DNA of 58,290 nt from an uncultured Verrucomicrobiota bacterium (GTDB lineage Bacteria; Verrucomicrobiota; Verrucomicrobiia; Opitutales; Opitutaceae), in contig CAIRBK010000066.1 of NCBI GenBank assembly GCA_903876795.1, positions 1 to 58,290 on the forward strand, in the 5' to 3' direction. Below the pieces are notes generated by a model. It had not been told where the DNA came from. It saw only the letters and a program-made list of their open reading frames with translations, and did not search any database. A program made the translations under genes and the position numbers. Below are positions 1 to 58,290 of the stretch, in pieces. Position 1 is the stretch's first letter; every line of letters starts with the position of its first letter.

Positions 1-1
1 C

Positions 2-49
2 AGGATCGCCGCCGCCCTCGACGAGTGGAAAGCCACTTACTCAGCCTAA
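2..49 (+). CDS. atpA: ATP synthase F1 subunit alpha, C-terminal end only
   Basis: Only the last 15 codons and the TAA stop are inside the window; the visible end reads RIAAALDEWKATYSA. So short a piece cannot be identified by motif. The call rests on position: it lies on the same strand about 100 bases before the gamma subunit, where atpA sits in the usual alpha-gamma-beta-epsilon order, and the tail is compatible with an alpha subunit C-terminus. Confidence 0.65.
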   Translation, partial: RIAAALDEWKATYSA

Positions 50-153
50 ACCCCGAACTGAGAACAGCCGTCAAAAGTCACAAAACGCGCAAAAATACGG
101 ACTCCGTTTTTTGCGACTCCTGCGCCTCTTTGCGGCCCACTCTCTGATCTACC

Positions 154-1023
154 ATGGCTTCAACACGCGATATCCGCCGGCGCATCAAGTCGGTCAAAAA
201 CACCCGCCAGATCACCAAGGCGATGGAACTCGTCGCCGCGTCGAAGATGAAGAAGGCGCAGCAGGCCGCCCTCGCCGGGCGCGCCTACACCCAGCTCATG
301 TCCGACATGCTCGCGGCCCTCGCCCCCCGCGTAAGCGAGCTCAAGCACCCGTTCCTCTCCGAACGCGAGGTCACCACCCGCGGCGTCCTTCTGGTCACCA
401 CCGACAAGGGCCTCTGCGGCCCCCTCAACGCCAACCTCTTCAAGCTCGTCACCGAGATCAAGACCCCGGCCAAGTTCTTCGCCATCGGCCGCAAGGGTGC
501 CCAGTTCCTCGCCCGCACTCATCGCGACCTCGTTGCCGACTTCGCCGTCCAGGACCGCGTGCCCTTCGCCGAGGTCAAGGTCGCCGTCGAGCTCATGGTT
601 GAGAAGTATCTCGCCGGCGAGATCGACACCCTCGAGGTCATCTATCCGCGCTTCAAAAACACCCTCGTGCAGGAGCCCACGCTCCGCCCCGTGCTGCCTC
701 TCACCAGCCTCGCCTCGTTCATCGAGCACGCCCAGTCCGAGGCTGGCGAGATCACCAAACGCGACGATCGCGACATGATCTTCGAGCCCGGCGCCGCCCA
801 AGTCCTCGCCGCGCTGATCCCCTTCTACATCAACCGCCACATCTACCAGCTGGTGCTCTCCGCCAAGGCCTCCGAGCACTCCGCCCGCATGGTCGCGATG
901 AAAACCGCCAAGGACAACGCCACCAAGCTCGTCGGCGAGCTCAGCCTCGAATACAACAAGGCCCGCCAGGCCGCCATCACCCAGGAGATCCTCGAGATCG
1001 CCGCCGCGCAGTTCGCGGCGTAA
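154..1023 (+). CDS. atpG: ATP synthase F1 subunit gamma
   Basis: A 289-residue protein, the normal length for the family. Gamma is the central rotor shaft of F1 and couples proton flow through Fo to catalysis in the alpha/beta hexamer at the inner membrane. The N-terminal helix carries the typical RRIKSVKNTRQITKAMELV signature, and the C-terminus (ARMVAMKTAKDNA near residue 247, then a helix with ARQAAITQEILEI) is the conserved end of the coiled coil. The ATG at 154 was chosen because the conserved N-terminus begins immediately after it. The gene lies between atpA and atpD in a standard operon. No oddities were seen. Confidence 0.97.
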   Translation: MASTRDIRRRIKSVKNTRQITKAMELVAASKMKKAQQAALAGRAYTQLMSDMLAALAPRVSELKHPFLSEREVTTRGVLLVTTDKGLCGPLNANLFKLVTEIKTPAKFFAIGRKGAQFLARTHRDLVADFAVQDRVPFAEVKVAVELMVEKYLAGEIDTLEVIYPRFKNTLVQEPTLRPVLPLTSLASFIEHAQSEAGEITKRDDRDMIFEPGAAQVLAALIPFYINRHIYQLVLSAKASEHSARMVAMKTAKDNATKLVGELSLEYNKARQAAITQEILEIAAAQFAA

Positions 1024-1045
1024 CCAGACTTTCCATACCACTTAA

Positions 1046-2479
<1,434 letters not shown>

Positions 2480-2587
2480 TCGCCGCTGAAGCAGCGGGTG
2501 GCCGGTAGCGGGTGCCGAGCATTAAGCCGGCGCCCGTTTCCACCAGCTCGCTCCTCACCACCCGCCAACCGCTACTTCCCTTAGCCC

Positions 2588-2995
2588 ATGTCCCTCACCC
2601 TCGAAATCGTCACCCCAGAAGCCCGGGTTTATTCCGACACGATCGACACCGTCGTCATCCCGACCGTGCAGGGCGAGATCGGCATCCTGCCGGGCCACAT
2701 CCCGCTGCTCACCCAGGTGGAGAGCGGCGAGCTGCGCGTGACCAGGGGCGGCAAGGAGCAAATTCTTGCCGTGGGCAAAGGCTTCGCCCAAGTCGAAGGC
2801 GACAAGGTTTCCATCCTGTCCGAACGCGCGATCACCGAGGAAAAAATCGACGAAAAAGCCGTCGAGGAGGCCCTCAAGCGCGCCGAAGGCCAGCTCAAGG
2901 AAGCCGCCCACCTCGATCCTGCCGAGCAGGAGATCCTGCACGAACTCGTGCGCTTCGCCGGCGTCCAGCTCGAGCTCAAGCGCCGAAAGCGCTGA
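2588..2995 (+). CDS. atpC: ATP synthase F1 subunit epsilon
   Basis: A 135-residue protein at the end of the operon. The N-terminal beta-sandwich is recognisable from LEIVTPEARVYSD and from GEIGILPGHIPLLTQ (about residues 30-44). The C-terminal half is the two-helix inhibitory arm that can dampen ATP hydrolysis. It starts 108 bases after atpD, a looser gap than between the other subunits, but on the same strand and before a strong terminator. Family length and motifs are complete. Confidence 0.95.
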   Translation: MSLTLEIVTPEARVYSDTIDTVVIPTVQGEIGILPGHIPLLTQVESGELRVTRGGKEQILAVGKGFAQVEGDKVSILSERAITEEKIDEKAVEEALKRAEGQLKEAAHLDPAEQEILHELVRFAGVQLELKRRKR

Positions 2996-3021
2996 GTTTC
3001 CCGTTCAATCCTCATACTCCC

Positions 3022-3052
3022 AAGCGCGGCCCGTCACGGCCGCGCTTTTTTT
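3022..3052 (+). terminator. Rho-independent terminator of the ATP synthase operon
   Basis: A perfect 10-bp stem (3022-3031 paired with 3038-3047) with a 6-base loop, followed by an unbroken T run to 3052. It lies 27 bases after the atpC stop codon on the same strand, which is where the operon should end. Confidence 0.9.
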
Positions 3053-3179
3053 GCCTATCAAGAAAAACGCGGAGCGCCCCCGCTGTGGCGTAAAAATCGC
3101 GTCGGCAAAAGTTGTCCGCCGCGGGGTCGCTTTTGAGTTCGTCGATTCGCAGCTCGCGGGTGCGCGCTGGTTTTAGTCG

Positions 3180-3400
3180 CGCCAGATTACCTCCGGGGCC
3201 TCGGCGCGGTTGGCCACAAGGGCCCGGCAGCCTTCGGCGCGGCACAATACTGCTGCTTCCAGCGGTAGGGCGTCGCCTCGCTGTTGTTCACGTTGCGGCA
3301 GACGGCCTCCGCCTTCCGTTGTTTGATCCGCCGCAAGATCGCGTCGACCTGCTACGGTGTGCGCTTCTTTCCTTTGGTAATTTCTGAGTTTCCTTTTCAT
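3180..3400 (-). pseudogene. Degraded IS3-type transposase OrfA fragment
   Basis: On the minus strand an ATG at 3400 opens with MKRKLRNYQRK. In a second frame the sequence then reads QVDAILRRIKQRKAEAV followed by CRNVNNSEATPYRWKQQYC. This matches the helix-turn-helix layout of IS3-family OrfA proteins (MKRKR, then EQ...ILR..., then the SEATFYRWK motif). The frame is broken by a TAG stop and at least one frameshift, and neither an OrfB nor terminal inverted repeats were found. It is a relic rather than an active element. The match is made by eye and is short, so the exact family is uncertain. The remaining parts of 3053-3562 hold nothing else I can identify. Confidence 0.5.
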
Positions 3401-3562
3401 TGCCCAAACTCTCATGCGCACCGGCCCAGTTTCCCTGTGGCAGGTCATTTCTTGGTGAGACTCTTGATCACCGCCTGGGAGTCCTTGGCCGGGGCGAACG
3501 GTCCGGCCTCTCCCAATTGCGGTAGTTTAGGCCCCGTATTCCTTCCCCGGCAGCCGTTATGG

Positions 3563-3910
3563 CTACAAGCTATTGGGTTTAGGTACCAGATGTTTGCGGA
3601 CCAGTTTGCGCACGCGGGTTGTGCTGATGCGCAAGAGCAGTCGGCTGCGAAAGAAATTTCCGGTATTCCAAGGGTGGTAGATGAACCCCTCCACCGCCTG
3701 CTCGAAGTCGCGATAACGGCGGAGGTCGCCCACTTCATGCAGAAAATCATAGTCCGCCCGGAAAAAGTTCCGGTTGGTCAGCCAAATCAAAATTTTCAAT
3801 ACGCGTGCGTGAGTATATAGCGCACGCTTCAGCAGGTGATCCGCATATTCATCGGGTTTTATCCCATGATGTGCACAATATACCTGGCGGAAATCACCCT
3901 TGGTTGTCAT
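3563..3910 (-). CDS. Small conserved-looking hypothetical protein
   Basis: A 115-residue protein with many aromatic and basic residues: an N-terminal MTTKGDFRQVYCAHHGI, a middle stretch with NRNFFRADYDFLHEVGD, and a basic C-terminus with RISTTRVRKLVRKHL. The amino acid composition is protein-like, unlike the arginine/proline-rich shadows common in this GC-rich DNA, which supports a real gene. No signal peptide, membrane helix or known catalytic motif is visible. The surrounding DNA is less GC-rich than the operons on both sides. Its function is unknown. It stands alone, 96 bases upstream (in minus-strand sense, beyond the end) of the MFS gene. Confidence 0.6.
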   Translation of the reverse strand: MTTKGDFRQVYCAHHGIKPDEYADHLLKRALYTHARVLKILIWLTNRNFFRADYDFLHEVGDLRRYRDFEQAVEGFIYHPWNTGNFFRSRLLLRISTTRVRKLVRKHLVPKPNSL

Positions 3911-4006
3911 AGCGAGGGATCAATATACCAAAATCCTGCTACGGCGTCCCATCGGATTGGTGACGATTGCGGAAATTCCACCTTTCGCGCCGCCCGCAGG
4001 CGCGAC

Positions 4007-5257
4007 TTACGACGGCTCCAGGTAATCGAGGTCCTTGCCGTGGGTTTCCTCCAGGCCGTGCAGCGCCCAAAGCGCCACCGCGACGCACACCGCGCCCACG
4101 ATCATCGCCCCGGGCAGCAGCCCGAACCGGTCTTTGCAAAACTGGAACCCGAGCGTGATCGGCACGACCGCCCCGCGCACAAAATTGGGCACGGTGGTCG
4201 CCACGGTCGATCGCAGGTTGGTGCCAAACTGCTCCGCGCCGATGGTGACAAACACCGCCCAGTACCCGATGCCCGCGCCCAGCCAGAAGATCACCGTGTA
4301 AAACCAGCGCGCCCCGGCGTCGGCCGACAGGAAATAAGCCGCCATCCCCGCCACCGTGAGCAGGATGAAGCCGAGGACGACCTTGCGCCGCGACCCCAAC
4401 CACTGCGTCAGCAGTCCGCTCGCGAGGTCGCCGACGGTGAGGCCAAGGTAGAGGATGGAGACCGCGTAGGCCGCCTTGATCTCGCCCGAGATGCGCAGCG
4501 CCCGGGCGAATTCCGGCGAAAACGTCACCAGCACTCCGACCACGAACCAGCTCGGCAGGCCGATCAGGATGCACCGCGCGTATTTGGAAAATCGCGACCA
4601 CCGGGTGAACAGGGAAAGGAAGTCGCCGCGTTTCACGTGGGGCGCCGCCGCCTTGAGCCGGTCGAACATCCCCGACTCGGCCACGCTCACGCGCAGGAAC
4701 AGCAGGGCCAGTCCCAGCCCGCCGCCGATGAAATACGAGGTGCGCCAGTGGACCAGCTCGGCCACGAAGCCGCCGACCACCGCCCCCATCACGCCGATGG
4801 TTGCGACCAGGGCGGTGCCGTAGGCCCGGCGCTCCTTGGACAGCACCTCGGCCACGAGCGTGACGCTGCCGCCGAGCTCGCCGGCCAGGCCGAAGCCGGC
4901 GATGAACCGCAGCGCCAGGTAGGCCTCGAACGAGGTGACGAAGCCGTTGGCGATGTTGGCCAGCGAATAAAGCAGGATGGAGCCGAACAGCACGGCGAGC
5001 CGGCCGATGCGGTCGCCGATCACCCCGAAGAAAATGCCGCCGAGGAGCATGCCCGCCATCTGCCAGTTAAGCAGGCTCACGCCGCGGTTCACCAATTCGG
5101 AGGCGGGCACGCCGAGGTCGGTCAGGCTGGGCACGCGCAGGATCGAGACCAGCGTGAGATCGTAGATGTCCACGAAGTAGCCGAGCGCGCCCACGATCAC
5201 GGCGGGCTGGAGGACTTCGTTCAGAACGGAGCGGGGCGGGGGAACGGCGGCGGGCAT
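4007..5257 (-). CDS. MFS transporter, metabolite symporter-like
   Basis: A 416-residue integral membrane protein with about 12 hydrophobic segments. The loop 2-3 signature of the major facilitator superfamily is visible as GVIGDRIGRLAVL, and the first helix holds GYFVDIYDLTLVS, the pattern seen in sugar-phosphate and organic-acid symporters. The start at 5257 (MPAAVPPPRS) was chosen over a longer in-frame extension, because the extension has the composition of an out-of-frame reading of the upstream glycosyltransferase. The chosen start lies 10 bases after that gene's stop, so the two are probably co-transcribed. The substrate cannot be told from sequence. Confidence 0.85.
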   Translation of the reverse strand: MPAAVPPPRSVLNEVLQPAVIVGALGYFVDIYDLTLVSILRVPSLTDLGVPASELVNRGVSLLNWQMAGMLLGGIFFGVIGDRIGRLAVLFGSILLYSLANIANGFVTSFEAYLALRFIAGFGLAGELGGSVTLVAEVLSKERRAYGTALVATIGVMGAVVGGFVAELVHWRTSYFIGGGLGLALLFLRVSVAESGMFDRLKAAAPHVKRGDFLSLFTRWSRFSKYARCILIGLPSWFVVGVLVTFSPEFARALRISGEIKAAYAVSILYLGLTVGDLASGLLTQWLGSRRKVVLGFILLTVAGMAAYFLSADAGARWFYTVIFWLGAGIGYWAVFVTIGAEQFGTNLRSTVATTVPNFVRGAVVPITLGFQFCKDRFGLLPGAMIVGAVCVAVALWALHGLEETHGKDLDYLEPS

Positions 5258-5267
5258 GGAGTGGAGA

Positions 5268-6356
5268 TCAGCGTTGGCGGCGGAGGCGTGCGAACAGAGC
5301 CAGGTAGGCTTGCGCCTGGCGGCGGGGGTCGAAGGCCGCGCGGGCGAAGCGCCGCGCCTCCTGTCCGGCGTCGGCACGGAGCGCATCCGATTCGAGGTAG
5401 CCGCGCAACGCGGCGCGGAACGTCCCGGTGTCTCCCGGGGGAACCACGCGGCCGGTCACGCCGTCCTGGATACACTCGGCCACGCCGCCGGCGGCGTAGG
5501 CGACCGCCGGCAGCCCGTGGGCCTGCGCCTCGATGAGAAAGTTGGAGAGCGACTCCGCCCGCGAGGCGAGCACCGCGACGTCGGCGGCTCGATAGAGCGG
5601 AGTGGGATCGGCCTGGAAACCCAGAAAGCGGACGCGGTCGGCCACGCCCAGACGGTCGGCGAGCGCCTCGCAGCCGGCGCGCGCGGAGCCTTCGCCGGCC
5701 AGCCAGAGTTGCCAGGGCGGGGTCTCCCCGAGGCCGGCGGCGATCTCGATGAGCGCGCGCTGGTTTTTCTCGGGCCGGAGCATGCCGACGCAGAGCAGCA
5801 CCCGGGTCCCGGGCCCGGCGCCCTGGCGGGAGCGGACGGCTTCGTCGCGCTTGGGGTCGCCGGCGGGCGCGGGCGGGAAAACCAGGGCGTTGTGGATCAC
5901 CGAGACGCGCTCCGCCGGCACGCCGTGGGCGCGGGTGAGCAGGTCGGCTGATTCCGCGCTGTTGGCCACGACGTGGGCGACGTGGTGCAGCGAACGGCGG
6001 AAGGGGCCCGGCAGGGGTTTGCCGGTGCGAAGGGTGCCGACCACGATCGTCGAGGGGAGGGCGCGGGCGAGTCGGCCGGCGTGGCAGTTGGCCATTCGGC
6101 CCATGCAGAGCACGACGTCGGGCGAGGCGGGGCGGGCGTAGCGGACCAGGCCGGGGGCAAACCAGTTCAGACCGGTGTCGAACGGTTGCAGCGCGCGATG
6201 GGGCAGGGTGGCCAGGGTGGTTGCAAGCACGCCGCCGGGGCGGAAGGTGACGACCGTGGTCGCGTGCCCCGCGTCGGTGAAAGCTCGGGCGAGCAACACC
6301 GTCTGGCGTTCGGTGCCTCCGCTGCGCAACCGGTCTTGCACGATCCAGATCTTCAT
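5268..6356 (-). CDS. GT4-family glycosyltransferase
   Basis: A 362-residue GT-B fold enzyme. The N-terminal domain opens with the acceptor-side pattern RSGGTERQTVLLARAF. The C-terminal nucleotide-sugar domain shows GMLRPEKNQ (about residues 191-199) and the retaining GT4 donor-binding stretch ESLSNFLIEAQAHGLP followed by AGGVAECIQDGVTG. Such enzymes transfer sugars from nucleotide donors to glycans or lipids at the cytoplasmic face of the membrane. Its ATG overlaps the stop of the preceding GT4 gene by four bases, indicating translational coupling, and the MFS gene follows. Donor and acceptor are unknown. Confidence 0.9.
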   Translation of the reverse strand: MKIWIVQDRLRSGGTERQTVLLARAFTDAGHATTVVTFRPGGVLATTLATLPHRALQPFDTGLNWFAPGLVRYARPASPDVVLCMGRMANCHAGRLARALPSTIVVGTLRTGKPLPGPFRRSLHHVAHVVANSAESADLLTRAHGVPAERVSVIHNALVFPPAPAGDPKRDEAVRSRQGAGPGTRVLLCVGMLRPEKNQRALIEIAAGLGETPPWQLWLAGEGSARAGCEALADRLGVADRVRFLGFQADPTPLYRAADVAVLASRAESLSNFLIEAQAHGLPAVAYAAGGVAECIQDGVTGRVVPPGDTGTFRAALRGYLESDALRADAGQEARRFARAAFDPRRQAQAYLALFARLRRQR

Positions 6357-7516
6357 TCGGTGGCGACCAGGTCGGGTAACTCATCGCCCGGGTGGAAGAG
6401 CAATTCGGCGGCGCGGCCCCACGTGGTGCGACGTGCCCAGGCGCGGCCGTTTGCGCCCAGTCGGCGGCGCAGGGCGGGATCGGCGATCAGCTTGCGGAAC
6501 GCCTCGGTGAGCGCCGGCGGGTGGTGCGGGGCGACCAGAAAACCGGTTTCCCCATCGACGACGGCCTCGGCGACTCCGCCCACGCGGTGGGCGACGACGG
6601 GCAGACCGTGGGCCGAGGCTTCGAGGTAAACCAAACCGAAGCCTTCGACGCTGTGACCGAAGTCGATGCTCGTGAGGGCAAAGATATCCGCCCGGGCATA
6701 GACGCGGTCGAGCTCTGCGTCGGAGAGGTTGCCGAGGAAACGCACGGTGAGGCCGGGTTGTGCGGCGGCTTCGCGCAGGGCGTTCTCATAGGTGGATTTG
6801 CTGGTGCTGCCGGCGATCCAGTATTCGACCCGGCCGGCCATTTCCGGCGGGAGTGACTGAAGGGCGTGGAGGGCGAGCAACTGGCCCTTGCGCGGATGGA
6901 GGCGACCGACGGTGAGGACGACGACCTTGTCGTTGCTCCCTGTCGCCGTCTCGGGCGGGTCGGCCGCGAAATCCGCCCGCAGTGCCCCCGGGGTCAGGAA
7001 GGTCTTGGCGTCGGCCTCGGGGAAACGGTCGTTCAGGAGGTTTTTGGTGAAATGGGTGAGCGTGCTTATGCGGAACGCATGGCGGATGAGCCGGCGTGTC
7101 AGCCAGCGAGTCACCGGATCGGCATGAAAACGGAGGATTTCGGAGCCGTGAAAGGTCAGCACGATCCGTTTCGGGCGGAAGGCTTTCAGGGGCAGGATCA
7201 TCATCAATGCGAGCATCGGGCCGGGCTCGGGCAGATAGACCGTGGCGTAGCGCAAACGCCGGCGCTCGCGCACCAACCAAAGGATGAGCTTGAGGCGGCA
7301 GATCAGGTTGTGCGTGCCCGGCAGGGGCAGACGGCGCATCGTAAACGACCACGGTTTCTCTTCATGGGGAGCCGCCTGTTGCGCCCAGACTTCGATCTGG
7401 TGCCCGCAGGCGGCCCCGGCTTGGGCGACCTCCTCGGTGAAAGTCGCAATCCCGCCGCGTTTGGGGTAAAACTCGTGTGTAATGATAAACACGGGATGCG
7501 GACCGGAGGCGCTCAT
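6353..7516 (-). CDS. GT4-family glycosyltransferase
   Basis: A 387-residue glycosyltransferase. The N-terminus has FYPKRGGIATFTEEVAQAG, the loop typical of GT4 enzymes that build exopolysaccharide or lipid-linked glycans. The C-terminal domain has VGRLHPRKGQ and then SVEGFGLVYLEASAHGLP, in which the E-x7-E donor site is complete, followed by GGVAEAVVDGETG. It is the first gene of a three-gene minus-strand unit (GT4-GT4-MFS) and is divergent from the acyl carrier protein fusion across a 131-base spacer. The locus suggests extracellular or lipid-linked glycan synthesis, but no product can be named. Confidence 0.9.
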   Translation of the reverse strand: MSASGPHPVFIITHEFYPKRGGIATFTEEVAQAGAACGHQIEVWAQQAAPHEEKPWSFTMRRLPLPGTHNLICRLKLILWLVRERRRLRYATVYLPEPGPMLALMMILPLKAFRPKRIVLTFHGSEILRFHADPVTRWLTRRLIRHAFRISTLTHFTKNLLNDRFPEADAKTFLTPGALRADFAADPPETATGSNDKVVVLTVGRLHPRKGQLLALHALQSLPPEMAGRVEYWIAGSTSKSTYENALREAAAQPGLTVRFLGNLSDAELDRVYARADIFALTSIDFGHSVEGFGLVYLEASAHGLPVVAHRVGGVAEAVVDGETGFLVAPHHPPALTEAFRKLIADPALRRRLGANGRAWARRTTWGRAAELLFHPGDELPDLVATE

Positions 7517-7551
7517 GGAGACCCAAGCTCGTCGGGCAATTACCCCATGAA

Positions 7552-7584
7552 CGCAAGCCCGCCTTCCGCGAATGCAGGCTTGCG
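7552..7584. promoter_or_regulatory. Inverted repeat in the divergent glycosyltransferase/ACP spacer
   Basis: Perfect 8-bp arms CGCAAGCC (7552-7559) and GGCTTGCG (7577-7584) are separated by 17 bases, in the 131-base spacer between two divergent transcription units. It could be an operator shared by both units or a 5' hairpin of the minus-strand transcript. There is no T run, so it is unlikely to be a terminator. An AT-rich TATATC at about 7617-7622 may be part of the plus-strand promoter. Confidence 0.35.
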
Positions 7585-7647
7585 CTGGGTCGGCGACAGG
7601 GGCTTTTTGTTTCAGCTATATCACTCAGCCGATTTCGCGAAAATCTC

Positions 7648-8562
7648 ATGCCTGACGCTCCTTCTTCCGACACTAACTTGCGTAAGCCCTTTGCCCCTGA
7701 GGACGAAGCCTCTTTGCGGGAAAGCCTGCGGAGGTGCTCCGAAAAGACGGTCGAGGCGGCGGTCGCCTATCGGAAGGCGGCCGATCCGAAGCACATCCCT
7801 GCCATCATCATCGGCATCATCGAGCGCTTTGTGGAACCCGAGTTGCGGCCGCGCTTGGCCGGCGAGTGCGACGATTTGCGGGTGATCGAGGACCTCGGTC
7901 TCGATTCCCTTACCATGATGGAGATCGTCATGCTGGTCGAGGAGGTCACCCAGACCAAGATCGAGAATGACGAGCTGCGCGGCTTGGTCACGATCGGCGA
8001 CATCAAGATCTTCGTCGATTGCCGCGCCCGCGGGGTGCCGCCTCCCGCCCCGGCCAAGACCCTGCTCGGCGACGATCTGCGCGCCCTCATGCCCATTGGC
8101 GCCCCGTTTTTGTTCCTCGACGACGCGCGGGTGAGTCCGACGCAGGCCACCGCCAGCTATCGCATCACCGGCCAGGAGTTTTTCCTCGCCGGGCACTTCA
8201 AGGGCAACCCCGTCATGCCCGCCTCCATCATGCTGGAGTCGCTCGGCCAGCTCGGCGTGCTGCACCTGCTGGCCGGTCTTCCGGTCGAAGCCGGCAAGAT
8301 CGTGGGCGCCGCCACCATTTTCTTCGCCTCGACCGACGGCGTGCGCTGCCACCGCGTCTGCAAACCCGGCGACGTCCTTACCCTTACGCTCAAGCCGAAG
8401 CGCGTCAAGGAGCCGCTGGCCGTTTACACGGGCAGTATCCGCGTGGGCCAGGAAAAGGCCATCATCGCCGAGGAGATCACCCTGACTTTCGGTTTGGTCG
8501 AAGCTCCGGTCGCCGCGCACGCCGCCACCGAGCCGTCGGTGTTATCCGCAGCCGTCGCCTGA
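7648..8562 (+). CDS. Acyl carrier protein fused to a FabZ-like dehydratase
   Basis: A 304-residue two-domain protein. Residues about 52-125 form an acyl carrier protein with the phosphopantetheine serine at position 87 in GLDSLTMMEIV. Residues about 140-290 form a hotdog-fold dehydratase with the FabZ-type catalytic loop GHFKGNPVMP (His183) and the partner glutamate in MLESLGQLG (Glu197). In standard bacterial fatty acid synthesis these are separate proteins. An N-terminal extension of about 50 residues matches nothing I recognise. The gene is followed by a ketoacyl synthase and a GT4 enzyme on the same strand, so a dedicated acyl chain that becomes glycosylated is a reasonable inference. Both active sites look intact. 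Confidence 0.88.
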   Translation: MPDAPSSDTNLRKPFAPEDEASLRESLRRCSEKTVEAAVAYRKAADPKHIPAIIIGIIERFVEPELRPRLAGECDDLRVIEDLGLDSLTMMEIVMLVEEVTQTKIENDELRGLVTIGDIKIFVDCRARGVPPPAPAKTLLGDDLRALMPIGAPFLFLDDARVSPTQATASYRITGQEFFLAGHFKGNPVMPASIMLESLGQLGVLHLLAGLPVEAGKIVGAATIFFASTDGVRCHRVCKPGDVLTLTLKPKRVKEPLAVYTGSIRVGQEKAIIAEEITLTFGLVEAPVAAHAATEPSVLSAAVA

Positions 8563-8643
8563 GCGAAGGACGTTGCCCGATTTTGGGCTTTATTTGCAGG
8601 CGGCTTGGGTCCGACCATACCGGCCATCATTTCCATCCCGACC

Positions 8644-9906
8644 ATGCCGCGCATTTTTATCACCGGATTGGGCTTCATCACCAGCATCGGCAACTCGGCG
8701 GCCGCCGTTGAGCAAAGCCTGCGCGAGCTGCGCCACGGCATGGTGAGTTATCCGCCTTTCGCGGCGAACAACATCCCGGTCAAGGTCGCCGCGCCGGTCC
8801 GCGATTTCAAGACCGACGCCGAGGACCCCGAGGACTGGACCATCCCCGCGCCCTACGCCGTCAAGCGCGAGCAGCTCCGCAGCCTCAGCCCCAACGCCCT
8901 CTACGCTTGCTGCGCGCTCCAGCAGGCCATCGCCGACGCCCGCCTCGCCCCCCAGGACGTGTCCAACGACGACACCGGCCTCTACGCCGCCTCGGCCGGC
9001 TCACCGGTCACGCTCGGCCGCCAGCTCAACCGCATGAATCAAAACGGCGTGATGCGCTGCCCGCCGCTCGGCGTGGTGGCCAGCATCGCCGGCACCGTGC
9101 AGTTCAACCTCGTGGCCCACTTCAAGATCAGGGGCGCCTCCACCGGCTTCACCTCCGCCTGCGCCGCCTCGGCCCACGCCCTCGGCTTTGCCTTCGACGA
9201 GATCGCGCTCGGCCGCCAGAAGCGCATGTTCGTCGTCGGCGCAGAGGACGGCAACACCGAGACCATCCTGCCCTTCGCCTCGATGCGCGCCGTCTCCCTC
9301 AACCCCGATCCCGCCACCGCTTCGCGTCCTTTCGACAAGCGCCGGGACGGCTTCGTCGGCACCGGCGGCGCCGCCGTGCTCGTGCTGGAGAGCGAGGACG
9401 AGGTCGCCCGCCGCGGCGCCACGCCCTACGCCGAGGTCCTGGGCTGGGGCCAGGCCTCCGATGGCCACAACGTCGCCATCTCCCACCCCGAAGGCCTCGG
9501 CCTGGCCAACGCCATGCGCCGCGCGCTCAAGGCCGCCGGCGTCTCCCCCGCCGAGGTCGATCACATCAACGCCCACGCCACCTCCACGCCCATCGGCGAC
9601 GCCTCCGAGTGCAAGGCCATCCGCGCCGTCCTCGGCGAACACGCCGCCCGCGCCGCCGTCAGCAGCACCAAGGCCCTCACCGGACACGGGCTCTCCCTGG
9701 CCGGCGCCATGGAGGCCGGCTTCTGCGCCCTCGCGCTGAAGCACGGCTTCATCCCCGGCTCCGCCCACATCGGCGAACTCGATCCGGTCTGCGACGGCCT
9801 CCGCATTCCCCGCGCCACCGAATCTGTCCAGCCCCGCATCGTGCTCAACAACAGCAGCGGCTTCGGCGGCGCCAACGTCTGCGTGGTGTTCAAGCAGGTG
9901 GTCTGA
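8644..9906 (+). CDS. Beta-ketoacyl-ACP synthase (FabB/FabF family)
   Basis: A 420-residue thiolase-fold condensing enzyme. The catalytic cysteine is Cys173 in TSACAASAHALG, and the two histidines are His311 (NAHATSTPIGD) and His348 (STKALTGHGLSLAGA), so this is a catalytic KS and not a chain length factor. The ending NNSSGFGGANVCVVF is the usual C-terminal signature. The wording around the second histidine resembles FabB more than FabF. The start MPRIFITG at 8644 was preferred over an in-frame ATG 13 codons upstream, because the family begins right at the first beta strand. It lies 81 bases after the ACP-dehydratase gene and probably uses that carrier protein. Confidence 0.92.
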   Translation: MPRIFITGLGFITSIGNSAAAVEQSLRELRHGMVSYPPFAANNIPVKVAAPVRDFKTDAEDPEDWTIPAPYAVKREQLRSLSPNALYACCALQQAIADARLAPQDVSNDDTGLYAASAGSPVTLGRQLNRMNQNGVMRCPPLGVVASIAGTVQFNLVAHFKIRGASTGFTSACAASAHALGFAFDEIALGRQKRMFVVGAEDGNTETILPFASMRAVSLNPDPATASRPFDKRRDGFVGTGGAAVLVLESEDEVARRGATPYAEVLGWGQASDGHNVAISHPEGLGLANAMRRALKAAGVSPAEVDHINAHATSTPIGDASECKAIRAVLGEHAARAAVSSTKALTGHGLSLAGAMEAGFCALALKHGFIPGSAHIGELDPVCDGLRIPRATESVQPRIVLNNSSGFGGANVCVVFKQVV

Positions 9907-9915
9907 CCGCCCGCG

Positions 9916-11145
9916 ATGCCCGCCGCCCCCGTCATCGCCTACCTCTTCACCACGTTCCCGAAGCCCACGGAGACGTTTCTCCAGCGCGAGGTGACGGGCC
10001 TGCAGGCCCTCGGCGTCAACCTGCGCCTCTACTCCATGTGGGGCGGCGGCGGGACGTTCAACGGCCTGCCGGTGACGCGTTTTCCCAAGTGGCGGCTCGT
10101 TTCGCTGCTCGGGTGGCTGCCCTGGATGGCGGTGCGCCACCCCCGGGTGCTCGGCGAACTCGTGCGCGGCGTCTCCGCCCGCCGCCCCCCGTCGGCGCTC
10201 AACTTGTTTGAAAACCTGCTTGGCCTCGGATTCGGCCTGGTGTTCGCCGCGCACTTCCGCCGACAACGCCCCGCCCACCTCCACGCCGTCTGGGGCGGTG
10301 CGCCCGCCGCCGCCGCCTGGCTGCTGTGGCGGCTCGACGGCCATCCCTGCAGCGCGGCCGGCCACGCCTACGACCTGTATCAAAACGGCGGAGACGGCTG
10401 GTTGCGTGAAAAACTCGCGCCCGCGCTCTTCATCCACACCTCGACCGAGATGGGCCGGCGCACCCTGCTGGAAAAAGGCCTGGCGGACTCCCGCATCCAT
10501 GTCATCCGCCGCGGCCTCGCCGTCCTGCCCGCCCTGCTCCCGTTGCGCTCCCCGCGCACGCCGCCGCGCATCCTGTGCGTCGCGCGCCTGGTGCCGAAGA
10601 AAGGCCTCGACCACCAGTTGCGCATCTACGCCGCGCTCAAGTCCGCCGGCGTCGCCTTCGAGGCGCGCATCGCCGGCGACGGGCCCTTGCGCTCCGGCCT
10701 CGCCGCCCTGGCCCGCGATCTTGGCGTCGCCGGCGAAGTCGCCTTTCTCGGACACCGGTCGCAGACCGACATCGCCGCGCAACTCTCCTGGGCCGACGTG
10801 CTCGTGCACACCGGCGTGGTCGCGGCCGACGGCGACCGCGACGGGCTGCCCAACGTCATCCCCGAGGCCATGGCCGCGGGCGTGCTGGTCGTCACCTCCC
10901 CGGCGGCCGCCACGACCGAGGCGGTGGTTGACGGCGAAACCGGCCTGGTGCGCCCCGTCGAGGATGCCGCCGGGTGGATCGAGGCCCTGGTCGCCTTGCG
11001 CGACGACGACGCCCTGGCCGGGCGGCTGCGCACGGCGGCGCGCGCCTGGGTGGAGACGCACTTCGACGCCCACCGGAACGCCGCGAGCCTGGCCGCGTTG
11101 TATAGGAAGTTTACCGACAACGCCCGTCCGCCCCGTCAGGTCTGA
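9916..11145 (+). CDS. GT4-family glycosyltransferase
   Basis: A 409-residue GT-B enzyme resembling those of colanic-acid type exopolysaccharide clusters. The N-terminus reads FTTFPKPTETFLQREV, the usual opening of this subgroup. The donor domain shows CVARLVPKKGLDHQLR and then RDGLPNVIPEAMAAG followed by TTEAVVDGETGLV. It starts 9 bases after the ketoacyl synthase stop, so it is almost certainly co-transcribed with it. This places a sugar transfer step in the same operon as acyl chain assembly. Its last 10 bases overlap the 3' end of a convergent small gene. Confidence 0.9.
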   Translation: MPAAPVIAYLFTTFPKPTETFLQREVTGLQALGVNLRLYSMWGGGGTFNGLPVTRFPKWRLVSLLGWLPWMAVRHPRVLGELVRGVSARRPPSALNLFENLLGLGFGLVFAAHFRRQRPAHLHAVWGGAPAAAAWLLWRLDGHPCSAAGHAYDLYQNGGDGWLREKLAPALFIHTSTEMGRRTLLEKGLADSRIHVIRRGLAVLPALLPLRSPRTPPRILCVARLVPKKGLDHQLRIYAALKSAGVAFEARIAGDGPLRSGLAALARDLGVAGEVAFLGHRSQTDIAAQLSWADVLVHTGVVAADGDRDGLPNVIPEAMAAGVLVVTSPAAATTEAVVDGETGLVRPVEDAAGWIEALVALRDDDALAGRLRTAARAWVETHFDAHRNAASLAALYRKFTDNARPPRQV

Positions 11146-11417
11146 AACCGCCGCGTCTCCGCCTTGGGCGCGGGCTCGGCGAGCGATTGCCGGAAAAACT
11201 CCTGCGCGGCCGTGATGAGCTTGGAGTATTGCGAGTAGTTGCCCGCCCAGGAATTTGGCATGCGCAGGGCCTTGATGACGCCCTTGCCCATTTTATCCGG
11301 GGCATCGCCGTCGGGGATGATTTCGAGCGAAAACTTCGGATCCACCGTGTGCACGACGTAGTGCCGCGTCCGCCCGTCCTCCTCCCGCTCGATCCGCATA
11401 AAATGCGCGAAGTTCAT
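11136..11417 (-). CDS. Small hypothetical protein
   Basis: A 93-residue soluble protein starting MNFAHFMRIEREEDG, with a middle part reading HTVDPKFSLEIIPDGDAP and NSWAGNYSQYSKLITAAQEF. The longer reading upstream of the chosen ATG crosses a G-run tract and is glycine/arginine-rich, so it was left out. No signal peptide or known motif is seen. The composition looks like a real protein. It converges on the GT4 gene with a 10-base overlap at the 3' ends. Function unknown. Confidence 0.6.
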   Translation of the reverse strand: MNFAHFMRIEREEDGRTRHYVVHTVDPKFSLEIIPDGDAPDKMGKGVIKALRMPNSWAGNYSQYSKLITAAQEFFRQSLAEPAPKAETRRFQT

Positions 11418-11497
11418 CTGGTTGCTCAACAGCTTAACCCGCGCCGCCCCGGCGAAAACCCTAAAAACGCCCGCCCCCGCCCGCCTCCGCCCGTTGT

Positions 11498-11533
11498 CCC
11501 CGCCCCCCGCCTGCCCCCCAGCCGGCCCCCCCC
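11498..11533 (-). other. Potential G-quadruplex in the 5' region of the small minus-strand gene
   Basis: On the minus strand four runs of 8, 6, 6 and 4 guanines are separated by loops of 6, 5 and 1 bases. This satisfies the classical G3+N1-7 rule. Further G runs of 6 and 5 lie at 11554-11559 and 11547-11551. The tract sits 81-116 bases upstream of the ATG at 11417 on the non-template strand, so it would also be present in a leader RNA. Confidence 0.5.
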
Positions 11534-11576
11534 TCTCTCGCCTTCTCCCCCAACCCCCCTCGCGCCAACCGAACAA

Positions 11577-11648
11577 CTACCCCATTGTGTTAGTTATTCC
11601 TGTATTTCACCGGCCGTCTCCCCGGTAACAACTAACATAATGGGTTAG
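11577..11648. repeat. Long imperfect inverted repeat
   Basis: Arms of 22 bases (11577-11598 and 11627-11648) match at 19 of 22 positions as inverted copies, with a 28-base spacer. The shared core reads TGTTAGTT on the left arm and AACTAACA on the right. The AT-rich arms contrast sharply with the surrounding C-rich DNA. The stretch 11418-11746 holds no gene; it contains this repeat and the C-run tract. The element could be a small dispersed repeat (MITE or REP-like) or a bidirectional regulatory structure. Confidence 0.6.
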
Positions 11649-11746
11649 TTCTTGCCTGCATTCGCGCGGGTTTGGGGGCGGCGGCTTTCGGTCTTGAGCC
11701 TGTGACCGGCTGCGCGCACAAAACTGCCGTCGCGGACGCCCACCCT

Positions 11747-13051
11747 ATGAATCCTCCCGCCGAGGCCCCGAAATTGCCCAAGCTCCCGTTCATCGTCGGC
11801 GACTTGGTGCTCGTAGCCACCGCCGCCTTGATCGCCACCCGCAGCGCCAGCCCGATCACGCCGGGCGCCTTGTTCGCCATCACGGTCTGCGTCGGCCTCG
11901 GGGCCGTGTTGCTGGTGATTCCGTTCCTCGCAGATTACGCCCGCCAGCAGGACGCCGAGCTCACCGAACGCCAGCACCAGATCGCCGCCCTCGCCCGCAC
12001 CACCGCCGAATCGGCCGAACAAATCGGCATCGCCGCCGCCGGGCTCAACACCCTCGCCGGCGCCTCGAAACAAAACCTCGACGCCATCGGCCAGCTTCCG
12101 AGCAAACTCCAAGATCGCATCGATCACCTCGCCCAACAGGTCGCCGGTTCCGCCCTGGCTACCCACGCCGCCGTAAAGGGGGACCTCGCCGAACTCGCCG
12201 CCGCCGCCGAAAAGATCACCCGCACACTCGCCAAACTCGACACCGTCGCCCAGGCAAAGACCTCCGCGCTCAACTCCGCCGAAAACGACCTCGCGGCCAC
12301 CCTCGCCCGCGCCCGCGACCAGATGGAGGCGTTGATCGCCGCGTCGTCGGCCGCCGCCACCCGTCTCGCCGAGTTGCCCGCAATGCCGCCGCCCGTCCTC
12401 GTGGTTAACGCTCAACCGCCCGGGGCCGCACCGCCCGAACCGGTGCCCGAACCCGTTCCCGCGCCAGTCGCTCCGGAAAATCCCGCGCCGCCGTCGCCCC
12501 CGCCCCCGCTCGCGCCCGCCCCCGAGCCTTCGTCTGAACCCGAATCCGCTCCGGCAACCGCCCCCGTCGAAGCTCCCGCGCAACCTTCCGTCCCGCCCGC
12601 GCCGGAACCGGTCGTCGTATCGCCCGAACCCGTTTTCGCCCCCGTCGAGCCCGATCCCGCCGACGTGCCCGTAGCCGAGCCCGAAGCGCCCAAGCCTCCG
12701 CGCGCCCGCAAACCCAAGCCCCTCGACGACGGTTTCGATCTCGGCCTCACGCCCGATGCGTCCGAAGCGGTGGAGAGCGCCGTCACCTCCGACGGCTTCA
12801 CCCGCCTCATCGCCACCGCCTACATCGGCATTGGCAACAAGCTCTTCCTCCGCGGCGAAGGCCCGGGCCTGTCCTGGGACAAGGGCGTGCCGCTTCAATT
12901 CGTCTCCATCGGCAAATGGCGCTGGGAAACGCCCGACGCGGTCGCACCCATCAGGGCCAGGCTCTACAAGAACGACCAGATCGAGTGCGTCGGCCTGGGC
13001 ACGCTTACGCTCGAGCCCGGACGCCAGCACGAGGTCAACGCGGGCTTCTGA
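11747..13051 (+). CDS. Two-TM coiled-coil membrane protein with a Pro/Ala linker and C-terminal domain
   Basis: A 434-residue protein. Residues about 15-65 form two membrane segments (VLVATAALIATR and FAITVCVGLGAVLLVIPFLA). They are followed by a long alanine/glutamine-rich coiled coil to about residue 210, then a proline/alanine/glutamate-rich linker to about 330. A compact C-terminal domain of about 95 residues follows and contains YIGIGNKLFLRGEGPGL and FVSIGKWRWETP. The layout suggests an inner-membrane anchored protein with a cytoplasmic or periplasmic sensing domain, but no function is established. The membrane/coiled-coil half is clearly related to the protein encoded at 15031-15891. 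The ATG at 11747 directly precedes the hydrophobic region. Confidence 0.8.
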   Translation: MNPPAEAPKLPKLPFIVGDLVLVATAALIATRSASPITPGALFAITVCVGLGAVLLVIPFLADYARQQDAELTERQHQIAALARTTAESAEQIGIAAAGLNTLAGASKQNLDAIGQLPSKLQDRIDHLAQQVAGSALATHAAVKGDLAELAAAAEKITRTLAKLDTVAQAKTSALNSAENDLAATLARARDQMEALIAASSAAATRLAELPAMPPPVLVVNAQPPGAAPPEPVPEPVPAPVAPENPAPPSPPPPLAPAPEPSSEPESAPATAPVEAPAQPSVPPAPEPVVVSPEPVFAPVEPDPADVPVAEPEAPKPPRARKPKPLDDGFDLGLTPDASEAVESAVTSDGFTRLIATAYIGIGNKLFLRGEGPGLSWDKGVPLQFVSIGKWRWETPDAVAPIRARLYKNDQIECVGLGTLTLEPGRQHEVNAGF

Positions 13052-13117
13052 ACGCCCTCCCGCCTTCCGTCTCGCCTTTGGTCCGCGCACGCGGCTTGGT
13101 TGCCGGTTTCCATCGCC

Positions 13118-13642
13118 ATGTCGTCCTCCCTTGTCCCTCTCCCCAAACCCGTCGCCGGCCAGCCCTGCTCGTGCGGCAGCGGTCTTGATTTCGCCGACTG
13201 CTGCGAGCCGATCATCACCGGCAAGCGTCCCGCCGCGACCGCCGAGCAATTGATGCGCGCCCGTTTCACCGGCCATGTCGCCAACGCCAACGAGTTCCTG
13301 CACCACACCTACCTGCCCAGCTCGAAACAGCCCTACGTCGAGGAGCCGGACGCGGCTCCGCTGCCTTGGACGCGCCTCGTCATCCACTCGCACGAACCCG
13401 AGGTGAAGCCCGATGTCTCCTACGTGGATTTCACGGCCTATTTCAAGGCCGAGAACGGCGCCGAGGGCGCGCTGCACGAGAAGTCGGAGTTCAGCCGCAT
13501 CGGCGGCAAGTGGATCTTCGCCCGCACGCTCCGCCAGGGCCCCGCGCCGATCAAATCGTCCGCGTCCAAGGTCGGCCGCAACGACCCTTGTCCCTGCGGC
13601 AGCGGCAAAAAGTTCAAACAGTGCTGTCTCGGCAAGGCCTGA
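13118..13642 (+). CDS. YchJ-family protein with two SEC-C zinc motifs
   Basis: A 174-residue protein of the YchJ/UPF0225 type. A SEC-C like motif lies at the N-terminus (CSCGSGLDFADCC) and a canonical one at the C-terminus (DPCPCGSGKKFKQCC). Between them is the NTF2-like fold with LMRARFTGHV and FSRIGGKWIF. SEC-C motifs bind zinc and are shared with the tail of SecA, but the role of YchJ-like proteins is not established. Start choice: an ATG six codons upstream is possible, but the 13118 ATG gives the usual family N-terminus. It converges with trmO with 7 bases between the ends. Confidence 0.88.
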   Translation: MSSSLVPLPKPVAGQPCSCGSGLDFADCCEPIITGKRPAATAEQLMRARFTGHVANANEFLHHTYLPSSKQPYVEEPDAAPLPWTRLVIHSHEPEVKPDVSYVDFTAYFKAENGAEGALHEKSEFSRIGGKWIFARTLRQGPAPIKSSASKVGRNDPCPCGSGKKFKQCCLGKA

Positions 13643-13649
13643 GCGCGAT

Positions 13650-14454
13650 TCACGCCTCCGGCCAGCGGGCGAGGAACGCCATCTGCGCCTCGCGGTCGGG
13701 CACTTGTTCGTGGCCTTCCCGCGTGAGAAAGCGGAGCGGATAACCCGTTTCCAGCGCGTTGACCGTCACCCGCTCGCCGGCCACTTCGAACGCCGCCCGC
13801 CACGCGCCGCAGCCGATCTCAAAACCGCCCGACGGGCGTTTGCGGATGCGCCGTGTGCGGTGCGGTGACGGGGTCGCGCGACAACAACTCCACCAGCCGC
13901 GGGGTGAACTCCACGCCCTGCTCCGTGCGCAACCACGCCGCCTGTTCCTCGGCCAGCGCGGAAAACGCCACCGCATACTTCGGCGGTTCGTCCGCCCAGG
14001 CGTCGGCCTCGGCGATCCAGCCCGCCCTGGCCTCGGGGAACGCGTCATAAGCCGGCACATACGGTTTCACGTCGAAGACCGGCGTGCCGTCCACCAGGTC
14101 GCACGCGCCGAGATACAAGGCGCGGCCTTCGACGCCCAGCAGCCGCACCGGAGTCATCCCGAGCGGATTCGGCCGGTGCGGTGAACGCGTCGCAAACACC
14201 CCGCGCCGCCGGGCCGGGCCGCGCGGCGGCAGCACCTGCGGACGCCAGGTCTCGTTGCGGTGGAACCACCACAACAGCCACACCCGGTCGAAGCCCGCGA
14301 GATCCTGCAACGCCTGCTCGTAGTTGGCGCCCGGCAGCAGTTCGAGCACGTTGCACTCCTCCTCGCCGTCGACGGGCTGGTGGCGCGCCTGGAACTTCAC
14401 CCGCTTTCCGGTGCGGATGAAACCGATGGGCTTGAGCGTGAGGGAGTCGGACAC
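13650..14454 (-). pseudogene. trmO: trmO (tRNA t6A37 methyltransferase), frameshifted
   Basis: The N-terminal part, from a GTG at 14454, reads LKPIGFIRTGKRVKFQARHQ and contains RSPHRPNPLGMTPVRLL and the catalytic-domain stretch DLVDGTPVFDVKPYVP. This is the TsaA/TrmO fold that methylates N6-threonylcarbamoyladenosine at tRNA position 37. This frame stops at 13819 after a non-family tail (HPQTPVGRF). The expected C-terminal continuation, RRIRKRPSGGFEIGCGAWR through LARWPEA, is found in another frame and ends at 13650. One extra base (or two missing) at about 13851-13862 explains this. It is either a real inactivating mutation removing about 55 residues or a sequencing error. The upstream limit is set by the divergent tspO gene. 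Confidence 0.8.
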
Positions 14455-14541
14455 GCCGCGAAGCTCAGCAACCGCCGGTCGGCGACGCGATGCGTTTTTG
14501 CGCCGGTTGCCAATCGGGCCGACTCGCGCACCCTTGGGTGC

Positions 14542-15021
14542 ATGACCAACCGTTCCTGGCCCGCCCTCATCGGTTTTATCGTGCTCGTCGCCGCCGTCTC
14601 CGCGCTCGGCGGCGCGATCACCACCACCAGTGTCGGCACCTGGTATCAAACCCTGGACAAGCCTTCCTGGACTCCGCCCGGCTGGCTCTTCGGTCCGGTG
14701 TGGACGCTGCTCTACGCGATGATGTCGGTCGTCGCCTGGCGCCTCTGGCGCGTCCGCGGCGAATCGTCCGCCGCGCGCGCGACGCTCGCGCTCTGGTTCG
14801 GGCAGCTGGCGCTCAACGGCGCGTGGTCGTTCCTGTTTTTCGGGCTGCGCTCGCCCGCAGCCGGCCTCGTGGACATCGCGGCGCTGCTCGGCGTGATTTT
14901 ATGGATACAGGTGCGACTGGCGCGCTTCGACCGCATGCTGGCGCTGCTCTGGTCGCCCTACGTCGTTTGGGTCGGGTTCGCCACCGCGCTCAACCTCTCG
15001 ATCTGGCTGAGGCAGTCGTAA
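14542..15021 (+). CDS. tspO: TspO/MBR family tryptophan-rich sensory protein
   Basis: A 159-residue membrane protein with five hydrophobic helices. It contains the family hallmark TWYQTLDKPSWTPPGWLFGPVW (residues about 33-54, given here in part as the KPSWTPPGWLFGP core), and later LALWFGQLALNGAWS and PYVVWVGFATALNLSIW. TspO proteins bind porphyrins and related tetrapyrroles and act in stress or light signalling. The ATG at 14542 fits the family N-terminus; the longer in-frame extension overlaps trmO and is not protein-like. It stands alone between trmO (divergent) and a convergent coiled-coil gene 9 bases away. Confidence 0.92.
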   Translation: MTNRSWPALIGFIVLVAAVSALGGAITTTSVGTWYQTLDKPSWTPPGWLFGPVWTLLYAMMSVVAWRLWRVRGESSAARATLALWFGQLALNGAWSFLFFGLRSPAAGLVDIAALLGVILWIQVRLARFDRMLALLWSPYVVWVGFATALNLSIWLRQS

Positions 15022-15030
15022 ACCCGGAGC

Positions 15031-15891
15031 TTACTTCCGGTCCGAATCCATCGCCGCCGCCAGGGCGGCGTAGCCGTCGTCGGGAATCAGAAAAGGGTCC
15101 ATGATGGCCTCGCTGCCCGCGCGCTTCACCTCGGGTCCAGGCGCGGTTGCGGCGACCGGCGCCACGGCCACCTCGACCACCGGAGCCGCCGCCGGCGACG
15201 GAGAGACCGCAGGGGCAACCACCGCAGCGGCGGCGGCCGCTTCGTTGGCCCGCTGCAATTGCACCGTCAGTGTCGTCAGCACCGTCTCGATCTCGGCCAG
15301 GCGTGCCGACAGCGCCGTCGTCGTGGCGCCGAGACGGGACTCGGCGTCCGTCACCAACCGCTCGACCTGCGCCGCCATCGTGGCGGGCGCGGCCTCTATC
15401 CGCCGGTCCCACTCCTCGCGGGCCGCACGCTCATGCCGGGCGGCGGTGGCGGCGCGGGTGAGTGCGGACTGTTCGACCTCGGCCAGTTTTTGCGCCAACG
15501 CATCGGCCTTTTCCTGAAAGACGGCGGGCAGTCGCTCGGCCGCAGCCAGGCTGCTCGTGGCCAGTCCGGCGGCGTCCGCGAGACCCGTGGCGGCGGCCGC
15601 CCACTGGGTGCCCCAGCGCGAGGCGTTGGCGGTCGAGGTGGTCACCAGCTCGGCCAGTTCGCGTTGACGCTCCGCCAGCGCCGCGTCGCGCTCCCGGGCG
15701 TCGTTGAGCACAAAGGGCAAGACCGTGAGCACCGCGCCCAGCCCGACGCAAAACACGACGCCGAAGAGCGCCCCGCCGGCGAGTTCGCCGGGTGTGCGCC
15801 AAGCGATCAGGGCGGCCGTGAGCAGCAGCCCGGCATCGGCGGCGGCAAAAGGCACATAAGGCAGGGGGCGCGTGGAAACGGAGGAGCTCAT
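15031..15891 (-). CDS. Two-TM coiled-coil membrane protein, shorter paralog
   Basis: A 286-residue protein whose first 80 residues align by eye with the product of 11747-13051. Compare LLLTAALIAW and FCVGLGAVLTVLPFVLNDAR here with VLVATAALIATR and VCVGLGAVLLVIPFLADYAR there. A long alanine-rich coiled coil (about residues 75-210) and a proline/alanine/valine linker follow. The C-terminus is only a short acidic tail (DPFLIPDDGYAALAAAMDSD) and lacks the globular domain of the longer paralog. Probably inserted in the inner membrane through the N-terminal hairpin. Function unknown. Confidence 0.78.
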   Translation of the reverse strand: MSSSVSTRPLPYVPFAAADAGLLLTAALIAWRTPGELAGGALFGVVFCVGLGAVLTVLPFVLNDARERDAALAERQRELAELVTTSTANASRWGTQWAAAATGLADAAGLATSSLAAAERLPAVFQEKADALAQKLAEVEQSALTRAATAARHERAAREEWDRRIEAAPATMAAQVERLVTDAESRLGATTTALSARLAEIETVLTTLTVQLQRANEAAAAAAVVAPAVSPSPAAAPVVEVAVAPVAATAPGPEVKRAGSEAIMDPFLIPDDGYAALAAAMDSDRK

Positions 15892-16023
15892 TCGGCGTTA
15901 AAGGGTTATCTTCGCGCCGCCGGCTCCGCCATTTCAAGGGCGAAGCTGCGGGGCGGGCCATGCGTGCAGACACGCGTCTAGCGGCGGCGTTGCCGTCAAA
16001 TGCCGCTAAACCCGCCGCCCGGC

Positions 16024-16629
16024 TCAGCCTGATTTCGCGCGCGCCAGCTCAGCGGCGATGAAGGCGAGGAGCTCGTCGCGGCCGTTTTTCTTTTCGGCGG
16101 ACGTGGCGAAGACCGGCGGCGGCTCGGGCAGGAAGTCGGCGAGCGCGGCCTTGAAGCCGGAGATGTTGGCCTGGGTGACCGACTGCGAGTGCTTGTCGGT
16201 CTTGGTGAACACCAGCGAGAACGCCACCTCCACGCCCGCCAGCCAGCGCAGGAACTCCAAGTCGATGCGTTGCGGGGTGAGGCGCGAATCGATCAACACG
16301 AAGAGATGGAGCAGGTTGTCGCGTTGTTCGATGTAGTCGGCCACCGCTTCGTTGAAATCGGCGCGTTCCTCCTTGTTGACCTTGGCGTAGCCATAGCCGG
16401 GCAGGTCCACGAGGCACCAGTTGGCGTTGAACCGGAAAAAATTGATGAGCTTGGTCTTGCCGGGCGTGACCGAGGCCTTCGCCAGGTCCCGGCGCTCGGC
16501 GAGCAGATTGATGAGGGAGGACTTGCCGACGTTGGAACGGCCGATGAAGGCGAATTCCGGCAGCATCCAGCGCGGGCTCTGCGCGAGCGTGGGGGCGCTT
16601 TTTTCGAACACGGCGGATTTGATCTTCAT
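16024..16629 (-). CDS. engB: Ribosome biogenesis GTPase YihA/YsxC/EngB
   Basis: A 201-residue small GTPase needed for 50S subunit assembly in other bacteria. G1 is GRSNVGKS (about residues 32-39), G3 is DLPGYG, G4 is TKTD, and G5 lies in the TSAEKKNG stretch near the C-terminus. The switch region TPGKTKLINFF is typical of EngB. The start MKIKSAVFEKSAPTL was chosen over a 33-codon extension because EngB proteins begin just before this strand. It is transcribed alone and followed by a 130-base gap to the tail of 15031-15891. All GTPase motifs are intact. Confidence 0.95.
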   Translation of the reverse strand: MKIKSAVFEKSAPTLAQSPRWMLPEFAFIGRSNVGKSSLINLLAERRDLAKASVTPGKTKLINFFRFNANWCLVDLPGYGYAKVNKEERADFNEAVADYIEQRDNLLHLFVLIDSRLTPQRIDLEFLRWLAGVEVAFSLVFTKTDKHSQSVTQANISGFKAALADFLPEPPPVFATSAEKKNGRDELLAFIAAELARAKSG

Positions 16630-16732
16630 GGGCCCCAGTCCGGCCGGGCATGGCCGCCGTTTCAATCCAGATTCCGGGACCCGGCGGAAGGGCCGCGCTT
16701 CGGGTCCGGCGCGTATGGCCGCGGTCAAGCGA

Positions 16733-16966
16733 CTAGGCCCCCGCGCCCGGTTTGGCGGGGATATGCGCGGCCCTGTGCAGAACCTCGGCCTTCGATACCT
16801 TCAGGCCGTGCGCGATTTTGTTGAGTTGCACCGCCTCGGCCGGGCTCAGCACGGTCGCGCGTTCGGAACCATCCCGATCGACCCAGTCCACGCGGTGCGG
16901 TTTTTGGCGGGAGGCTTTCACCAAGCCGCGCAGGAAGGTCAGGTCGGATTCAGGCAGGTCGTTCAT
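16733..16966 (-). CDS. Small hypothetical protein
   Basis: A 77-residue charged, soluble protein starting MNDLPESDLTFLRGLVKASR, followed by HRVDWVDRDGSERATVLSPAEAV and a helical C-terminus (IAHGLKVSKAEVLHRAAH). No known motif is recognised. The longer upstream in-frame reading is arginine-rich and was rejected. It lies 103 bases upstream of engB on the same strand and could share its transcript. It is divergent from the small Cys-rich membrane ORF at 17099. Confidence 0.5.
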   Translation of the reverse strand: MNDLPESDLTFLRGLVKASRQKPHRVDWVDRDGSERATVLSPAEAVQLNKIAHGLKVSKAEVLHRAAHIPAKPGAGA

Positions 16967-17098
16967 GTGTCCGCCGAGTTGAGCGCGGTGCCCGACGGGG
17001 TCAACGCCCCCCTTCGCCGCGAGCCCGGTCCCGGAGAAAGAAGCGCACGTTGCGGTTTTTTGCCGCCCGCGTTTGCCAAACGCGCGTCTCACGCCTTA

Positions 17099-17248
17099 GT
17101 GACGCGCGTGATCTGGTTGCTCCTCATTCCCGCTGCTTTCATCGGCTACATTTTCTGGGCCGGGCGCCGGCACATCTGCATCCGTCGTAAAGACTGCTGC
17201 GGCAAGGGCTGCGGCTGCCTCTTCCCGGTCAAGCTGAAGGACAAGTAG
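17099..17248 (+). CDS. Tiny Cys-rich single-TM protein
   Basis: A 49-codon frame from GTG at 17099 (or GTG at 17108). One membrane helix (VIWLLLIPAAFIGYIFWAG) is followed by a basic, cysteine-rich tail (HICIRRKDCCGKGCGCLFP) and a lysine-rich end. The plan (one helix, then clustered Cys) recalls the small Cys-rich membrane proteins often found near FeoB, but there is no feo gene here. The strong helix and the Cys cluster argue against a random frame, yet the start and expression are unproven. Confidence 0.4.
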   Translation: MTRVIWLLLIPAAFIGYIFWAGRRHICIRRKDCCGKGCGCLFPVKLKDK

Positions 17249-17355
17249 CGGCCCCTTGGCCCGGGTGTTTTTTCCGGCGGTTTTCAAGATCGTCACGCGG
17301 TGGCCTGCAAACACGTCTCGACACCCGGCGCGCCCGGCTGCTCTGCTTCCGGTCC

Positions 17356-18840
17356 ATGGCCGAAGCGCGCCCTTCCCCTCGTTTGACCAAGAAAATTTAC
17401 GACGCCCGCGTCCCCGCCTTGCGCGAAACGCTGGTTCGACTCCAAGTCCGCCTCAAGGAGGTCCCCGCCAACGTGCTGCTCATCATCGCGGGTGAGGAGG
17501 GCGGCGGCCGGGGCGAGGTCATCAACACCCTGGGCGGCTGGCTCGATCCTCGCGGCGTGGAGACCTTTGCCTTCCGCGAACCTTCGGACGAGGAACGCGA
17601 ACGCCCGCCCATGTGGCGCTTCTGGCGTTGCCTGCCCCCGCGCGGCAAGCTCGGGATTTTCGCCGGCTCATGGTATACCGAGCTGCTGCGCGCCCAGGCC
17701 GGCGATACGCCGAAACCCGCCGCCACCGCCCGTCAGATCGAGCACATCCGCAACTTTGAAAAGCTCCTCGCCGACGACGGCACGCTCATCATCAAAGTCT
17801 GGCTGCGCCTTACCAAGACCGAGCAGAAGAACCGCCTGGCCGACCTGGCCGACAATCCCGACACGGCCTGGCGCGTGACCGACGAGGCCCGCCGCCACCA
17901 CCGTTTCCACGACCGCATCGCCCGCGCCACCGCGCGCCTGCGCGAGGCCACCGACCGGCCCGGCGCGCGCTGGACGATCATCGACGCGGCCGATCCCCGC
18001 GCCCGCAACCTCGCCGTCGCCAGCCTCCTGGTCCGCAAGCTCGGCACCCACCTCAAGCGGCTGGAGTCCGTCCGCCCCTCCGCTCCGCTGGCCAACGCGC
18101 CGAAATCGCTCCGGCCGGCCGGCCTGGCCCGGCTGCTCGCCCTGCCCCTTGATCAGAAACTTTCCTCCGACGACTACGAGGCGAAGCGCGAGAAATGGCT
18201 TGGCCGCCTCAACCGGGCCACCCGCACCGCCCAGGCTGCGGGCCGCTCCGTCATCTTCGTCTTCGAGGGCTGGGACGCCGCGGGCAAGGGCGGCGCCATC
18301 CGCCGCCTCACCAGCGCGATCGACGCGCAGGACTATCGCGTCATCCCCGTGGCGAAGCCCACCGACGAGGAAAAGGCCCACCACTATCTGTGGCGGTTCT
18401 GGCGCCACGTGCCCCGCGCGGGCCTGGTCACCATCTACGACCGCTCCTGGTATGGCCGCGTGCTTGTCGAGCGGCTGGAGGGCTTCTGCACCGCCCCCGA
18501 ATGGCGCCGCGCCTACGCCGAGATCAACGATTTCGAGCAGCAACTCGCCGAGCACGGCACCGTTGTCGTAAAGTTCTGGATGCACGTCAGCCAGGACGAG
18601 CAGCTGCGGCGCTTCCGCGAGCGCGAACAGACCGCCTACAAGCAGCACAAGATCAACGACGAGGACTGGCGCAACCGCCGCAAGTGGCGCGCCTACGAGA
18701 TCGCCGTCGGCGACATGCTCGCCCTCACCGAGACGCCCGCCTCGCCCTGGCACCTTGTGCCCTCCGACGACAAGCGCCACGCCCGCCTGCAAATCCTCAA
18801 GACCGCCGTTCACGCCATCGAGTCAGCGCTCGGCGGCTAA
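17356..18840 (+). CDS. pap: Polyphosphate:AMP phosphotransferase (tandem PPK2)
   Basis: A 494-residue protein made of two PPK2 domains. It would transfer phosphate from polyphosphate to AMP, forming ADP. The N-terminal domain (about residues 15-240) has an altered P-loop, GEEGGGRGE, lacking the usual lysine. The C-terminal domain (about 265-494) has the intact FEGWDAAGKGGAIRRL loop near residue 303, then YDRSWYGRVLVERLEGF and WMHVSQDEQLRRFRER, the PPK2 lid and catalytic stretches. One decayed and one intact domain is the known pattern for this class. It is a single-gene unit facing the SWIB gene, with a terminator between them. Confidence 0.93.
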   Translation: MAEARPSPRLTKKIYDARVPALRETLVRLQVRLKEVPANVLLIIAGEEGGGRGEVINTLGGWLDPRGVETFAFREPSDEERERPPMWRFWRCLPPRGKLGIFAGSWYTELLRAQAGDTPKPAATARQIEHIRNFEKLLADDGTLIIKVWLRLTKTEQKNRLADLADNPDTAWRVTDEARRHHRFHDRIARATARLREATDRPGARWTIIDAADPRARNLAVASLLVRKLGTHLKRLESVRPSAPLANAPKSLRPAGLARLLALPLDQKLSSDDYEAKREKWLGRLNRATRTAQAAGRSVIFVFEGWDAAGKGGAIRRLTSAIDAQDYRVIPVAKPTDEEKAHHYLWRFWRHVPRAGLVTIYDRSWYGRVLVERLEGFCTAPEWRRAYAEINDFEQQLAEHGTVVVKFWMHVSQDEQLRRFREREQTAYKQHKINDEDWRNRRKWRAYEIAVGDMLALTETPASPWHLVPSDDKRHARLQILKTAVHAIESALGG

Positions 18841-18853
18841 CCCACGAGGGCGC

Positions 18854-18884
18854 AAAAAAACCGCCGCGAATCGCTTCGCGGCGG
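18854..18884 (-). terminator. Rho-independent terminator of the SWIB gene
   Basis: A perfect 10-bp stem (18861-18870 with 18875-18884) and a TCGC loop region are followed, in minus-strand sense, by seven T residues (18854-18860 read as A on the plus strand). It is located 29 bases after the stop of the SWIB gene. Confidence 0.88.
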
Positions 18885-18913
18885 CAAGTTGACGGAAGTT
18901 GTTGAACGGGACC

Positions 18914-19186
18914 TTACTTGACGAGGTGGCCGGAGACGAGCTTGGTGAGTTCGAACATGCTGACGGACTTCTTGCCGTTGAGCACGGGCTTGAGCTTTTC
19001 GTCGGCGTTGATCTGGGTCTTCACCTTCTTGTCCTGGAGACCATTCTTCTTGATATATTCCCAGAGCTTCTTGGTGAGCTCAGTGCGGGGTAGGGGTTTC
19101 GAACCAACGATCACCGAAAGGACGGCATCGGGCTGAACAGGTTTGAGGAATGCAGCGTTGGGTTTGCGAGCGGTTTTTTTTGCCAT
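18914..19186 (-). CDS. SWIB/MDM2 domain protein
   Basis: A 90-residue protein made almost entirely of a SWIB domain: LPRTELTKKLWEYIKKNGLQD followed by LKPVLNGKKSVSMFELTKLVSGHL, with a lysine-rich N-terminus (MAKKTARKPNAAF). In eukaryotes the fold is part of chromatin remodelling complexes. In bacteria it appears in chlamydiae, verrucomicrobia and others, possibly as a nucleoid-associated protein; that role is not proven. The ATG at 19186 gives the usual start; an in-frame start 13 codons upstream is less likely. It is a single-gene unit with its own terminator. Confidence 0.92.
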   Translation of the reverse strand: MAKKTARKPNAAFLKPVQPDAVLSVIVGSKPLPRTELTKKLWEYIKKNGLQDKKVKTQINADEKLKPVLNGKKSVSMFELTKLVSGHLVK

Positions 19187-19297
19187 AGCGGAATCTGGAA
19201 TTACGCCGGAGAGGCCCGAAGGCAACGCCTATTTTAAGAGGTAAATCGGCTGTTTTCCTAGGCAGATTTAAAACTTGCGCAATCGCCTGCGGACGCT

Positions 19298-21217
19298 TCA
19301 AGCGCCGCCCATGCGCACGAACCGCTCGTGGAGCGCCGCGTAGTGATTGTTTAACGACAAAAGTTCGTCGTGCGTGCCGCGCTCGACCACGCGGCCGCGG
19401 TCGAGCACCAGCACGAGATCGGCGCTGCGTATGGTGCTCAGGCGGTGGGCCACCACGAAGCTCGTGCGGCCGGCCAGCAGCGTGACCAGCGCGCGTTGCA
19501 GGCGCTCCTCGGTGAGCGCGTCGATCGCGCTGGTCGCCTCGTCGAGGATGATCAGGCGCGGGTCGGCCAGCAGGGCGCGGGCGAAGCACACCAGCTGGCG
19601 CTGTCCGGTCGAGATGCCGCCGCCGCGCTCGCCCACCGGCGTGCGCAGGCCCTGCGGCAGCGAGTCGAGGAGGTCGGCGCAGCCGAGCCGCCGCACCGCC
19701 GAGCGCACCTCGTCCTCGGAGGCCTCGGGGCGTGCGTAGCGGATGTTGTCCAGCACCGTGCCGGCAAAAAGAAAGCCGTGCTGCGGGACCATGCCCGTCT
19801 GCCGGTGGAGCGAACGCCCGGTTATCGTGCGAATCTCGCGACCGTCCACCAGCACGTCGCCGGCGGTCGGCAGGTAGAATTTCGCCGCGAGGTTGATGAT
19901 CGAGCTCTTGCCGCTGCCGGTGTGCCCCACGAGCGCGATCATCTGTCCGGGTGCGGCGGAAAAACTCACCTCATGGAGCACCGGACGTCCCGGCTCGTAG
20001 GCGAACGACACGTTGCGGAACTCCACGCGCGCCCCCCGGACGCCGTCGACCGACGCCGGGGTTCTTGGGTCAATGTTCGTATTACGAACATTGAGTGATT
20101 CCGGCGGATTAACCGGGGGGGGAGCGACCTTGGGGCGCGGATCGGGAAGATCGCTCGCGTCGGGCGCGTCCTCCCAGTCGGGTTTGGTGTCGAGCAGCTT
20201 GAAGACGCGCTCCGCGCCGGCCATCGAGACGAGCGCCTGGTTGTAGAGATTCCCCAGGACCTGCAGGGGGGCGAAAAACTGGTTGGCGAACAGGAAAAAC
20301 GTGATGAGCACGCCTATGTCCACCTGGCTGGTGAGCACCTGCCAGCCGCCGAGCAGCAGCAGGATCGCCACGAAGAACTGGCTGTTGAGCTCCAGCAGCG
20401 GGAGCAGGATCGCCGAAGAGCGCGCCGTGCCCATGCTGTAGCGGGAGTGGTCGGCGAGCAGCCCGCGGAAGAGGCCGGCGTTGGTGTCCTGGCGCACGAA
20501 GCCCTGGGTCACGCGGATGCCGTTGATCGACTCGGCCAGCGTGGCGGTCACGCGGCTGAAGCTCTCCTGCTGCGCCCGGGTGTCGCGGCTCAGGCGCACC
20601 CGGAAGTGGTTGTTCAGCGCCCAGAGCACCGGGGCGAGGCCCAGGACCACGAGGAACAGCACCCAGTCGGTCCAGGCCATGACCGCCGCCGCGAACGCCA
20701 TCTGCCCGACTTGCACGATGCCGACAAAGAACACCTGTTCGATGCCCAGGCGCAGGGATTCGACGTCGCTGGTCACGCGGCTGAGGATGCGGCCGAGCTT
20801 CACGCGGTGGAAGAAGCCCATAGGCATGCGGCTCACATGGTCGAAGATGTCGGTGCGCATGCGCCCCACGACCGCCTCGCCGATCTCGAGCGCGAAGCGC
20901 TGGCGGAAATGGAAGAGCCCGTCGGTGAGCACCGCCAGCGCGGCGTAGCCCGCGATCCACCAGAGAAGGGAGTCCGGGCGGTTCCCGGCGATGGGTCCGG
21001 CGATGATGAGCGCGGTGAGCCAGGCCAGCGCGGGCAGTTGCGAGGCGCGCATCACCGTGAGGGCGACGAGCCAGTTGCGCTTGCGGGCGTCGGACCGGGT
21101 GTAGCCGAACAGGCGGCGGACGATGCCCCAGTCGAGGGGTTTCATCTCCTCCTCGGGGTCGTCGTCGCGGGCGCGCCGCACCAGCGTGAGCGGGCCGGGG
21201 CCGGTCGGCGTGCTCAT
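19298..21217 (-). CDS. ABC exporter half-transporter with a degenerate signature motif
   Basis: A 639-residue protein with six membrane helices (about residues 40-340) and a C-terminal ATPase domain: Walker A GHTGSGKSS near residue 430, signature ISTGQRQLVCFARALL (normally LSGGQ) near 530, Walker B LIILDEATSAIDALTE with the catalytic glutamate, and the H-loop VVAHRLSTIRSAD. An insertion of about 50 residues rich in proline and asparagine lies between the halves. It overlaps the upstream half-transporter by ATGA and must be its heterodimer partner. The start at 21217 is fixed by this overlap. It exports an unknown compound, drug or lipid. Confidence 0.93.
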   Translation of the reverse strand: MSTPTGPGPLTLVRRARDDDPEEEMKPLDWGIVRRLFGYTRSDARKRNWLVALTVMRASQLPALAWLTALIIAGPIAGNRPDSLLWWIAGYAALAVLTDGLFHFRQRFALEIGEAVVGRMRTDIFDHVSRMPMGFFHRVKLGRILSRVTSDVESLRLGIEQVFFVGIVQVGQMAFAAAVMAWTDWVLFLVVLGLAPVLWALNNHFRVRLSRDTRAQQESFSRVTATLAESINGIRVTQGFVRQDTNAGLFRGLLADHSRYSMGTARSSAILLPLLELNSQFFVAILLLLGGWQVLTSQVDIGVLITFFLFANQFFAPLQVLGNLYNQALVSMAGAERVFKLLDTKPDWEDAPDASDLPDPRPKVAPPPVNPPESLNVRNTNIDPRTPASVDGVRGARVEFRNVSFAYEPGRPVLHEVSFSAAPGQMIALVGHTGSGKSSIINLAAKFYLPTAGDVLVDGREIRTITGRSLHRQTGMVPQHGFLFAGTVLDNIRYARPEASEDEVRSAVRRLGCADLLDSLPQGLRTPVGERGGGISTGQRQLVCFARALLADPRLIILDEATSAIDALTEERLQRALVTLLAGRTSFVVAHRLSTIRSADLVLVLDRGRVVERGTHDELLSLNNHYAALHERFVRMGGA

Positions 21218-23106
21218 GGCCGGCCCTCCTTTTCGCGGAGCAGCGCTGAGGCGTCCTCGCGGTCCACCAGCTGGAGATCGGCCACGCGGAGGTAGGGGCC
21301 GGGCACGCGCATGAGTTCGGCGTGGGTGCCGCGCTGCACGATGCGGCCGGCCTCCATGACGACGATGAAGTCGGCGCGGCGCAGCGTGCTCAGGCGGTGC
21401 GCCACGATGAACGTGGTGCGGCCGGCGATGGCGTTTTCCAGCGCCTCGAAAATCTCGTGCTCGGTCTCGCTGTCGATGGCGGCGGTGGGGTCGTCGAGCA
21501 GGAGGATGGCCGGCTCGAGCAGCACCGCGCGGGCGATGGCGAGGCGCTGGCGCTGGCCGCCGGAGAGGGTGTTGCCGCTTTCGCCGAGCACGGTTTCGTA
21601 GCCCTGGGGCAGGCGCATGATGAAGTCGTGGGCGGCGGCGATGCGCGCGGCTTTCTCGATCTGGGCCGGGGTCGCCTCGGGATGGCCGAAGGCGATGTTG
21701 GCCGCGACGGTGTTGGAAAAGAGAAAACTCTCCTGGAAGACGATGCCGATGGCGCGCCGCAGTTCGTCGAGCCGCAGGTCGCGGGCGTCGATGCCGTCGA
21801 TGAGCACGCGTCCGGCCGTGGGGTCGTAGAAGCGCGGGATCAGGCTCATCAGCGTGCTTTTGCCCGCGCCGGTGGCGCCGAGGATGGCGACGCACTGCCC
21901 GGGTTTCACCGCCAGATCGATGTCGGCCAGGACGGGGTCGGCGCGATCGTAGCCGAACGAAACGCGTTCGAACCGCACGTCGCCCTTGAGGCGCGGTCGG
22001 GCGGGCGCGCCGGGCGCGTCGGCCACCTCGACCGGGGCGTCGAGTATTTCGAACACGCGTCGTGCGCCCACGAGCGACTGCTGCACGCTGTTCACGAGCG
22101 TGGCCACCTGGTTGATCTGGCCGGAGAACTGGTCGAGGAGGCCGGCGAACACCACCAGGCCGGCGCCCAGCGGCAGCTCGCCGCGGATCACCAGCCAGCC
22201 GCCGTAGCCGAGCAGCACCATCATGTTGACGCGGGTCAAAAATCCCACGGCCGGGGTGAACAGACTCACGCGCCAGAAGATGCCCCGCTGCTGGTCGAAG
22301 ACGGCCCGGTTCCTGGCCGCGAAGGCTTCGCGGTCCTCCTGTTCGCGGCCGAAAGCCTTGGTGACCTGCACGCCCTGGATGCTCTCGGAGAGGTATTGCA
22401 CCATGGTCTCGACGCGCTCGCGGCTCTCGGCATAGCGCGGTTGGATGCGTCGTGAAAACACGGCCGACATGACCGCCAGCACCGGCGTGGTCGCCAGGCA
22501 GGCGACGGTCAGTCCCGGGTGCAGGCCGGCCATATACACCGTGTAAAGCGTGAGCGACACGACCATGATGACGCTCTGGATCAGCACCTGGTCGAGAAAC
22601 ATGCGCACCGCCTGCACGTCGCCGGTCACGCGGGTGATGATCGAGCCGGTCGTGTTGGCGTCGAAGAAGCGGAAGCTGAGTTTTTGCAGCTTGTCATAGA
22701 CCTCGCCGCGCAGGTCCACCACCAGCCGCTGTTGCACGAGGCGGTTGATGGCGACGGTGTAGGTGTAGTTGAGCGCCGCGCGCAGGAGGGCGAAGCCGAG
22801 GATGCAGCCCGCGATCAACCCGAGCACATGCAGCGGCTCCCAGTCCTGGGGCAGCGGCGGGCCGAACCTGGCGTGGGGGAACTCCGCAGGCTTGCCCGTG
22901 CCGCTCCGGCCGAGCTCCCAGGCGAGATAGTCGATGCCCAGGCCCGTGAGGCTGAGGCCGCTCAGGCCCAGGGCGAGAAGCGCGAATTGCAGGAGCAACA
23001 CCTGAACGCAGCGGGCGCGATAACGCCACGCCAGGCCGAACATCCGGCGCACGAGGCGTGCGTTGGAAACCGGCTCCCCGGGCGGCGCGCCAGCCGGGGA
23101 GCTCAC
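21214..23106 (-). CDS. ABC exporter half-transporter with a degenerate Walker B
   Basis: A 630-residue half-transporter: membrane domain about residues 20-340, Walker A LGATGAGKST near 407, canonical signature LSGGQRQRLAIARAVL near 515, but Walker B LLLDDPTAAIDSETE, in which the catalytic glutamate is replaced by aspartate. Paired with the downstream gene's altered signature, this gives one weak and one normal ATP site, as in the TM287/288 and BmrCD exporters. The GTG start at 23106 overlaps the stop of the upstream secreted protein gene (GTGA). The long upstream in-frame extension is arginine-rich shadow and was dropped. Confidence 0.92.
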   Translation of the reverse strand: MSSPAGAPPGEPVSNARLVRRMFGLAWRYRARCVQVLLLQFALLALGLSGLSLTGLGIDYLAWELGRSGTGKPAEFPHARFGPPLPQDWEPLHVLGLIAGCILGFALLRAALNYTYTVAINRLVQQRLVVDLRGEVYDKLQKLSFRFFDANTTGSIITRVTGDVQAVRMFLDQVLIQSVIMVVSLTLYTVYMAGLHPGLTVACLATTPVLAVMSAVFSRRIQPRYAESRERVETMVQYLSESIQGVQVTKAFGREQEDREAFAARNRAVFDQQRGIFWRVSLFTPAVGFLTRVNMMVLLGYGGWLVIRGELPLGAGLVVFAGLLDQFSGQINQVATLVNSVQQSLVGARRVFEILDAPVEVADAPGAPARPRLKGDVRFERVSFGYDRADPVLADIDLAVKPGQCVAILGATGAGKSTLMSLIPRFYDPTAGRVLIDGIDARDLRLDELRRAIGIVFQESFLFSNTVAANIAFGHPEATPAQIEKAARIAAAHDFIMRLPQGYETVLGESGNTLSGGQRQRLAIARAVLLEPAILLLDDPTAAIDSETEHEIFEALENAIAGRTTFIVAHRLSTLRRADFIVVMEAGRIVQRGTHAELMRVPGPYLRVADLQLVDREDASALLREKEGRP

Positions 23107-23651
23107 GGCGTGGCTCCGCCGGGTCGGGCCGGGGCGGGGGCGTTGTTGACGGCGGATTGACGCAGGGCGCGCCGGCGCCTGACCTCCGCCGCGACCGATT
23201 CGAGACGGCGCTGCTCGTCGGGGTTCGCCGACGAGACCGTCGGGATCGCGCCGTTTGACGCGGGCGCGGGCACCGCCGAGGGTGCGGCCTGGCCCACGCG
23301 AGCGGAGGGGAGCGAGAGGGTGAGTTTCTGCCCTTGATATTCCACGGTCACCCATTCGTTGGCCGCATCGTAGGCGACCACGTTAAATTCGCCGCCGCGT
23401 TCTCCCTGCCGCACCCAGGCTCCGGTGTTGCGCGTGCGGTCGTAGATGCCGAAAAGCAGGCCTTCGCGCGTGGAGACAAACCCGCGAAATTCGAGCGCCG
23501 CGTTCTCCGCGACCACCGGCGCGGCGTTGACCGACTGGGCCGGCATGAAGGGGGAGTTGGCCGCGAGGCCGTCCAGCGGAACGGCGGCGGACGCGACCCC
23601 GGTCAGCAACGCGAGCCCGGCGGACAAAAACAACGACGAGGGGGGGAACAT
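23103..23651 (-). CDS. Secreted protein of unknown function, first gene of the ABC operon
   Basis: A 182-residue protein with a Sec signal peptide (SSLFLSAGLALLTGVASAAVP; cleavage likely after ASA near residue 22). A small beta-rich domain follows: LEFRGFVSTREGLLFGIYD, then GAWVRQGERGGEFNVV and VEYQGQKLTLSLPS. The C-terminal third is disordered and ends with a charged helix containing SVAAEVRRRRALR. The GTGA overlap with the ABC gene indicates coupled translation and suggests a periplasmic helper of the exporter. Similar domains occur beside secretion genes in other verrucomicrobia as far as I can recall, but I cannot verify this here. Confidence 0.75.
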   Translation of the reverse strand: MFPPSSLFLSAGLALLTGVASAAVPLDGLAANSPFMPAQSVNAAPVVAENAALEFRGFVSTREGLLFGIYDRTRNTGAWVRQGERGGEFNVVAYDAANEWVTVEYQGQKLTLSLPSARVGQAAPSAVPAPASNGAIPTVSSANPDEQRRLESVAAEVRRRRALRQSAVNNAPAPARPGGATP

Positions 23652-23757
23652 GGCAGGGAGACAGGGTTACTGCCGAACGAACCCCCGGTCAAGCAACGCC
23701 ACGGCGGCTTGAAAGGTTGCACCGCCCGTCGGCGCAAAGTCCCGCCCTGGCTGCGGC

Positions 23758-25032
23758 TCAGACCGGCCGGCCTGCGCCCAGCGTGTTCGCGGCGCTGCGG
23801 CCCAGCTCGATCGTCTGCGTCGGGAAGGCGAACGACAGGCCGCGGGCCTGCACGGCGCGCATCAACGCGAGATTGATGCGCTGGCGCAGCTGCATGAACT
23901 TCGCGAAGTCGGCGTCTTTCGCCACGTAAACGATCCAGATGTCGAGGGACGAGGCGGAGTAGTCGCGGAAAAAAACGTTCATCGAGGAGGGATCGATTTC
24001 CGGCTCGGCGAGGATGATTCCGCGGAAGTCGTCCACGATCGCCTCCATTTGCTCCGGCGAGGTGTCGTAGGTGAGCCCCACGACCTGCTCGACGCGGCGC
24101 TCGGTGAAACGGGCCAGGTTCGTCACCACCTCGGACGCCACCATTTTGTTGGGCAGGACGATCAGGGATTTGTCCACGGCGCGCAGCTTGGTGGAGCGCA
24201 GGCCGATGTCCTCGACCAGCCCCTGGTGCGAGCCGATCTTCACCATTTCGCCGATCTTGAAAGGCTGGTCGATGGCCACGACCACGGAACCGAAGAGGTT
24301 GGCGAGGGTGTCCTGGGCCGCCAAGGCGAAGGCCAGACCGCCGATGCCGAGACCCTGGAGGATGGTGCTGACGTTGTAGCCCAGGCTCTGGACGATCATC
24401 AGGCCGCCGATGATGACAAAGAGCGCTACGAGCGTCTTCTTGATCCACGGCATGAAGGCGGCGACGCCCGAGCTCCGTTGAACCGCGATTTCGTGCAGGT
24501 GATCGAGCACGGCGTTGAAGGCGCGCAGCAAAAGCCAGAACACGCACAACGAAAACGCCACGGTGGACGCATAGCCTATGGCCCGGTCGGTCGCGGTGGC
24601 GAGCTTGAGGACCTTGAGCGCCGCAAACGCGCCCAGCAGCGCGATAAAGGTCGCCACGGGGGCTTCGAGCGCGGGGAAGAGCTTGTCGTCCAGCGTGGTC
24701 TGGGTCTTGGCGGCCAGCTTGCGGAGGAACCCGAAAATGAACGTCGTCACCACCCGGCGCAGCAGGTAGAAACCGACCAGCAACAGCGAGGCGATCACAT
24801 AGTGGGAGAGCGTGTTGCCGCTGGTGCGCACGTCGAACATCCCCAGAATCACATCGACGAGATGCTCCAGGAAATCGGGGGTGCGCACCGAGGCTTGGCC
24901 GCTGGCGATCGCCGCGGCCGCTTGGGTGCCCGAATGGGCGGCGGCGTCCGCCGGGGAATCGCCGGCGGTCTGCGACCACAGGGGCGAAAGGCCCGTTACG
25001 AAAACCAAAAGCGCGAGGCTGACACGTTTCAT
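23758..25032 (-). CDS. MscS-family mechanosensitive ion channel
   Basis: A 424-residue membrane protein with an N-terminal signal peptide (KRVSLALLVFVTGLSPLW) and four or five membrane helices. The MscS core has the pore helix region GIGGLAFALAAQDTLANLFG, the beta domain QPFKIGEMVKIGSHQGLVED and then LRSTKLRAVDKSLIVLPNK. Such channels open under membrane tension and release solutes during osmotic downshock. The start at 25032 was preferred over an ATG six codons upstream because the signal peptide begins there. It is followed 106 bases later by the secreted-protein/ABC operon on the same strand. Confidence 0.92.
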   Translation of the reverse strand: MKRVSLALLVFVTGLSPLWSQTAGDSPADAAAHSGTQAAAAIASGQASVRTPDFLEHLVDVILGMFDVRTSGNTLSHYVIASLLLVGFYLLRRVVTTFIFGFLRKLAAKTQTTLDDKLFPALEAPVATFIALLGAFAALKVLKLATATDRAIGYASTVAFSLCVFWLLLRAFNAVLDHLHEIAVQRSSGVAAFMPWIKKTLVALFVIIGGLMIVQSLGYNVSTILQGLGIGGLAFALAAQDTLANLFGSVVVAIDQPFKIGEMVKIGSHQGLVEDIGLRSTKLRAVDKSLIVLPNKMVASEVVTNLARFTERRVEQVVGLTYDTSPEQMEAIVDDFRGIILAEPEIDPSSMNVFFRDYSASSLDIWIVYVAKDADFAKFMQLRQRINLALMRAVQARGLSFAFPTQTIELGRSAANTLGAGRPV

Positions 25033-25170
25033 AGCGTGCCACTTCTCCATTCACCGCCAACCCCTGTCAACCCCGAGGCCCGGCGCGCCGGCCGCCAACC
25101 AGATGCGCCTTTACGCGGAGCGCCAAACACCCATTTTCAGCCGACCGATGCCCATTTTGTCCTCATTTCC

Positions 25171-26316
25171 ATGCGCTGGCTGATCCTCACCTCGTCCACC
25201 GGCACCGGGCACAACATGCGCGCCGAGTCGCTCAGCCGCTGGGCCTCGGAAATACTCGGCTCCTCGATCGAGGTGCGCATCCATTCCGTGCTGGAGAACA
25301 CCCACGGTCTGTACCGCTTCGGGGTCGGCCTCTATAATTTCATCCAGCGCCACGCCCCGCGCCTGCACCATCTTTATTTCAACTACCTCGAAATCGCCGG
25401 AATGCACCGCCGCGGCTCGAAGATTCTCGGGGCGGACAACTTTACCCGGCTGATCCGCGAGTGGCGGCCCGACCGCGTCATCAGTGTCCACGCGCACACC
25501 AACCACGGTTTTTTTGAACTCGCCCGCGCCGCCCTGCCCGACCATCCGCCACGCTGCCTCACCTACTGCGGCGAACTCTTCGGCGGCTACGGCTTCAGCC
25601 GCCACTGGGCCAATCCCCGCTCCGACGGCTTCATCGGCGCCACCCCCGAGATCTGCGCCGCCGCGCGGGCGGTCGGCACGCCCGACGACCGGGTGTTTTT
25701 CGGAGGTTTCCTGCTGAGGCCGCCTTTCTACGCCCCCGAGGACGAGCTTGAGCGGGAGGCCGAGGCCAAGGCCCGCAAATACAACCTCGACCGCATGGCC
25801 TTCACGGTGGTCTTGAGCAGCGGACTGGCCGGCGCCAACAACCACCTTGCCATCCTGCGCGAACTCGCCGCCGCCGGCCGGAAACTCCAGGTCGTCGTCC
25901 TCTGTTCCCGCAACACCGCCGTGCGCCGCGAGGTCGAGGCCTTCGCGACCGCGCACCCCGTCCTCGCCATCCGCGCGCTGGAGCACACCGACAAGATTCC
26001 GGCGCTCCTGCGCCTGGCCTCCGTCATCGTGGCCCGCCCCGGCACCGGCGCGACCAGCGAGGCCATCCAGCTCGGCACGCCGCTCGTCCACAACGGCATC
26101 GGCGGCGTCATGCCCCAGGAGTTGATCACCGTGCAATACTGCCGCGAGCACGCCTGCGCCCGCTTCGGCGATTCCCCCCGCGCCATCGCCCGCGAAATCC
26201 TTGATCTTCACGCGCACCCCGAGGCCCTTGAGGGGATGCGAGCCCGCCTGCGCGCCGCCCGCCCGCCCGGCCACCCCGAACAGATCGTCCGCTGGATCGC
26301 CGCCGAACACCCATGA
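25171..26316 (+). CDS. MGDG-synthase-like glycosyltransferase (GT28)
   Basis: A 381-residue enzyme of the MurG/monogalactosyldiacylglycerol synthase type. The N-terminal domain has TSSTGTGHNMRAESLSRWA (residues about 8-26), then a VISVHAHTNHGFFELAR stretch. The C-terminal donor domain has VVLSSGLAGANNHLAIL and RPGTGATSEAIQLGTPLV followed by NGIGGVMPQE, the nucleotide-sugar binding signature. Such enzymes glycosylate diacylglycerol or polyisoprenyl lipids at the inner membrane. The ATG at 25171 is preceded by in-frame sequence without protein character. The stop overlaps the next start (ATGA). The sugar donor and lipid acceptor are unknown. Confidence 0.85.
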   Translation: MRWLILTSSTGTGHNMRAESLSRWASEILGSSIEVRIHSVLENTHGLYRFGVGLYNFIQRHAPRLHHLYFNYLEIAGMHRRGSKILGADNFTRLIREWRPDRVISVHAHTNHGFFELARAALPDHPPRCLTYCGELFGGYGFSRHWANPRSDGFIGATPEICAAARAVGTPDDRVFFGGFLLRPPFYAPEDELEREAEAKARKYNLDRMAFTVVLSSGLAGANNHLAILRELAAAGRKLQVVVLCSRNTAVRREVEAFATAHPVLAIRALEHTDKIPALLRLASVIVARPGTGATSEAIQLGTPLVHNGIGGVMPQELITVQYCREHACARFGDSPRAIAREILDLHAHPEALEGMRARLRAARPPGHPEQIVRWIAAEHP

Positions 26317-27071
26317 GCGATTCCGTGCTGAAGGCCGCCCTCTATCTCGAAGCCGTCCTGCCGGCTTTTGAGTTGATCGCCCCGCACGACGCCCCGCTGG
26401 CCGCCGCCCTCGCCGGACCCGATTTTGCGGTTTCCTTTCTCGGCCCCGACCGCCTGCGCGGACGCCTCGCCGTCACCCGCGGCGTCGCCACCGTCGGCAC
26501 CGAGCCTTGCCCGGGCGATGTGCGCCTCCGGTTTCCCACCGCCCTCCAGATCGTGCGCGCGCTCGACGGCGCCGGCCGGCCCGCCTTCGCCCTGCCCGTT
26601 GGCGGTTTTCTCCATCTTCCGCGTGTCGGCCGCCTGGCCGCCGCCGGCAAACGCCTCGAAACCCTCCTCAACACCCGGGCCGACGTCCACCTGGCCCTCC
26701 ACGCGTGGGGCAACCTCGCCGTCGGTATCCGCGCGGCCATGACCTGGCTGCGCCGCCACCCCGACGGTCCCGCCGCCCGCCGCCGCCTCGGCGCCGGCAC
26801 GGCGGTGTTCGCCTGCCCGGCGTTTCCCGCACCGCTGTGGATCGACCTTGCCGGCCTCGCCGCCGGCGCCGGCGAACCGGCCCCGGCCGTCGCCGTGCGC
26901 GTGGAGTTTGCGGACCTGGCCACGCTGCTGCGGGAACTCGACAACCGCCTCGACGCCCCGGCCGCCCTCGGCCTCGGCACCCTGCGCATCACCGGTTATC
27001 TGCCGCTGGCGGAAAAACTCGGCCAGGTCATGCTCGAGGCCGGACGTCTGCTTAAACCCGCGTCCGCATGA
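26313..27071 (+). CDS. SCP2-like lipid-binding protein (tentative)
   Basis: A 252-residue alpha/beta protein. The C-terminal region LLRELDNRLDAPAALGLGTLR followed by ITGYLPLAEKLGQVMLEAG resembles the last strand and helix of SCP2 sterol-carrier domains (G-x-L-x-I-x-G-x-L-x-LA-x-K-L). The earlier stretch DVRLRFPTALQIVRALDGAG would fit the central part. No signal peptide or catalytic motif is visible. It is locked between the glycosyltransferase and the aminotransferase by ATGA overlaps on both sides, so it should act in the same pathway, perhaps binding a lipid intermediate. The SCP2 call is pattern-based and only moderately sure. Confidence 0.6.
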   Translation: MSDSVLKAALYLEAVLPAFELIAPHDAPLAAALAGPDFAVSFLGPDRLRGRLAVTRGVATVGTEPCPGDVRLRFPTALQIVRALDGAGRPAFALPVGGFLHLPRVGRLAAAGKRLETLLNTRADVHLALHAWGNLAVGIRAAMTWLRRHPDGPAARRRLGAGTAVFACPAFPAPLWIDLAGLAAGAGEPAPAVAVRVEFADLATLLRELDNRLDAPAALGLGTLRITGYLPLAEKLGQVMLEAGRLLKPASA

Positions 27072-28291
27072 ACTTCACCGCATCCCAGGCCCTCTTCCGC
27101 CGCGCCGCCGCCGTGATCCCCGGCGGCATCTACGGCCACACGACCCCGGCGGCCACCGTGCCGGGCGCGGTGCCGTATTTCGCCGCCGAGGGCTTCGGGT
27201 GCCGTTACCGCGACGTGGACGGCAACACCTTCATCGACTTCATGGGCGGCTACGGCCCGATGGTGCTGGGGTACCGGCATCCCGAGGTCGAGGCCGCCGC
27301 CGACGCCGCCCGCGCGCGGGGCGCCGCCTTTAACCAACCCACGCCGTTGCTCGTCGAACTCGCCGAAAAACTCGTCGGCCGCGTCGATTTTGCGGACTGG
27401 GCCGTGTTTGCCAAAAACGGCGCCGACCTCACCACCTGGGCCGTGATGGTCGCCCGCGAAGTCACCCGGCGGCCCAAGATCCTCAAAATCGCCGGGGCCT
27501 ATCACGGCACCCACGCCTGGTGCACGCCCGGCCACGGCGGGCTCATCCCCGAGGACCGCGCCCACCTGCACGAGTTTCCCTTCAACGACGTCGCCGCGCT
27601 CGAGGCTCTCTTTGCCCGCCATCGCGGCCAGGTCGCGGGCCTGATCCTGACGCCGTTCCATCATCCGGCGTTCGCCGATTCCGTGCTGCCGTCGCCCGGG
27701 TTTGTCGCCGCCTGCAACCGCCTGTGCCGCGAACACGGGGCGCTGCAAATCCTCGACGACGTGCGCTGCGGTTTCCGCCTGACGACCAACGGTTCCCACA
27801 CGCTCTACGGATACGCGCCCGACCTGGCGGTTTACTGCAAGGCCCTCGCCAACGGCCACCCGATTTCCGCCGCCGCGGGCCGCGCGGCGCACCAGGTCGC
27901 CGCCAGCCGCGTGTTCCTGACCGGCAGCTACTGGAACGATCCCGCGCCGATGGCGGCCGCGCTGGCCACGCTCGACATCGTGGAGCGCGACCGCGTGCCC
28001 GAGCGACTGGAGCGCACCGGGAGCCGCTTTGTCGAAGGCTTCCTCGCGCTCGGCGAACGACGCGGCCTGCCGTTGGTCGCCAGCGGTCCCGCCGCCATGC
28101 CGTATCTGCGCGTCAAGGACGACCCCTCGTTCCTGCGCACCCAGCGCCTCTGCGCCGCCGCCGTGGCCGAAGGCGTTTTCCTGCACCCGCACCACAACTG
28201 GTTTATCAGCGCGGCGATGACGGATGCCGACATCGACGACGCCCTGCACCGGCTGGACCGCGCCCTGGTGGCTGCGGGTGGCCGGGCGTGA
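27068..28291 (+). CDS. Class III PLP aminotransferase, glutamate-1-semialdehyde mutase-like
   Basis: A 407-residue fold-type I PLP enzyme. The pattern starts with FRRAAAVIPGGIYGHTTP, as in glutamate-1-semialdehyde aminomutases. The cofactor aspartate lies in LQILDDVRCGFRL (about residue 235), and the Schiff-base lysine in VYCKALANGHPISAAAG (about residue 259). The usual G-S-G of the PLP phosphate site before the active helix is replaced by KNGADLTTWA. Last gene of a coupled three-gene operon with a glycolipid glycosyltransferase and an SCP2-like protein, so tetrapyrrole synthesis is not its likely job; amination of a lipid or sugar is a possibility. Substrate unknown. Confidence 0.85.
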   Translation: MNFTASQALFRRAAAVIPGGIYGHTTPAATVPGAVPYFAAEGFGCRYRDVDGNTFIDFMGGYGPMVLGYRHPEVEAAADAARARGAAFNQPTPLLVELAEKLVGRVDFADWAVFAKNGADLTTWAVMVAREVTRRPKILKIAGAYHGTHAWCTPGHGGLIPEDRAHLHEFPFNDVAALEALFARHRGQVAGLILTPFHHPAFADSVLPSPGFVAACNRLCREHGALQILDDVRCGFRLTTNGSHTLYGYAPDLAVYCKALANGHPISAAAGRAAHQVAASRVFLTGSYWNDPAPMAAALATLDIVERDRVPERLERTGSRFVEGFLALGERRGLPLVASGPAAMPYLRVKDDPSFLRTQRLCAAAVAEGVFLHPHHNWFISAAMTDADIDDALHRLDRALVAAGGRA

Positions 28292-28312
28292 TCCCGACCG
28301 CTGCGGCCACCC
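28276..28312. terminator. Terminator-like hairpin at the end of the three-gene operon
   Basis: Perfect 8-bp arms GGGTGGCC (28276-28283) and GGCCACCC (28305-28312) bracket an inner CGGG/CCCG pairing and overlap the stop codon of the aminotransferase gene. There is no T run, so an intrinsic terminator is uncertain; it may only stabilise the 3' end of the mRNA. Confidence 0.35.
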
Positions 28313-28331
28313 GAGCGCGCGGTGTCATGCC

Positions 28332-28359
28332 CCGGCGGGGAACTTGGAGCCGCTGCGGC
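28332..28359. repeat. Left copy of a perfect 28-bp direct repeat flanking the accessory patch
   Basis: The 28 bases, which begin CCGGCGGGGAACTTGG and end CCGCTGCGGC, recur exactly and in the same orientation at 31076-31103, inside the 3' end of the tgt gene. The left copy lies 41 bases after the aminotransferase operon. The minus-strand reading of this copy (KNGRSGSKFPAGA, then stop) repeats the tgt peptide RSGSKFPAG. Confidence 0.85.
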
Positions 28360-28412
28360 CGTTCTTTCGTGGGCGCGGGCATGTGGCATCCGAGCCGAAG
28401 GACGACCGCTTT

Positions 28413-29087
28413 TTAGGTCGCAAGATCGAGTGGGAGATCCGCGATGTCCCGCAAGCGGCGCCCTTCGATCAATACGCGCAGTTCTTCATCGTCTTCTTCC
28501 GCTTTGCAGGCGGCGAAGAATTCGGGGAGCGCGATATGATAAATGCAGTCCAAGTCACCTGTGCCGTAGGCGATGGAGCCGATGCGGCTTGGTAACGGTT
28601 CTGCGGTGACCGCGACAGCCTTGGGCACGGAACCCTTGCGGTTGCGCATCAAGTTGAGCGTCTCGGTGCGAGTGTTCTGGCTGCGATCACTGCGTATTGT
28701 CCATTTGCAGGAAATACTCGCGTGAAGTAGGCAGAGTTCGTTGTTGGATCTCCGCAGCGGCGAATGCGCCGGCAATCCATCCGAAACCACGGTGGTCAGG
28801 GCAGTGTTGATCGCTGTGTCCGGCTCAGGTTCACGCACGATGACGAGATCGGGACGAATAAGGTAATCTCCGCCTAAAGATGCTCGGGTCTCCGGGTGAT
28901 TTTTAACGAGCTCCAGTAACGCATCCAGATGCTGGTATTGCTCGAACTGGCCGATGCGCCCGGGATTGGTGATCACGCTCCATTTACCGGGGCGCAGGTG
29001 ACCGAGTTTGAGAAAGGTTTCTTCAATAAATTTACCAACGTTGGCTTCGAAATTGACCGACGTGAGTGTCGTTTGGCAGCACGGGCG
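28413..29087 (-). pseudogene. NgoMIV-type restriction endonuclease, 5'-truncated
   Basis: The frame covers about 225 residues of a family whose members are about 285 long. Family blocks are clear: LRPGKWSVITNPGR, YLIRPDLVIVREPEPD, HASISCKWTIRSDRSQNTRT, RNRKGSVPKAVAVTAEP, GTGDLDCIYHIALPEF and GRRLRDIADLPLDLA. All four expected active-site residues can be placed (Glu in NFEAN, Asp in RPDL, Lys in SCKW, Glu in TRTETLNL). NgoMIV cuts GCCGGC. The frame is closed upstream by a TGA at 29088-29090. A piece matching the preceding family block (ETLTPVLPNDT) is in another frame, so the 5' end has decayed. A shorter protein from GTG at 28976 could still be made but would lack the first active-site Glu. 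No cognate methyltransferase is in the window. Confidence 0.75.
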
Positions 29088-29170
29088 TCAACGTCTCGAA
29101 AATCCACAAATCTCGACCTGATCCCATTTATGTACCGTATATTAATGGCCAGTAAATAGTTGGAATTGAA

Positions 29171-29851
29171 TCAATCCACATTTTTTGGCCGGACCCCTGC
29201 ATTGCACAGTATGTCAATCAATGCGGCGGAGACAGTTTTCTTAATGCTGTTTGAGGCGAAATTCTGACCGTCCCGATACAGCGCTTCCACACTGGCCTTG
29301 TGGTTATTTCGTGCGCGTTCACCGCACAAGATAGCCTTGGAAAATTGAGCACGAAAGGCGGTGATGCGCTCTCGGGCCAAAAACATTTTCCGAACACGGG
29401 TTTCTCGTTCAGACCATATTCCTTCCCAGTAGAGGCAGGTCTTGCAGCCCGGTTCGCATCTCGAGCCGTCATGCGCCAGGTAAGATTCCCATCCGCTGCG
29501 CTCAAGAGGAAGGTGAACTCTGGAATCGTCGCCCCGCTTCTGATTGTTGCAGCGTTTGCACGACATCACGACATTGCCGACGATATGTAATCCTACACGA
29601 AATCTGTTCATGCCGTCGAGATGTTCGACTGCGGCGCGATCCGCCTCAAGATTGCGTTCACAATAGGCGCAGTTGCTGCCAAACGTACCTACGACCGCCT
29701 GCGTGTAGCTAGCGTCGCTGACGCGCATGCCGATCTCCGAAGAAAGCTTCCGGCTCAATTCATGGAGGAACATTCCCACCAGCTTGTTCGCGACATCGGA
29801 TTTCGCCCGCGAAGTTGCCTTCGTGAGAAGTCTGGCAGAATCAAATGTCAT
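29171..29851 (-). CDS. HNH endonuclease
   Basis: A 226-residue protein with an HNH nuclease core: zinc cysteines CAYC (residues 61-64) and CKRC (98-101), the metal/catalytic histidine in AAVEHLDGMNRF (His77), and the middle asparagine in GNVVMSCKRCNNQKRGDD (Asn93). N- and C-terminal helical regions match nothing I recognise. It overlaps the XRE regulator gene by ATGA, so the two are translated together, and lies upstream of the broken NgoMIV-type gene on the same strand. It is most likely part of a restriction or other defence unit. The DNA here is visibly less GC-rich than in the flanking operons, suggesting acquisition. Confidence 0.8.
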   Translation of the reverse strand: MTFDSARLLTKATSRAKSDVANKLVGMFLHELSRKLSSEIGMRVSDASYTQAVVGTFGSNCAYCERNLEADRAAVEHLDGMNRFRVGLHIVGNVVMSCKRCNNQKRGDDSRVHLPLERSGWESYLAHDGSRCEPGCKTCLYWEGIWSERETRVRKMFLARERITAFRAQFSKAILCGERARNNHKASVEALYRDGQNFASNSIKKTVSAALIDILCNAGVRPKNVD

Positions 29852-30114
29852 TTCCGCCGGGTCCTGTTTGGCTGGACAAGCGAGCTGATCTCAACATCCA
29901 GCGCACATGCAAACGCCCCCAGCTCGTAGTCATAGACGCAACGCTGCCCCAGCTCGATCTTGGCTATCGCCGTCCTGTCCAAAACGAGGCCAAGCACGGC
30001 CAGTTTGCCAGCGAGCTGATCCTGTGTGATCGCAGGCACATGCTCCTCCCTCGCATTGCGGATCTTTGATCCGCAGAGGTTTTTGCTATTTTTGGGCGTA
30101 TAGTTATCCGGCAC
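29848..30114 (-). CDS. XRE-family helix-turn-helix regulator
   Basis: An 88-residue DNA-binding protein: YTPKNSKNLCGSKIRNARE, then ITQDQLAGKLAVLGLVLDRT followed by AIAKIELGQRCVYDYELGAF and ALDVEISSLV, the full five-helix XRE domain with the recognition helix at about residues 45-55. The GTG at 30114 was chosen because the family starts a few residues before YTPKN; longer in-frame starts add non-family sequence. It is the first gene of the regulator-HNH-NgoMIV run and probably acts like a controller (C) protein of a restriction system. A TATGAT box ends 6 bases before the GTG, so translation may be leaderless. Confidence 0.78.
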   Translation of the reverse strand: MPDNYTPKNSKNLCGSKIRNAREEHVPAITQDQLAGKLAVLGLVLDRTAIAKIELGQRCVYDYELGAFACALDVEISSLVQPNRTRRK

Positions 30115-30120
30115 GTCAAA

Positions 30121-30153
30121 ATCATAACCGATAATGTGTGCTAAATTCGCACA
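30121..30153 (-). promoter_or_regulatory. Candidate promoter and operator of the XRE gene
   Basis: On the minus strand TATGAT (30126-30121) sits at the distance of a -10 box from a transcription start at the GTG codon. An inverted repeat TGTGC-N7-GCACA (30137-30141 and 30149-30153) overlaps the -35 zone, where no good -35 hexamer exists. This arrangement fits an autoregulated controller promoter. The rest of 30154-30489 shows no gene I can support. Confidence 0.4.
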
Positions 30154-30489
30154 TAGCCTCCATTGCACGGGTTGAGATTCAGGAAAAACCGGCTCCATCC
30201 CCGGCATCGCCGCCCCCTTCTCCCGTCCGCCCTCTTTAATCTTATCATTTTTTAGCCGGCATCGCGCCTTAACCGCGCACGCTTGCCGCCATGCCTGCAT
30301 CTACCAAGCCTTGCGTCCGACAGACATCACCTGCCTCTAACACAAACCGCTCGAGCACGACGCCACGTCCACCCCTCGCGCCCAGTCGTTGTGCTGCACG
30401 CCCGAGGCCATCGCCGAGGTCCGTGCCATCCTCGCCCGCCTGCCCGGGGATTTTCCCCCGCCCCACCGCCGCCCATCCGACGCATTGCC

Positions 30490-30852
30490 ATGCCTAGAAT
30501 CATCTACGACTGGCGCTGGGAGGAGGCCTTCGACCGCTTCGGCTTCGACGACGGCGACGGTTATTGCCTCACGCAGGCCGTCGCCAACGTGCTCGAAAAC
30601 GCGGGTTGCCGCTGCCGCACCGCCCGGTTCGGCGCGCATAACACCATCATCCACCGCATCACCCTCCCTGATGGCTCCGCGCTCGACACCCCGCACGCCA
30701 AATCCTCGGCCCGCCTCTGGTTGCCTGCCCGTCTGGTCGCCATGCTAGACAATGCCTTCCCGCTAAGAGCCCTCCGCGACCACCGCCGCGCTCCGCCTGC
30801 CTACCCTTCAACCCCCAAACAGCCGACCCAAACCCCTGGTGCGTCCGTCTAA
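30490..30852 (+). CDS. Small conserved-looking hypothetical protein
   Basis: A 120-residue protein with an N-terminal block IIYDWRWEEAFDRFGFDDGD, then VANVLENAGCRCRTARFGAHN, HRITLPDGSAL and WLPARLVAMLDNAF. The W-R-W-E-E-A-F-x-x-F-G-F pattern is one I have seen in small uncharacterised bacterial proteins; I cannot assign a function. The last 30 residues are proline-rich and may be an overrun beyond the conserved part. No signal peptide or membrane segment. It lies inside the interval bounded by the 28-bp direct repeats and converges with tgt. Confidence 0.6.
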   Translation: MPRIIYDWRWEEAFDRFGFDDGDGYCLTQAVANVLENAGCRCRTARFGAHNTIIHRITLPDGSALDTPHAKSSARLWLPARLVAMLDNAFPLRALRDHRRAPPAYPSTPKQPTQTPGASV

Positions 30853-30996
30853 CCGGCGGGCTTTAAAACCGAACCCAAGACGTCATATCTTGACTCCTGA
30901 CAAAACAGCATAAACCGCCTCTTCCGTTGGACGAGCCGTAAGAGGACTGGCCGTGTTTTGTGAGTTTTGGATGACGAGCCGAAGGGGGCAGCCTGG

Positions 30997-33060
30997 TTAC
31001 GTCGGTTGCCACGCGACGAACTGCGGATGGCTCTCGATGCGGGCGGCGAAGGCGGCTTGGTCGGATTCGGGCAGGCCGGCGGGGAACTTGGAGCCGCTGC
31101 GGCGCCAGCGAGCCAGCCATTCCTCGCCAAGCGCGCGCGGGGCCAGCGGGTGCGCGGCGATGGACTCCAGACGCGTGAAGCCGATCGTGGTCGTGGATTT
31201 CGGGCCGGTGCCGGCTCCCTCGGCCACGAAGAATCCACCCGTGAGCAACGCGACGCGCACGGCGGTGGAGTTGGAATAGGTGTAGAGCTCCGCCGGCTTC
31301 GCGGCGCAGCGGCGGGCGATGCGGGCGAAGACCTCCGAGGTCCACAGGCCGGTGTCGGTCTTCGACGAAAACGGATCGTAGAAGATCACGTCGGGCGGGA
31401 CGGATTGTTCGAGGAACGTGAGGAAATCGCCGTGGTGGAGTTCCCAGTGGAGCAGGCCGGAGGCGTGGGACCAGGCGCCGTTTTGGAGCAGCCGGTGGGG
31501 CGCGCCGTGGCGCAGGTGGGGGAAGGCGTGGGGGTGTTTCCCGGCGAGCGTGAGCGGGTCGAGGTCGCACTCGAAACTCTCGATGCGCAGCGGTCGCAGG
31601 GCGGCGGGCCCGTGCGCGGCGAGTTGCGCCTCGAAACAGCGGAGCGCGGCCATGGCGTTGTGCGCGGCGCCCAGGCCGACGTCCCAGACGACGAGGTGGG
31701 CAGTCGGGTCGCTCACGCTCCCCGCTGCCTCGGAGCTGCGGAGCAGGCGGGCGGCGAGGCAGGACTGGTCGACGTAGAGTTTTTGCGCCTCGTCCTCGGG
31801 GCGGTTGACCGAGTGCATGATCTCGCCGGAGCTGAGCTGGCGGATGCTGGAGAAGCCCTTGGGGGAGGTGACGATCTCGTAGTCGCCGAGGCGCGGGTTG
31901 CGGGCGACCCTGGGTTTTTTGTCGGGGACGGTCGGGTTGTCCTCGTCGGAGCGGACGAGTTCGAGGCGTTTGCGTTCGTAGAAGGCGCGGAAGGTGCCGT
32001 CGAAGATGGCCTCGCGGATCTCGCGCATAAGCTGGTGGTAAAACCAGATGTTGTGCTGGGCGAGGAGGTGCCAGCCGAGGTTCTCGCCGGTTTTGACGAG
32101 GTGGTGGAGGTAACCGCGTTCGTAGCGCCGGCAGGTGGGGCAGCCGCAGCGGACGTCGAGGGGGCCCTCCTGGAATTTGTAGACGGTGCGGGCGACGTGC
32201 ATCTTGCCATGCGAGCTGAAGGCGGTGCCGCGCTGGGCGAGCTGGGTGGGGATGATGCAGTCGAACATGTCCACGCCGCTGTTGACTGCCTCGAGGATGT
32301 CGATGGGCGTGCCCACGCCCATGAGGTAGCGGGGGAGGTTTTCCGGGAGGTGGCCGGTGACCAGATCGGTGAACTCGTAGCGCTGGGCGTGGGTTTCGCC
32401 GACGGCGAGTCCGCCGATGGCGAGTCCGTCGAAGGGCAGCTCGCGAAGGAAGGCGGCGCTCTGCCTGCGCAAGTCGTGGTGGCAGGCGCCTTGCACGATG
32501 CCGAACATGGCTTGGGGCGAGTCGCCGCGGGCGTGGAGCGAGCGCACGGCCCAGCGGTGGGTGAGGTGCATGGCGGCCTCGGCCTGCTCGCGGGCGGCGG
32601 TGGAGGGGATGCACTGGTCGAGCACCATCATGATGTCGCTGCCGATGGCGCGCTGCATGGAGATGCTCAGCTCGGGCGTGAGGTTGTAGATGGCGCCGTC
32701 GACGTAGCTTTTGAACTTGGCGCCGTCCTCGTCCATGGCGCGCGAGTGCGGGAGGGAGAAAATCTGGAAGCCGCCAGAGTCGGTGAGCACGGGGCCGTCC
32801 CAGCTCATGAAGCGGTGGATGCCGCCGAATTTTTTAAACACCTCGGGGCCGGGGCGCAGGAGCAGGTGGTAGGTGTTGGCGAGGAGCACGCTGGAGCCGG
32901 CGCCCTTGAGCGTGTCGATCGTCTGCGACTTCACGGTGGCCTGGGTGCCGACGGGCATGAAGACGGGGGTGCGCACCTCGCCGTGGAGCGTGGTGAACCG
33001 GGCGGCGCGGGCCTTGGAGCCGGGCACGGTTTTTTCCAGAGTGAAGTTGAGGCGCGACAT
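30997..33060 (-). CDS. tgt: tRNA-guanine transglycosylase fused to an MnmC-like methyltransferase
   Basis: A 687-residue fusion. Residues 1-375 are a complete bacterial Tgt, which exchanges guanine 34 for preQ1 in tRNA(Asp, Asn, His, Tyr): VLTDSGGFQIFSL, GGLAVGE, DMFDCIIPTQLAQRGTAF with the nucleophile aspartate, and zinc ligands in CGCPTC and the LHHL stretch. Residues about 400-640 look like the MnmC/COG4121 methyltransferase: VVWDVGLGAAHNAM (SAM site), VIFYDPFSSKTDTGLW and LYTYSNSTAVRVALLTGGFFV. Both cores look intact. Normal Tgt is about 375 residues. It follows the HlyD gene after 96 bases on the same strand. A copy of the 28-bp repeat is in its last 110 bases. Confidence 0.9.
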   Translation of the reverse strand: MSRLNFTLEKTVPGSKARAARFTTLHGEVRTPVFMPVGTQATVKSQTIDTLKGAGSSVLLANTYHLLLRPGPEVFKKFGGIHRFMSWDGPVLTDSGGFQIFSLPHSRAMDEDGAKFKSYVDGAIYNLTPELSISMQRAIGSDIMMVLDQCIPSTAAREQAEAAMHLTHRWAVRSLHARGDSPQAMFGIVQGACHHDLRRQSAAFLRELPFDGLAIGGLAVGETHAQRYEFTDLVTGHLPENLPRYLMGVGTPIDILEAVNSGVDMFDCIIPTQLAQRGTAFSSHGKMHVARTVYKFQEGPLDVRCGCPTCRRYERGYLHHLVKTGENLGWHLLAQHNIWFYHQLMREIREAIFDGTFRAFYERKRLELVRSDEDNPTVPDKKPRVARNPRLGDYEIVTSPKGFSSIRQLSSGEIMHSVNRPEDEAQKLYVDQSCLAARLLRSSEAAGSVSDPTAHLVVWDVGLGAAHNAMAALRCFEAQLAAHGPAALRPLRIESFECDLDPLTLAGKHPHAFPHLRHGAPHRLLQNGAWSHASGLLHWELHHGDFLTFLEQSVPPDVIFYDPFSSKTDTGLWTSEVFARIARRCAAKPAELYTYSNSTAVRVALLTGGFFVAEGAGTGPKSTTTIGFTRLESIAAHPLAPRALGEEWLARWRRSGSKFPAGLPESDQAAFAARIESHPQFVAWQPT
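31076..31103. repeat. Right copy of the perfect 28-bp direct repeat
   Basis: Identical to 28332-28359 and in the same orientation. It encodes RSGSKFPAG in the C-terminal end of the Tgt fusion protein, 79 bases before its stop codon. The two copies are 2744 bases apart and enclose the XRE/HNH/NgoMIV-type genes and the hypothetical gene at 30490. Confidence 0.85.
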
Positions 33061-33156
33061 GAAGGACGTGGAACCGGGGAGTAAGGGGGAGATTCCCCCG
33101 GGTGCGAAGTCCTTTGTGAGGGGCGCGCGGTCCGCCGTGTCCGCAGGGGCGTGCGA

Positions 33157-33879
33157 TCAGCGGCCGGGGATCGACACGCTGGCGCGGAGGCCGGGCTTCA
33201 GGAGGGCGTCGTTGTTGTCGAGCAGGACTTTGACGCGCATGAGGCCGCTGGCGGCGTCCACGCGGGGATCGACGAAGTCGACTTTTCCGGGGAAGACGCG
33301 GGTGGCGTCGGCCACGGGGCAACGCACTTGGAGGGTGTCGCCCAGGCGGATGGCGCCGGCGTCTTCGGCGCGGATGTAGAACTGCACGTAGAGCCGGGAG
33401 ATGTCGACGAGGCGGAAGAGGGGTTGGGAGGAGGCCACGGTTTCGCCCGCTTCCTGGTGTTTCTCGACCACGATGCCGTCGAGCGGGGCCTTGATGGTGC
33501 GCTGGGCGAGGACCTCGGCGGCCTGCTCGTGCTGGAGGCGGGCGAGGTCGAGCTCGATCTTGGCCTTAAGCGCCTCGTCCTGGGAGATGATGCTGTCGGC
33601 GGAGAGGTTCTTGGAGCCCTTGTAGTCGAACTCGCGTTTTTCGAGCGCGGCCTTGGTGCGCAGGGTGTCGAGTTCCTCGATGCGGGAGTAGAGCTGGGCG
33701 AGGGTGTCGCCGGCTTTGACGCGGTCGCCCTCCTTCACGTTGATGTGTTCGATGCGGGCCTGGACGGGCGCGGAGACGACGACCTCCTTGAGCGGGAGCA
33801 CGAGGCCGGGGTATTCGGCGGCGGAGACCAGGGACGAGGCACCGGCGGTGAAAAGCAGGGCGAGGAGGGAAGGGCGCAT
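33157..33879 (-). CDS. HlyD-type periplasmic adaptor, short
   Basis: A 240-residue adaptor. A signal peptide or N-terminal anchor (SLLALLFTAGASSLVSAAE) is followed by the first lipoyl half (SAPVQARIEHINVKEGDRV), a short coiled-coil hairpin (about residues 60-125), the second lipoyl half (RTIKAPLDGIVVEKHQEAGE), and a beta-barrel domain with LYVQFYIRAEDAGAIRLGD. It lacks the long hairpin and C-terminal domain of RND adaptors. It starts 64 bases after the TolC-like gene and probably links that channel to the inner-membrane partners encoded across the divergent spacer; no RND pump gene is nearby. Confidence 0.88.
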   Translation of the reverse strand: MRPSLLALLFTAGASSLVSAAEYPGLVLPLKEVVVSAPVQARIEHINVKEGDRVKAGDTLAQLYSRIEELDTLRTKAALEKREFDYKGSKNLSADSIISQDEALKAKIELDLARLQHEQAAEVLAQRTIKAPLDGIVVEKHQEAGETVASSQPLFRLVDISRLYVQFYIRAEDAGAIRLGDTLQVRCPVADATRVFPGKVDFVDPRVDAASGLMRVKVLLDNNDALLKPGLRASVSIPGR

Positions 33880-33943
33880 GCGGGAGGTTTATTGTGACCA
33901 ATGGCCACTGGGGAAGGACGGGCGACCGGGAGGGGCGGGCGGG

Positions 33944-35557
33944 TTAGTCGGCGGTGGTGACGTCCACGCGGAGGTGTTCGGGCAGGGTGCCGACGACGAA
34001 GTGGTATTGGATGATGGCCTTGTTGAGATCCACCAGGGCGGCGAGTTCGCGGGAGCGGGCGGAGCTGAAGTCGCGCTGGGCTTGGGCGACGTTGTAGCTG
34101 GTGGTGAGGCCGGAGGCGAGGCGCTTGGTCTCGACATCGACGGCGTTGCGGGCGAGGCGGACGGTGTCGGCGACGAGGAGGTTGCGCTGCTGGGCGTTGG
34201 TGATCTCGCGCAGGGCGTTGTCGAAGGCGCTCAGCAAGGTGATTTCGGTGCGTTTGAGGCTGTAGAGGGCCTGGGTTTTGCGGCTGCGGGCCTCGGCGAG
34301 GCGGGCCTTGCCGGTGCGGTCGCCGATGGGGACGTTGACGACGACGCCGATGCTGGCGTTGGGCTGGCTGCGGTTGGAGTAGTCGCGGTAGGAGTCGAGG
34401 TAGCCGTTGTCCATGCCGATGTAGCCGACGGAGGCCTTGAGGTCCACGCGGGGGTAGCGCTGGTTTTTGGCGTAGGCGACGCGGATGTCCTCGCTTTTGG
34501 CGGTGGCGACGGCGGCGAGGTAGGCGGGGTTGCGTTCGAAAAGGGAGGCGAGGCCGCGGTCGCGGTCGGCGGCGTAGGGACGGGTGGCGACGATCGAGGG
34601 ATCGACGAGGAAGGCGGCGGAGGACTCGTCGAAGTTGTCGCGGGTGATTTCGCGCAGGGTGTTGCGGCGGCCGGCCAGGAAGTTTTGGGAGAGCAGCAGC
34701 TCCTCGCGGGCCTCGGAGAGACGGGCCTGGGACTGGGTGATGTCGATGGGGGCCATGCGCCCTTCGTCGAAGCGGCGCTGGTTGTCGCGCACAAGGGCTT
34801 CGGCGACGGACACGGCCTCTTGTTTGACGCGGATGTTTTCCTGGCCGAAGGCCATCTCGAGGGCGGCCACGGTGACGTCGCGCAGCACGCGTTGCACGGT
34901 GGTTTCGAGTTCGTGGCGCGCGATCTGGGTGGCGGCCTTTTGGAGGCGGACCTCGGCGAGGTTGGCCTTGAAGCCGAAGTCTTTGAGCAGGGGCTGGGTG
35001 ATCGTGAGGGTGGTGGTGCTGGTGTATTCCGGGGTGTAGCGCGGGTCCGGCGTCATTTGGATGCCGAAGACGTTGGTGCCGGGCCGGCGGATGGAGGTGT
35101 TGATCGTCTGGTCGGTGCCGGTGAGCAGCTCATACTGGGTGCCGGTGGGGAGCTTGCCGACCAGGCCGGTCTGCGTGCGGCGGATGTCTTCCTCGTAGAT
35201 GCTGGCGTAGCGGCCGCCGGCGACGGCCTCGGTCATGGAGCCGTTGGAGTAGTTCTGGGGGCGCTCGTTGGAGATGTAACTGTAGCCGGCCACCCAGGAA
35301 GGATCGAAGGCGCCCCAGGCGCCGCTCACGCGGAATTCGCCGATCTGGGGGTCGATGCGCTTGGCCCTGATCTCCAGGTTGGTGTTGAGCGCCGCGACCA
35401 GCAGGGCGTGAAGATCCAGGGTGGGATCGGCCTCGGTGGTGTTGGCCGGGGTCGCCGCGGGAGGCGTCGCCGGAGCGGAGTCTGGGGCGGTCTGGGCCGC
35501 GAGTGGCAGGCCGGCGCAGGCGACCACGGATAAGAGCACGAGACGGTGCAGGGACAT
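33944..35557 (-). CDS. TolC-family outer membrane efflux/secretion protein
   Basis: A 537-residue protein with a signal peptide (LHRLVLLSVVACAGLPLAAQ). The TolC fold is seen in two similar halves of long alpha-helices: HALLVAALNTNLEIRAKRID in the first, and TVRLARNAVDVETKRLASGLTTSYNVAQAQ with DLNKAIIQYHFVVGTLP near the end (only parts quoted). The trimer would form an outer membrane channel and periplasmic tunnel. The start at 35557 was preferred over one ten codons upstream because the signal peptide begins there. First gene of a minus-strand unit with the short HlyD adaptor. Confidence 0.9.
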   Translation of the reverse strand: MSLHRLVLLSVVACAGLPLAAQTAPDSAPATPPAATPANTTEADPTLDLHALLVAALNTNLEIRAKRIDPQIGEFRVSGAWGAFDPSWVAGYSYISNERPQNYSNGSMTEAVAGGRYASIYEEDIRRTQTGLVGKLPTGTQYELLTGTDQTINTSIRRPGTNVFGIQMTPDPRYTPEYTSTTTLTITQPLLKDFGFKANLAEVRLQKAATQIARHELETTVQRVLRDVTVAALEMAFGQENIRVKQEAVSVAEALVRDNQRRFDEGRMAPIDITQSQARLSEAREELLLSQNFLAGRRNTLREITRDNFDESSAAFLVDPSIVATRPYAADRDRGLASLFERNPAYLAAVATAKSEDIRVAYAKNQRYPRVDLKASVGYIGMDNGYLDSYRDYSNRSQPNASIGVVVNVPIGDRTGKARLAEARSRKTQALYSLKRTEITLLSAFDNALREITNAQQRNLLVADTVRLARNAVDVETKRLASGLTTSYNVAQAQRDFSSARSRELAALVDLNKAIIQYHFVVGTLPEHLRVDVTTAD

Positions 35558-35754
35558 GTGAGCGGCGGTACGAGATGTGGGCGGCAAAAGAGGGAGGACT
35601 AGCTGACGCAGCCGGGGCGAGCACTGGCAAATACAAAAAACGCGCGGAGCACGGGCTGAATCGCCTCGCCGGGATACCAGGATAAGTGTTGAGCAGAGGG
35701 GTGGTGAACGTCAGTTAAAGTTGCCCCACGTTTTCCCTCCTCCATCTGAACCGT
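35558..35754. promoter_or_regulatory. Divergent promoter region between the TolC/HlyD and GAF-HlyD units
   Basis: A 197-base spacer between two gene groups that probably form one machine. It must hold promoters in both directions, giving a simple way to co-regulate them. I see no strong -35/-10 pair or palindrome that I would defend; a weak TTGAGC lies near 35690 on the plus strand. Confidence 0.4.
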
Positions 35755-37611
35755 ATGCAAGACATGCTCCCGCCCGGCGTTTCTCTCGCCGAAGTCCTTG
35801 CCCGACTCGAGGCCTGCCGATTGTTCGCCGGCCCGCCCCGGGAGTTTTGGCCGTTGTTTGCCCGCACCTGCGGGCAGTTGGCCGAGGGAGCCGGCGCGCG
35901 GGTGCTGCTGCGGCCGGCCGGTTCGGCGGAGTGGCGGCTGGTGGCGGCATGGCCCGATGCGCGGACGTTTCCGGCCTCGACCGGCGGACCCGCTTTCGAG
36001 GCGCTGGCCGAGCAGGCGCGCAGGGAAGGCATCGCGGCCGCGCCGGGCGTGGCCGGACACGAGTTTAACGCCGGACTGGTCCTGCTGGCCCTCTCCAGCG
36101 GGGCGCGCGACGGCGAGGTGTGCCTGCTGGCGATGGCGATCCAGCCGGGCACGCGCGAGCGGCTGGCGTCGGCCGGGGCGGTGCTGCGGCTGACCGCCGA
36201 CACGCCCCTGCTCTACCAACGCCAGCGGCAACTGGAGCGCGCCAAGCGCGAGGTGGCCGACTATGCGGCGGCGCTTGAGGTGTTGGCGGCGACCAACGTC
36301 CACACGCGTTTCCTGAGCGTGGGCATGGCCTTGGTCAACGAACTGGCGGCGCGCCATCGGTGCGCGCGCGTGAGCCTGGGCTGGCGCGAAGGCGCAGTCA
36401 TCCGGGTCAAGGCCGTCAGCGGCACGGACAAGTTTGAGCGCAGGATGGAGGCGGTGCAGCGGCTGGAGTCGGCGATGGAGGAGGCGGCCGAGCAGGACGA
36501 GGAGCTGGCCTGGCCGGCCTGGCCGGAGACGGACGCGGTGTTGCGCGACCACGAAGTGTATGCGGCGCGCGAGCTCGTGCCGGCGTTGCTCTCGGTGCCG
36601 GTGCGGGTGGCCGGCGGGGTGCGCGGCGTCCTGACGCTGGAGCGCGGAGCCGAGGCCGGATCCTTTGGCGAGGCGGACGCGCTGGCGCTGCGGGTGGTGG
36701 CCGATCAGGTGGCGAGGCGGCTGGACGACCTTTACCGCAACGACCGCTGGTTTGGCGCGCGCTGGGCGGCCGACACGCGCGAGTGGCTGGCGGATTTTCT
36801 CGGGCCCAGGCAAACCTGGCTCAAGGCGGCCGCGCTGGCCGGAGTGTTTGTGGCGGGGTTCAGCCTGCTGGTGCCGCTGCCCTACCGGGTGAACGCGAAC
36901 TTCATCGTGCGGGCCGACGAGCTGCTGCACCTGCCAGCGCCCTACGAAGGCTACCTCGGCGCGGTGGCGGTGCGGCCGGGCGACCTGGTGCGCAAAGGCG
37001 ACCTGTTGCTCAAGCTGGACACCAGCGACCTGCTGGTGGAGCGGGCGGCGGCGGCGGCCGAGCGGCAGCGTTTTGCCAGCGAGGCCGAGAAGGCCGAGGC
37101 GGACAAAAAGCTGGCCGACCTGCGGGCCGCGCGCGCGGCCCTGGCGCAGGCGCAGGCGAGGCTCGATCTGGTGGACTACCGTCTCGGCCGGGCCGAGATG
37201 CGCGCGCCCTACGACGGCGTGGTGGTCGAGGGCGACCTGCGCGAGCGCATCGGCGCGCCGGTGAAAATCGGCGACGTGCTCATGAAGGTGTCCAAGCTGG
37301 AAGGACTCTATGTGGAGATGCGCGTGCCGGAGCGCGACGTGGACCTGATCGCGGGCAGCCGCGAGGCGGAGGTGGCCTTCACCACCCGGCCCGAAGACAC
37401 GTTTGGCGTCACCCTGGAGCGCATCGAACCGGCGGCCCAGGTGGAGCGCGAAGGCAGCGTTTTCGTGGTCACCGGAAAACTGGCCGGCGGGGCGGATTGG
37501 CTGCGGCCGGGCATGAGCGGCGTGGCCAAGGTGGAGAGCCGCAGCCGCACGCTGGCCTGGATCGCGACCCACCGCCTGGTCGATTTCCTGCGGCTGAAGC
37601 TCTGGTGGTGA
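35755..37611 (+). CDS. GAF domain-HlyD adaptor fusion
   Basis: A 618-residue inner-membrane protein. Residues about 1-330 are cytoplasmic; the second half of this part (about 175-325) looks like a GAF domain (LVNELAARHRCARVSLGW, then VPVRVAGGVRGVLTLERG). One membrane helix follows (about 355-375, AALAGVFVAGFSLLVPLPY). Residues 380-600 are a HlyD-type periplasmic arm: lipoyl half LPAPYEGYLGAVAVRPGDLV, a coiled-coil hairpin, second half MRAPYDGVVVEGDLRERIG, then beta-barrel. The fusion joins a ligand-sensing or scaffold domain to an export adaptor. First gene of a plus-strand run with the PqqD-M50 and SecA-like genes. Confidence 0.85.
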   Translation: MQDMLPPGVSLAEVLARLEACRLFAGPPREFWPLFARTCGQLAEGAGARVLLRPAGSAEWRLVAAWPDARTFPASTGGPAFEALAEQARREGIAAAPGVAGHEFNAGLVLLALSSGARDGEVCLLAMAIQPGTRERLASAGAVLRLTADTPLLYQRQRQLERAKREVADYAAALEVLAATNVHTRFLSVGMALVNELAARHRCARVSLGWREGAVIRVKAVSGTDKFERRMEAVQRLESAMEEAAEQDEELAWPAWPETDAVLRDHEVYAARELVPALLSVPVRVAGGVRGVLTLERGAEAGSFGEADALALRVVADQVARRLDDLYRNDRWFGARWAADTREWLADFLGPRQTWLKAAALAGVFVAGFSLLVPLPYRVNANFIVRADELLHLPAPYEGYLGAVAVRPGDLVRKGDLLLKLDTSDLLVERAAAAAERQRFASEAEKAEADKKLADLRAARAALAQAQARLDLVDYRLGRAEMRAPYDGVVVEGDLRERIGAPVKIGDVLMKVSKLEGLYVEMRVPERDVDLIAGSREAEVAFTTRPEDTFGVTLERIEPAAQVEREGSVFVVTGKLAGGADWLRPGMSGVAKVESRSRTLAWIATHRLVDFLRLKLWW

Positions 37612-37669
37612 GGGCGCGCCCGGCCTGTTTCCCGCCCCGACCCAACTCCGACCATCGGCTTTCCCCTTC

Positions 37670-39847
37670 ATGAGTGACGCCCAACGCGCGATTTTTTCCG
37701 AATCCTGGCACCGAGTCGCCGGGCAGCGTCTGAAGCTGCGGCCCTCCGTGGCCATCCGCCGGCAGACCTACCGCGGGGAACGCTGGCACGTGGCGCAGGA
37801 CGGGTTTACCAACGAGTTTTTCCGCTTCCGTTCCGAGGCCTACGACTTCATCGCCCGGCTGGACGGGACGCGCACGGTGGAGGAGATCTGGCTGGGCTGC
37901 GTGCAACGCACCCCGGAGACCGCGCCCGGCCAGGGCGAGGTGGTGGCGTTGCTGGCGCAGCTTTACAAGGCGAACCTGCTCATGAGCGACACGCCGGCGG
38001 ACACCGCGCGGCTGTTTGCCCGGCACGAAAAACGCCGCAGGCAGGAGCTGGCCGCGCAGCTTTTCGGGATTTTCTTCCTGCGTATCCGTTTGCTGGATCC
38101 GGATCGCTGGCTGAGCCGGACCTGGCCCTCGCTGGGCTGGCTGGCGACCAGGTCGGCGGTCGCCGCCTGGGGCGTGCTGCTGCTGGCGGGACTGGCCACG
38201 GTGGCCGGCCAGTGGGACCGGGCGATGGATCAGTCCCAGGCGGTGCTCGCGCCGGGCAATCTGCTGCTGCTCTACGCGGCCTTCGCCATGGCCAAGCTCA
38301 TCCACGAGTTCGGCCACGCCTTCGCGGTGAAGGCCTTCGGCGGCGAAGTTCACGCGATGGGCGTGACCTTGCTCGTGTTCACCCCGGTGCCCTATGTGGA
38401 CGCGACGGCGGCGTGGGCGTTTCCCGAGCGCTGGAAACGCGTCGTGGTGGGCGCCGCCGGCATGATCCCGGAGCTGGCCTACGCCTCGCTGGCGGCCTTC
38501 GTGTGGGCGTGGACCGCGCCCGGCACGCTGAACAGCCTGGCCTACAACACCATGGTGGTCGCCTCGGTCTCGACCCTGGTGTTCAACCTGAATCCGCTGC
38601 TGCGTTTCGACGGCTATTACATTCTGTCGGACTTGACGGGCACGCCGAACCTGCAGGCGCGCTCCTCCCGCCAGTGGCTGCACCTGTGGGAGCGGCACGC
38701 GCTGAAGGTCAACACGCTGGAGAGCCCGGCGCGCACGCCGGCGGAGGCGGCCGGGCTCACGGTGTTCGGCGTTTCAAGCTACGTGTATCGGATGGTGGTG
38801 ACGGTCTCGATCATCCTCTTTGTGGCGGACCGTTATTTCGGTCTCGGCCTGCTGGCGGCCGTTTTGACCATCGCGGGGGCGTTTGTCTTGCCGGCGGTGA
38901 AGGCCTTCAAATACCTGGGCAACGAGCCGCGCATCGAGCGCAGCCGCAAGCGGGCCTGGGCCCTGGCCGGCGGCGGCATGGCGGCGGTGCTGGCGTTTCT
39001 GGCCCTGGTGCCGATGCCGTATCATTTCCGGGCCCCCGGCGTGGTGCGCGCGGCCGGATCGGCGGATGTTTACGCGCCGGTGGCGGGCTGGGTGCGCGAG
39101 TTGAAGACCCCGAGCGACACCACCGTGGCCGGCGCGCGGGAGCTGGTGCGGCTGGAGAGTCCCGAACTCGGGCTGCAACTGGCGGCGGCGCGGGCCGAGC
39201 TGGCCCAGGTCGAGGCGCGCGAGCGGCAGATGCTGGCCTCGCTGGCGGCGGGCATCGAGCCGATGCGCCTGCGCCGGCAGGCGGCGGAGGCGGCGGTGGC
39301 CCGGCTGGAGGCTGACGAGGCGGCGCTGGCGGTGGGCGCGCCGGTGGCGGGCCGCTGGGTGGCGCTGCGCACCGAGGACTGGGCGGGCATGCATGTGGCG
39401 CGCGGCACGCGCCTGGGCGAGATCGTGGGGTCCGAGACCGAGTGGGAATTTTTCGCCGTGGTCGGGCAGGAGGATGCGAGCGCCTTGTTCGGCGCGGCCA
39501 AGGAGGGCGCGGAGGTGCGTTTCCCGGGTTCGTCGGGCCGCGATGCCGCGGTGACCGAGTGGCGCGTGGTGCCCGGTCGCCAGGAGCAGTTGCCCAGCCC
39601 GGCGCTCGGCTGGCAGGCGCAGGGGCCGGTGCGCACCCGCGAGGACGACTCGCGCGGGCTGCGTGCGGACCAGCCGTTTTTCCTCGTGGTCGGGCGCATC
39701 CCGGCGGCCGGCGTGGACGCGGGCGAGGGGCCCTTGCTCTGGCAGGGGCGCGTCGGCACGATGCGGTTCGCCCGCCCGTGGACGCCGCTTCTGTTGCAGT
39801 GGGCGCGGGATTTCCGCCAGCTCTTGCAGACGCGTTATCAAATCTAA
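37670..39847 (+). CDS. PqqD-like / M50 metalloprotease / HlyD fusion
   Basis: A 725-residue polytopic membrane protein. Residues about 20-105 resemble a PqqD-type peptide-binding domain (LRPSVAIRRQTYRGERWHV ... FDFIARLDGTRTVEEIW-like). The M50 core has HEFGH at 212-216 and the third zinc ligand in LLRFDGYYILSD (Asp314), within about eight membrane helices. From about residue 445 the C-terminus is a HlyD-like periplasmic arm (RAAGSADVYAPVAGWVRELK, coiled coil, ALAVGAPVAGRWV). It starts 58 bases after the GAF-HlyD gene. M50 proteins with adaptor arms occur beside peptide export genes; whether this one cleaves a substrate or only guides it is unknown. All zinc ligands are present. Confidence 0.86.
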   Translation: MSDAQRAIFSESWHRVAGQRLKLRPSVAIRRQTYRGERWHVAQDGFTNEFFRFRSEAYDFIARLDGTRTVEEIWLGCVQRTPETAPGQGEVVALLAQLYKANLLMSDTPADTARLFARHEKRRRQELAAQLFGIFFLRIRLLDPDRWLSRTWPSLGWLATRSAVAAWGVLLLAGLATVAGQWDRAMDQSQAVLAPGNLLLLYAAFAMAKLIHEFGHAFAVKAFGGEVHAMGVTLLVFTPVPYVDATAAWAFPERWKRVVVGAAGMIPELAYASLAAFVWAWTAPGTLNSLAYNTMVVASVSTLVFNLNPLLRFDGYYILSDLTGTPNLQARSSRQWLHLWERHALKVNTLESPARTPAEAAGLTVFGVSSYVYRMVVTVSIILFVADRYFGLGLLAAVLTIAGAFVLPAVKAFKYLGNEPRIERSRKRAWALAGGGMAAVLAFLALVPMPYHFRAPGVVRAAGSADVYAPVAGWVRELKTPSDTTVAGARELVRLESPELGLQLAAARAELAQVEARERQMLASLAAGIEPMRLRRQAAEAAVARLEADEAALAVGAPVAGRWVALRTEDWAGMHVARGTRLGEIVGSETEWEFFAVVGQEDASALFGAAKEGAEVRFPGSSGRDAAVTEWRVVPGRQEQLPSPALGWQAQGPVRTREDDSRGLRADQPFFLVVGRIPAAGVDAGEGPLLWQGRVGTMRFARPWTPLLLQWARDFRQLLQTRYQI

Positions 39848-39887
39848 GCCCTCGGCGCGTCCCCGCGAATCCCATCTCCTCACCACC

Positions 39888-41903
39888 ATGGCCGCACCCT
39901 TGATTGAAGTCCGCCGCACGGAGCTCCCGGCGCGGGACAAGTTGCCGGAGGGGCTCGACGCATGGGTGCATCGCGCCCACGGGTGGTGGCACGGACGCCG
40001 CAGCCGCGCAGGGGATCTGCTCTTGGAGGCGCGCCGGCTTCATGCGGAGGCGGATCTGTTGCGCGAGATCACCGACGCGGAGTTACGGGAGCGGGTGCTG
40101 GCGGCGCGGAGGGCGTTGCGGCGGGCCGGGGAGTCGGAGTTGGCCCCTGTGTTTGGCGAGGCGCTGCCCCTGGTGGCCGAGCTGGCCCACCGCAAACTGA
40201 AGTTGCGGCCCTACCCGGTGCAGCTCATGGGCGCGCTCGGGCTGGCCCAGGCGCGATTGGTGGAGATGGCGACGGGGGAGGGCAAGACGCTCACCATCGG
40301 TCTGGCGGCGGCGTTGATGGCGTGGCGTGGCCGGCCCCTGCACGTGGTCACGGCCAACGACTATCTGGCGGGCCGCGACGCCGAGACCATGAAACCGCTC
40401 TACGCCGCCTGCGGGGTGACGGTGGCGGCGGTGACCTCCACCCTCGGCCCGGCCGAGCGGCGGGCGGCCTACGCGGCCGGCGTGGTTTACACGACGAGCA
40501 AGGAGTTGGTGGCGGATTTCCTGCGCGACCGCATCGTGCTCGGGACGCTGGCCGATCCGGGCCGGCGCACGGTGGCGCGCCTGATCCGCGGCGCGGGCGT
40601 GCCGGCGGCGGAGGCCAACGTGGTCCAGCGCGGGCTGCACACGGCGATCGTGGACGAGGCCGACAACCAATTGATCGACGAGGCGGTGACGCCCCTGATC
40701 ATCAGCCGCCGGCAGGAGGACCCGGCCATGGTGGCGGTGTGCCGTTCGGCCGATGCGATCGCGTCCGGCCTGCTGCCCGGGGAGCATTACGAACTGGATA
40801 CGCTGCACAAGGAGACGCGTCTGACCGACGCCGGGCGGGAGCGCATCGCCGCCTGGTGCGCGCAGGCCGGGCCGGGGCGCTTCCACCAGCCGGCGTGGAT
40901 CGCGGTCCTGGTGGTGCAGGCCCTGCAGGCGCGGCATTTTTTCCTGCGCGACAAGCAGTATGTCGTGGTCGCAGGCAAGGTCGTCATCGTGGACGAATCG
41001 ACGGGACGCCTCATGCCCGGCCGTTCGTGGCGCCTCGGTTTGCACCAGGCGGTGGAGGCGAAGGAAGGCGTCGAAATCACTCCGCCGAACGAGTCGCTGG
41101 CGCGGTTGAGTTTCCAGCGGTTTTTCCGGTTGTTCCGCCATCTGTCGGGCATCACCGGCACGGCGGCGGAGGCGGCCCCCGAGTTTTGGCGGGTTTATGA
41201 GCGCCCGATCGTGGCGGTGCCGCCGAACCGGCCGAATCGCCGCAAGGCCTGGCCGGCGCGCTACTTCGCCACGGCGGACGAGAAGTGGGCGGCGGTGGTC
41301 TCCGAGATCGAGCGGCTGCACGCCGAGGGCCGCGCCGTGCTGGTCGGCACCCGCAGCGTGGCCGCGAGCGAGCACCTGGGAGGGCTGTTGGGCAAGAAAC
41401 TGCTGAGCTTCGCCCTGCTCAACGCGCACCGCCACGCGGAGGAGGCGGCCATCATCAATCTCGCGGGCGACCCGCGGTCGATCACGGTGGCGACCAACAT
41501 GGCCGGGCGCGGGACCGACATCCGGCTGGGAACGGGCGTGGCGGCGGCGGGTGGCCTGCATGTGATTTTGACCGAGATGCACGACTCGGCGCGGATCGAC
41601 CGTCAGCTGCAGGGGCGCGCCGGGCGTCAGGGCGATCCGGGCAGCACGCGATTGTTCGCGAGCCTGGAGGACGATCTGGCGCAGCGTTTTCTGTCCCGGC
41701 CGGTGCGGGCGGGTTTGCTGCGCTGGCTGCGGGCGCGGGCCGAGCCCGACGGCGGGGTGGGGGAGGGGGTGGTCGGCTGGTGGCTGCGCCGGGCGCAGCG
41801 CGCGGCCCAGGCGCATTCCTACCGGCAGCGCCGCCTCGTGATGACCCAGGACCAACAAATGGCCGAGGCGCTCATACCCGGGCAGGGCATCGACCAAATC
41901 TGA
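39888..41903 (+). CDS. Shortened SecA-like translocase ATPase
   Basis: A 671-residue SecA-family motor. Motif I MATGEGKT is at 127-134, the DEAD box (IVDEADNQLIDEA) at 256-259, then VVIVDESTGRLMPGRSWRLG, and the second ATPase domain has NMAGRGTDIRLGTGV, GLHVILTEMHDSARIDRQLQ and GRAGRQGDPGS. Typical SecA has 830-950 residues; here the C-terminal helical region is reduced and the zinc-binding tail is absent. The protein ends IPGQGIDQI. It starts 40 bases after the PqqD-M50-HlyD gene. This is therefore an accessory SecA, probably tied to the export genes around it and not the housekeeping one. Confidence 0.9.
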   Translation: MAAPLIEVRRTELPARDKLPEGLDAWVHRAHGWWHGRRSRAGDLLLEARRLHAEADLLREITDAELRERVLAARRALRRAGESELAPVFGEALPLVAELAHRKLKLRPYPVQLMGALGLAQARLVEMATGEGKTLTIGLAAALMAWRGRPLHVVTANDYLAGRDAETMKPLYAACGVTVAAVTSTLGPAERRAAYAAGVVYTTSKELVADFLRDRIVLGTLADPGRRTVARLIRGAGVPAAEANVVQRGLHTAIVDEADNQLIDEAVTPLIISRRQEDPAMVAVCRSADAIASGLLPGEHYELDTLHKETRLTDAGRERIAAWCAQAGPGRFHQPAWIAVLVVQALQARHFFLRDKQYVVVAGKVVIVDESTGRLMPGRSWRLGLHQAVEAKEGVEITPPNESLARLSFQRFFRLFRHLSGITGTAAEAAPEFWRVYERPIVAVPPNRPNRRKAWPARYFATADEKWAAVVSEIERLHAEGRAVLVGTRSVAASEHLGGLLGKKLLSFALLNAHRHAEEAAIINLAGDPRSITVATNMAGRGTDIRLGTGVAAAGGLHVILTEMHDSARIDRQLQGRAGRQGDPGSTRLFASLEDDLAQRFLSRPVRAGLLRWLRARAEPDGGVGEGVVGWWLRRAQRAAQAHSYRQRRLVMTQDQQMAEALIPGQGIDQI

Positions 41904-41954
41904 ACCCGGGCCGGCGCGCCCGAGGCGAGGTTTGCCCAAACGGTTTTTTTTCCC

Positions 41955-44900
41955 ATGTGTGTCCCCGTGAGTTTACGTTCTCCAGTCATCCGGGGGCTGG
42001 CCGCGTGCGCGGCGGGCCTGTGGCCGGCGGTAGAGGTGCGCGCGGCGAGCGTGTATTCGCCGCACTATGTGGTTTCAACCTACGCCGGCTATGCCGGGCA
42101 GGGCGCGGCCGACGGGGCCGGGCTCACGCAGGCTCAGTTTGCCTATGCGCAGGGCGTGGCGGTGGACGCCGCCGGCAACCGCTACGTGGCCGACACCGGC
42201 AACCACACGATCCGCAAAATCACCCCCGCCGGCGTGGTGAGCACGCTCGCCGGCCTGGCGGGCGCGCAGGGTTTTCGCGACGGATCGGGCAACGAGGCCT
42301 GGTTCAACAGCCCGGTGGGCATCGCGGTGTCGGCCGATGGGGCGACCGTTTACGTGGCGGACACAGGCAACCAGGTCTTGCGTCGAGTCGCCACCGCGAC
42401 CGGCGCGGTCACGCTGGTCGCCGGCGCGGTGGGCGAGTCCGGCGTGGCGGTCGGCACCGGCACGGCCGCGCGTTTCAACTCTCCCGCCGGTCTGGTCTTG
42501 GCGGCGGACGGCGCGCTCTACGTGGTCGATGCGGGCAACCACCGCGTGCTCAAGGTGGTCTTTTCCAACGGCGGGACGGTGGGCGCCACCACCTTGCTGG
42601 CCGGCAACACGACGACTCCGGCGGCGTCCATCGACGGCACCGGGGGAGCCGCGAAGTTTAACCAGCCCGTGGCGCTGGCGCTGAGCCCGGCAGGCGCGGA
42701 TCTTTATGTCGCCGAAGCGGCGGGTCACGTCGTGCGGCGAATCACCCTGGCCAACGCCTCGGTGCTCACGGTGGCCGGGGCGGCGGCGACACCGGGCGCG
42801 GCCGACGGCACCGGCGGTGCGGGGGGCACGGCGCGGTTCAACAAACCCTCCGGCCTGGCCATGAACCCGGCCGGCACCGACCTCTATGTGGCCGACCGCG
42901 AAACCGCCATCCTGCGCAAAATCGTGCTCTCCAGCGGGGCGGTTTCGACCGTGGCGGGCGCGGTCGGCGCCCTCGGCAGCACCTCCGGCGCGGCACTGGC
43001 CGAAGCGCGTTTTCGGCTGCCTTTCGGGCTCGCCTTCGATGCGATCGCGGGCGGCGTGGTGGTGGCGGATTCGTTCAACTCGCAGCTCCGCCTCTACACC
43101 CCGAACACGGCCGCGGTTTCGACGCTGGCGGGCGCGCCCGAGGGTAAAAACGCCACCGACGGTCCGGCGGCGAGCGCGCGGTTCAACACCCCGGCGGCGG
43201 TGGCGTTGCACGCCGACGGCACGCTCTACGTCGCCGACCGGGGCAATCACGTCATCCGCAAAATCACCGTCGGCGGCATCGTGAGCACGCTCGCCGGCGC
43301 GGCCGGGGTGGCGGGATCGGTCGACGGGGCGGGGGCGTCGGCGCGTTTTAACCAGCCTTCGGCGGCGGTGCTCAACGCGGCGGGCACCGAATTGTTCGTC
43401 GCCGACGCCGGCACGGATGGCGTGCCGGACAGTGGCCGCGTACGGCGGATCATTCTGGGCGGCTCCGACGTGACGGTGAGCACCTTGGCGGGTGTTTTTA
43501 ACGAGCCCCGCGGCCTGGCCCTTGATCCTGCGGGCGTGCTCTACGTCGCCGAGACTGGAGCGGGTGCCTTGCGGTCCTACGCCACCGTCAACGCCTCCCC
43601 GGGAACTTTGGCCGGCGGGTTAAATCGTCCCTGGGGCGTCGTGTGTGATGACGCCGGGAGCGTCTACGTCGCCGAAAGCTACGGTCATGCGATCAAAAAA
43701 CTGACCCCCGGCACGCCAGTGCAAATCGCGGTGTTCGCCGGCTCCGTGACCGCAGAAACCGGGTCCAACGACGCGACCGGCACCGCCGCGACGTTTTTTT
43801 ACCCCTACGGCTTGGCGCGTGATACCGGGGGAAACCTCTATGTGGCGGAGCAGGTAAACCAACTTGTTCGCCGCATCACGCCCGCCGGCGTGGTCACCAC
43901 GCTGGCGGGAAGTCCGCAGCAGGCGGGTTTCGCCGACAGTGCGGCGGGTTCGGCGAGGTTGCGCGACCCGCTGGGGCTGGCGGTTTCTCCTGACGGAGGC
44001 TCGCTTTACGTGGCCGACGGGGACAACCAAGCCGTGCGCAAGCTCGCCCTCCTTCCCGTGCCGAACTTGAGCAGCGCCGCCACGGCCGCCGGCACCTACG
44101 GACAGGCCTTCACCTACAACATCCAAGCCGCGCCCGCCATCACCGGCTACGGCCTCACCGGCTCCCTGCCGGCGGGTTTGCAGTTTGATGCATTCCGCGG
44201 ACAGATCACCGGCACACCGTCGGCGTCGGGGTCTTGCAACGTCACGGTGAGCGCGACCAACGCCTCCGGCACCACGAGCCTTAACCTGGCGATCACCATC
44301 GCCAAACAGCCCGTGACCATCACGTTGAGCGATTTAAGTCCGCGCTGGGACGGCACCGCGCGGGTGCCTGCGGCGGAGACCTCGAACGGCACCCATGCCG
44401 TCACCTTTGCCTACAACGGCAGCGCGACCCCGCCGACGAAGGTCGGCACATACACGGTGGTTGCCACGGTAAACGAAGCGAATTTCACGGGCACGGCCAC
44501 GGCCACGTTTACGGTTTTGCCCCCGGAGGCCTACACGGTGGGGACTTTGCCTGGTGGTGCCGGAGTCACGGCCGATGCGCTGGCGGTGGATGGTGCGGGC
44601 AATGTTTACATCGCCGATGCGGTGGCGGGGCTGGTGCGCCAACTCACCCCCGCAGGCGTGCTCAGTGATGTCGCGGCCATCGATGCCCCGGCGGGTATTG
44701 TGGCGACGACGAACGGCACCCTTTACGTCGCGGAGAGCGGAACCGGGAAGATCCTACGGATAACCGCAGGCGGGCAGATCCAGGACGTGGCCGGCGGTTT
44801 CCCTAATCCCGGTGCCCTGGCGCTGAGCCGCGACGGCACGAAGGTGTTTTTTATCAACAGCGATGACCTGGGGGCCTATGTGCGCCAGATCCCCCTTTCG

Positions 44901-46037
44901 GGAGGAGCGGTCACGCTCTTGGCATCATGGGCGCAGGGTCTGGATGACCCGCGTGGTCTGGCGGAAGGCCCGGATGCCAGCCTCTATGTGACGGATTCCG
45001 CCAAAAACCAGATAGTTAAAATAGCAGCGGGATCGGCAGACCTTTCGGTTTATGCCGGTTCGGAAACGGCCCTGTCGGGAAGCGCCGACGCCACCGGGAC
45101 AGCAGCCCGCTTCGATACTCCGCACAGCCTTGTCTTCGCTGCCGACGGCGCGTTGCTGGTGAGTGATACGGCCAACAACACCTTGCGCCGGATTGACTTG
45201 GCTACGGCAGCTGTGACCACGGTGGCGGGTCTGGCGGGGGCGGCTGGTGACAACGTGGATGGCCTTGGGTCTATTGCCCGCCTGGCGGGTCCCCGATCTC
45301 TTGTGCTCCGCCCGGACGGCGCGCTGGTGTTCGCCGATACGACCAACAACGCCCTCCGCCTGGCCACCCCCCCGCCTATCGTCCCTGCGATCACCAGTGC
45401 TTCGACCGCTCAAGCCACCCAAGGATCAGCTTTTACCTACGCGACCACGGCTACCGGCACTCCGACGACTTTCTCGGCTGTTGGCCTGCCGCCCGGCTTG
45501 AGCATGGGGTCTGGCAGCGGGCAGATCACCGGTACGCCGACGCAATCAGGTGTCTACAATGTCACCTTGACGGCGGGAAATGCGGTTGGCGACGGGGTGG
45601 CGACGCTCGTTTTAACCGTCGCACCTCCCGCCTACGCGAGTTGGCAGACCCTGTATTTTACGCCGACCGAGTTGGCGCAGACGACCCTGAGCGCAACCAC
45701 AGCCGATCCCGACGGGGACGGTTACGCCAATTTTTTGGAATACGCCTTGGGTTCGGATCCGAGAAGTGGAACGTCCCGTCCCACCATCGAGCAGGCTGTT
45801 TCCACAGGCTGTTTACAGATGAGCTACATTCGTCTCCGGGCTCATTCCGGCCTTAGGTTTTCACCAGAAGTTTCAGTTGATTTAAAGACATGGCAGTCGG
45901 GGCCGTCCTATACCCAAGACGTGAGCGTGAGTGCCATGGATGCCACTTGGGAATGGGTCGTCGTTAAAAGCTTAAATCCTATCCAAACTACCGGCCGTAG
46001 TTTCATCAGGCTCCGGGTCGAGGTCCTCGTCCCGTGA
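41955..46037 (+). CDS. Secreted protein with two NHL propellers and Ig-like/MBG domains
   Basis: A 1360-residue protein with a signal peptide (GLAACAAGLWPAVEVRAAS, cleavage near residue 30). Residues about 35-705 contain many NHL repeats of the type VAVDAAGNRYVADTGNHTIR followed by GVVSTLAG. Next come an Ig-like putative domain (about 705-780, ending in GTTSLNLAITIA), an MBG-like domain (about 780-857), a second NHL propeller (857-1137), another Ig-like domain (1137-1224, GLPPGLSMGSGSGQITGTPT) and a C-terminal domain starting DPDGDGYANFLEYALGSDP and ending in the usual verrucomicrobial beta-rich tail. No enzyme motif. It lies 51 bases after the SecA-like gene and may be a substrate or surface partner of that machine. 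Confidence 0.88.
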   Translation: MCVPVSLRSPVIRGLAACAAGLWPAVEVRAASVYSPHYVVSTYAGYAGQGAADGAGLTQAQFAYAQGVAVDAAGNRYVADTGNHTIRKITPAGVVSTLAGLAGAQGFRDGSGNEAWFNSPVGIAVSADGATVYVADTGNQVLRRVATATGAVTLVAGAVGESGVAVGTGTAARFNSPAGLVLAADGALYVVDAGNHRVLKVVFSNGGTVGATTLLAGNTTTPAASIDGTGGAAKFNQPVALALSPAGADLYVAEAAGHVVRRITLANASVLTVAGAAATPGAADGTGGAGGTARFNKPSGLAMNPAGTDLYVADRETAILRKIVLSSGAVSTVAGAVGALGSTSGAALAEARFRLPFGLAFDAIAGGVVVADSFNSQLRLYTPNTAAVSTLAGAPEGKNATDGPAASARFNTPAAVALHADGTLYVADRGNHVIRKITVGGIVSTLAGAAGVAGSVDGAGASARFNQPSAAVLNAAGTELFVADAGTDGVPDSGRVRRIILGGSDVTVSTLAGVFNEPRGLALDPAGVLYVAETGAGALRSYATVNASPGTLAGGLNRPWGVVCDDAGSVYVAESYGHAIKKLTPGTPVQIAVFAGSVTAETGSNDATGTAATFFYPYGLARDTGGNLYVAEQVNQLVRRITPAGVVTTLAGSPQQAGFADSAAGSARLRDPLGLAVSPDGGSLYVADGDNQAVRKLALLPVPNLSSAATAAGTYGQAFTYNIQAAPAITGYGLTGSLPAGLQFDAFRGQITGTPSASGSCNVTVSATNASGTTSLNLAITIAKQPVTITLSDLSPRWDGTARVPAAETSNGTHAVTFAYNGSATPPTKVGTYTVVATVNEANFTGTATATFTVLPPEAYTVGTLPGGAGVTADALAVDGAGNVYIADAVAGLVRQLTPAGVLSDVAAIDAPAGIVATTNGTLYVAESGTGKILRITAGGQIQDVAGGFPNPGALALSRDGTKVFFINSDDLGAYVRQIPLSGGAVTLLASWAQGLDDPRGLAEGPDASLYVTDSAKNQIVKIAAGSADLSVYAGSETALSGSADATGTAARFDTPHSLVFAADGALLVSDTANNTLRRIDLATAAVTTVAGLAGAAGDNVDGLGSIARLAGPRSLVLRPDGALVFADTTNNALRLATPPPIVPAITSASTAQATQGSAFTYATTATGTPTTFSAVGLPPGLSMGSGSGQITGTPTQSGVYNVTLTAGNAVGDGVATLVLTVAPPAYASWQTLYFTPTELAQTTLSATTADPDGDGYANFLEYALGSDPRSGTSRPTIEQAVSTGCLQMSYIRLRAHSGLRFSPEVSVDLKTWQSGPSYTQDVSVSAMDATWEWVVVKSLNPIQTTGRSFIRLRVEVLVP

Positions 46038-46076
46038 TCCCAGGATGTGTTTCTGAAATAAATCGGGACGGCGTGA

Positions 46077-46130
46077 GCCGAGAAGCGGTCTCGGCCAAGG
46101 CGACCGAGACGGAGGCGACCCGCCGGGTCG
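46077..46130. other. Two tandem hairpins in the spacer before the giant gene
   Basis: Hairpin one has 7-bp arms GCCGAGA (46077-46083) and TCTCGGC (46089-46095) with a 5-base loop. Hairpin two has 6-bp arms CGACCC (46116-46121) and GGGTCG (46125-46130) with a 3-base loop. Neither has a T run. They lie in the 283-base spacer 46038-46320, which holds no supported gene, and may mark the 3' end of the upstream transcript or a dispersed structured repeat. Confidence 0.35.
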
Positions 46131-46320
46131 TGCCGTCGAGGGCAACGCCGGCCCAGCCCGCTTTTCCCCTCACTCGCAGAGTTCGACGGCCTGAGTTATC
46201 TCAGCAACACACCCTAGGCCAGTTACGGTTTAAAGAATCCGTAAAAATGGACTTCCCAATCATGGGTGCATTGGGCATGCATTTCCCTTCACCCGGCATT
46301 AGCTCCGAAACCCTGCACTT

Positions 46321-49300
46321 TTGAACCAAGACGCATTCCAACGTCCCGTTAGCGGTTCAGCCTTCACTTTGGAGGCATTGGAGTCGCGTCTGCTGCTATC
46401 GGTCAGCCCCTTGGACGACACCCTGGCCGCCCCCGGGACGGTGGCGCCCGGGACAACGGTGGTGGTTGAATTGGCCGACGCGGGACACGCCTCCGGCGTA
46501 ACCACTCCCGCAGCACAGGATTCGGATAGTCTCTTTGCCGACATGCCCGAGCAGGCTCCGACTGCGGATGCGGTGGGTGCTTCGGCAGTTGAGGTCGCCG
46601 TCGCCGATTTGGCGGTCCCGACTGTCCCGACACCGACTGTCAACCCGGCACCATCCGAGAACGCGGCCTCCCTTTCGGCTTTGCCCGCAGGCTCCGTGCC
46701 TCCGCGCCTGATCATCACCGCCAACCCGCCCCAGGGACCGCCGGTGAAACAGATCATCACCCCGGAAACACAGAATTCGGATCTTCTCACCGTTGAGGCA
46801 CAACAGCGCCTAAACGGTGTTGGCGTTTACGACCTGGCTCTTGTCAACCGCGGCACTTTCGCCCCCGGTAATTCTCCCGGCACTACCTCGGTCACCACGT
46901 TCACCAACGCCGCCGACGCCACTTTGGAGATCGAAATCGGCGGCATCAACGCCGGCACCCAATACGACAGGGTCGAAGCCTCCGGCTCCGCCACCCTCGG
47001 CGGCACCCTCAAGGTTTTCCTTTACGGCGACTTCACCCCGACCCTTGGCCAGACCTTCACCATCATCACCGCCGGCAGCGCGATCACTACCGACTTTGCC
47101 GAGTTCTCCGGCTTGAGCCTTGGGAATGACCTCTACCTCCGCCCCTCTATCTCTGGCGGCAACTATGTGCTCACCGTCGTTGCCGGTCCGGCCCGCCCCC
47201 TGGTTTTTGTTCCGGGCTTCGGCGGCTCCTTCCCGACCGCTGACGCCTTCTCCGAATGGTTGACGACTCGCGGCATCTCGCCCGACAAGCTTACCCTCGA
47301 GCCCATAGAGAACACTTACGCCAGCCTCATCAAAACGCTTGAAAACGTCGGCTACGTCGTCGGCCAAAACCTCTTCATCGCCAACTGGGATTGGCGCATG
47401 GCTGTCGCGCCAAAAGATGGCACTAATGACGGTGCTGTGACGCTGACCGGTACCAACGGCGGTGCGGTTGCATTAACCGACAGCACCTTCACCACCGGCA
47501 TCGACTACCTCGGGTACGCCATGAAGCAGGCCGTCGAGACGTGGGCGACCAATCACGGCGGCACAGCCCCCATCGAAGTGGACATGATCACACACAGCAC
47601 GGGTGGACTTGTGGCCAGAGCTTATATCCAGAGCACTGCGTATAATCAGACCTACACCACCTCCGGCACCAGCTTCGATCTTCCCGAGGTTAAAAACCTC
47701 TTTCAAATTGGCGTTCCCTCTCAGGGGGTTGTTCAGGCCTACAACTTCCTCGCCGACAACTTCGGCCTCTCCTCCGCTTCCCGTTTGGCCGGTCTCGTCG
47801 CCAACCTCGCCTTCGACGCCGTCAAGTCCGGCTCCACCATCACCGGCCCCGATGGCAACATCACCCTCGCCTCCATTCAAACCTCCGGCCAGCCCGATGC
47901 CGCCAAGTTCCTGCGCGCCTACCTCCCCTCCCTCGTCGATCTGACCGGAACCTTCGACTTCCTCGACACGAATTCTTCCAACGCGGTCAACTACATCGAC
48001 GTTAACTCGTCCCCCACCACTTCCCTCCTGCTCGACCTCAACGATGGCCTCGGCCTCGATAGCGCCACCGGCATCGACGCCAACGCCTTCATCGACCGCA
48101 TCACCGGCGAGCTCTCTATTATATATAGCAGCGATTTGTCCTCCCCTTCCGCCTTGCAGGCTTATACCGGCGGCGCTGGTCCCATCGTCGGGATGGCCTC
48201 CTCCGCCGGCCGCCTCCCCGGCTCGACGGAAACTTGGTATCAGCAGCAATTCGCATCAACCGGCGATGGCACCGTTCTCGCCGCTTCCGCCTGGGGCCAG
48301 TTCTCCGCAGAAGCCGATTTGGAGCGTTTGGCTAAGTTGAATCAAGTTCAGATCACTGGCGGAACCGTCGCCAGTGCCGGGCACAGCGCGCTCACTTATA
48401 ATAACACCGCGCTGACCCACATCCTCACCCAGCTCGGCTTCTCCAGCTTCACGTCCGTCCTCGACACCAACGAGGCCAACGGCACCGCCGACCAAGCGGG
48501 TGCCCTCTTAAACTATGTTGTTGGCTTCTTTTTGGCCGATGTTCGCACCCTCGACGACGCATATGCTCTCTTCACCACCACGCTCGACGCCGTCGATGGG
48601 TTTATCAACGCCCTCTCCACCACCGACTACTCCGCCGGGTTCGATCTGCCGACCGCTGCCTTCGCACTACCCAACTTCACCTTGGATAAGGTGCTCTTCC
48701 TCGGTTCCCCGGTAATCGCGCTGTCCTCCGGCAGCCTTGCCAATCCCCGCTACCAGTCCGGCACTCTCAATGCCAAAGTCAGCTTCGCCGCATCCGCCGC
48801 CTCCCTCTTCCCTGGTGAGACCGTAACTTATTCACTCAGCAATAACGCCACGGGTCGTTTTGCGATCAACTCCACCACAGGCATCGTCAGTGTAGCCAAT
48901 GGAGCGGCTATCCTGTTGGGCGATGCCAGCTACACCTTGACCGTGCTCGCCACCTACTCCGGCGGCTCCACTCAGTCTAAAAATCTGAGCATCACCGTCA
49001 GCACCAACGTTTCCAATCTCGGCACCCGCACCGTTCAGCAAAATGCCGCTAACGGAACCGCCGTCGCAGACGCAGCCGCCCTGTTCCCCAAAAACACCTT
49101 CAGCTCCGTCAGCGACGGCTCTGATGGCGACGCCAACGCCTTGATCGGCACCTACGACTTCGCGACCGGCGAGTTCGAGTTCACGCTCGACCGGCTTCTG
49201 CTTACCGCCGGCAGCGCCTTCAGTCTCTCCGCCTCATCCGTCACTGCCGCTCTCAACCCCGGTAGCCTCTCTGAAAATGCTTTCTCCTTCAATGTCACCG

Positions 49301-52300
49301 GCGGGCGCTTCACTCTAGGTGCCGGCATCATTGCCCAAGGCGACTTCAGCTTTTATCAGGGCAACGACTTACTCGTCCACGCCACCGCCGCCAACTTCAG
49401 CGCCTTCGTCGGCACGGGTTTCGGCAGCGTTTCCCCGGTCGGCCTCTCCATCGATTCCGGTCTCTTTGGTCTCCAGCTCAACCCCTCCACATCCCAATAC
49501 GCACTCGACGTCCTTGGCACGGTCTCCACCTCCGGCCTCGATTCCCTCGGTTTGAGCCTCAACGGCACGTTTAACCTCCTCGTCTCCAATTACGACACCG
49601 CACAGACCTTCACCGCCGGCGTCGGCGTCTCCGCTACCTCCGTCACTGTCGCCGCGAACTCCCTCTCCCTGCGCGGCTCCGCCATCCTCAACCTCGGCTC
49701 AGGCTCCGCCTACGTCTCTGGCCTTTTCGACTTCTCCCAGGACACGTCGCTAATCACCGCCTCCGCCGACTCCGTCACCGCGTTCTTTGGCAACGCCTAC
49801 GGCACCTCCGCCGCCACCGGCCTCAGCCTCTCCACCGGCAAACTCGCCTACCGCCTCAACCCTGCCACCCTCGACTACGCGCTCGGCGTCGAGGGCACCG
49901 CCGCCATCGTCGGTTTCGCGGGCATCACCGCCTCCGGCACCCTGCGCCTGCTGTCGTCCACTTTTGATTCTTCCCAGCTCCTCAGTTCCACCCTCGATAG
50001 CATCACCTACACTTTCAGCGCCCCCGCCGACACCCTCTTCGTGACCGGCACCGTTGATCTCAATCTGTCCGGCTTCGCCATCCTTCGCGGTGCATTCACC
50101 TTTGGCCGCACCGCCACCACCATTACCGCCGCCGGAACCGGCCTCACCGTCTTCATGGGCACCGGCTTCGGCACAGGCTCGGCCACCGGCCTTCAAATCA
50201 CCGGCGGTCTCTTCGCCCTCCGACTCGATTTGGGCACGGGCAAATTCGTCGCCGGTGCCAGCGGCTCCGCCTCCCTCGTCGGCGTGCCCAACGTCACCTT
50301 CTCCGCCACCGGCTTCACGTTTGTCGCCAACCAATTCGACTCCGACCAGTCCCTCGTCGTCGGTGTCCCCGGCAACACCGTCAGCCTCACTGCCACCGCG
50401 CTCTCTTATTATATGAGCGGTACCGCCTCGCTTGCGCTCGACGGCTCGGTCTTCGTCTCCGCCGACTTCACTTTCGCCAGCGCCCCGGCCGTGGTGGACT
50501 GGGTTCAGGGTCTCATCGCCTCCGACACCTCCGTCGTCGAACTGGTCCCCGCATCCGTCGGCCAGTCCGAGGAGCAGCTCCTCACCCTCACCGCCGCCGA
50601 CCAGGCTTACGGCTCGTTTACCCTGACCTACGCCGGTCAGACCACCGTTGCCCTTGCCCTCGCGCTCAACGACCCCGCCGCCATGGCAGTCGCCATCCAG
50701 GCCGCCCTCCGCAACCTTGCCAACCTCGGCGACACCGACGTCACCGTCACCTACGCCGGCTCACCCGCCGACAACGACCATGCTTTCCGCATCCGCTTCG
50801 ACGGCACCCTCGCCGGCCAAAACGTCTCCCAAATCACGGTCTCCGTCGTCACCTCCGGCATCCTCCAGTCCCAAGTCTGGGACGTAGCCCTCGGCGCCGC
50901 CACCGGTTCCTTCGCCTTCACCCTCGGCGCCGCCTCCACCTCCCTGACCCTCACCGGTTCCGAAAACTCCACCGACGTCGAAGCCGCGCTCAAGACCGCC
51001 CTGGGCACTCTTTCGCCGCTCACCCCCGCCGCCCTTACGGTTACCTCCCAAGGTGGCGGCACCTACCGCGTCACCGTTGACGGCACGCTCGCCGGCCAGG
51101 CCATCGGCACCCTCGCCGTCACCACCACCTTGCCCGCCGCCACCACCTCGGTCGTTCGCTCTGCTCCGGGCTCGCTTGCGCAAAACGAGGTCGTTGCCCT
51201 CTACCTTAACGATCCCTCCGGCACCGCTGCCGGCACCTACACGCTTTCTTACAACGGCCAGACCAGCGGCACCCTTCGTTTCGCCGACAACCAGGTCGAT
51301 AAGAACCGCCAGCGCATCGAGGACGCCCTCATCGCCTTTGCCGGCATCGGCTCGAATGATGTCACCGTTATCTACGATCAGTCCTCCACCATCCGCCGCC
51401 AGCGTTACGTCATCACCTTTAAGGGCGCGCTCGCCGGTCAAAACGTCTCCGCTCTCACGGCCAACGACACCTTGTTCCGCGGCGGCTCCGTCGAAATCGT
51501 CAACGTCACGCAAGGCGCCGCCGCCGCCAGCGAGACCCAGACCGTTTCGCTGACCTCCGCCGTGCCCGCCACCTTCACCCTCAGCCTCACCCGCAGCGGC
51601 ACCACCTACACCACCTCGGCACTCTCCACGTCCGCCGACGCGCTCGCCGTTCAAACGGCGCTTAACACCGCACTCGGCAGCGCCGGCACCACGACCGTTA
51701 CCTCCGGCGGTTCCGGCATCTGGATCGTCGCCTTCGGCGGCGCGCTCTCCGGCACTTCTCCTCCGCTGCTCGTCATCACTCCGACCTTCACCGCGTCCAA
51801 CGCCTCCGTATCCATCATTGCCGCGGGTGGCTCCCAGTCCGCATCCGCTTCGGGGTTTATCGCCAGCACTTCGACTCCTCTTTCCGGCAACACAGCCGGC
51901 GGCTCAATTCAAGAGGTCACCGTCACCGCCGATGTCGCGGGCGGCACCATGACCCTGAGCCTTGCCCACGGCGGCTCCACCTATGTCACCGCCGCGATTT
52001 CGACCGCCGCCACCGCCGCCGACGTCCAAGCCGCGCTCACCACCGCGCTCGCCGGTCTCGCCGGCTCCACCGCGACCGTCACTTCAGCCAGCACCGGCGT
52101 CTATCGCGTTGCCTTCGGCGGCACCCTCGCCGGCGTCTCGGTTGCCCTGCTCGAAGTCACCGCCACCCTGCCCGCTCCCCCGGCCGCGCAAACCGAGATA
52201 CTCGTCGCCGCCACCAACGTCACCGCCTTGGTCGGCAACGGCTACCAAACCGTCACGGTCGTCGCCTCCGCCGCCGACACTTTTACCCTTTCCTTTGTTT

Positions 52301-55300
52301 ATGGCGCCACCGCCTACACCACCGCCGCCATCGCCACCGGCGCGTCCGCCGCCACGGTTCAGACGGCCCTCACCACCGCGGTTGCCTCGCTCTCTGGCGC
52401 AACCGTAGCCGTCACCTCCTCCTCCGCAGGCGTTTATCGCGTCTATCTCGGCGGTGTGCTCGCCGCCACGACTTCCCCCCTGATCACCGCCACCCCCGCG
52501 CTCGGCACCACCGCGATCACCGTCACCGCCGCCACCACCGGCGTCAGCCTCACCGGCGGGACCCTTGCCCTCGTTCTTTATCCCCTCACCGACAAATACG
52601 CGTTCGCCGCTCGCGGCACCGCCACCGTCACCGGTCTGGCGGGCGTCAGCTTGTCCGGCACCGTGACCGTCATCACCGGCAATCTCGCCGCCGACACCAC
52701 CCTCGAAATCTCCACCCCCGGCGGCACCGTCGCCGCCGAGATTCCCGCCGGCCTCACCCAGGTTTACGGCGATCTCACCTTTGACATCGGCGGCTTTGCG
52801 GCGGGTTCGGGTAACTTCACGATCACCCATGCCTCGGACACCTTGGCCGTCTCCGCCGATAACGTCACCGCCTTCGTCGGCACTGCGTTCGGCACCCCCG
52901 GCGAGACCGGCTTCAAGGTCGCCGACGGTGCCATCGGTATGGAACTCGACCTCGAGTCCGGGCTTTACGCGTTCGCCGCCCGCGGCACCGGAACCTTGGT
53001 CGGCATCAGCGCTTTTAGCCTCACCGGCACCCTCGCGGTCCAGTCCTCCACCTTCACCACCTCCAAGTCCCTGACCGTCGATGGTGCAGTCCTTTCTCTC
53101 GCCGCCACCACCAGCCGGGTCACCGGCACGGGCCTCGCCTTCGACTTCGGCGGGTTCGTCGCCGGCTCGGGCAACTTCTCCGCCACCAAGACCGGCTCGC
53201 AGCTCGACCTCACTGCCACCGGCGTCACCGCTTTTGTGGGCAACGGCTACGGTACCCCCTCCCCAACCGGTCTCCGTATCACGTCCGCAGATTTGGGCCT
53301 GCGTGTTTTCCTCACCACCTCCCGGTACGCCCTCGCCGCTCGCGGCACCGGCGAACTCCTCGGCATCGATGGACTCACCCTCGCCGGTTCGCTCAACGTG
53401 CTAACCGGCACGTCCTTGACGGATCAGATCCTAACGGTCGCCGCTTCGCCCATCACCGTTGCCGCGGGCACAAGTTCCGTAACCGGCACCGGGGTCGCCC
53501 TCTCCGCGGGCACTTCGCTCCTCCTCGCGGGCAACTTCTCGTTCACCAAGTCCGCCACCGAGCTTACCCTCGCCGCCACCGGCGTCACCGCGTTTGCCGG
53601 ACAGTATTACAACAACGACGGCGGCACCGAGACCGGCGTCAAAGTCACCTCGGCTTCCCTCGGCCTCCGCGTCGATCTCACCACCGGTCGCTACGCGCTC
53701 GGCGCGCGCGGCACCGCCGCCTTCGCCGGCATCACCGATTTCGCCCTCGGGGGCAGCCTCACCGTCATCGCCTCCACCTACACCGAGGATGTCGGCTTCA
53801 CCGTCAATGTCGGCGGCTCGGACGTCACCCTCAACGCCGTCGCCAACTCCCTGGCCTTCACCGGCAACGTCACTCTCACCATCGCCGACTTTGTCGCCCT
53901 CTCCGGCAACCTCACCTTCTACAAGGACGACACCCAGCTCATTCTCGCCGCCACCTCCGTCACCGCCTTCGTCGGCGCGGGCTCCACCGGCCTCACCGTG
54001 AGCAACGGCCTCATCGCCCTTCTCTACGACTTCACCTCCGGCAAATACGCCCTTGGCGCATCCGGCACCGCCGCCCTGACCGGGGTAACCGGTCTCACCC
54101 TCACCGGCACGCTGGAGGTTGTGGTCAGCACTTTCGCGACCGATGTGGAACTCGAAGTTGGCGTCGGCGACGATGTTGTTGCCCTCACCGCCACCGCCGG
54201 CGTCACCACCGTGCGCGGCTCCGCCACCGTCAATCTGTCTGGGTTCGTCGCGATCAAGGGCACGTTTGCCATCACCAAGACCGCCTCCACCCTCGCCGTC
54301 ACCGCCACCTCGGTCACTTCGTTCCTCGGAACCGGCTTTGGCACCTCCGCCGCCGTCGGAGCCTCCCTCACCGGTGGTAATCTCGGCCTGCTCCTCTCCA
54401 CCGCCGGGCCCACCGCCGGTCGCTACGCCCTCGCGGCCTCCGGCACCGCCGCCCTCGTCGGCGTCTCCGGCCTCACCCTCACCGGCAATCTCGACGTCCG
54501 CCGCAGCACCTTTGCCACCTCGCAAAACGTCACGCTCAACACAGTTTCCACCGCCGTGGCCGCCGGCGCCCGCACCTTCTCCGGCACCGGGCTCGCACTC
54601 GCCGTAGCCGACCAAGTCTCTCTCTCCGGCAATCTCGCCTTCGACCTCTCCGCCTCCGAGGTCGTCGTCATCGGCTCTTCGCTCACCGCCAGTCTTGCCC
54701 TTGGCACCTTCTCTGCAGGCTTCACCGGCGGAACGCTCGCCCTTCTTGTCCGGGGCAACGGCACCTTCGCCGTCTCCGCCTCCGCCACCACCCTGAGTCT
54801 CAGCGGCGCGGGTTTCGCTTCCGCTGCCGCCACCAACGCCACCTTTGCCTACAACAACACCGGGCTCGACCTCGTCGCCGCCCCGCGCGTGCTCACCGTC
54901 GGTTCGGACAGTGCATCGCTCGCCCCTGCTCTCGGCACCACCGCCGCGCCTTACGTCGCACTCTCTGCCACCGGCGTCTCCGTGCAATTGGCCGGACTCG
55001 TCACCGCCACCGGCAATTTCACCTTTAGCCGCGCCACCACCTCCGACGGCGATGCCGTAGTCCGTGTCGCCGTTGCCAACTTTGGCGCCTCCCTGGGCGC
55101 CGGCTCCACCACTTTCCTCACCCTGAGCAACGGCACCGGCGCCCTTCTCGTTTCCACCTCGGGCGGCGTCACCTCCACCGCCGCCTCCCTCACCGTCAGC
55201 GCCGCCCTTGCCAACGTCCCCGGCGTCACCCTCGGCGTCTCCACCTTCACCCTGGAGTTCAACACCGGCACCGCCGCCGTCGGCGAATCGTTCACCGTCG

Positions 55301-58290
55301 GCGGCTCCACCGTCGCGCTCGACCTTCCCGGCGGCGTTTTCTTCCGCGTCATCGCCGACCCCATCGATCTCACCATCGCCGGCACCACCCTCAACGGCCG
55401 CATCGCCTTCGAGCAGACCACCGACACCCACGGCGACAGAACCACCGTCCTCTCCCTCGCCGACGTCAGCATCGCCGCCTTCAGCAACGGCCAGACCGCC
55501 GCCCCCATTTCGATCGTCAACGCCCGCGGCATCGCCGTCCTCACCTCCGCCGGTATCGGTGCCAGCCTCAGCTTCACCGCTTCCGCCGGCATCGCCGGCA
55601 TCTCCGCCAGCAGTGAAGTTGTCCTCGAAATCAACAACACCAGCGCCGCCGTCAACGTGGAAGGCCCCTTCGGTGCGCTCGCCCTCATCGCCGGCACCTA
55701 CCAGACGATCGTCCTCAATAACCTCTCCGTTGTCCTCCCCGGCGTCGAAATCTCCGGCGACTTCAGCTTCCGCACCGTCACCATCGGAGGTTCCTCCACC
55801 GAGATTATCGTCGGCAACAACGTCGCCGTCTTCATCGGCAACACCACCGGCGGCGCACGCATCGGTCTCGAACTTACCGACGGCCAGGCCGTCCTCATCC
55901 GGGTCGGCGGCGGCACCACCGAGGTCGGCTCCGTCACCGGTCGTGTCCGCCTTGTCGGTGTCCCGGGCTTCGATCTCGACGCCACCATGACCGTCCGCCT
56001 CAACGAGACCACCTCCACTTATTCGGAGTCCTTCACCCTCGACGGCCAGACCGTGACGATGAACTTCGCCGCCGGTGAGGTCGCCTCCGACGGCGTCGCC
56101 TTCGCTCAGGCCACCGCCACCGCCTTGGACCTTAACCTAAACGGCTTCGTTGTCCTGCGCGGCGACTTCACCTTCACCCGCACCGCCTCCGCCTTCACCG
56201 CCGCCGGCGCCAACATCACCGCCTTCGCCGGTTCCGGCTTCGGTGGCACCTCCGAGACCGGCATCAAGATCACCGCCGCCCGCTTCGCCCTCCTCATCCA
56301 GCTCAACGGTGCTGACGCCGGCAAATTCGTGGTCGGCGCCCAAGGCACCGCCGCCCTCGTCGGCGTGCCCAACTCCACCCTCGTCGCCACCCTCACGGTC
56401 ATCGTCAACCAGTTCTCCACCACCCAAAACCTGACCGCCGGTCTCGGCGGCAGCACCGTCGCCCTTGTCGCCGCCGCCGCCACCACCGCCATCACCGGCA
56501 ACGGCACCCTCAATCTCGCCGGCTCCGTAGTCGTCGCCGCCGACTTCATGTTCCGGAGCTCTCCCGCCATCGCCGACTGGATCGACGGCCTCGCCCAGGG
56601 CATCACCACCTCCGTCACCGAGGTCGTTCCCCCCGCCGCCGGCATCGACGAGGAACAACTCCTCACCTTCACCTCTGTCGCCCAAGCCTACGGCACCTTC
56701 ACCCTTTCCTACGCCGGCCAGACCACCGCCTCGATCGCCCTCGCGCTCAACGACACCACCGCGATGGCCGCCGCCATCCAGACCGCCCTGCGCAACCTCA
56801 GCACCATCGGCGCGGGCAACGTCACCGTCGCCTACGCCGGTTCCCCCGCCGCCGGCCAAAACAGTTTCCGCGTCCGCTTCACCGGCGCTCTCGCCGCCGC
56901 CAACGTCGACCCGCTCACCGTCGCTGTCGCCACCTCCGGCACCGTCGAATCCCAGGTCTGGCGCGTCTCCCTCGGAGCCTCGATCGGCACCTTCACCTTT
57001 CAGCTCGGCGGCTCAGGCCCCACCGCCGCCCTCACCCTCGCCGGTTCAGAAGCCGCCAGCACCGTCGCCGCCTCCCTTCTCACCGCCCTCGCCACGCTTT
57101 CGCCTCTCACCTCCGCCGCCCTCACCGTCACCTCGCTCGGCGGCGGCGACTTCCGGGTCGCCGTTGGCGGCGCGCTCGCCGGCACCGTCCTTGGCGCGCT
57201 CTCCGTCGCCACCTCGCTGCCTGCCCCGACTTCCTCCGTCACCGTCTCCACCTCCGGCAACAGCGGCGTAAACGAGATCGTTGTCATCACCCTCAACAAT
57301 CCATCCCTTGCCGCTACCGGCACCTACACCCTCTCTCTCGGCGGCCAAACCAGTGCCCCGATCCGCTTCGCCAACAATCAGGTCGAGACGAACCGCGACC
57401 GCATCCAAGCCGCCCTCGCCGCCTTCACGGGGATTGGCACCGGCAACGTCTCGGTGGTTTTCGACAGCAACCCCAATCCGATTACCGCCCAGCGTTACGT
57501 CGTCACTTTCCAAGGTGACCTCGCTGGCCAAAACGTTGGCGACATTACCGCCGACTTCTCGAATTTCCGCAGCGGTTCCGTCACCGTCTCCACCTCCACC
57601 CAGGGCTCCGGCGCCACCAACACCACCCAGACCGTCACCTTCGCCTCCGCCGTCGCCGCCACCTTCACCCTCGGCCTGACCCTCGGCGGGAACACCTTCA
57701 CGACCAGCGCTCTCTCGGCCACCTCCACAGCCGCCCAAGTCCAAACCGCGCTGAACGTCGCCCTCGGTTCCGCCGGCACCACCACCGTCAACTCCTCCGG
57801 CTCCGGCATCTGGACCCTCGCCTTTGGCGGCGCTCTCGCCGGCACCTCACCCCCGCTTGTCGTCGTCAACTCGACCGTCACCGCCCCCTCCGCTTCCGTC
57901 ACCGTGCTCAACACCGGCGGCGCCCAGACCCCTTCCGCCTCCGCCCTCACCGCCACCCTCACCACCGAACGCCAAGGCGGTTCCGCCGGTGGTTCCGTTC
58001 AAGAGGTTTCCTTTGCCTCCGACGCCGACGCCCCCGGCACCTTCACCCTTTCGCTGGTTTACAACAACCGCACCTACACCACCGCCTCGCTCGCCCTCAA
58101 CGCCTCCGCGAGCGATGTCGCCGCCGCCCTCACCGCAGCCTTTGGCACCCTCCCCGGAGCAACGGTGAGCGTAACTTCGGTTGAGGCGGGGCAATACCGG
58201 ATGGCGTTTGGAGGCAGTTTCGCCGGGGAGGCGCTGAACCTTGTCAAAGTCAGAGCGGAGCTGACGCCGCCGCCGGTCACGCTGGAGCAG
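46321..58290 (+). CDS. Giant LEPR-XLL surface protein with a lipase-like domain, 3' end outside the window
   Basis: An open frame of 3990 codons, without stop to the window edge. It must start at the TTG at 46321: an in-frame TAG lies at 46300-46302, and no other start precedes the motif FTLEALESRLLLSV (residues 15-28), a LEPR-XLL sequence with P changed to S. There is no Sec signal peptide. Order: motif; low-complexity region to about 160; autotransporter-passenger-like module (NRGTFAPGNSPGTTS ... about 170-290); alpha/beta hydrolase like LCAT/lipases (VFVPGFGGS 295-303, nucleophile elbow HSTGG with Ser426, GDGTV with Asp649, His688); cadherin-like unit (about 810-900); then two kinds of beta-rich repeats to the edge. 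Presumably exported and surface-bound. Confidence 0.88.
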   Translation, partial: MNQDAFQRPVSGSAFTLEALESRLLLSVSPLDDTLAAPGTVAPGTTVVVELADAGHASGVTTPAAQDSDSLFADMPEQAPTADAVGASAVEVAVADLAVPTVPTPTVNPAPSENAASLSALPAGSVPPRLIITANPPQGPPVKQIITPETQNSDLLTVEAQQRLNGVGVYDLALVNRGTFAPGNSPGTTSVTTFTNAADATLEIEIGGINAGTQYDRVEASGSATLGGTLKVFLYGDFTPTLGQTFTIITAGSAITTDFAEFSGLSLGNDLYLRPSISGGNYVLTVVAGPARPLVFVPGFGGSFPTADAFSEWLTTRGISPDKLTLEPIENTYASLIKTLENVGYVVGQNLFIANWDWRMAVAPKDGTNDGAVTLTGTNGGAVALTDSTFTTGIDYLGYAMKQAVETWATNHGGTAPIEVDMITHSTGGLVARAYIQSTAYNQTYTTSGTSFDLPEVKNLFQIGVPSQGVVQAYNFLADNFGLSSASRLAGLVANLAFDAVKSGSTITGPDGNITLASIQTSGQPDAAKFLRAYLPSLVDLTGTFDFLDTNSSNAVNYIDVNSSPTTSLLLDLNDGLGLDSATGIDANAFIDRITGELSIIYSSDLSSPSALQAYTGGAGPIVGMASSAGRLPGSTETWYQQQFASTGDGTVLAASAWGQFSAEADLERLAKLNQVQITGGTVASAGHSALTYNNTALTHILTQLGFSSFTSVLDTNEANGTADQAGALLNYVVGFFLADVRTLDDAYALFTTTLDAVDGFINALSTTDYSAGFDLPTAAFALPNFTLDKVLFLGSPVIALSSGSLANPRYQSGTLNAKVSFAASAASLFPGETVTYSLSNNATGRFAINSTTGIVSVANGAAILLGDASYTLTVLATYSGGSTQSKNLSITVSTNVSNLGTRTVQQNAANGTAVADAAALFPKNTFSSVSDGSDGDANALIGTYDFATGEFEFTLDRLLLTAGSAFSLSASSVTAALNPGSLSENAFSFNVTGGRFTLGAGIIAQGDFSFYQGNDLLVHATAANFSAFVGTGFGSVSPVGLSIDSGLFGLQLNPSTSQYALDVLGTVSTSGLDSLGLSLNGTFNLLVSNYDTAQTFTAGVGVSATSVTVAANSLSLRGSAILNLGSGSAYVSGLFDFSQDTSLITASADSVTAFFGNAYGTSAATGLSLSTGKLAYRLNPATLDYALGVEGTAAIVGFAGITASGTLRLLSSTFDSSQLLSSTLDSITYTFSAPADTLFVTGTVDLNLSGFAILRGAFTFGRTATTITAAGTGLTVFMGTGFGTGSATGLQITGGLFALRLDLGTGKFVAGASGSASLVGVPNVTFSATGFTFVANQFDSDQSLVVGVPGNTVSLTATALSYYMSGTASLALDGSVFVSADFTFASAPAVVDWVQGLIASDTSVVELVPASVGQSEEQLLTLTAADQAYGSFTLTYAGQTTVALALALNDPAAMAVAIQAALRNLANLGDTDVTVTYAGSPADNDHAFRIRFDGTLAGQNVSQITVSVVTSGILQSQVWDVALGAATGSFAFTLGAASTSLTLTGSENSTDVEAALKTALGTLSPLTPAALTVTSQGGGTYRVTVDGTLAGQAIGTLAVTTTLPAATTSVVRSAPGSLAQNEVVALYLNDPSGTAAGTYTLSYNGQTSGTLRFADNQVDKNRQRIEDALIAFAGIGSNDVTVIYDQSSTIRRQRYVITFKGALAGQNVSALTANDTLFRGGSVEIVNVTQGAAAASETQTVSLTSAVPATFTLSLTRSGTTYTTSALSTSADALAVQTALNTALGSAGTTTVTSGGSGIWIVAFGGALSGTSPPLLVITPTFTASNASVSIIAAGGSQSASASGFIASTSTPLSGNTAGGSIQEVTVTADVAGGTMTLSLAHGGSTYVTAAISTAATAADVQAALTTALAGLAGSTATVTSASTGVYRVAFGGTLAGVSVALLEVTATLPAPPAAQTEILVAATNVTALVGNGYQTVTVVASAADTFTLSFVYGATAYTTAAIATGASAATVQTALTTAVASLSGATVAVTSSSAGVYRVYLGGVLAATTSPLITATPALGTTAITVTAATTGVSLTGGTLALVLYPLTDKYAFAARGTATVTGLAGVSLSGTVTVITGNLAADTTLEISTPGGTVAAEIPAGLTQVYGDLTFDIGGFAAGSGNFTITHASDTLAVSADNVTAFVGTAFGTPGETGFKVADGAIGMELDLESGLYAFAARGTGTLVGISAFSLTGTLAVQSSTFTTSKSLTVDGAVLSLAATTSRVTGTGLAFDFGGFVAGSGNFSATKTGSQLDLTATGVTAFVGNGYGTPSPTGLRITSADLGLRVFLTTSRYALAARGTGELLGIDGLTLAGSLNVLTGTSLTDQILTVAASPITVAAGTSSVTGTGVALSAGTSLLLAGNFSFTKSATELTLAATGVTAFAGQYYNNDGGTETGVKVTSASLGLRVDLTTGRYALGARGTAAFAGITDFALGGSLTVIASTYTEDVGFTVNVGGSDVTLNAVANSLAFTGNVTLTIADFVALSGNLTFYKDDTQLILAATSVTAFVGAGSTGLTVSNGLIALLYDFTSGKYALGASGTAALTGVTGLTLTGTLEVVVSTFATDVELEVGVGDDVVALTATAGVTTVRGSATVNLSGFVAIKGTFAITKTASTLAVTATSVTSFLGTGFGTSAAVGASLTGGNLGLLLSTAGPTAGRYALAASGTAALVGVSGLTLTGNLDVRRSTFATSQNVTLNTVSTAVAAGARTFSGTGLALAVADQVSLSGNLAFDLSASEVVVIGSSLTASLALGTFSAGFTGGTLALLVRGNGTFAVSASATTLSLSGAGFASAAATNATFAYNNTGLDLVAAPRVLTVGSDSASLAPALGTTAAPYVALSATGVSVQLAGLVTATGNFTFSRATTSDGDAVVRVAVANFGASLGAGSTTFLTLSNGTGALLVSTSGGVTSTAASLTVSAALANVPGVTLGVSTFTLEFNTGTAAVGESFTVGGSTVALDLPGGVFFRVIADPIDLTIAGTTLNGRIAFEQTTDTHGDRTTVLSLADVSIAAFSNGQTAAPISIVNARGIAVLTSAGIGASLSFTASAGIAGISASSEVVLEINNTSAAVNVEGPFGALALIAGTYQTIVLNNLSVVLPGVEISGDFSFRTVTIGGSSTEIIVGNNVAVFIGNTTGGARIGLELTDGQAVLIRVGGGTTEVGSVTGRVRLVGVPGFDLDATMTVRLNETTSTYSESFTLDGQTVTMNFAAGEVASDGVAFAQATATALDLNLNGFVVLRGDFTFTRTASAFTAAGANITAFAGSGFGGTSETGIKITAARFALLIQLNGADAGKFVVGAQGTAALVGVPNSTLVATLTVIVNQFSTTQNLTAGLGGSTVALVAAAATTAITGNGTLNLAGSVVVAADFMFRSSPAIADWIDGLAQGITTSVTEVVPPAAGIDEEQLLTFTSVAQAYGTFTLSYAGQTTASIALALNDTTAMAAAIQTALRNLSTIGAGNVTVAYAGSPAAGQNSFRVRFTGALAAANVDPLTVAVATSGTVESQVWRVSLGASIGTFTFQLGGSGPTAALTLAGSEAASTVAASLLTALATLSPLTSAALTVTSLGGGDFRVAVGGALAGTVLGALSVATSLPAPTSSVTVSTSGNSGVNEIVVITLNNPSLAATGTYTLSLGGQTSAPIRFANNQVETNRDRIQAALAAFTGIGTGNVSVVFDSNPNPITAQRYVVTFQGDLAGQNVGDITADFSNFRSGSVTVSTSTQGSGATNTTQTVTFASAVAATFTLGLTLGGNTFTTSALSATSTAAQVQTALNVALGSAGTTTVNSSGSGIWTLAFGGALAGTSPPLVVVNSTVTAPSASVTVLNTGGAQTPSASALTATLTTERQGGSAGGSVQEVSFASDADAPGTFTLSLVYNNRTYTTASLALNASASDVAAALTAAFGTLPGATVSVTSVEAGQYRMAFGGSFAGEALNLVKVRAELTPPPVTLEQ
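49399..50500 (+). repeat. 120-125-residue repeat, first group inside the giant gene
   Basis: Three units are marked by a TAFVG-like core at 49399, 49777 and 50146 (spacing 378 and 369 bases). Each core is followed by a G-x-G-T-x-x-x-TGL step and a YALxxxGTA-like line. They encode a repeating beta-rich module of the giant LEPR-XLL protein. Confidence 0.75.
50040..52230 (+). repeat. Super-repeat, copy 1
   Basis: About 2.2 kb coding for a TAFVG-type unit, then a linker with SAPAVVDWVQGLIASD, then several units of the AVQAALxxL...AGQNV type. The same order recurs about 6.08 kb further on (codon-level offset 6072-6090 bases): for example GCC-GAC at 50461 corresponds to 56539, and CTC-ACC at 50581 to 56662. 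Protein identity is partial, so the duplication is old or the copies are selected only for structure. Confidence 0.75.
52867..54520 (+). repeat. 120-residue repeat, second group inside the giant gene
   Basis: Five units with cores at 52867, 53227, 53587, 53962 and 54316 give spacings of 360, 360, 375 and 354 bases. The consensus reads like VTAFVGxGxGTxxxTGL, then LGLxxxLTTxRYALAARGT and a LTLTGTLxVxxSTFxT line. The reading frame is kept across all units. Confidence 0.8.
56110..58290 (+). repeat. Super-repeat, copy 2 (runs to the window edge)
   Basis: Repeats the domain order of 50040-52230: a TAFAG unit with core at 56218, a linker with SSPAIADWIDGLAQG, then AIQTALRNL and AGQNV type units. 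The last visible unit (QEVSFASDADAPGTFTLSL, near 58000) corresponds to QEVTVTADVAGGTMTLSL near 51910. The gene probably continues with more such units beyond the edge. Confidence 0.75.

Follow-up and report, generated by a model that had tools for sequence, protein, structure and literature searches.

The window, by which we mean the whole stretch of 58,290 nucleotides analysed here, ends in a giant open reading frame beside genes for periplasmic adaptors, a membrane protease and a SecA-like ATPase, and the question raised by this locus is whether these neighbours form an export route for the giant and, if so, how the protein is addressed and driven. An earlier note on this DNA proposed a single machine in which a SecA-like motor replaces the ABC ATPase of type I secretion and a PqqD-like domain reads the N-terminus of the giant. 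Our analysis makes it probable that one copy of a widespread export locus and the cargo of that locus are both present in the window; an RRE-M50-adaptor protein would read and cut the leader, and the SecA-like ATPase would drive one subtype of the system.

Domain scans bore out the gene layout described in that note. Two genes on the reverse strand, encoding a short HlyD/RND-type periplasmic adaptor (33157..33879, 240 aa; Pfam HlyD_D23 100.9 bits and NCBIfam RND_mfp 159.7 bits, both above cut-off) and a TolC-family outer-membrane channel (33944..35587, a 547 aa ORF from TTG with an in-frame ATG 10 codons 3' of this start; Pfam OEP 131 bits, NCBIfam type_I_sec_TolC 109.5 bits and under the cut-off of 225), are divergent from three genes on the forward strand, which encode a GAF domain joined to an HlyD adaptor (35755..37611, 618 aa; Pfam HlyD_D23 59.3 and GAF 26.7 bits, both above cut-off), a PqqD-M50-HlyD protein and a truncated SecA-like protein. 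On the same strand follow an NHL/beta-propeller protein that also carries Ig-like and MBG domains (41955..46037; Pfam NHL 199 bits) and the giant ORF. The NHL gene had been counted as part of the set; because a homologue lies beside the cassette in just one of 20 related Verrucomicrobiota stretches, its product probably stands outside the machine. Scans of the window with Rfam (gathering scores) and for tRNAs returned no match, and promoter and terminator matches in 33000-46500 were not above those in shuffled sequence.

The putative motor is a secondary SecA-like ATPase of 671 aa, consisting of NBD1, PPXD and NBD2 only, whose gene reads from ATG 39888 to 41903 on the forward strand; the start at 39663 given by the ORF program is too early. 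SecA_DEAD, SecA_PP_bind and P-loop_SecA are found in all 21 members of its family, SecA_SW is absent among the families listed for these members at E <= 0.01, and the alignment of the window protein to solved SecA stops at chain residue 600 of 841 in 3iqy. The GEGKT and D-E-x-D residues are invariant in the family alignment. Contigs C46 and C50 of the window genome match a further SecA.

The putative reader of the leader is encoded just upstream (37670..39847, forward strand, 725 aa) and joins a PqqD-like (RRE) domain, a membrane M50 protease and an HlyD adaptor in one chain. Its Pfam matches (M50 23.1, HlyD 18.7 and PqqD 14.3 bits) are all under cut-off, and among NCBIfam models it comes closest to that of the daptide intramembrane metalloprotease (daptide_HExxH, 169.8 bits across residues 22-408, under the cut-off of 300). 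In its family of 21, M50 was matched in every member and PqqD in 10 (E <= 0.1), and the HExxH residues and the distal Asp (H212, E213, H216 and D314) are invariant in the alignment of the 21 sequences. The AlphaFold model of the whole protein has a pLDDT of 82. Its adaptor part matches MexA with a Z of 14.5, the VIA matches of the whole model cover residues 448-716, and the 50 Foldseek matches listed for it are adaptors. The PqqD-like domain (residues 9-112, 37694..38005, forward strand) is modelled at pLDDT 90 in the winged-helix order of three strands and three helices, as in RRE. Compared with the PDB by VIA, it matches lasso-peptide B1 with leader (Z 8.9), TruD (8.1), PqqD (8.0) and the PbtF RRE (7.6), below a group of other proteins (carbamoyltransferases, a methyltransferase) with Z of 9.5-10.5; Foldseek gave no match for this domain at E <= 0.001, the best E being 0.017. 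These scores are modest, and the model suggests a leader-recognition fold of the RRE type, in agreement with the earlier assignment of the domain.

A conserved cassette of GAF-HlyD, PqqD-M50-HlyD and SecA-like genes, often accompanied by HlyD and TolC, recurs across many phyla. A genome scan returned at least 592 stretches, and the best 80 of 587 were taken as named loci; the five profiles used to search the non-window cassettes did not include one for ABC proteins. Among 20 related Verrucomicrobiota stretches and the named loci (best 80 of 587), homologues of GAF-HlyD occur in 19 and 73, the SecA-like gene in 18 and 74, short HlyD in 15 and 57, and TolC in 14 and 39, respectively. TolC and short HlyD are not constant members of the locus. 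The trees of M50, SecA-like and GAF-HlyD proteins are concordant in their distances (Spearman 0.83-0.88 over 60 loci). An ABC_membrane/ABC_tran exporter is encoded at 21214-23355 in the window, about 10 kb from the cassette, and ordinary type I secretion would let TolC and short HlyD serve this or another ABC exporter elsewhere, with the SecA-like protein an unrelated neighbour. We consider this highly improbable, given the frequency of the SecA-like gene in the related stretches and named loci and the position of the leader at the N-terminus of the giants. Moreover, none of the main ORFs of 33157-58290 gave an ABC ATPase in the Pfam/NCBIfam domain scan. At SecA-less loci, where an ABC exporter had been considered as the motor, no ABC domain appeared in the four neighbour proteins scanned, namely one hybrid histidine kinase, one GGDEF protein, a further HlyD protein and one with weak Ig-like matches.

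Starting at TTG 46321, the giant ORF stays open to the end of the window (46321..58290, forward strand) and encodes the N-terminal 3990 aa of a LEPR-XLL-like protein, the candidate cargo; the whole-genome sequence does not extend this frame, which measures 3996 aa there. No ATG, GTG or TTG codon other than this TTG lies between the stop upstream of it and the leader, and no clear ribosome-binding site was seen at the start. The candidate address tag, FTLEALESRLLLS, carries the LExRxLLS motif at residues 15-27 from TTG (46363..46401, forward strand) and follows the leader consensus drawn from 45 LEPR N-termini, F-x-[LIV]-E-x-L-E-x-R-[ILV]-[LM]-L-S-[AG]. Against the curated LEPR-8K model (NCBIfam NF012209) the window leader reaches 12.7-15.9 bits, under the cut-off of 17; our own profile A4 matches it at E 1e-9, the window sequence being among those used to build A4. 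Further along, the giant shows sub-cut-off LCAT/PGAP1-like matches at residues 330-442 and a sub-cut-off RibLong match. In the C-termini of those LEPR relatives that were compared by eye, the site of the secretion signal in type I cargo, no common motif was seen; the C-terminus of the window giant lies beyond the window end. The LEPR-XLL leader is probably an address label that is read, and perhaps cut, by the exporter.

If so, LEPR giants and the gene set should be linked across genomes, and they are, by co-occurrence as well as by adjacency. Because A4 was built partly from cassette neighbours and its co-occurrence counts are partly circular, the curated NF012209 was run on the genomes. Many of the genomes are drafts, and here as well as in the second order below the SecA-like and M50-HlyD genes were called from a small number of preliminary candidates in each genome. 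The SecA-like gene is present in 21 of 288 Verrucomicrobiota genomes, and LEPR ORFs of at least 1000 aa by the LEPR-8K model occur in 19 of these 21 vs. 0 of the 267 genomes without it (Fisher p 9e-28), with the qualifications that this test, like the other Fisher tests of co-occurrence, ignores phylogeny and that the length limit was chosen after the data had been seen, three SecA-like-negative genomes of one genus counting at 800 aa. The best LEPR-8K scores in the 19 related genomes are 19-33 bits. In three genera that include genomes with and without the SecA-like gene (g5, g7 and g18), the LEPR giant is present where the SecA-like gene is. In a further seven Verrucomicrobiota genomes, all SecA-like-negative, profile A4 gave weak matches on frames of 109-721 aa (E 3e-4 to 0.04). 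Among 50 cassette genomes from many phyla, a sample of positives only that derives from the best 80 of 587 loci and of which eight fed the profile, 44 have a LEPR match at E <= 0.01 and 40 have it on an ORF of at least 1000 aa; two of the loci (L078 and L080) apparently lie in the same genomes as G140 and G126.

A second order, that of genome G304, separates the two candidate partners of the giants. In its 185 genomes, LEPR giants (E <= 0.05 and a frame of at least 1000 aa) occur in 11 of 11 SecA-like-positive genomes and in 15 of 174 negative ones; the former figure would be 11 of 12 if G402, with an intermediate SecA match (619 bits, 913 aa frame) and no LEPR match, were not scored as negative. 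The SecA-like gene is thus missing from 15 of the 26 LEPR genomes, one of which (G349) is under the cut-off of the family and two of which (G380 and G355) reach it only with frame neighbours. M50-HlyD, found in 43 of the 185 genomes, is present in 25 of these 26 vs. 18 of the 159 others, and a LEPR giant occurs in just one of the 142 that lack it. Because of the 15 LEPR-bearing negatives and the 25 of 26 LEPR genomes with M50-HlyD, genome content identifies PqqD-M50-HlyD as the steadier LEPR partner and the SecA-like motor as optional. The expectation that LEPR proteins are missing where the genes are missing therefore holds for the SecA-like gene in Verrucomicrobiota at the 1000 aa limit, very nearly holds for M50-HlyD in the second order, and fails there for the SecA-like gene.

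The position of the giants is consistent with this link. In 13 of the 15 Verrucomicrobiota genomes with giant and cassette on one contig (window genome included), the giant lies within 5.5 kb of the M50-SecA span; it is distant in G018 (148 kb) and G126 (about 14 kb), and in five more genomes giant and cassette were found on different contigs only. The surveys of motif and adjacency at loci used ORFs read from stop to stop and a motif pattern altered after an earlier one had missed the known leader. The strict N-terminal motif appears in 8 of 20 cassette stretches, where shuffling predicts 0.015 ORFs, vs. 1 of 18 stretches around distant M50 relatives, a control set that omits L062 and L069 (SecA-like genes), keeps L077 (SecA in a 1009 aa frame) and includes L076, which belongs to G217, a genome with a SecA-like gene and a LEPR giant on a different contig. 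Within the fetched stretches of up to 10 kb per side, the N-terminal motif shows in 12 of the 80 named loci (best 80 of 587). The co-occurrence could also be indirect, with giants and cassette both belonging to the accessory gene content and travelling jointly, or marking a shared lifestyle, while the cassette exports something else. Its presence on plasmids and its patchy distribution among genomes of one genus would fit such a history, as would the 18 of 43 M50-HlyD genomes in the order of G304 in which no LEPR giant was seen (among the 19 genomes with the closest M50 proteins, at >= 450 bits, three show none). However, giants directly adjoin the cassette in several phyla, whether upstream, downstream or divergent, Verrucomicrobiota genomes whose giants are far away or on other contigs keep the cassette, and a short leader with nearly invariant residues is retained on many giants, all of which leaves an indirect link quite improbable.

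SecA-less versions of the locus bear on the drive of the putative exporter. LEPR giants directly adjoin GAF-HlyD, M50-HlyD and HlyD without a SecA-like gene at L189, L191, L192 and L197, whose whole genomes are SecA-like-negative, and a giant adjoins a SecA-less cassette on a plasmid of Thalassospira marina (the plasmid alone was searched). A strict need of LEPR proteins for the SecA-like motor is excluded by these loci and the second-order counts, and the motor cannot be a fixed part of the set, so that the one-machine proposal stands as a conserved cassette in many phyla, with neither the NHL gene nor an obligatory SecA-like motor. The SecA label changes 13 times on the M50 tree, a count we set aside because loci ending at contig ends were counted as SecA-less. 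A plasmid operon of Pontibrevibacter nitratireducens is annotated with a LEPR-XLL protein, DUF3467, an adaptor, a 'PqqD family peptide modification chaperone', a 'DEAD/DEAH box helicase' and an adaptor, and in annotated plasmid operons of Methylosinus, Mesorhizobium and Pseudosulfitobacter giants with LEPR-like N-termini stand at the same place. On some of the annotated plasmid stretches, ABC transporter genes whose names point to sugar or peptide transport lie some kb past the cassette.

The same loci lend themselves to another explanation, namely that housekeeping Sec or some other route moves the giant while the cassette only trims or anchors it, with M50-HlyD serving as a protease for maturation or retention and some other task falling to the SecA-like protein. 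A dedicated motor can be absent beside LEPR giants, and each of 13 genomes searched (nine SecA-like-positive and four negative, window genome included) has just one SecY, which means that a separate pore is not supplied by a second copy. This explanation does not readily account for the HlyD parts fused to the M50 and GAF proteins, nor for the distribution of LEPR giants in Verrucomicrobiota. Hydropathy of the leaders likewise argues against it: the highest 15-residue Kyte-Doolittle mean among 45 LEPR N-termini is 1.74, none exceeds the usual threshold of 1.8 and no classical Sec signal is visible, although the measure is weak, the N-terminus of the NHL protein giving just 1.38 on the same scale. 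The earlier statement that the giant has no Sec signal is retained to the extent that this measure allows, and we regard transport by housekeeping Sec as unlikely.

We return to the export locus with its cargo. The giant would be made with an N-terminal LEPR-XLL leader in place of a Sec signal, and the PqqD-like domain of the membrane-embedded M50-HlyD protein would bind this leader at the inner membrane. The M50 site probably cuts it, by analogy with RRE-dependent intramembrane proteases acting on small peptides. The HlyD parts of M50-HlyD, GAF-HlyD and short HlyD could constitute a periplasmic conduit to the TolC channel. In the window subtype, the SecA-like ATPase without the wing/scaffold region would push the unfolded chain through a putative inner-membrane pore; the second subtype, lacking the SecA-like gene, would use another energy source, perhaps housekeeping SecA. 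More broadly, and with about even chances of being right, LEPR-XLL may serve as the N-terminal address tag for a distinct secretion pathway of diderms with RiPP logic, built on an RRE-M50-adaptor core, with the SecA-like protein as one of at least two interchangeable drives and cargo proteins ranging from 1,000 to some 20,000 residues in length. If true, leader-peptide recognition known from small peptides would extend to bulk protein secretion, and the PVC group and Proteobacteria would possess a route across two membranes for proteins whose open frames reach some 20,000 residues. Loci of the SecA-less kind would show if SecA is essential here.

Compared with known systems, the window shares a TolC-family channel and HlyD-family adaptors with type I secretion (HlyB/HlyD/TolC) but differs in its lack of an ABC ATPase in the cassette, in adaptors fused to GAF or PqqD-M50 and in an N-terminal leader. 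Accessory Sec of Gram-positive bacteria (SecA2/SecY2) handles large surface-protein cargo and likewise has a second SecA beside the housekeeping one; the window SecA, however, has no wing/scaffold, adaptor and TolC genes adjoin it, and no second SecY was found in the 13 genomes. RRE-dependent intramembrane peptidases of RiPP pathways (daptide MpaP; the M50 protein EpeP of epipeptides) have the same order of a PqqD-like domain and then an M50 core, and EpeP is thought to cleave and export, according to the accessible text of PMC10885120, whereas in the window an HlyD adaptor is joined to the protease, whose presumed substrates are thousands of residues long.

The LEPR-XLL domain itself is known as NF012209 (LEPR-8K), a curated model that describes the same N-terminal motif and detects the giants of related genomes, but it leaves the window copy under cut-off, covers the domain alone and names no exporter. 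The domain occurs in a Vibrio protein of about 8000 aa with RTX domains (available portion of PMC10868602), and the term 'LEPR-XLL' is also found in the available portion of PMC9611531. That of PMC3482391 has nothing on this gene set, and the literature accessible to the search, to which bioRxiv and most subscription journals did not belong, yielded no link of LEPR to a SecA-like or M50-HlyD locus. The earlier note knew of no described system with this set; the gene set was, however, already described by Kamneva, Poudel and Ward in 2015, with SecA proposed in place of the ABC ATPase (accessible text of PMC4452313). Their locus comprises a SecA_DEAD protein without all or most of SecA_SW, M50-HlyD, GAF-HlyD, HlyD and sometimes OEP, and includes Verrucomicrobia (same text of PMC4452313). 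The paper also reports the locus in Methylobacterium extorquens AM1, where expression of its M50, SecA and HlyD genes is low or absent in exponential phase. The window genome likewise has a second SecA_DEAD protein without the SecA_SW region and neighbouring proteins with M50, GAF and HlyD domains, the window M50 being under its Pfam cut-off and matched throughout its family. In contrast to our findings, the main text of PMC4452313 does not contain the words 'LEPR', 'PqqD' or 'giant', and its accessible parts name no cargo, role or SecA-less version. The LEPR cargo link is thus a new addition to the 2015 locus, and a cargo tag makes that locus testable.

Every gene named in the earlier note was recovered by ORF and domain searches of the window (G000:C66:1-58290), which belongs to a draft genome of 3.57 Mb that is 98% complete. 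The short HlyD gene (33157-33879) and the TolC gene (33944-35587) are on the minus strand, and on the opposite strand follow the genes for GAF-HlyD (35755-37611), PqqD-M50-HlyD (37670-39847), the SecA-like protein (first ATG at 39888, end at 41903), the NHL protein (41955-46037) and the giant ORF, which begins with a TTG at 46321 and is still open at 58290. Residues 15-27 of the giant form its leader, FTLEALESRLLLS. Farther along, at residues 330-442 (47308-47646, plus strand), weak sub-cut-off similarity to LCAT/PGAP1-like alpha/beta-hydrolases, with an HSTGG stretch close by, reads as if the giant carried a lipase-like domain. The minus strand of the window also encodes an ABC exporter of 713 aa (ABC_membrane + ABC_tran; 21214-23355), lying ~10 kb away from short HlyD, and a 687 aa protein (30997-33060) in which queuine tRNA-ribosyltransferase (TGT, 467 bits) is fused to a Methyltransf_30 domain (48 bits).

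The M50 protein matched in 80 of 288 Verrucomicrobiota genomes (E <= 0.001), with a top tier of at least ~270 bits, a second tier of ~130-210 bits and a weaker rest. A top-tier sample of 20 stretches from 18 genomes besides that of the window contained M50 in 20/20, GAF-HlyD in 19/20, the SecA-like gene in 18/20, short HlyD in 15/20 and TolC in 14/20; for loci L055 and L056 the SecA-like gene of the genome is on another contig. The best 80 of 587 loci, kept from an M50-alignment scan of the genome_contigs collection, belonged by record title to Verrucomicrobia, Thermodesulfovibrionia, Elusimicrobia, Desulfuromonas, Spirochaetales, Lentisphaerae, Magnetococcales, Gamma- and Betaproteobacteria, Fibrobacter, Phycisphaerae and others, and included SecA-like genes in 74, GAF-HlyD in 73, short HlyD in 57 and TolC in 39. 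The three core proteins gave concordant tree distances (Spearman 0.83-0.88, 60 loci). Two genomes carry two separate cassettes each (G186:C1 and G091:C1), with a LEPR giant within ~5 kb of each except the first cassette of G186, where it is ~30 kb off. A distant M50-HlyD tier in Verrucomicrobiota (L058-L061, L063-L068, L070-L077), in many cases accompanied by a single HlyD gene or a pair of them and mostly without SecA-like or LEPR genes close by, is perhaps a sister exporter with a different cargo.

SecA-like genes (profile A2, E <= 1e-140) occurred in 21 of the 288 Verrucomicrobiota genomes, from 17 genera. Leaders were called with LEPR-8K (NCBIfam NF012209), a curated model independent of the loci collected here, at E <= 0.05 on ORFs of at least 1000 aa. 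By this rule 19 genomes carried a leader, every one SecA-like positive, compared with 0/267 SecA-negative genomes; the two positives that it missed were G086 and the genome of the window (15.9 bits). The length limit was chosen after the data had been seen, and of the shorter ORFs with LEPR-8K matches, found in nine SecA-negative genomes, three from one genus come fairly close to it (833-848 aa). With our own leader profile, 16/16 genomes at E < 1e-5 were SecA-like positive, and weak matches appeared in seven SecA-negative genomes on frames of 109-721 aa. Within three genera (g5, g7, g18) the SecA-like gene and the LEPR giant vary in step, and the giant ORF lies at most 5.5 kb from the M50-SecA span in 13 of the 15 genomes where the two share a contig, the exceptions being G018 and G126.

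A second sample comprised 185 genomes from the order of Pseudomaricurvus alkylphenolicus (G304), a gammaproteobacterium. The SecA-like gene (at least 675 bits; frames no longer than 720 aa) was present in 11/185, and all 11 had a LEPR giant; in one of them, G380, the leader scored just 16.8 bits, or 18.1 with neighbours, and the giant adjoins the SecA-like gene. LEPR giants also occurred in 15/174 genomes lacking the SecA-like gene. M50-HlyD (E <= 1e-30) was found in 43/185 and accompanied the giant in 25/26 genomes, the single exception being G483 with a frame of 1014 aa; 18 M50-HlyD genomes had no LEPR giant, and among the 19 with the closest M50 proteins (at least 450 bits) 16 had one. At four loci that lack a SecA-like gene (L189, L191, L192, L197), the giant is the immediate neighbour of HlyD, M50-HlyD and GAF-HlyD. 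L190 has these genes next to a frame truncated where the stretch ends, and the LEPR match found in that genome falls inside this frame; L198 represents a more divergent version. A Thalassospira marina plasmid likewise carries LEPR-XLL, DUF3467, HlyD, an M50 protein, an adaptor and TolC, with no SecA-like gene on the plasmid itself. These SecA-less loci and the 25/26 count indicate that the steadier partner of the leader is the PqqD-M50-HlyD protein, with the SecA-like ATPase a feature of one cassette subtype. The expected genomic linkage between LEPR proteins and the cassette holds for the SecA-like gene in Verrucomicrobiota, but this motor, which the earlier note counted as part of the machine, is absent from 15 of the 26 LEPR genomes in the G304 order.

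Annotated plasmids carry similar operons. Among nine of 77 matching records, our profile placed a SecA-like gene in 8/9 stretches. A Pontibrevibacter nitratireducens plasmid begins the series with a LEPR-XLL protein (~10,600 aa) and continues with DUF3467, an adaptor, a "PqqD family peptide modification chaperone", a "DEAD/DEAH box helicase" and a further adaptor. Giants of Pseudosulfitobacter, Methylosinus and Mesorhizobium in the matching position had LEPR-like N-termini unnamed by annotators, and the Alisedimentitalea giant had no motif at its annotated start. A small DUF3467 gene directly precedes the cassette adaptor gene in 6/9 stretches (L225, L226, L229, L231, L232, L234; alphaproteobacterial plasmids), following the giant where that is annotated.

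Across 45 N-termini, some of them near-duplicates, the leader consensus is F-x-[LIV]-E-x-L-E-x-R-[ILV]-[LM]-L-S-[AG]; the closest upstream ATG lies 1-71 residues from it in 34/45, with none in 11/45. The longest stop-to-stop frames reach ~20,000 aa (G015, 20,466; G018, 19,216; G091, 18,984). Six genomes carry tandem LEPR giants on one strand, a frame of ~14,000-20,500 aa followed within ~100 bases by one of ~4,600-6,600 aa (G140:C1:3645000-3701313; G091:C1:3960277-4037000; G186:C1:428000-496150; G157:C29; G015:C142; G018:C1:4260035-4320198), and in G140, G091, G186 and G015 a gene of ~420-830 aa downstream probably encodes a secreted product. No common motif was seen by eye in the giant C-termini that were compared.

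In the M50 protein, H212-E213-xx-H216 and D314 are kept in 21/21 sequences. Its top NCBIfam match, daptide intramembrane metalloprotease, is below cut-off (169.8 bits; cut-off 300), and its C-terminal third is a MexA-type adaptor by structure comparison (Z 14.5). Residues 9-112, modelled alone (pLDDT 90), retrieved many RiPP leader-recognition domains among 50 PDB rows (lasso B1 with leader, Z 8.9; TruD, 8.1; PqqD, 8.0; PbtF RRE, 7.6), outranked by the carbamoyltransferases GdmN/NovN (Z 9.6-10.5) and a methyltransferase (9.5). Foldseek returned no match to this model at E <= 0.001; its top row, at E 0.017, was a lasso-peptide B1 protein with leader.

All 21 SecA-like family members contain SecA_DEAD, the preprotein cross-linking domain and a second P-loop domain, with invariant GEGKT and D-E-x-D residues. 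The best alignments to solved SecA (chains such as 3iqy, 841 residues, B. subtilis SecA) stop at residue 600, so the protein should lack the wing and the two-helix finger along with most of the scaffold. Further SecA matches in the genome of the window, on contigs C46 and C50, are probably the housekeeping SecA divided by contig ends.

From these sequence facts, we consider it reasonably probable that the RRE-M50-adaptor protein reads and cuts the leader and that the SecA-like ATPase drives export in one subtype. The leader would substitute for a Sec signal on the giant, the PqqD-like domain would read it, the M50 site would cleave it, and the HlyD parts and TolC would conduct the chain outwards, the SecA-like ATPase being the putative drive in the subtype of the window. 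SecY was single in each of 13 genomes searched, nine of them SecA-like positive, and the inner-membrane path must therefore be that SecY or the membrane part of the M50 protein. Across the wider set of phyla, the N-terminal motif lay within the fetched stretch at only 12 of the 80 named loci (the best 80 of 587); when 50 cassette genomes were searched whole, a partly circular count with no negative set, LEPR matched at E <= 0.01 in 44/50 and on ORFs of at least 1000 aa in 40/50. Because the fetched stretch shows no leader at most named loci and the search for ABC genes covered few cassettes, export driven as outlined is slightly less favoured, and two alternatives slightly more. It is unlikely that the giant crosses via housekeeping Sec or another route while the cassette merely trims or anchors it, and less likely still that TolC and short HlyD serve ordinary type I secretion with an ABC exporter coded elsewhere.

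A literature search, with bioRxiv and most subscription journals outside its scope, found no paper linking LEPR proteins to the cassette locus. The earlier note knew of no described system with exactly this gene set, but Kamneva, Poudel and Ward (2015; PMC4452313) described the locus, suggested SecA as the ATPase replacing the ABC transporter, and proposed the M50 protein as the pore. The words "LEPR", "giant" and "PqqD" are absent from that main text. The locus is thus already known, and what is added here is the cargo tag, its reading by an RRE and the SecA-less subtype.
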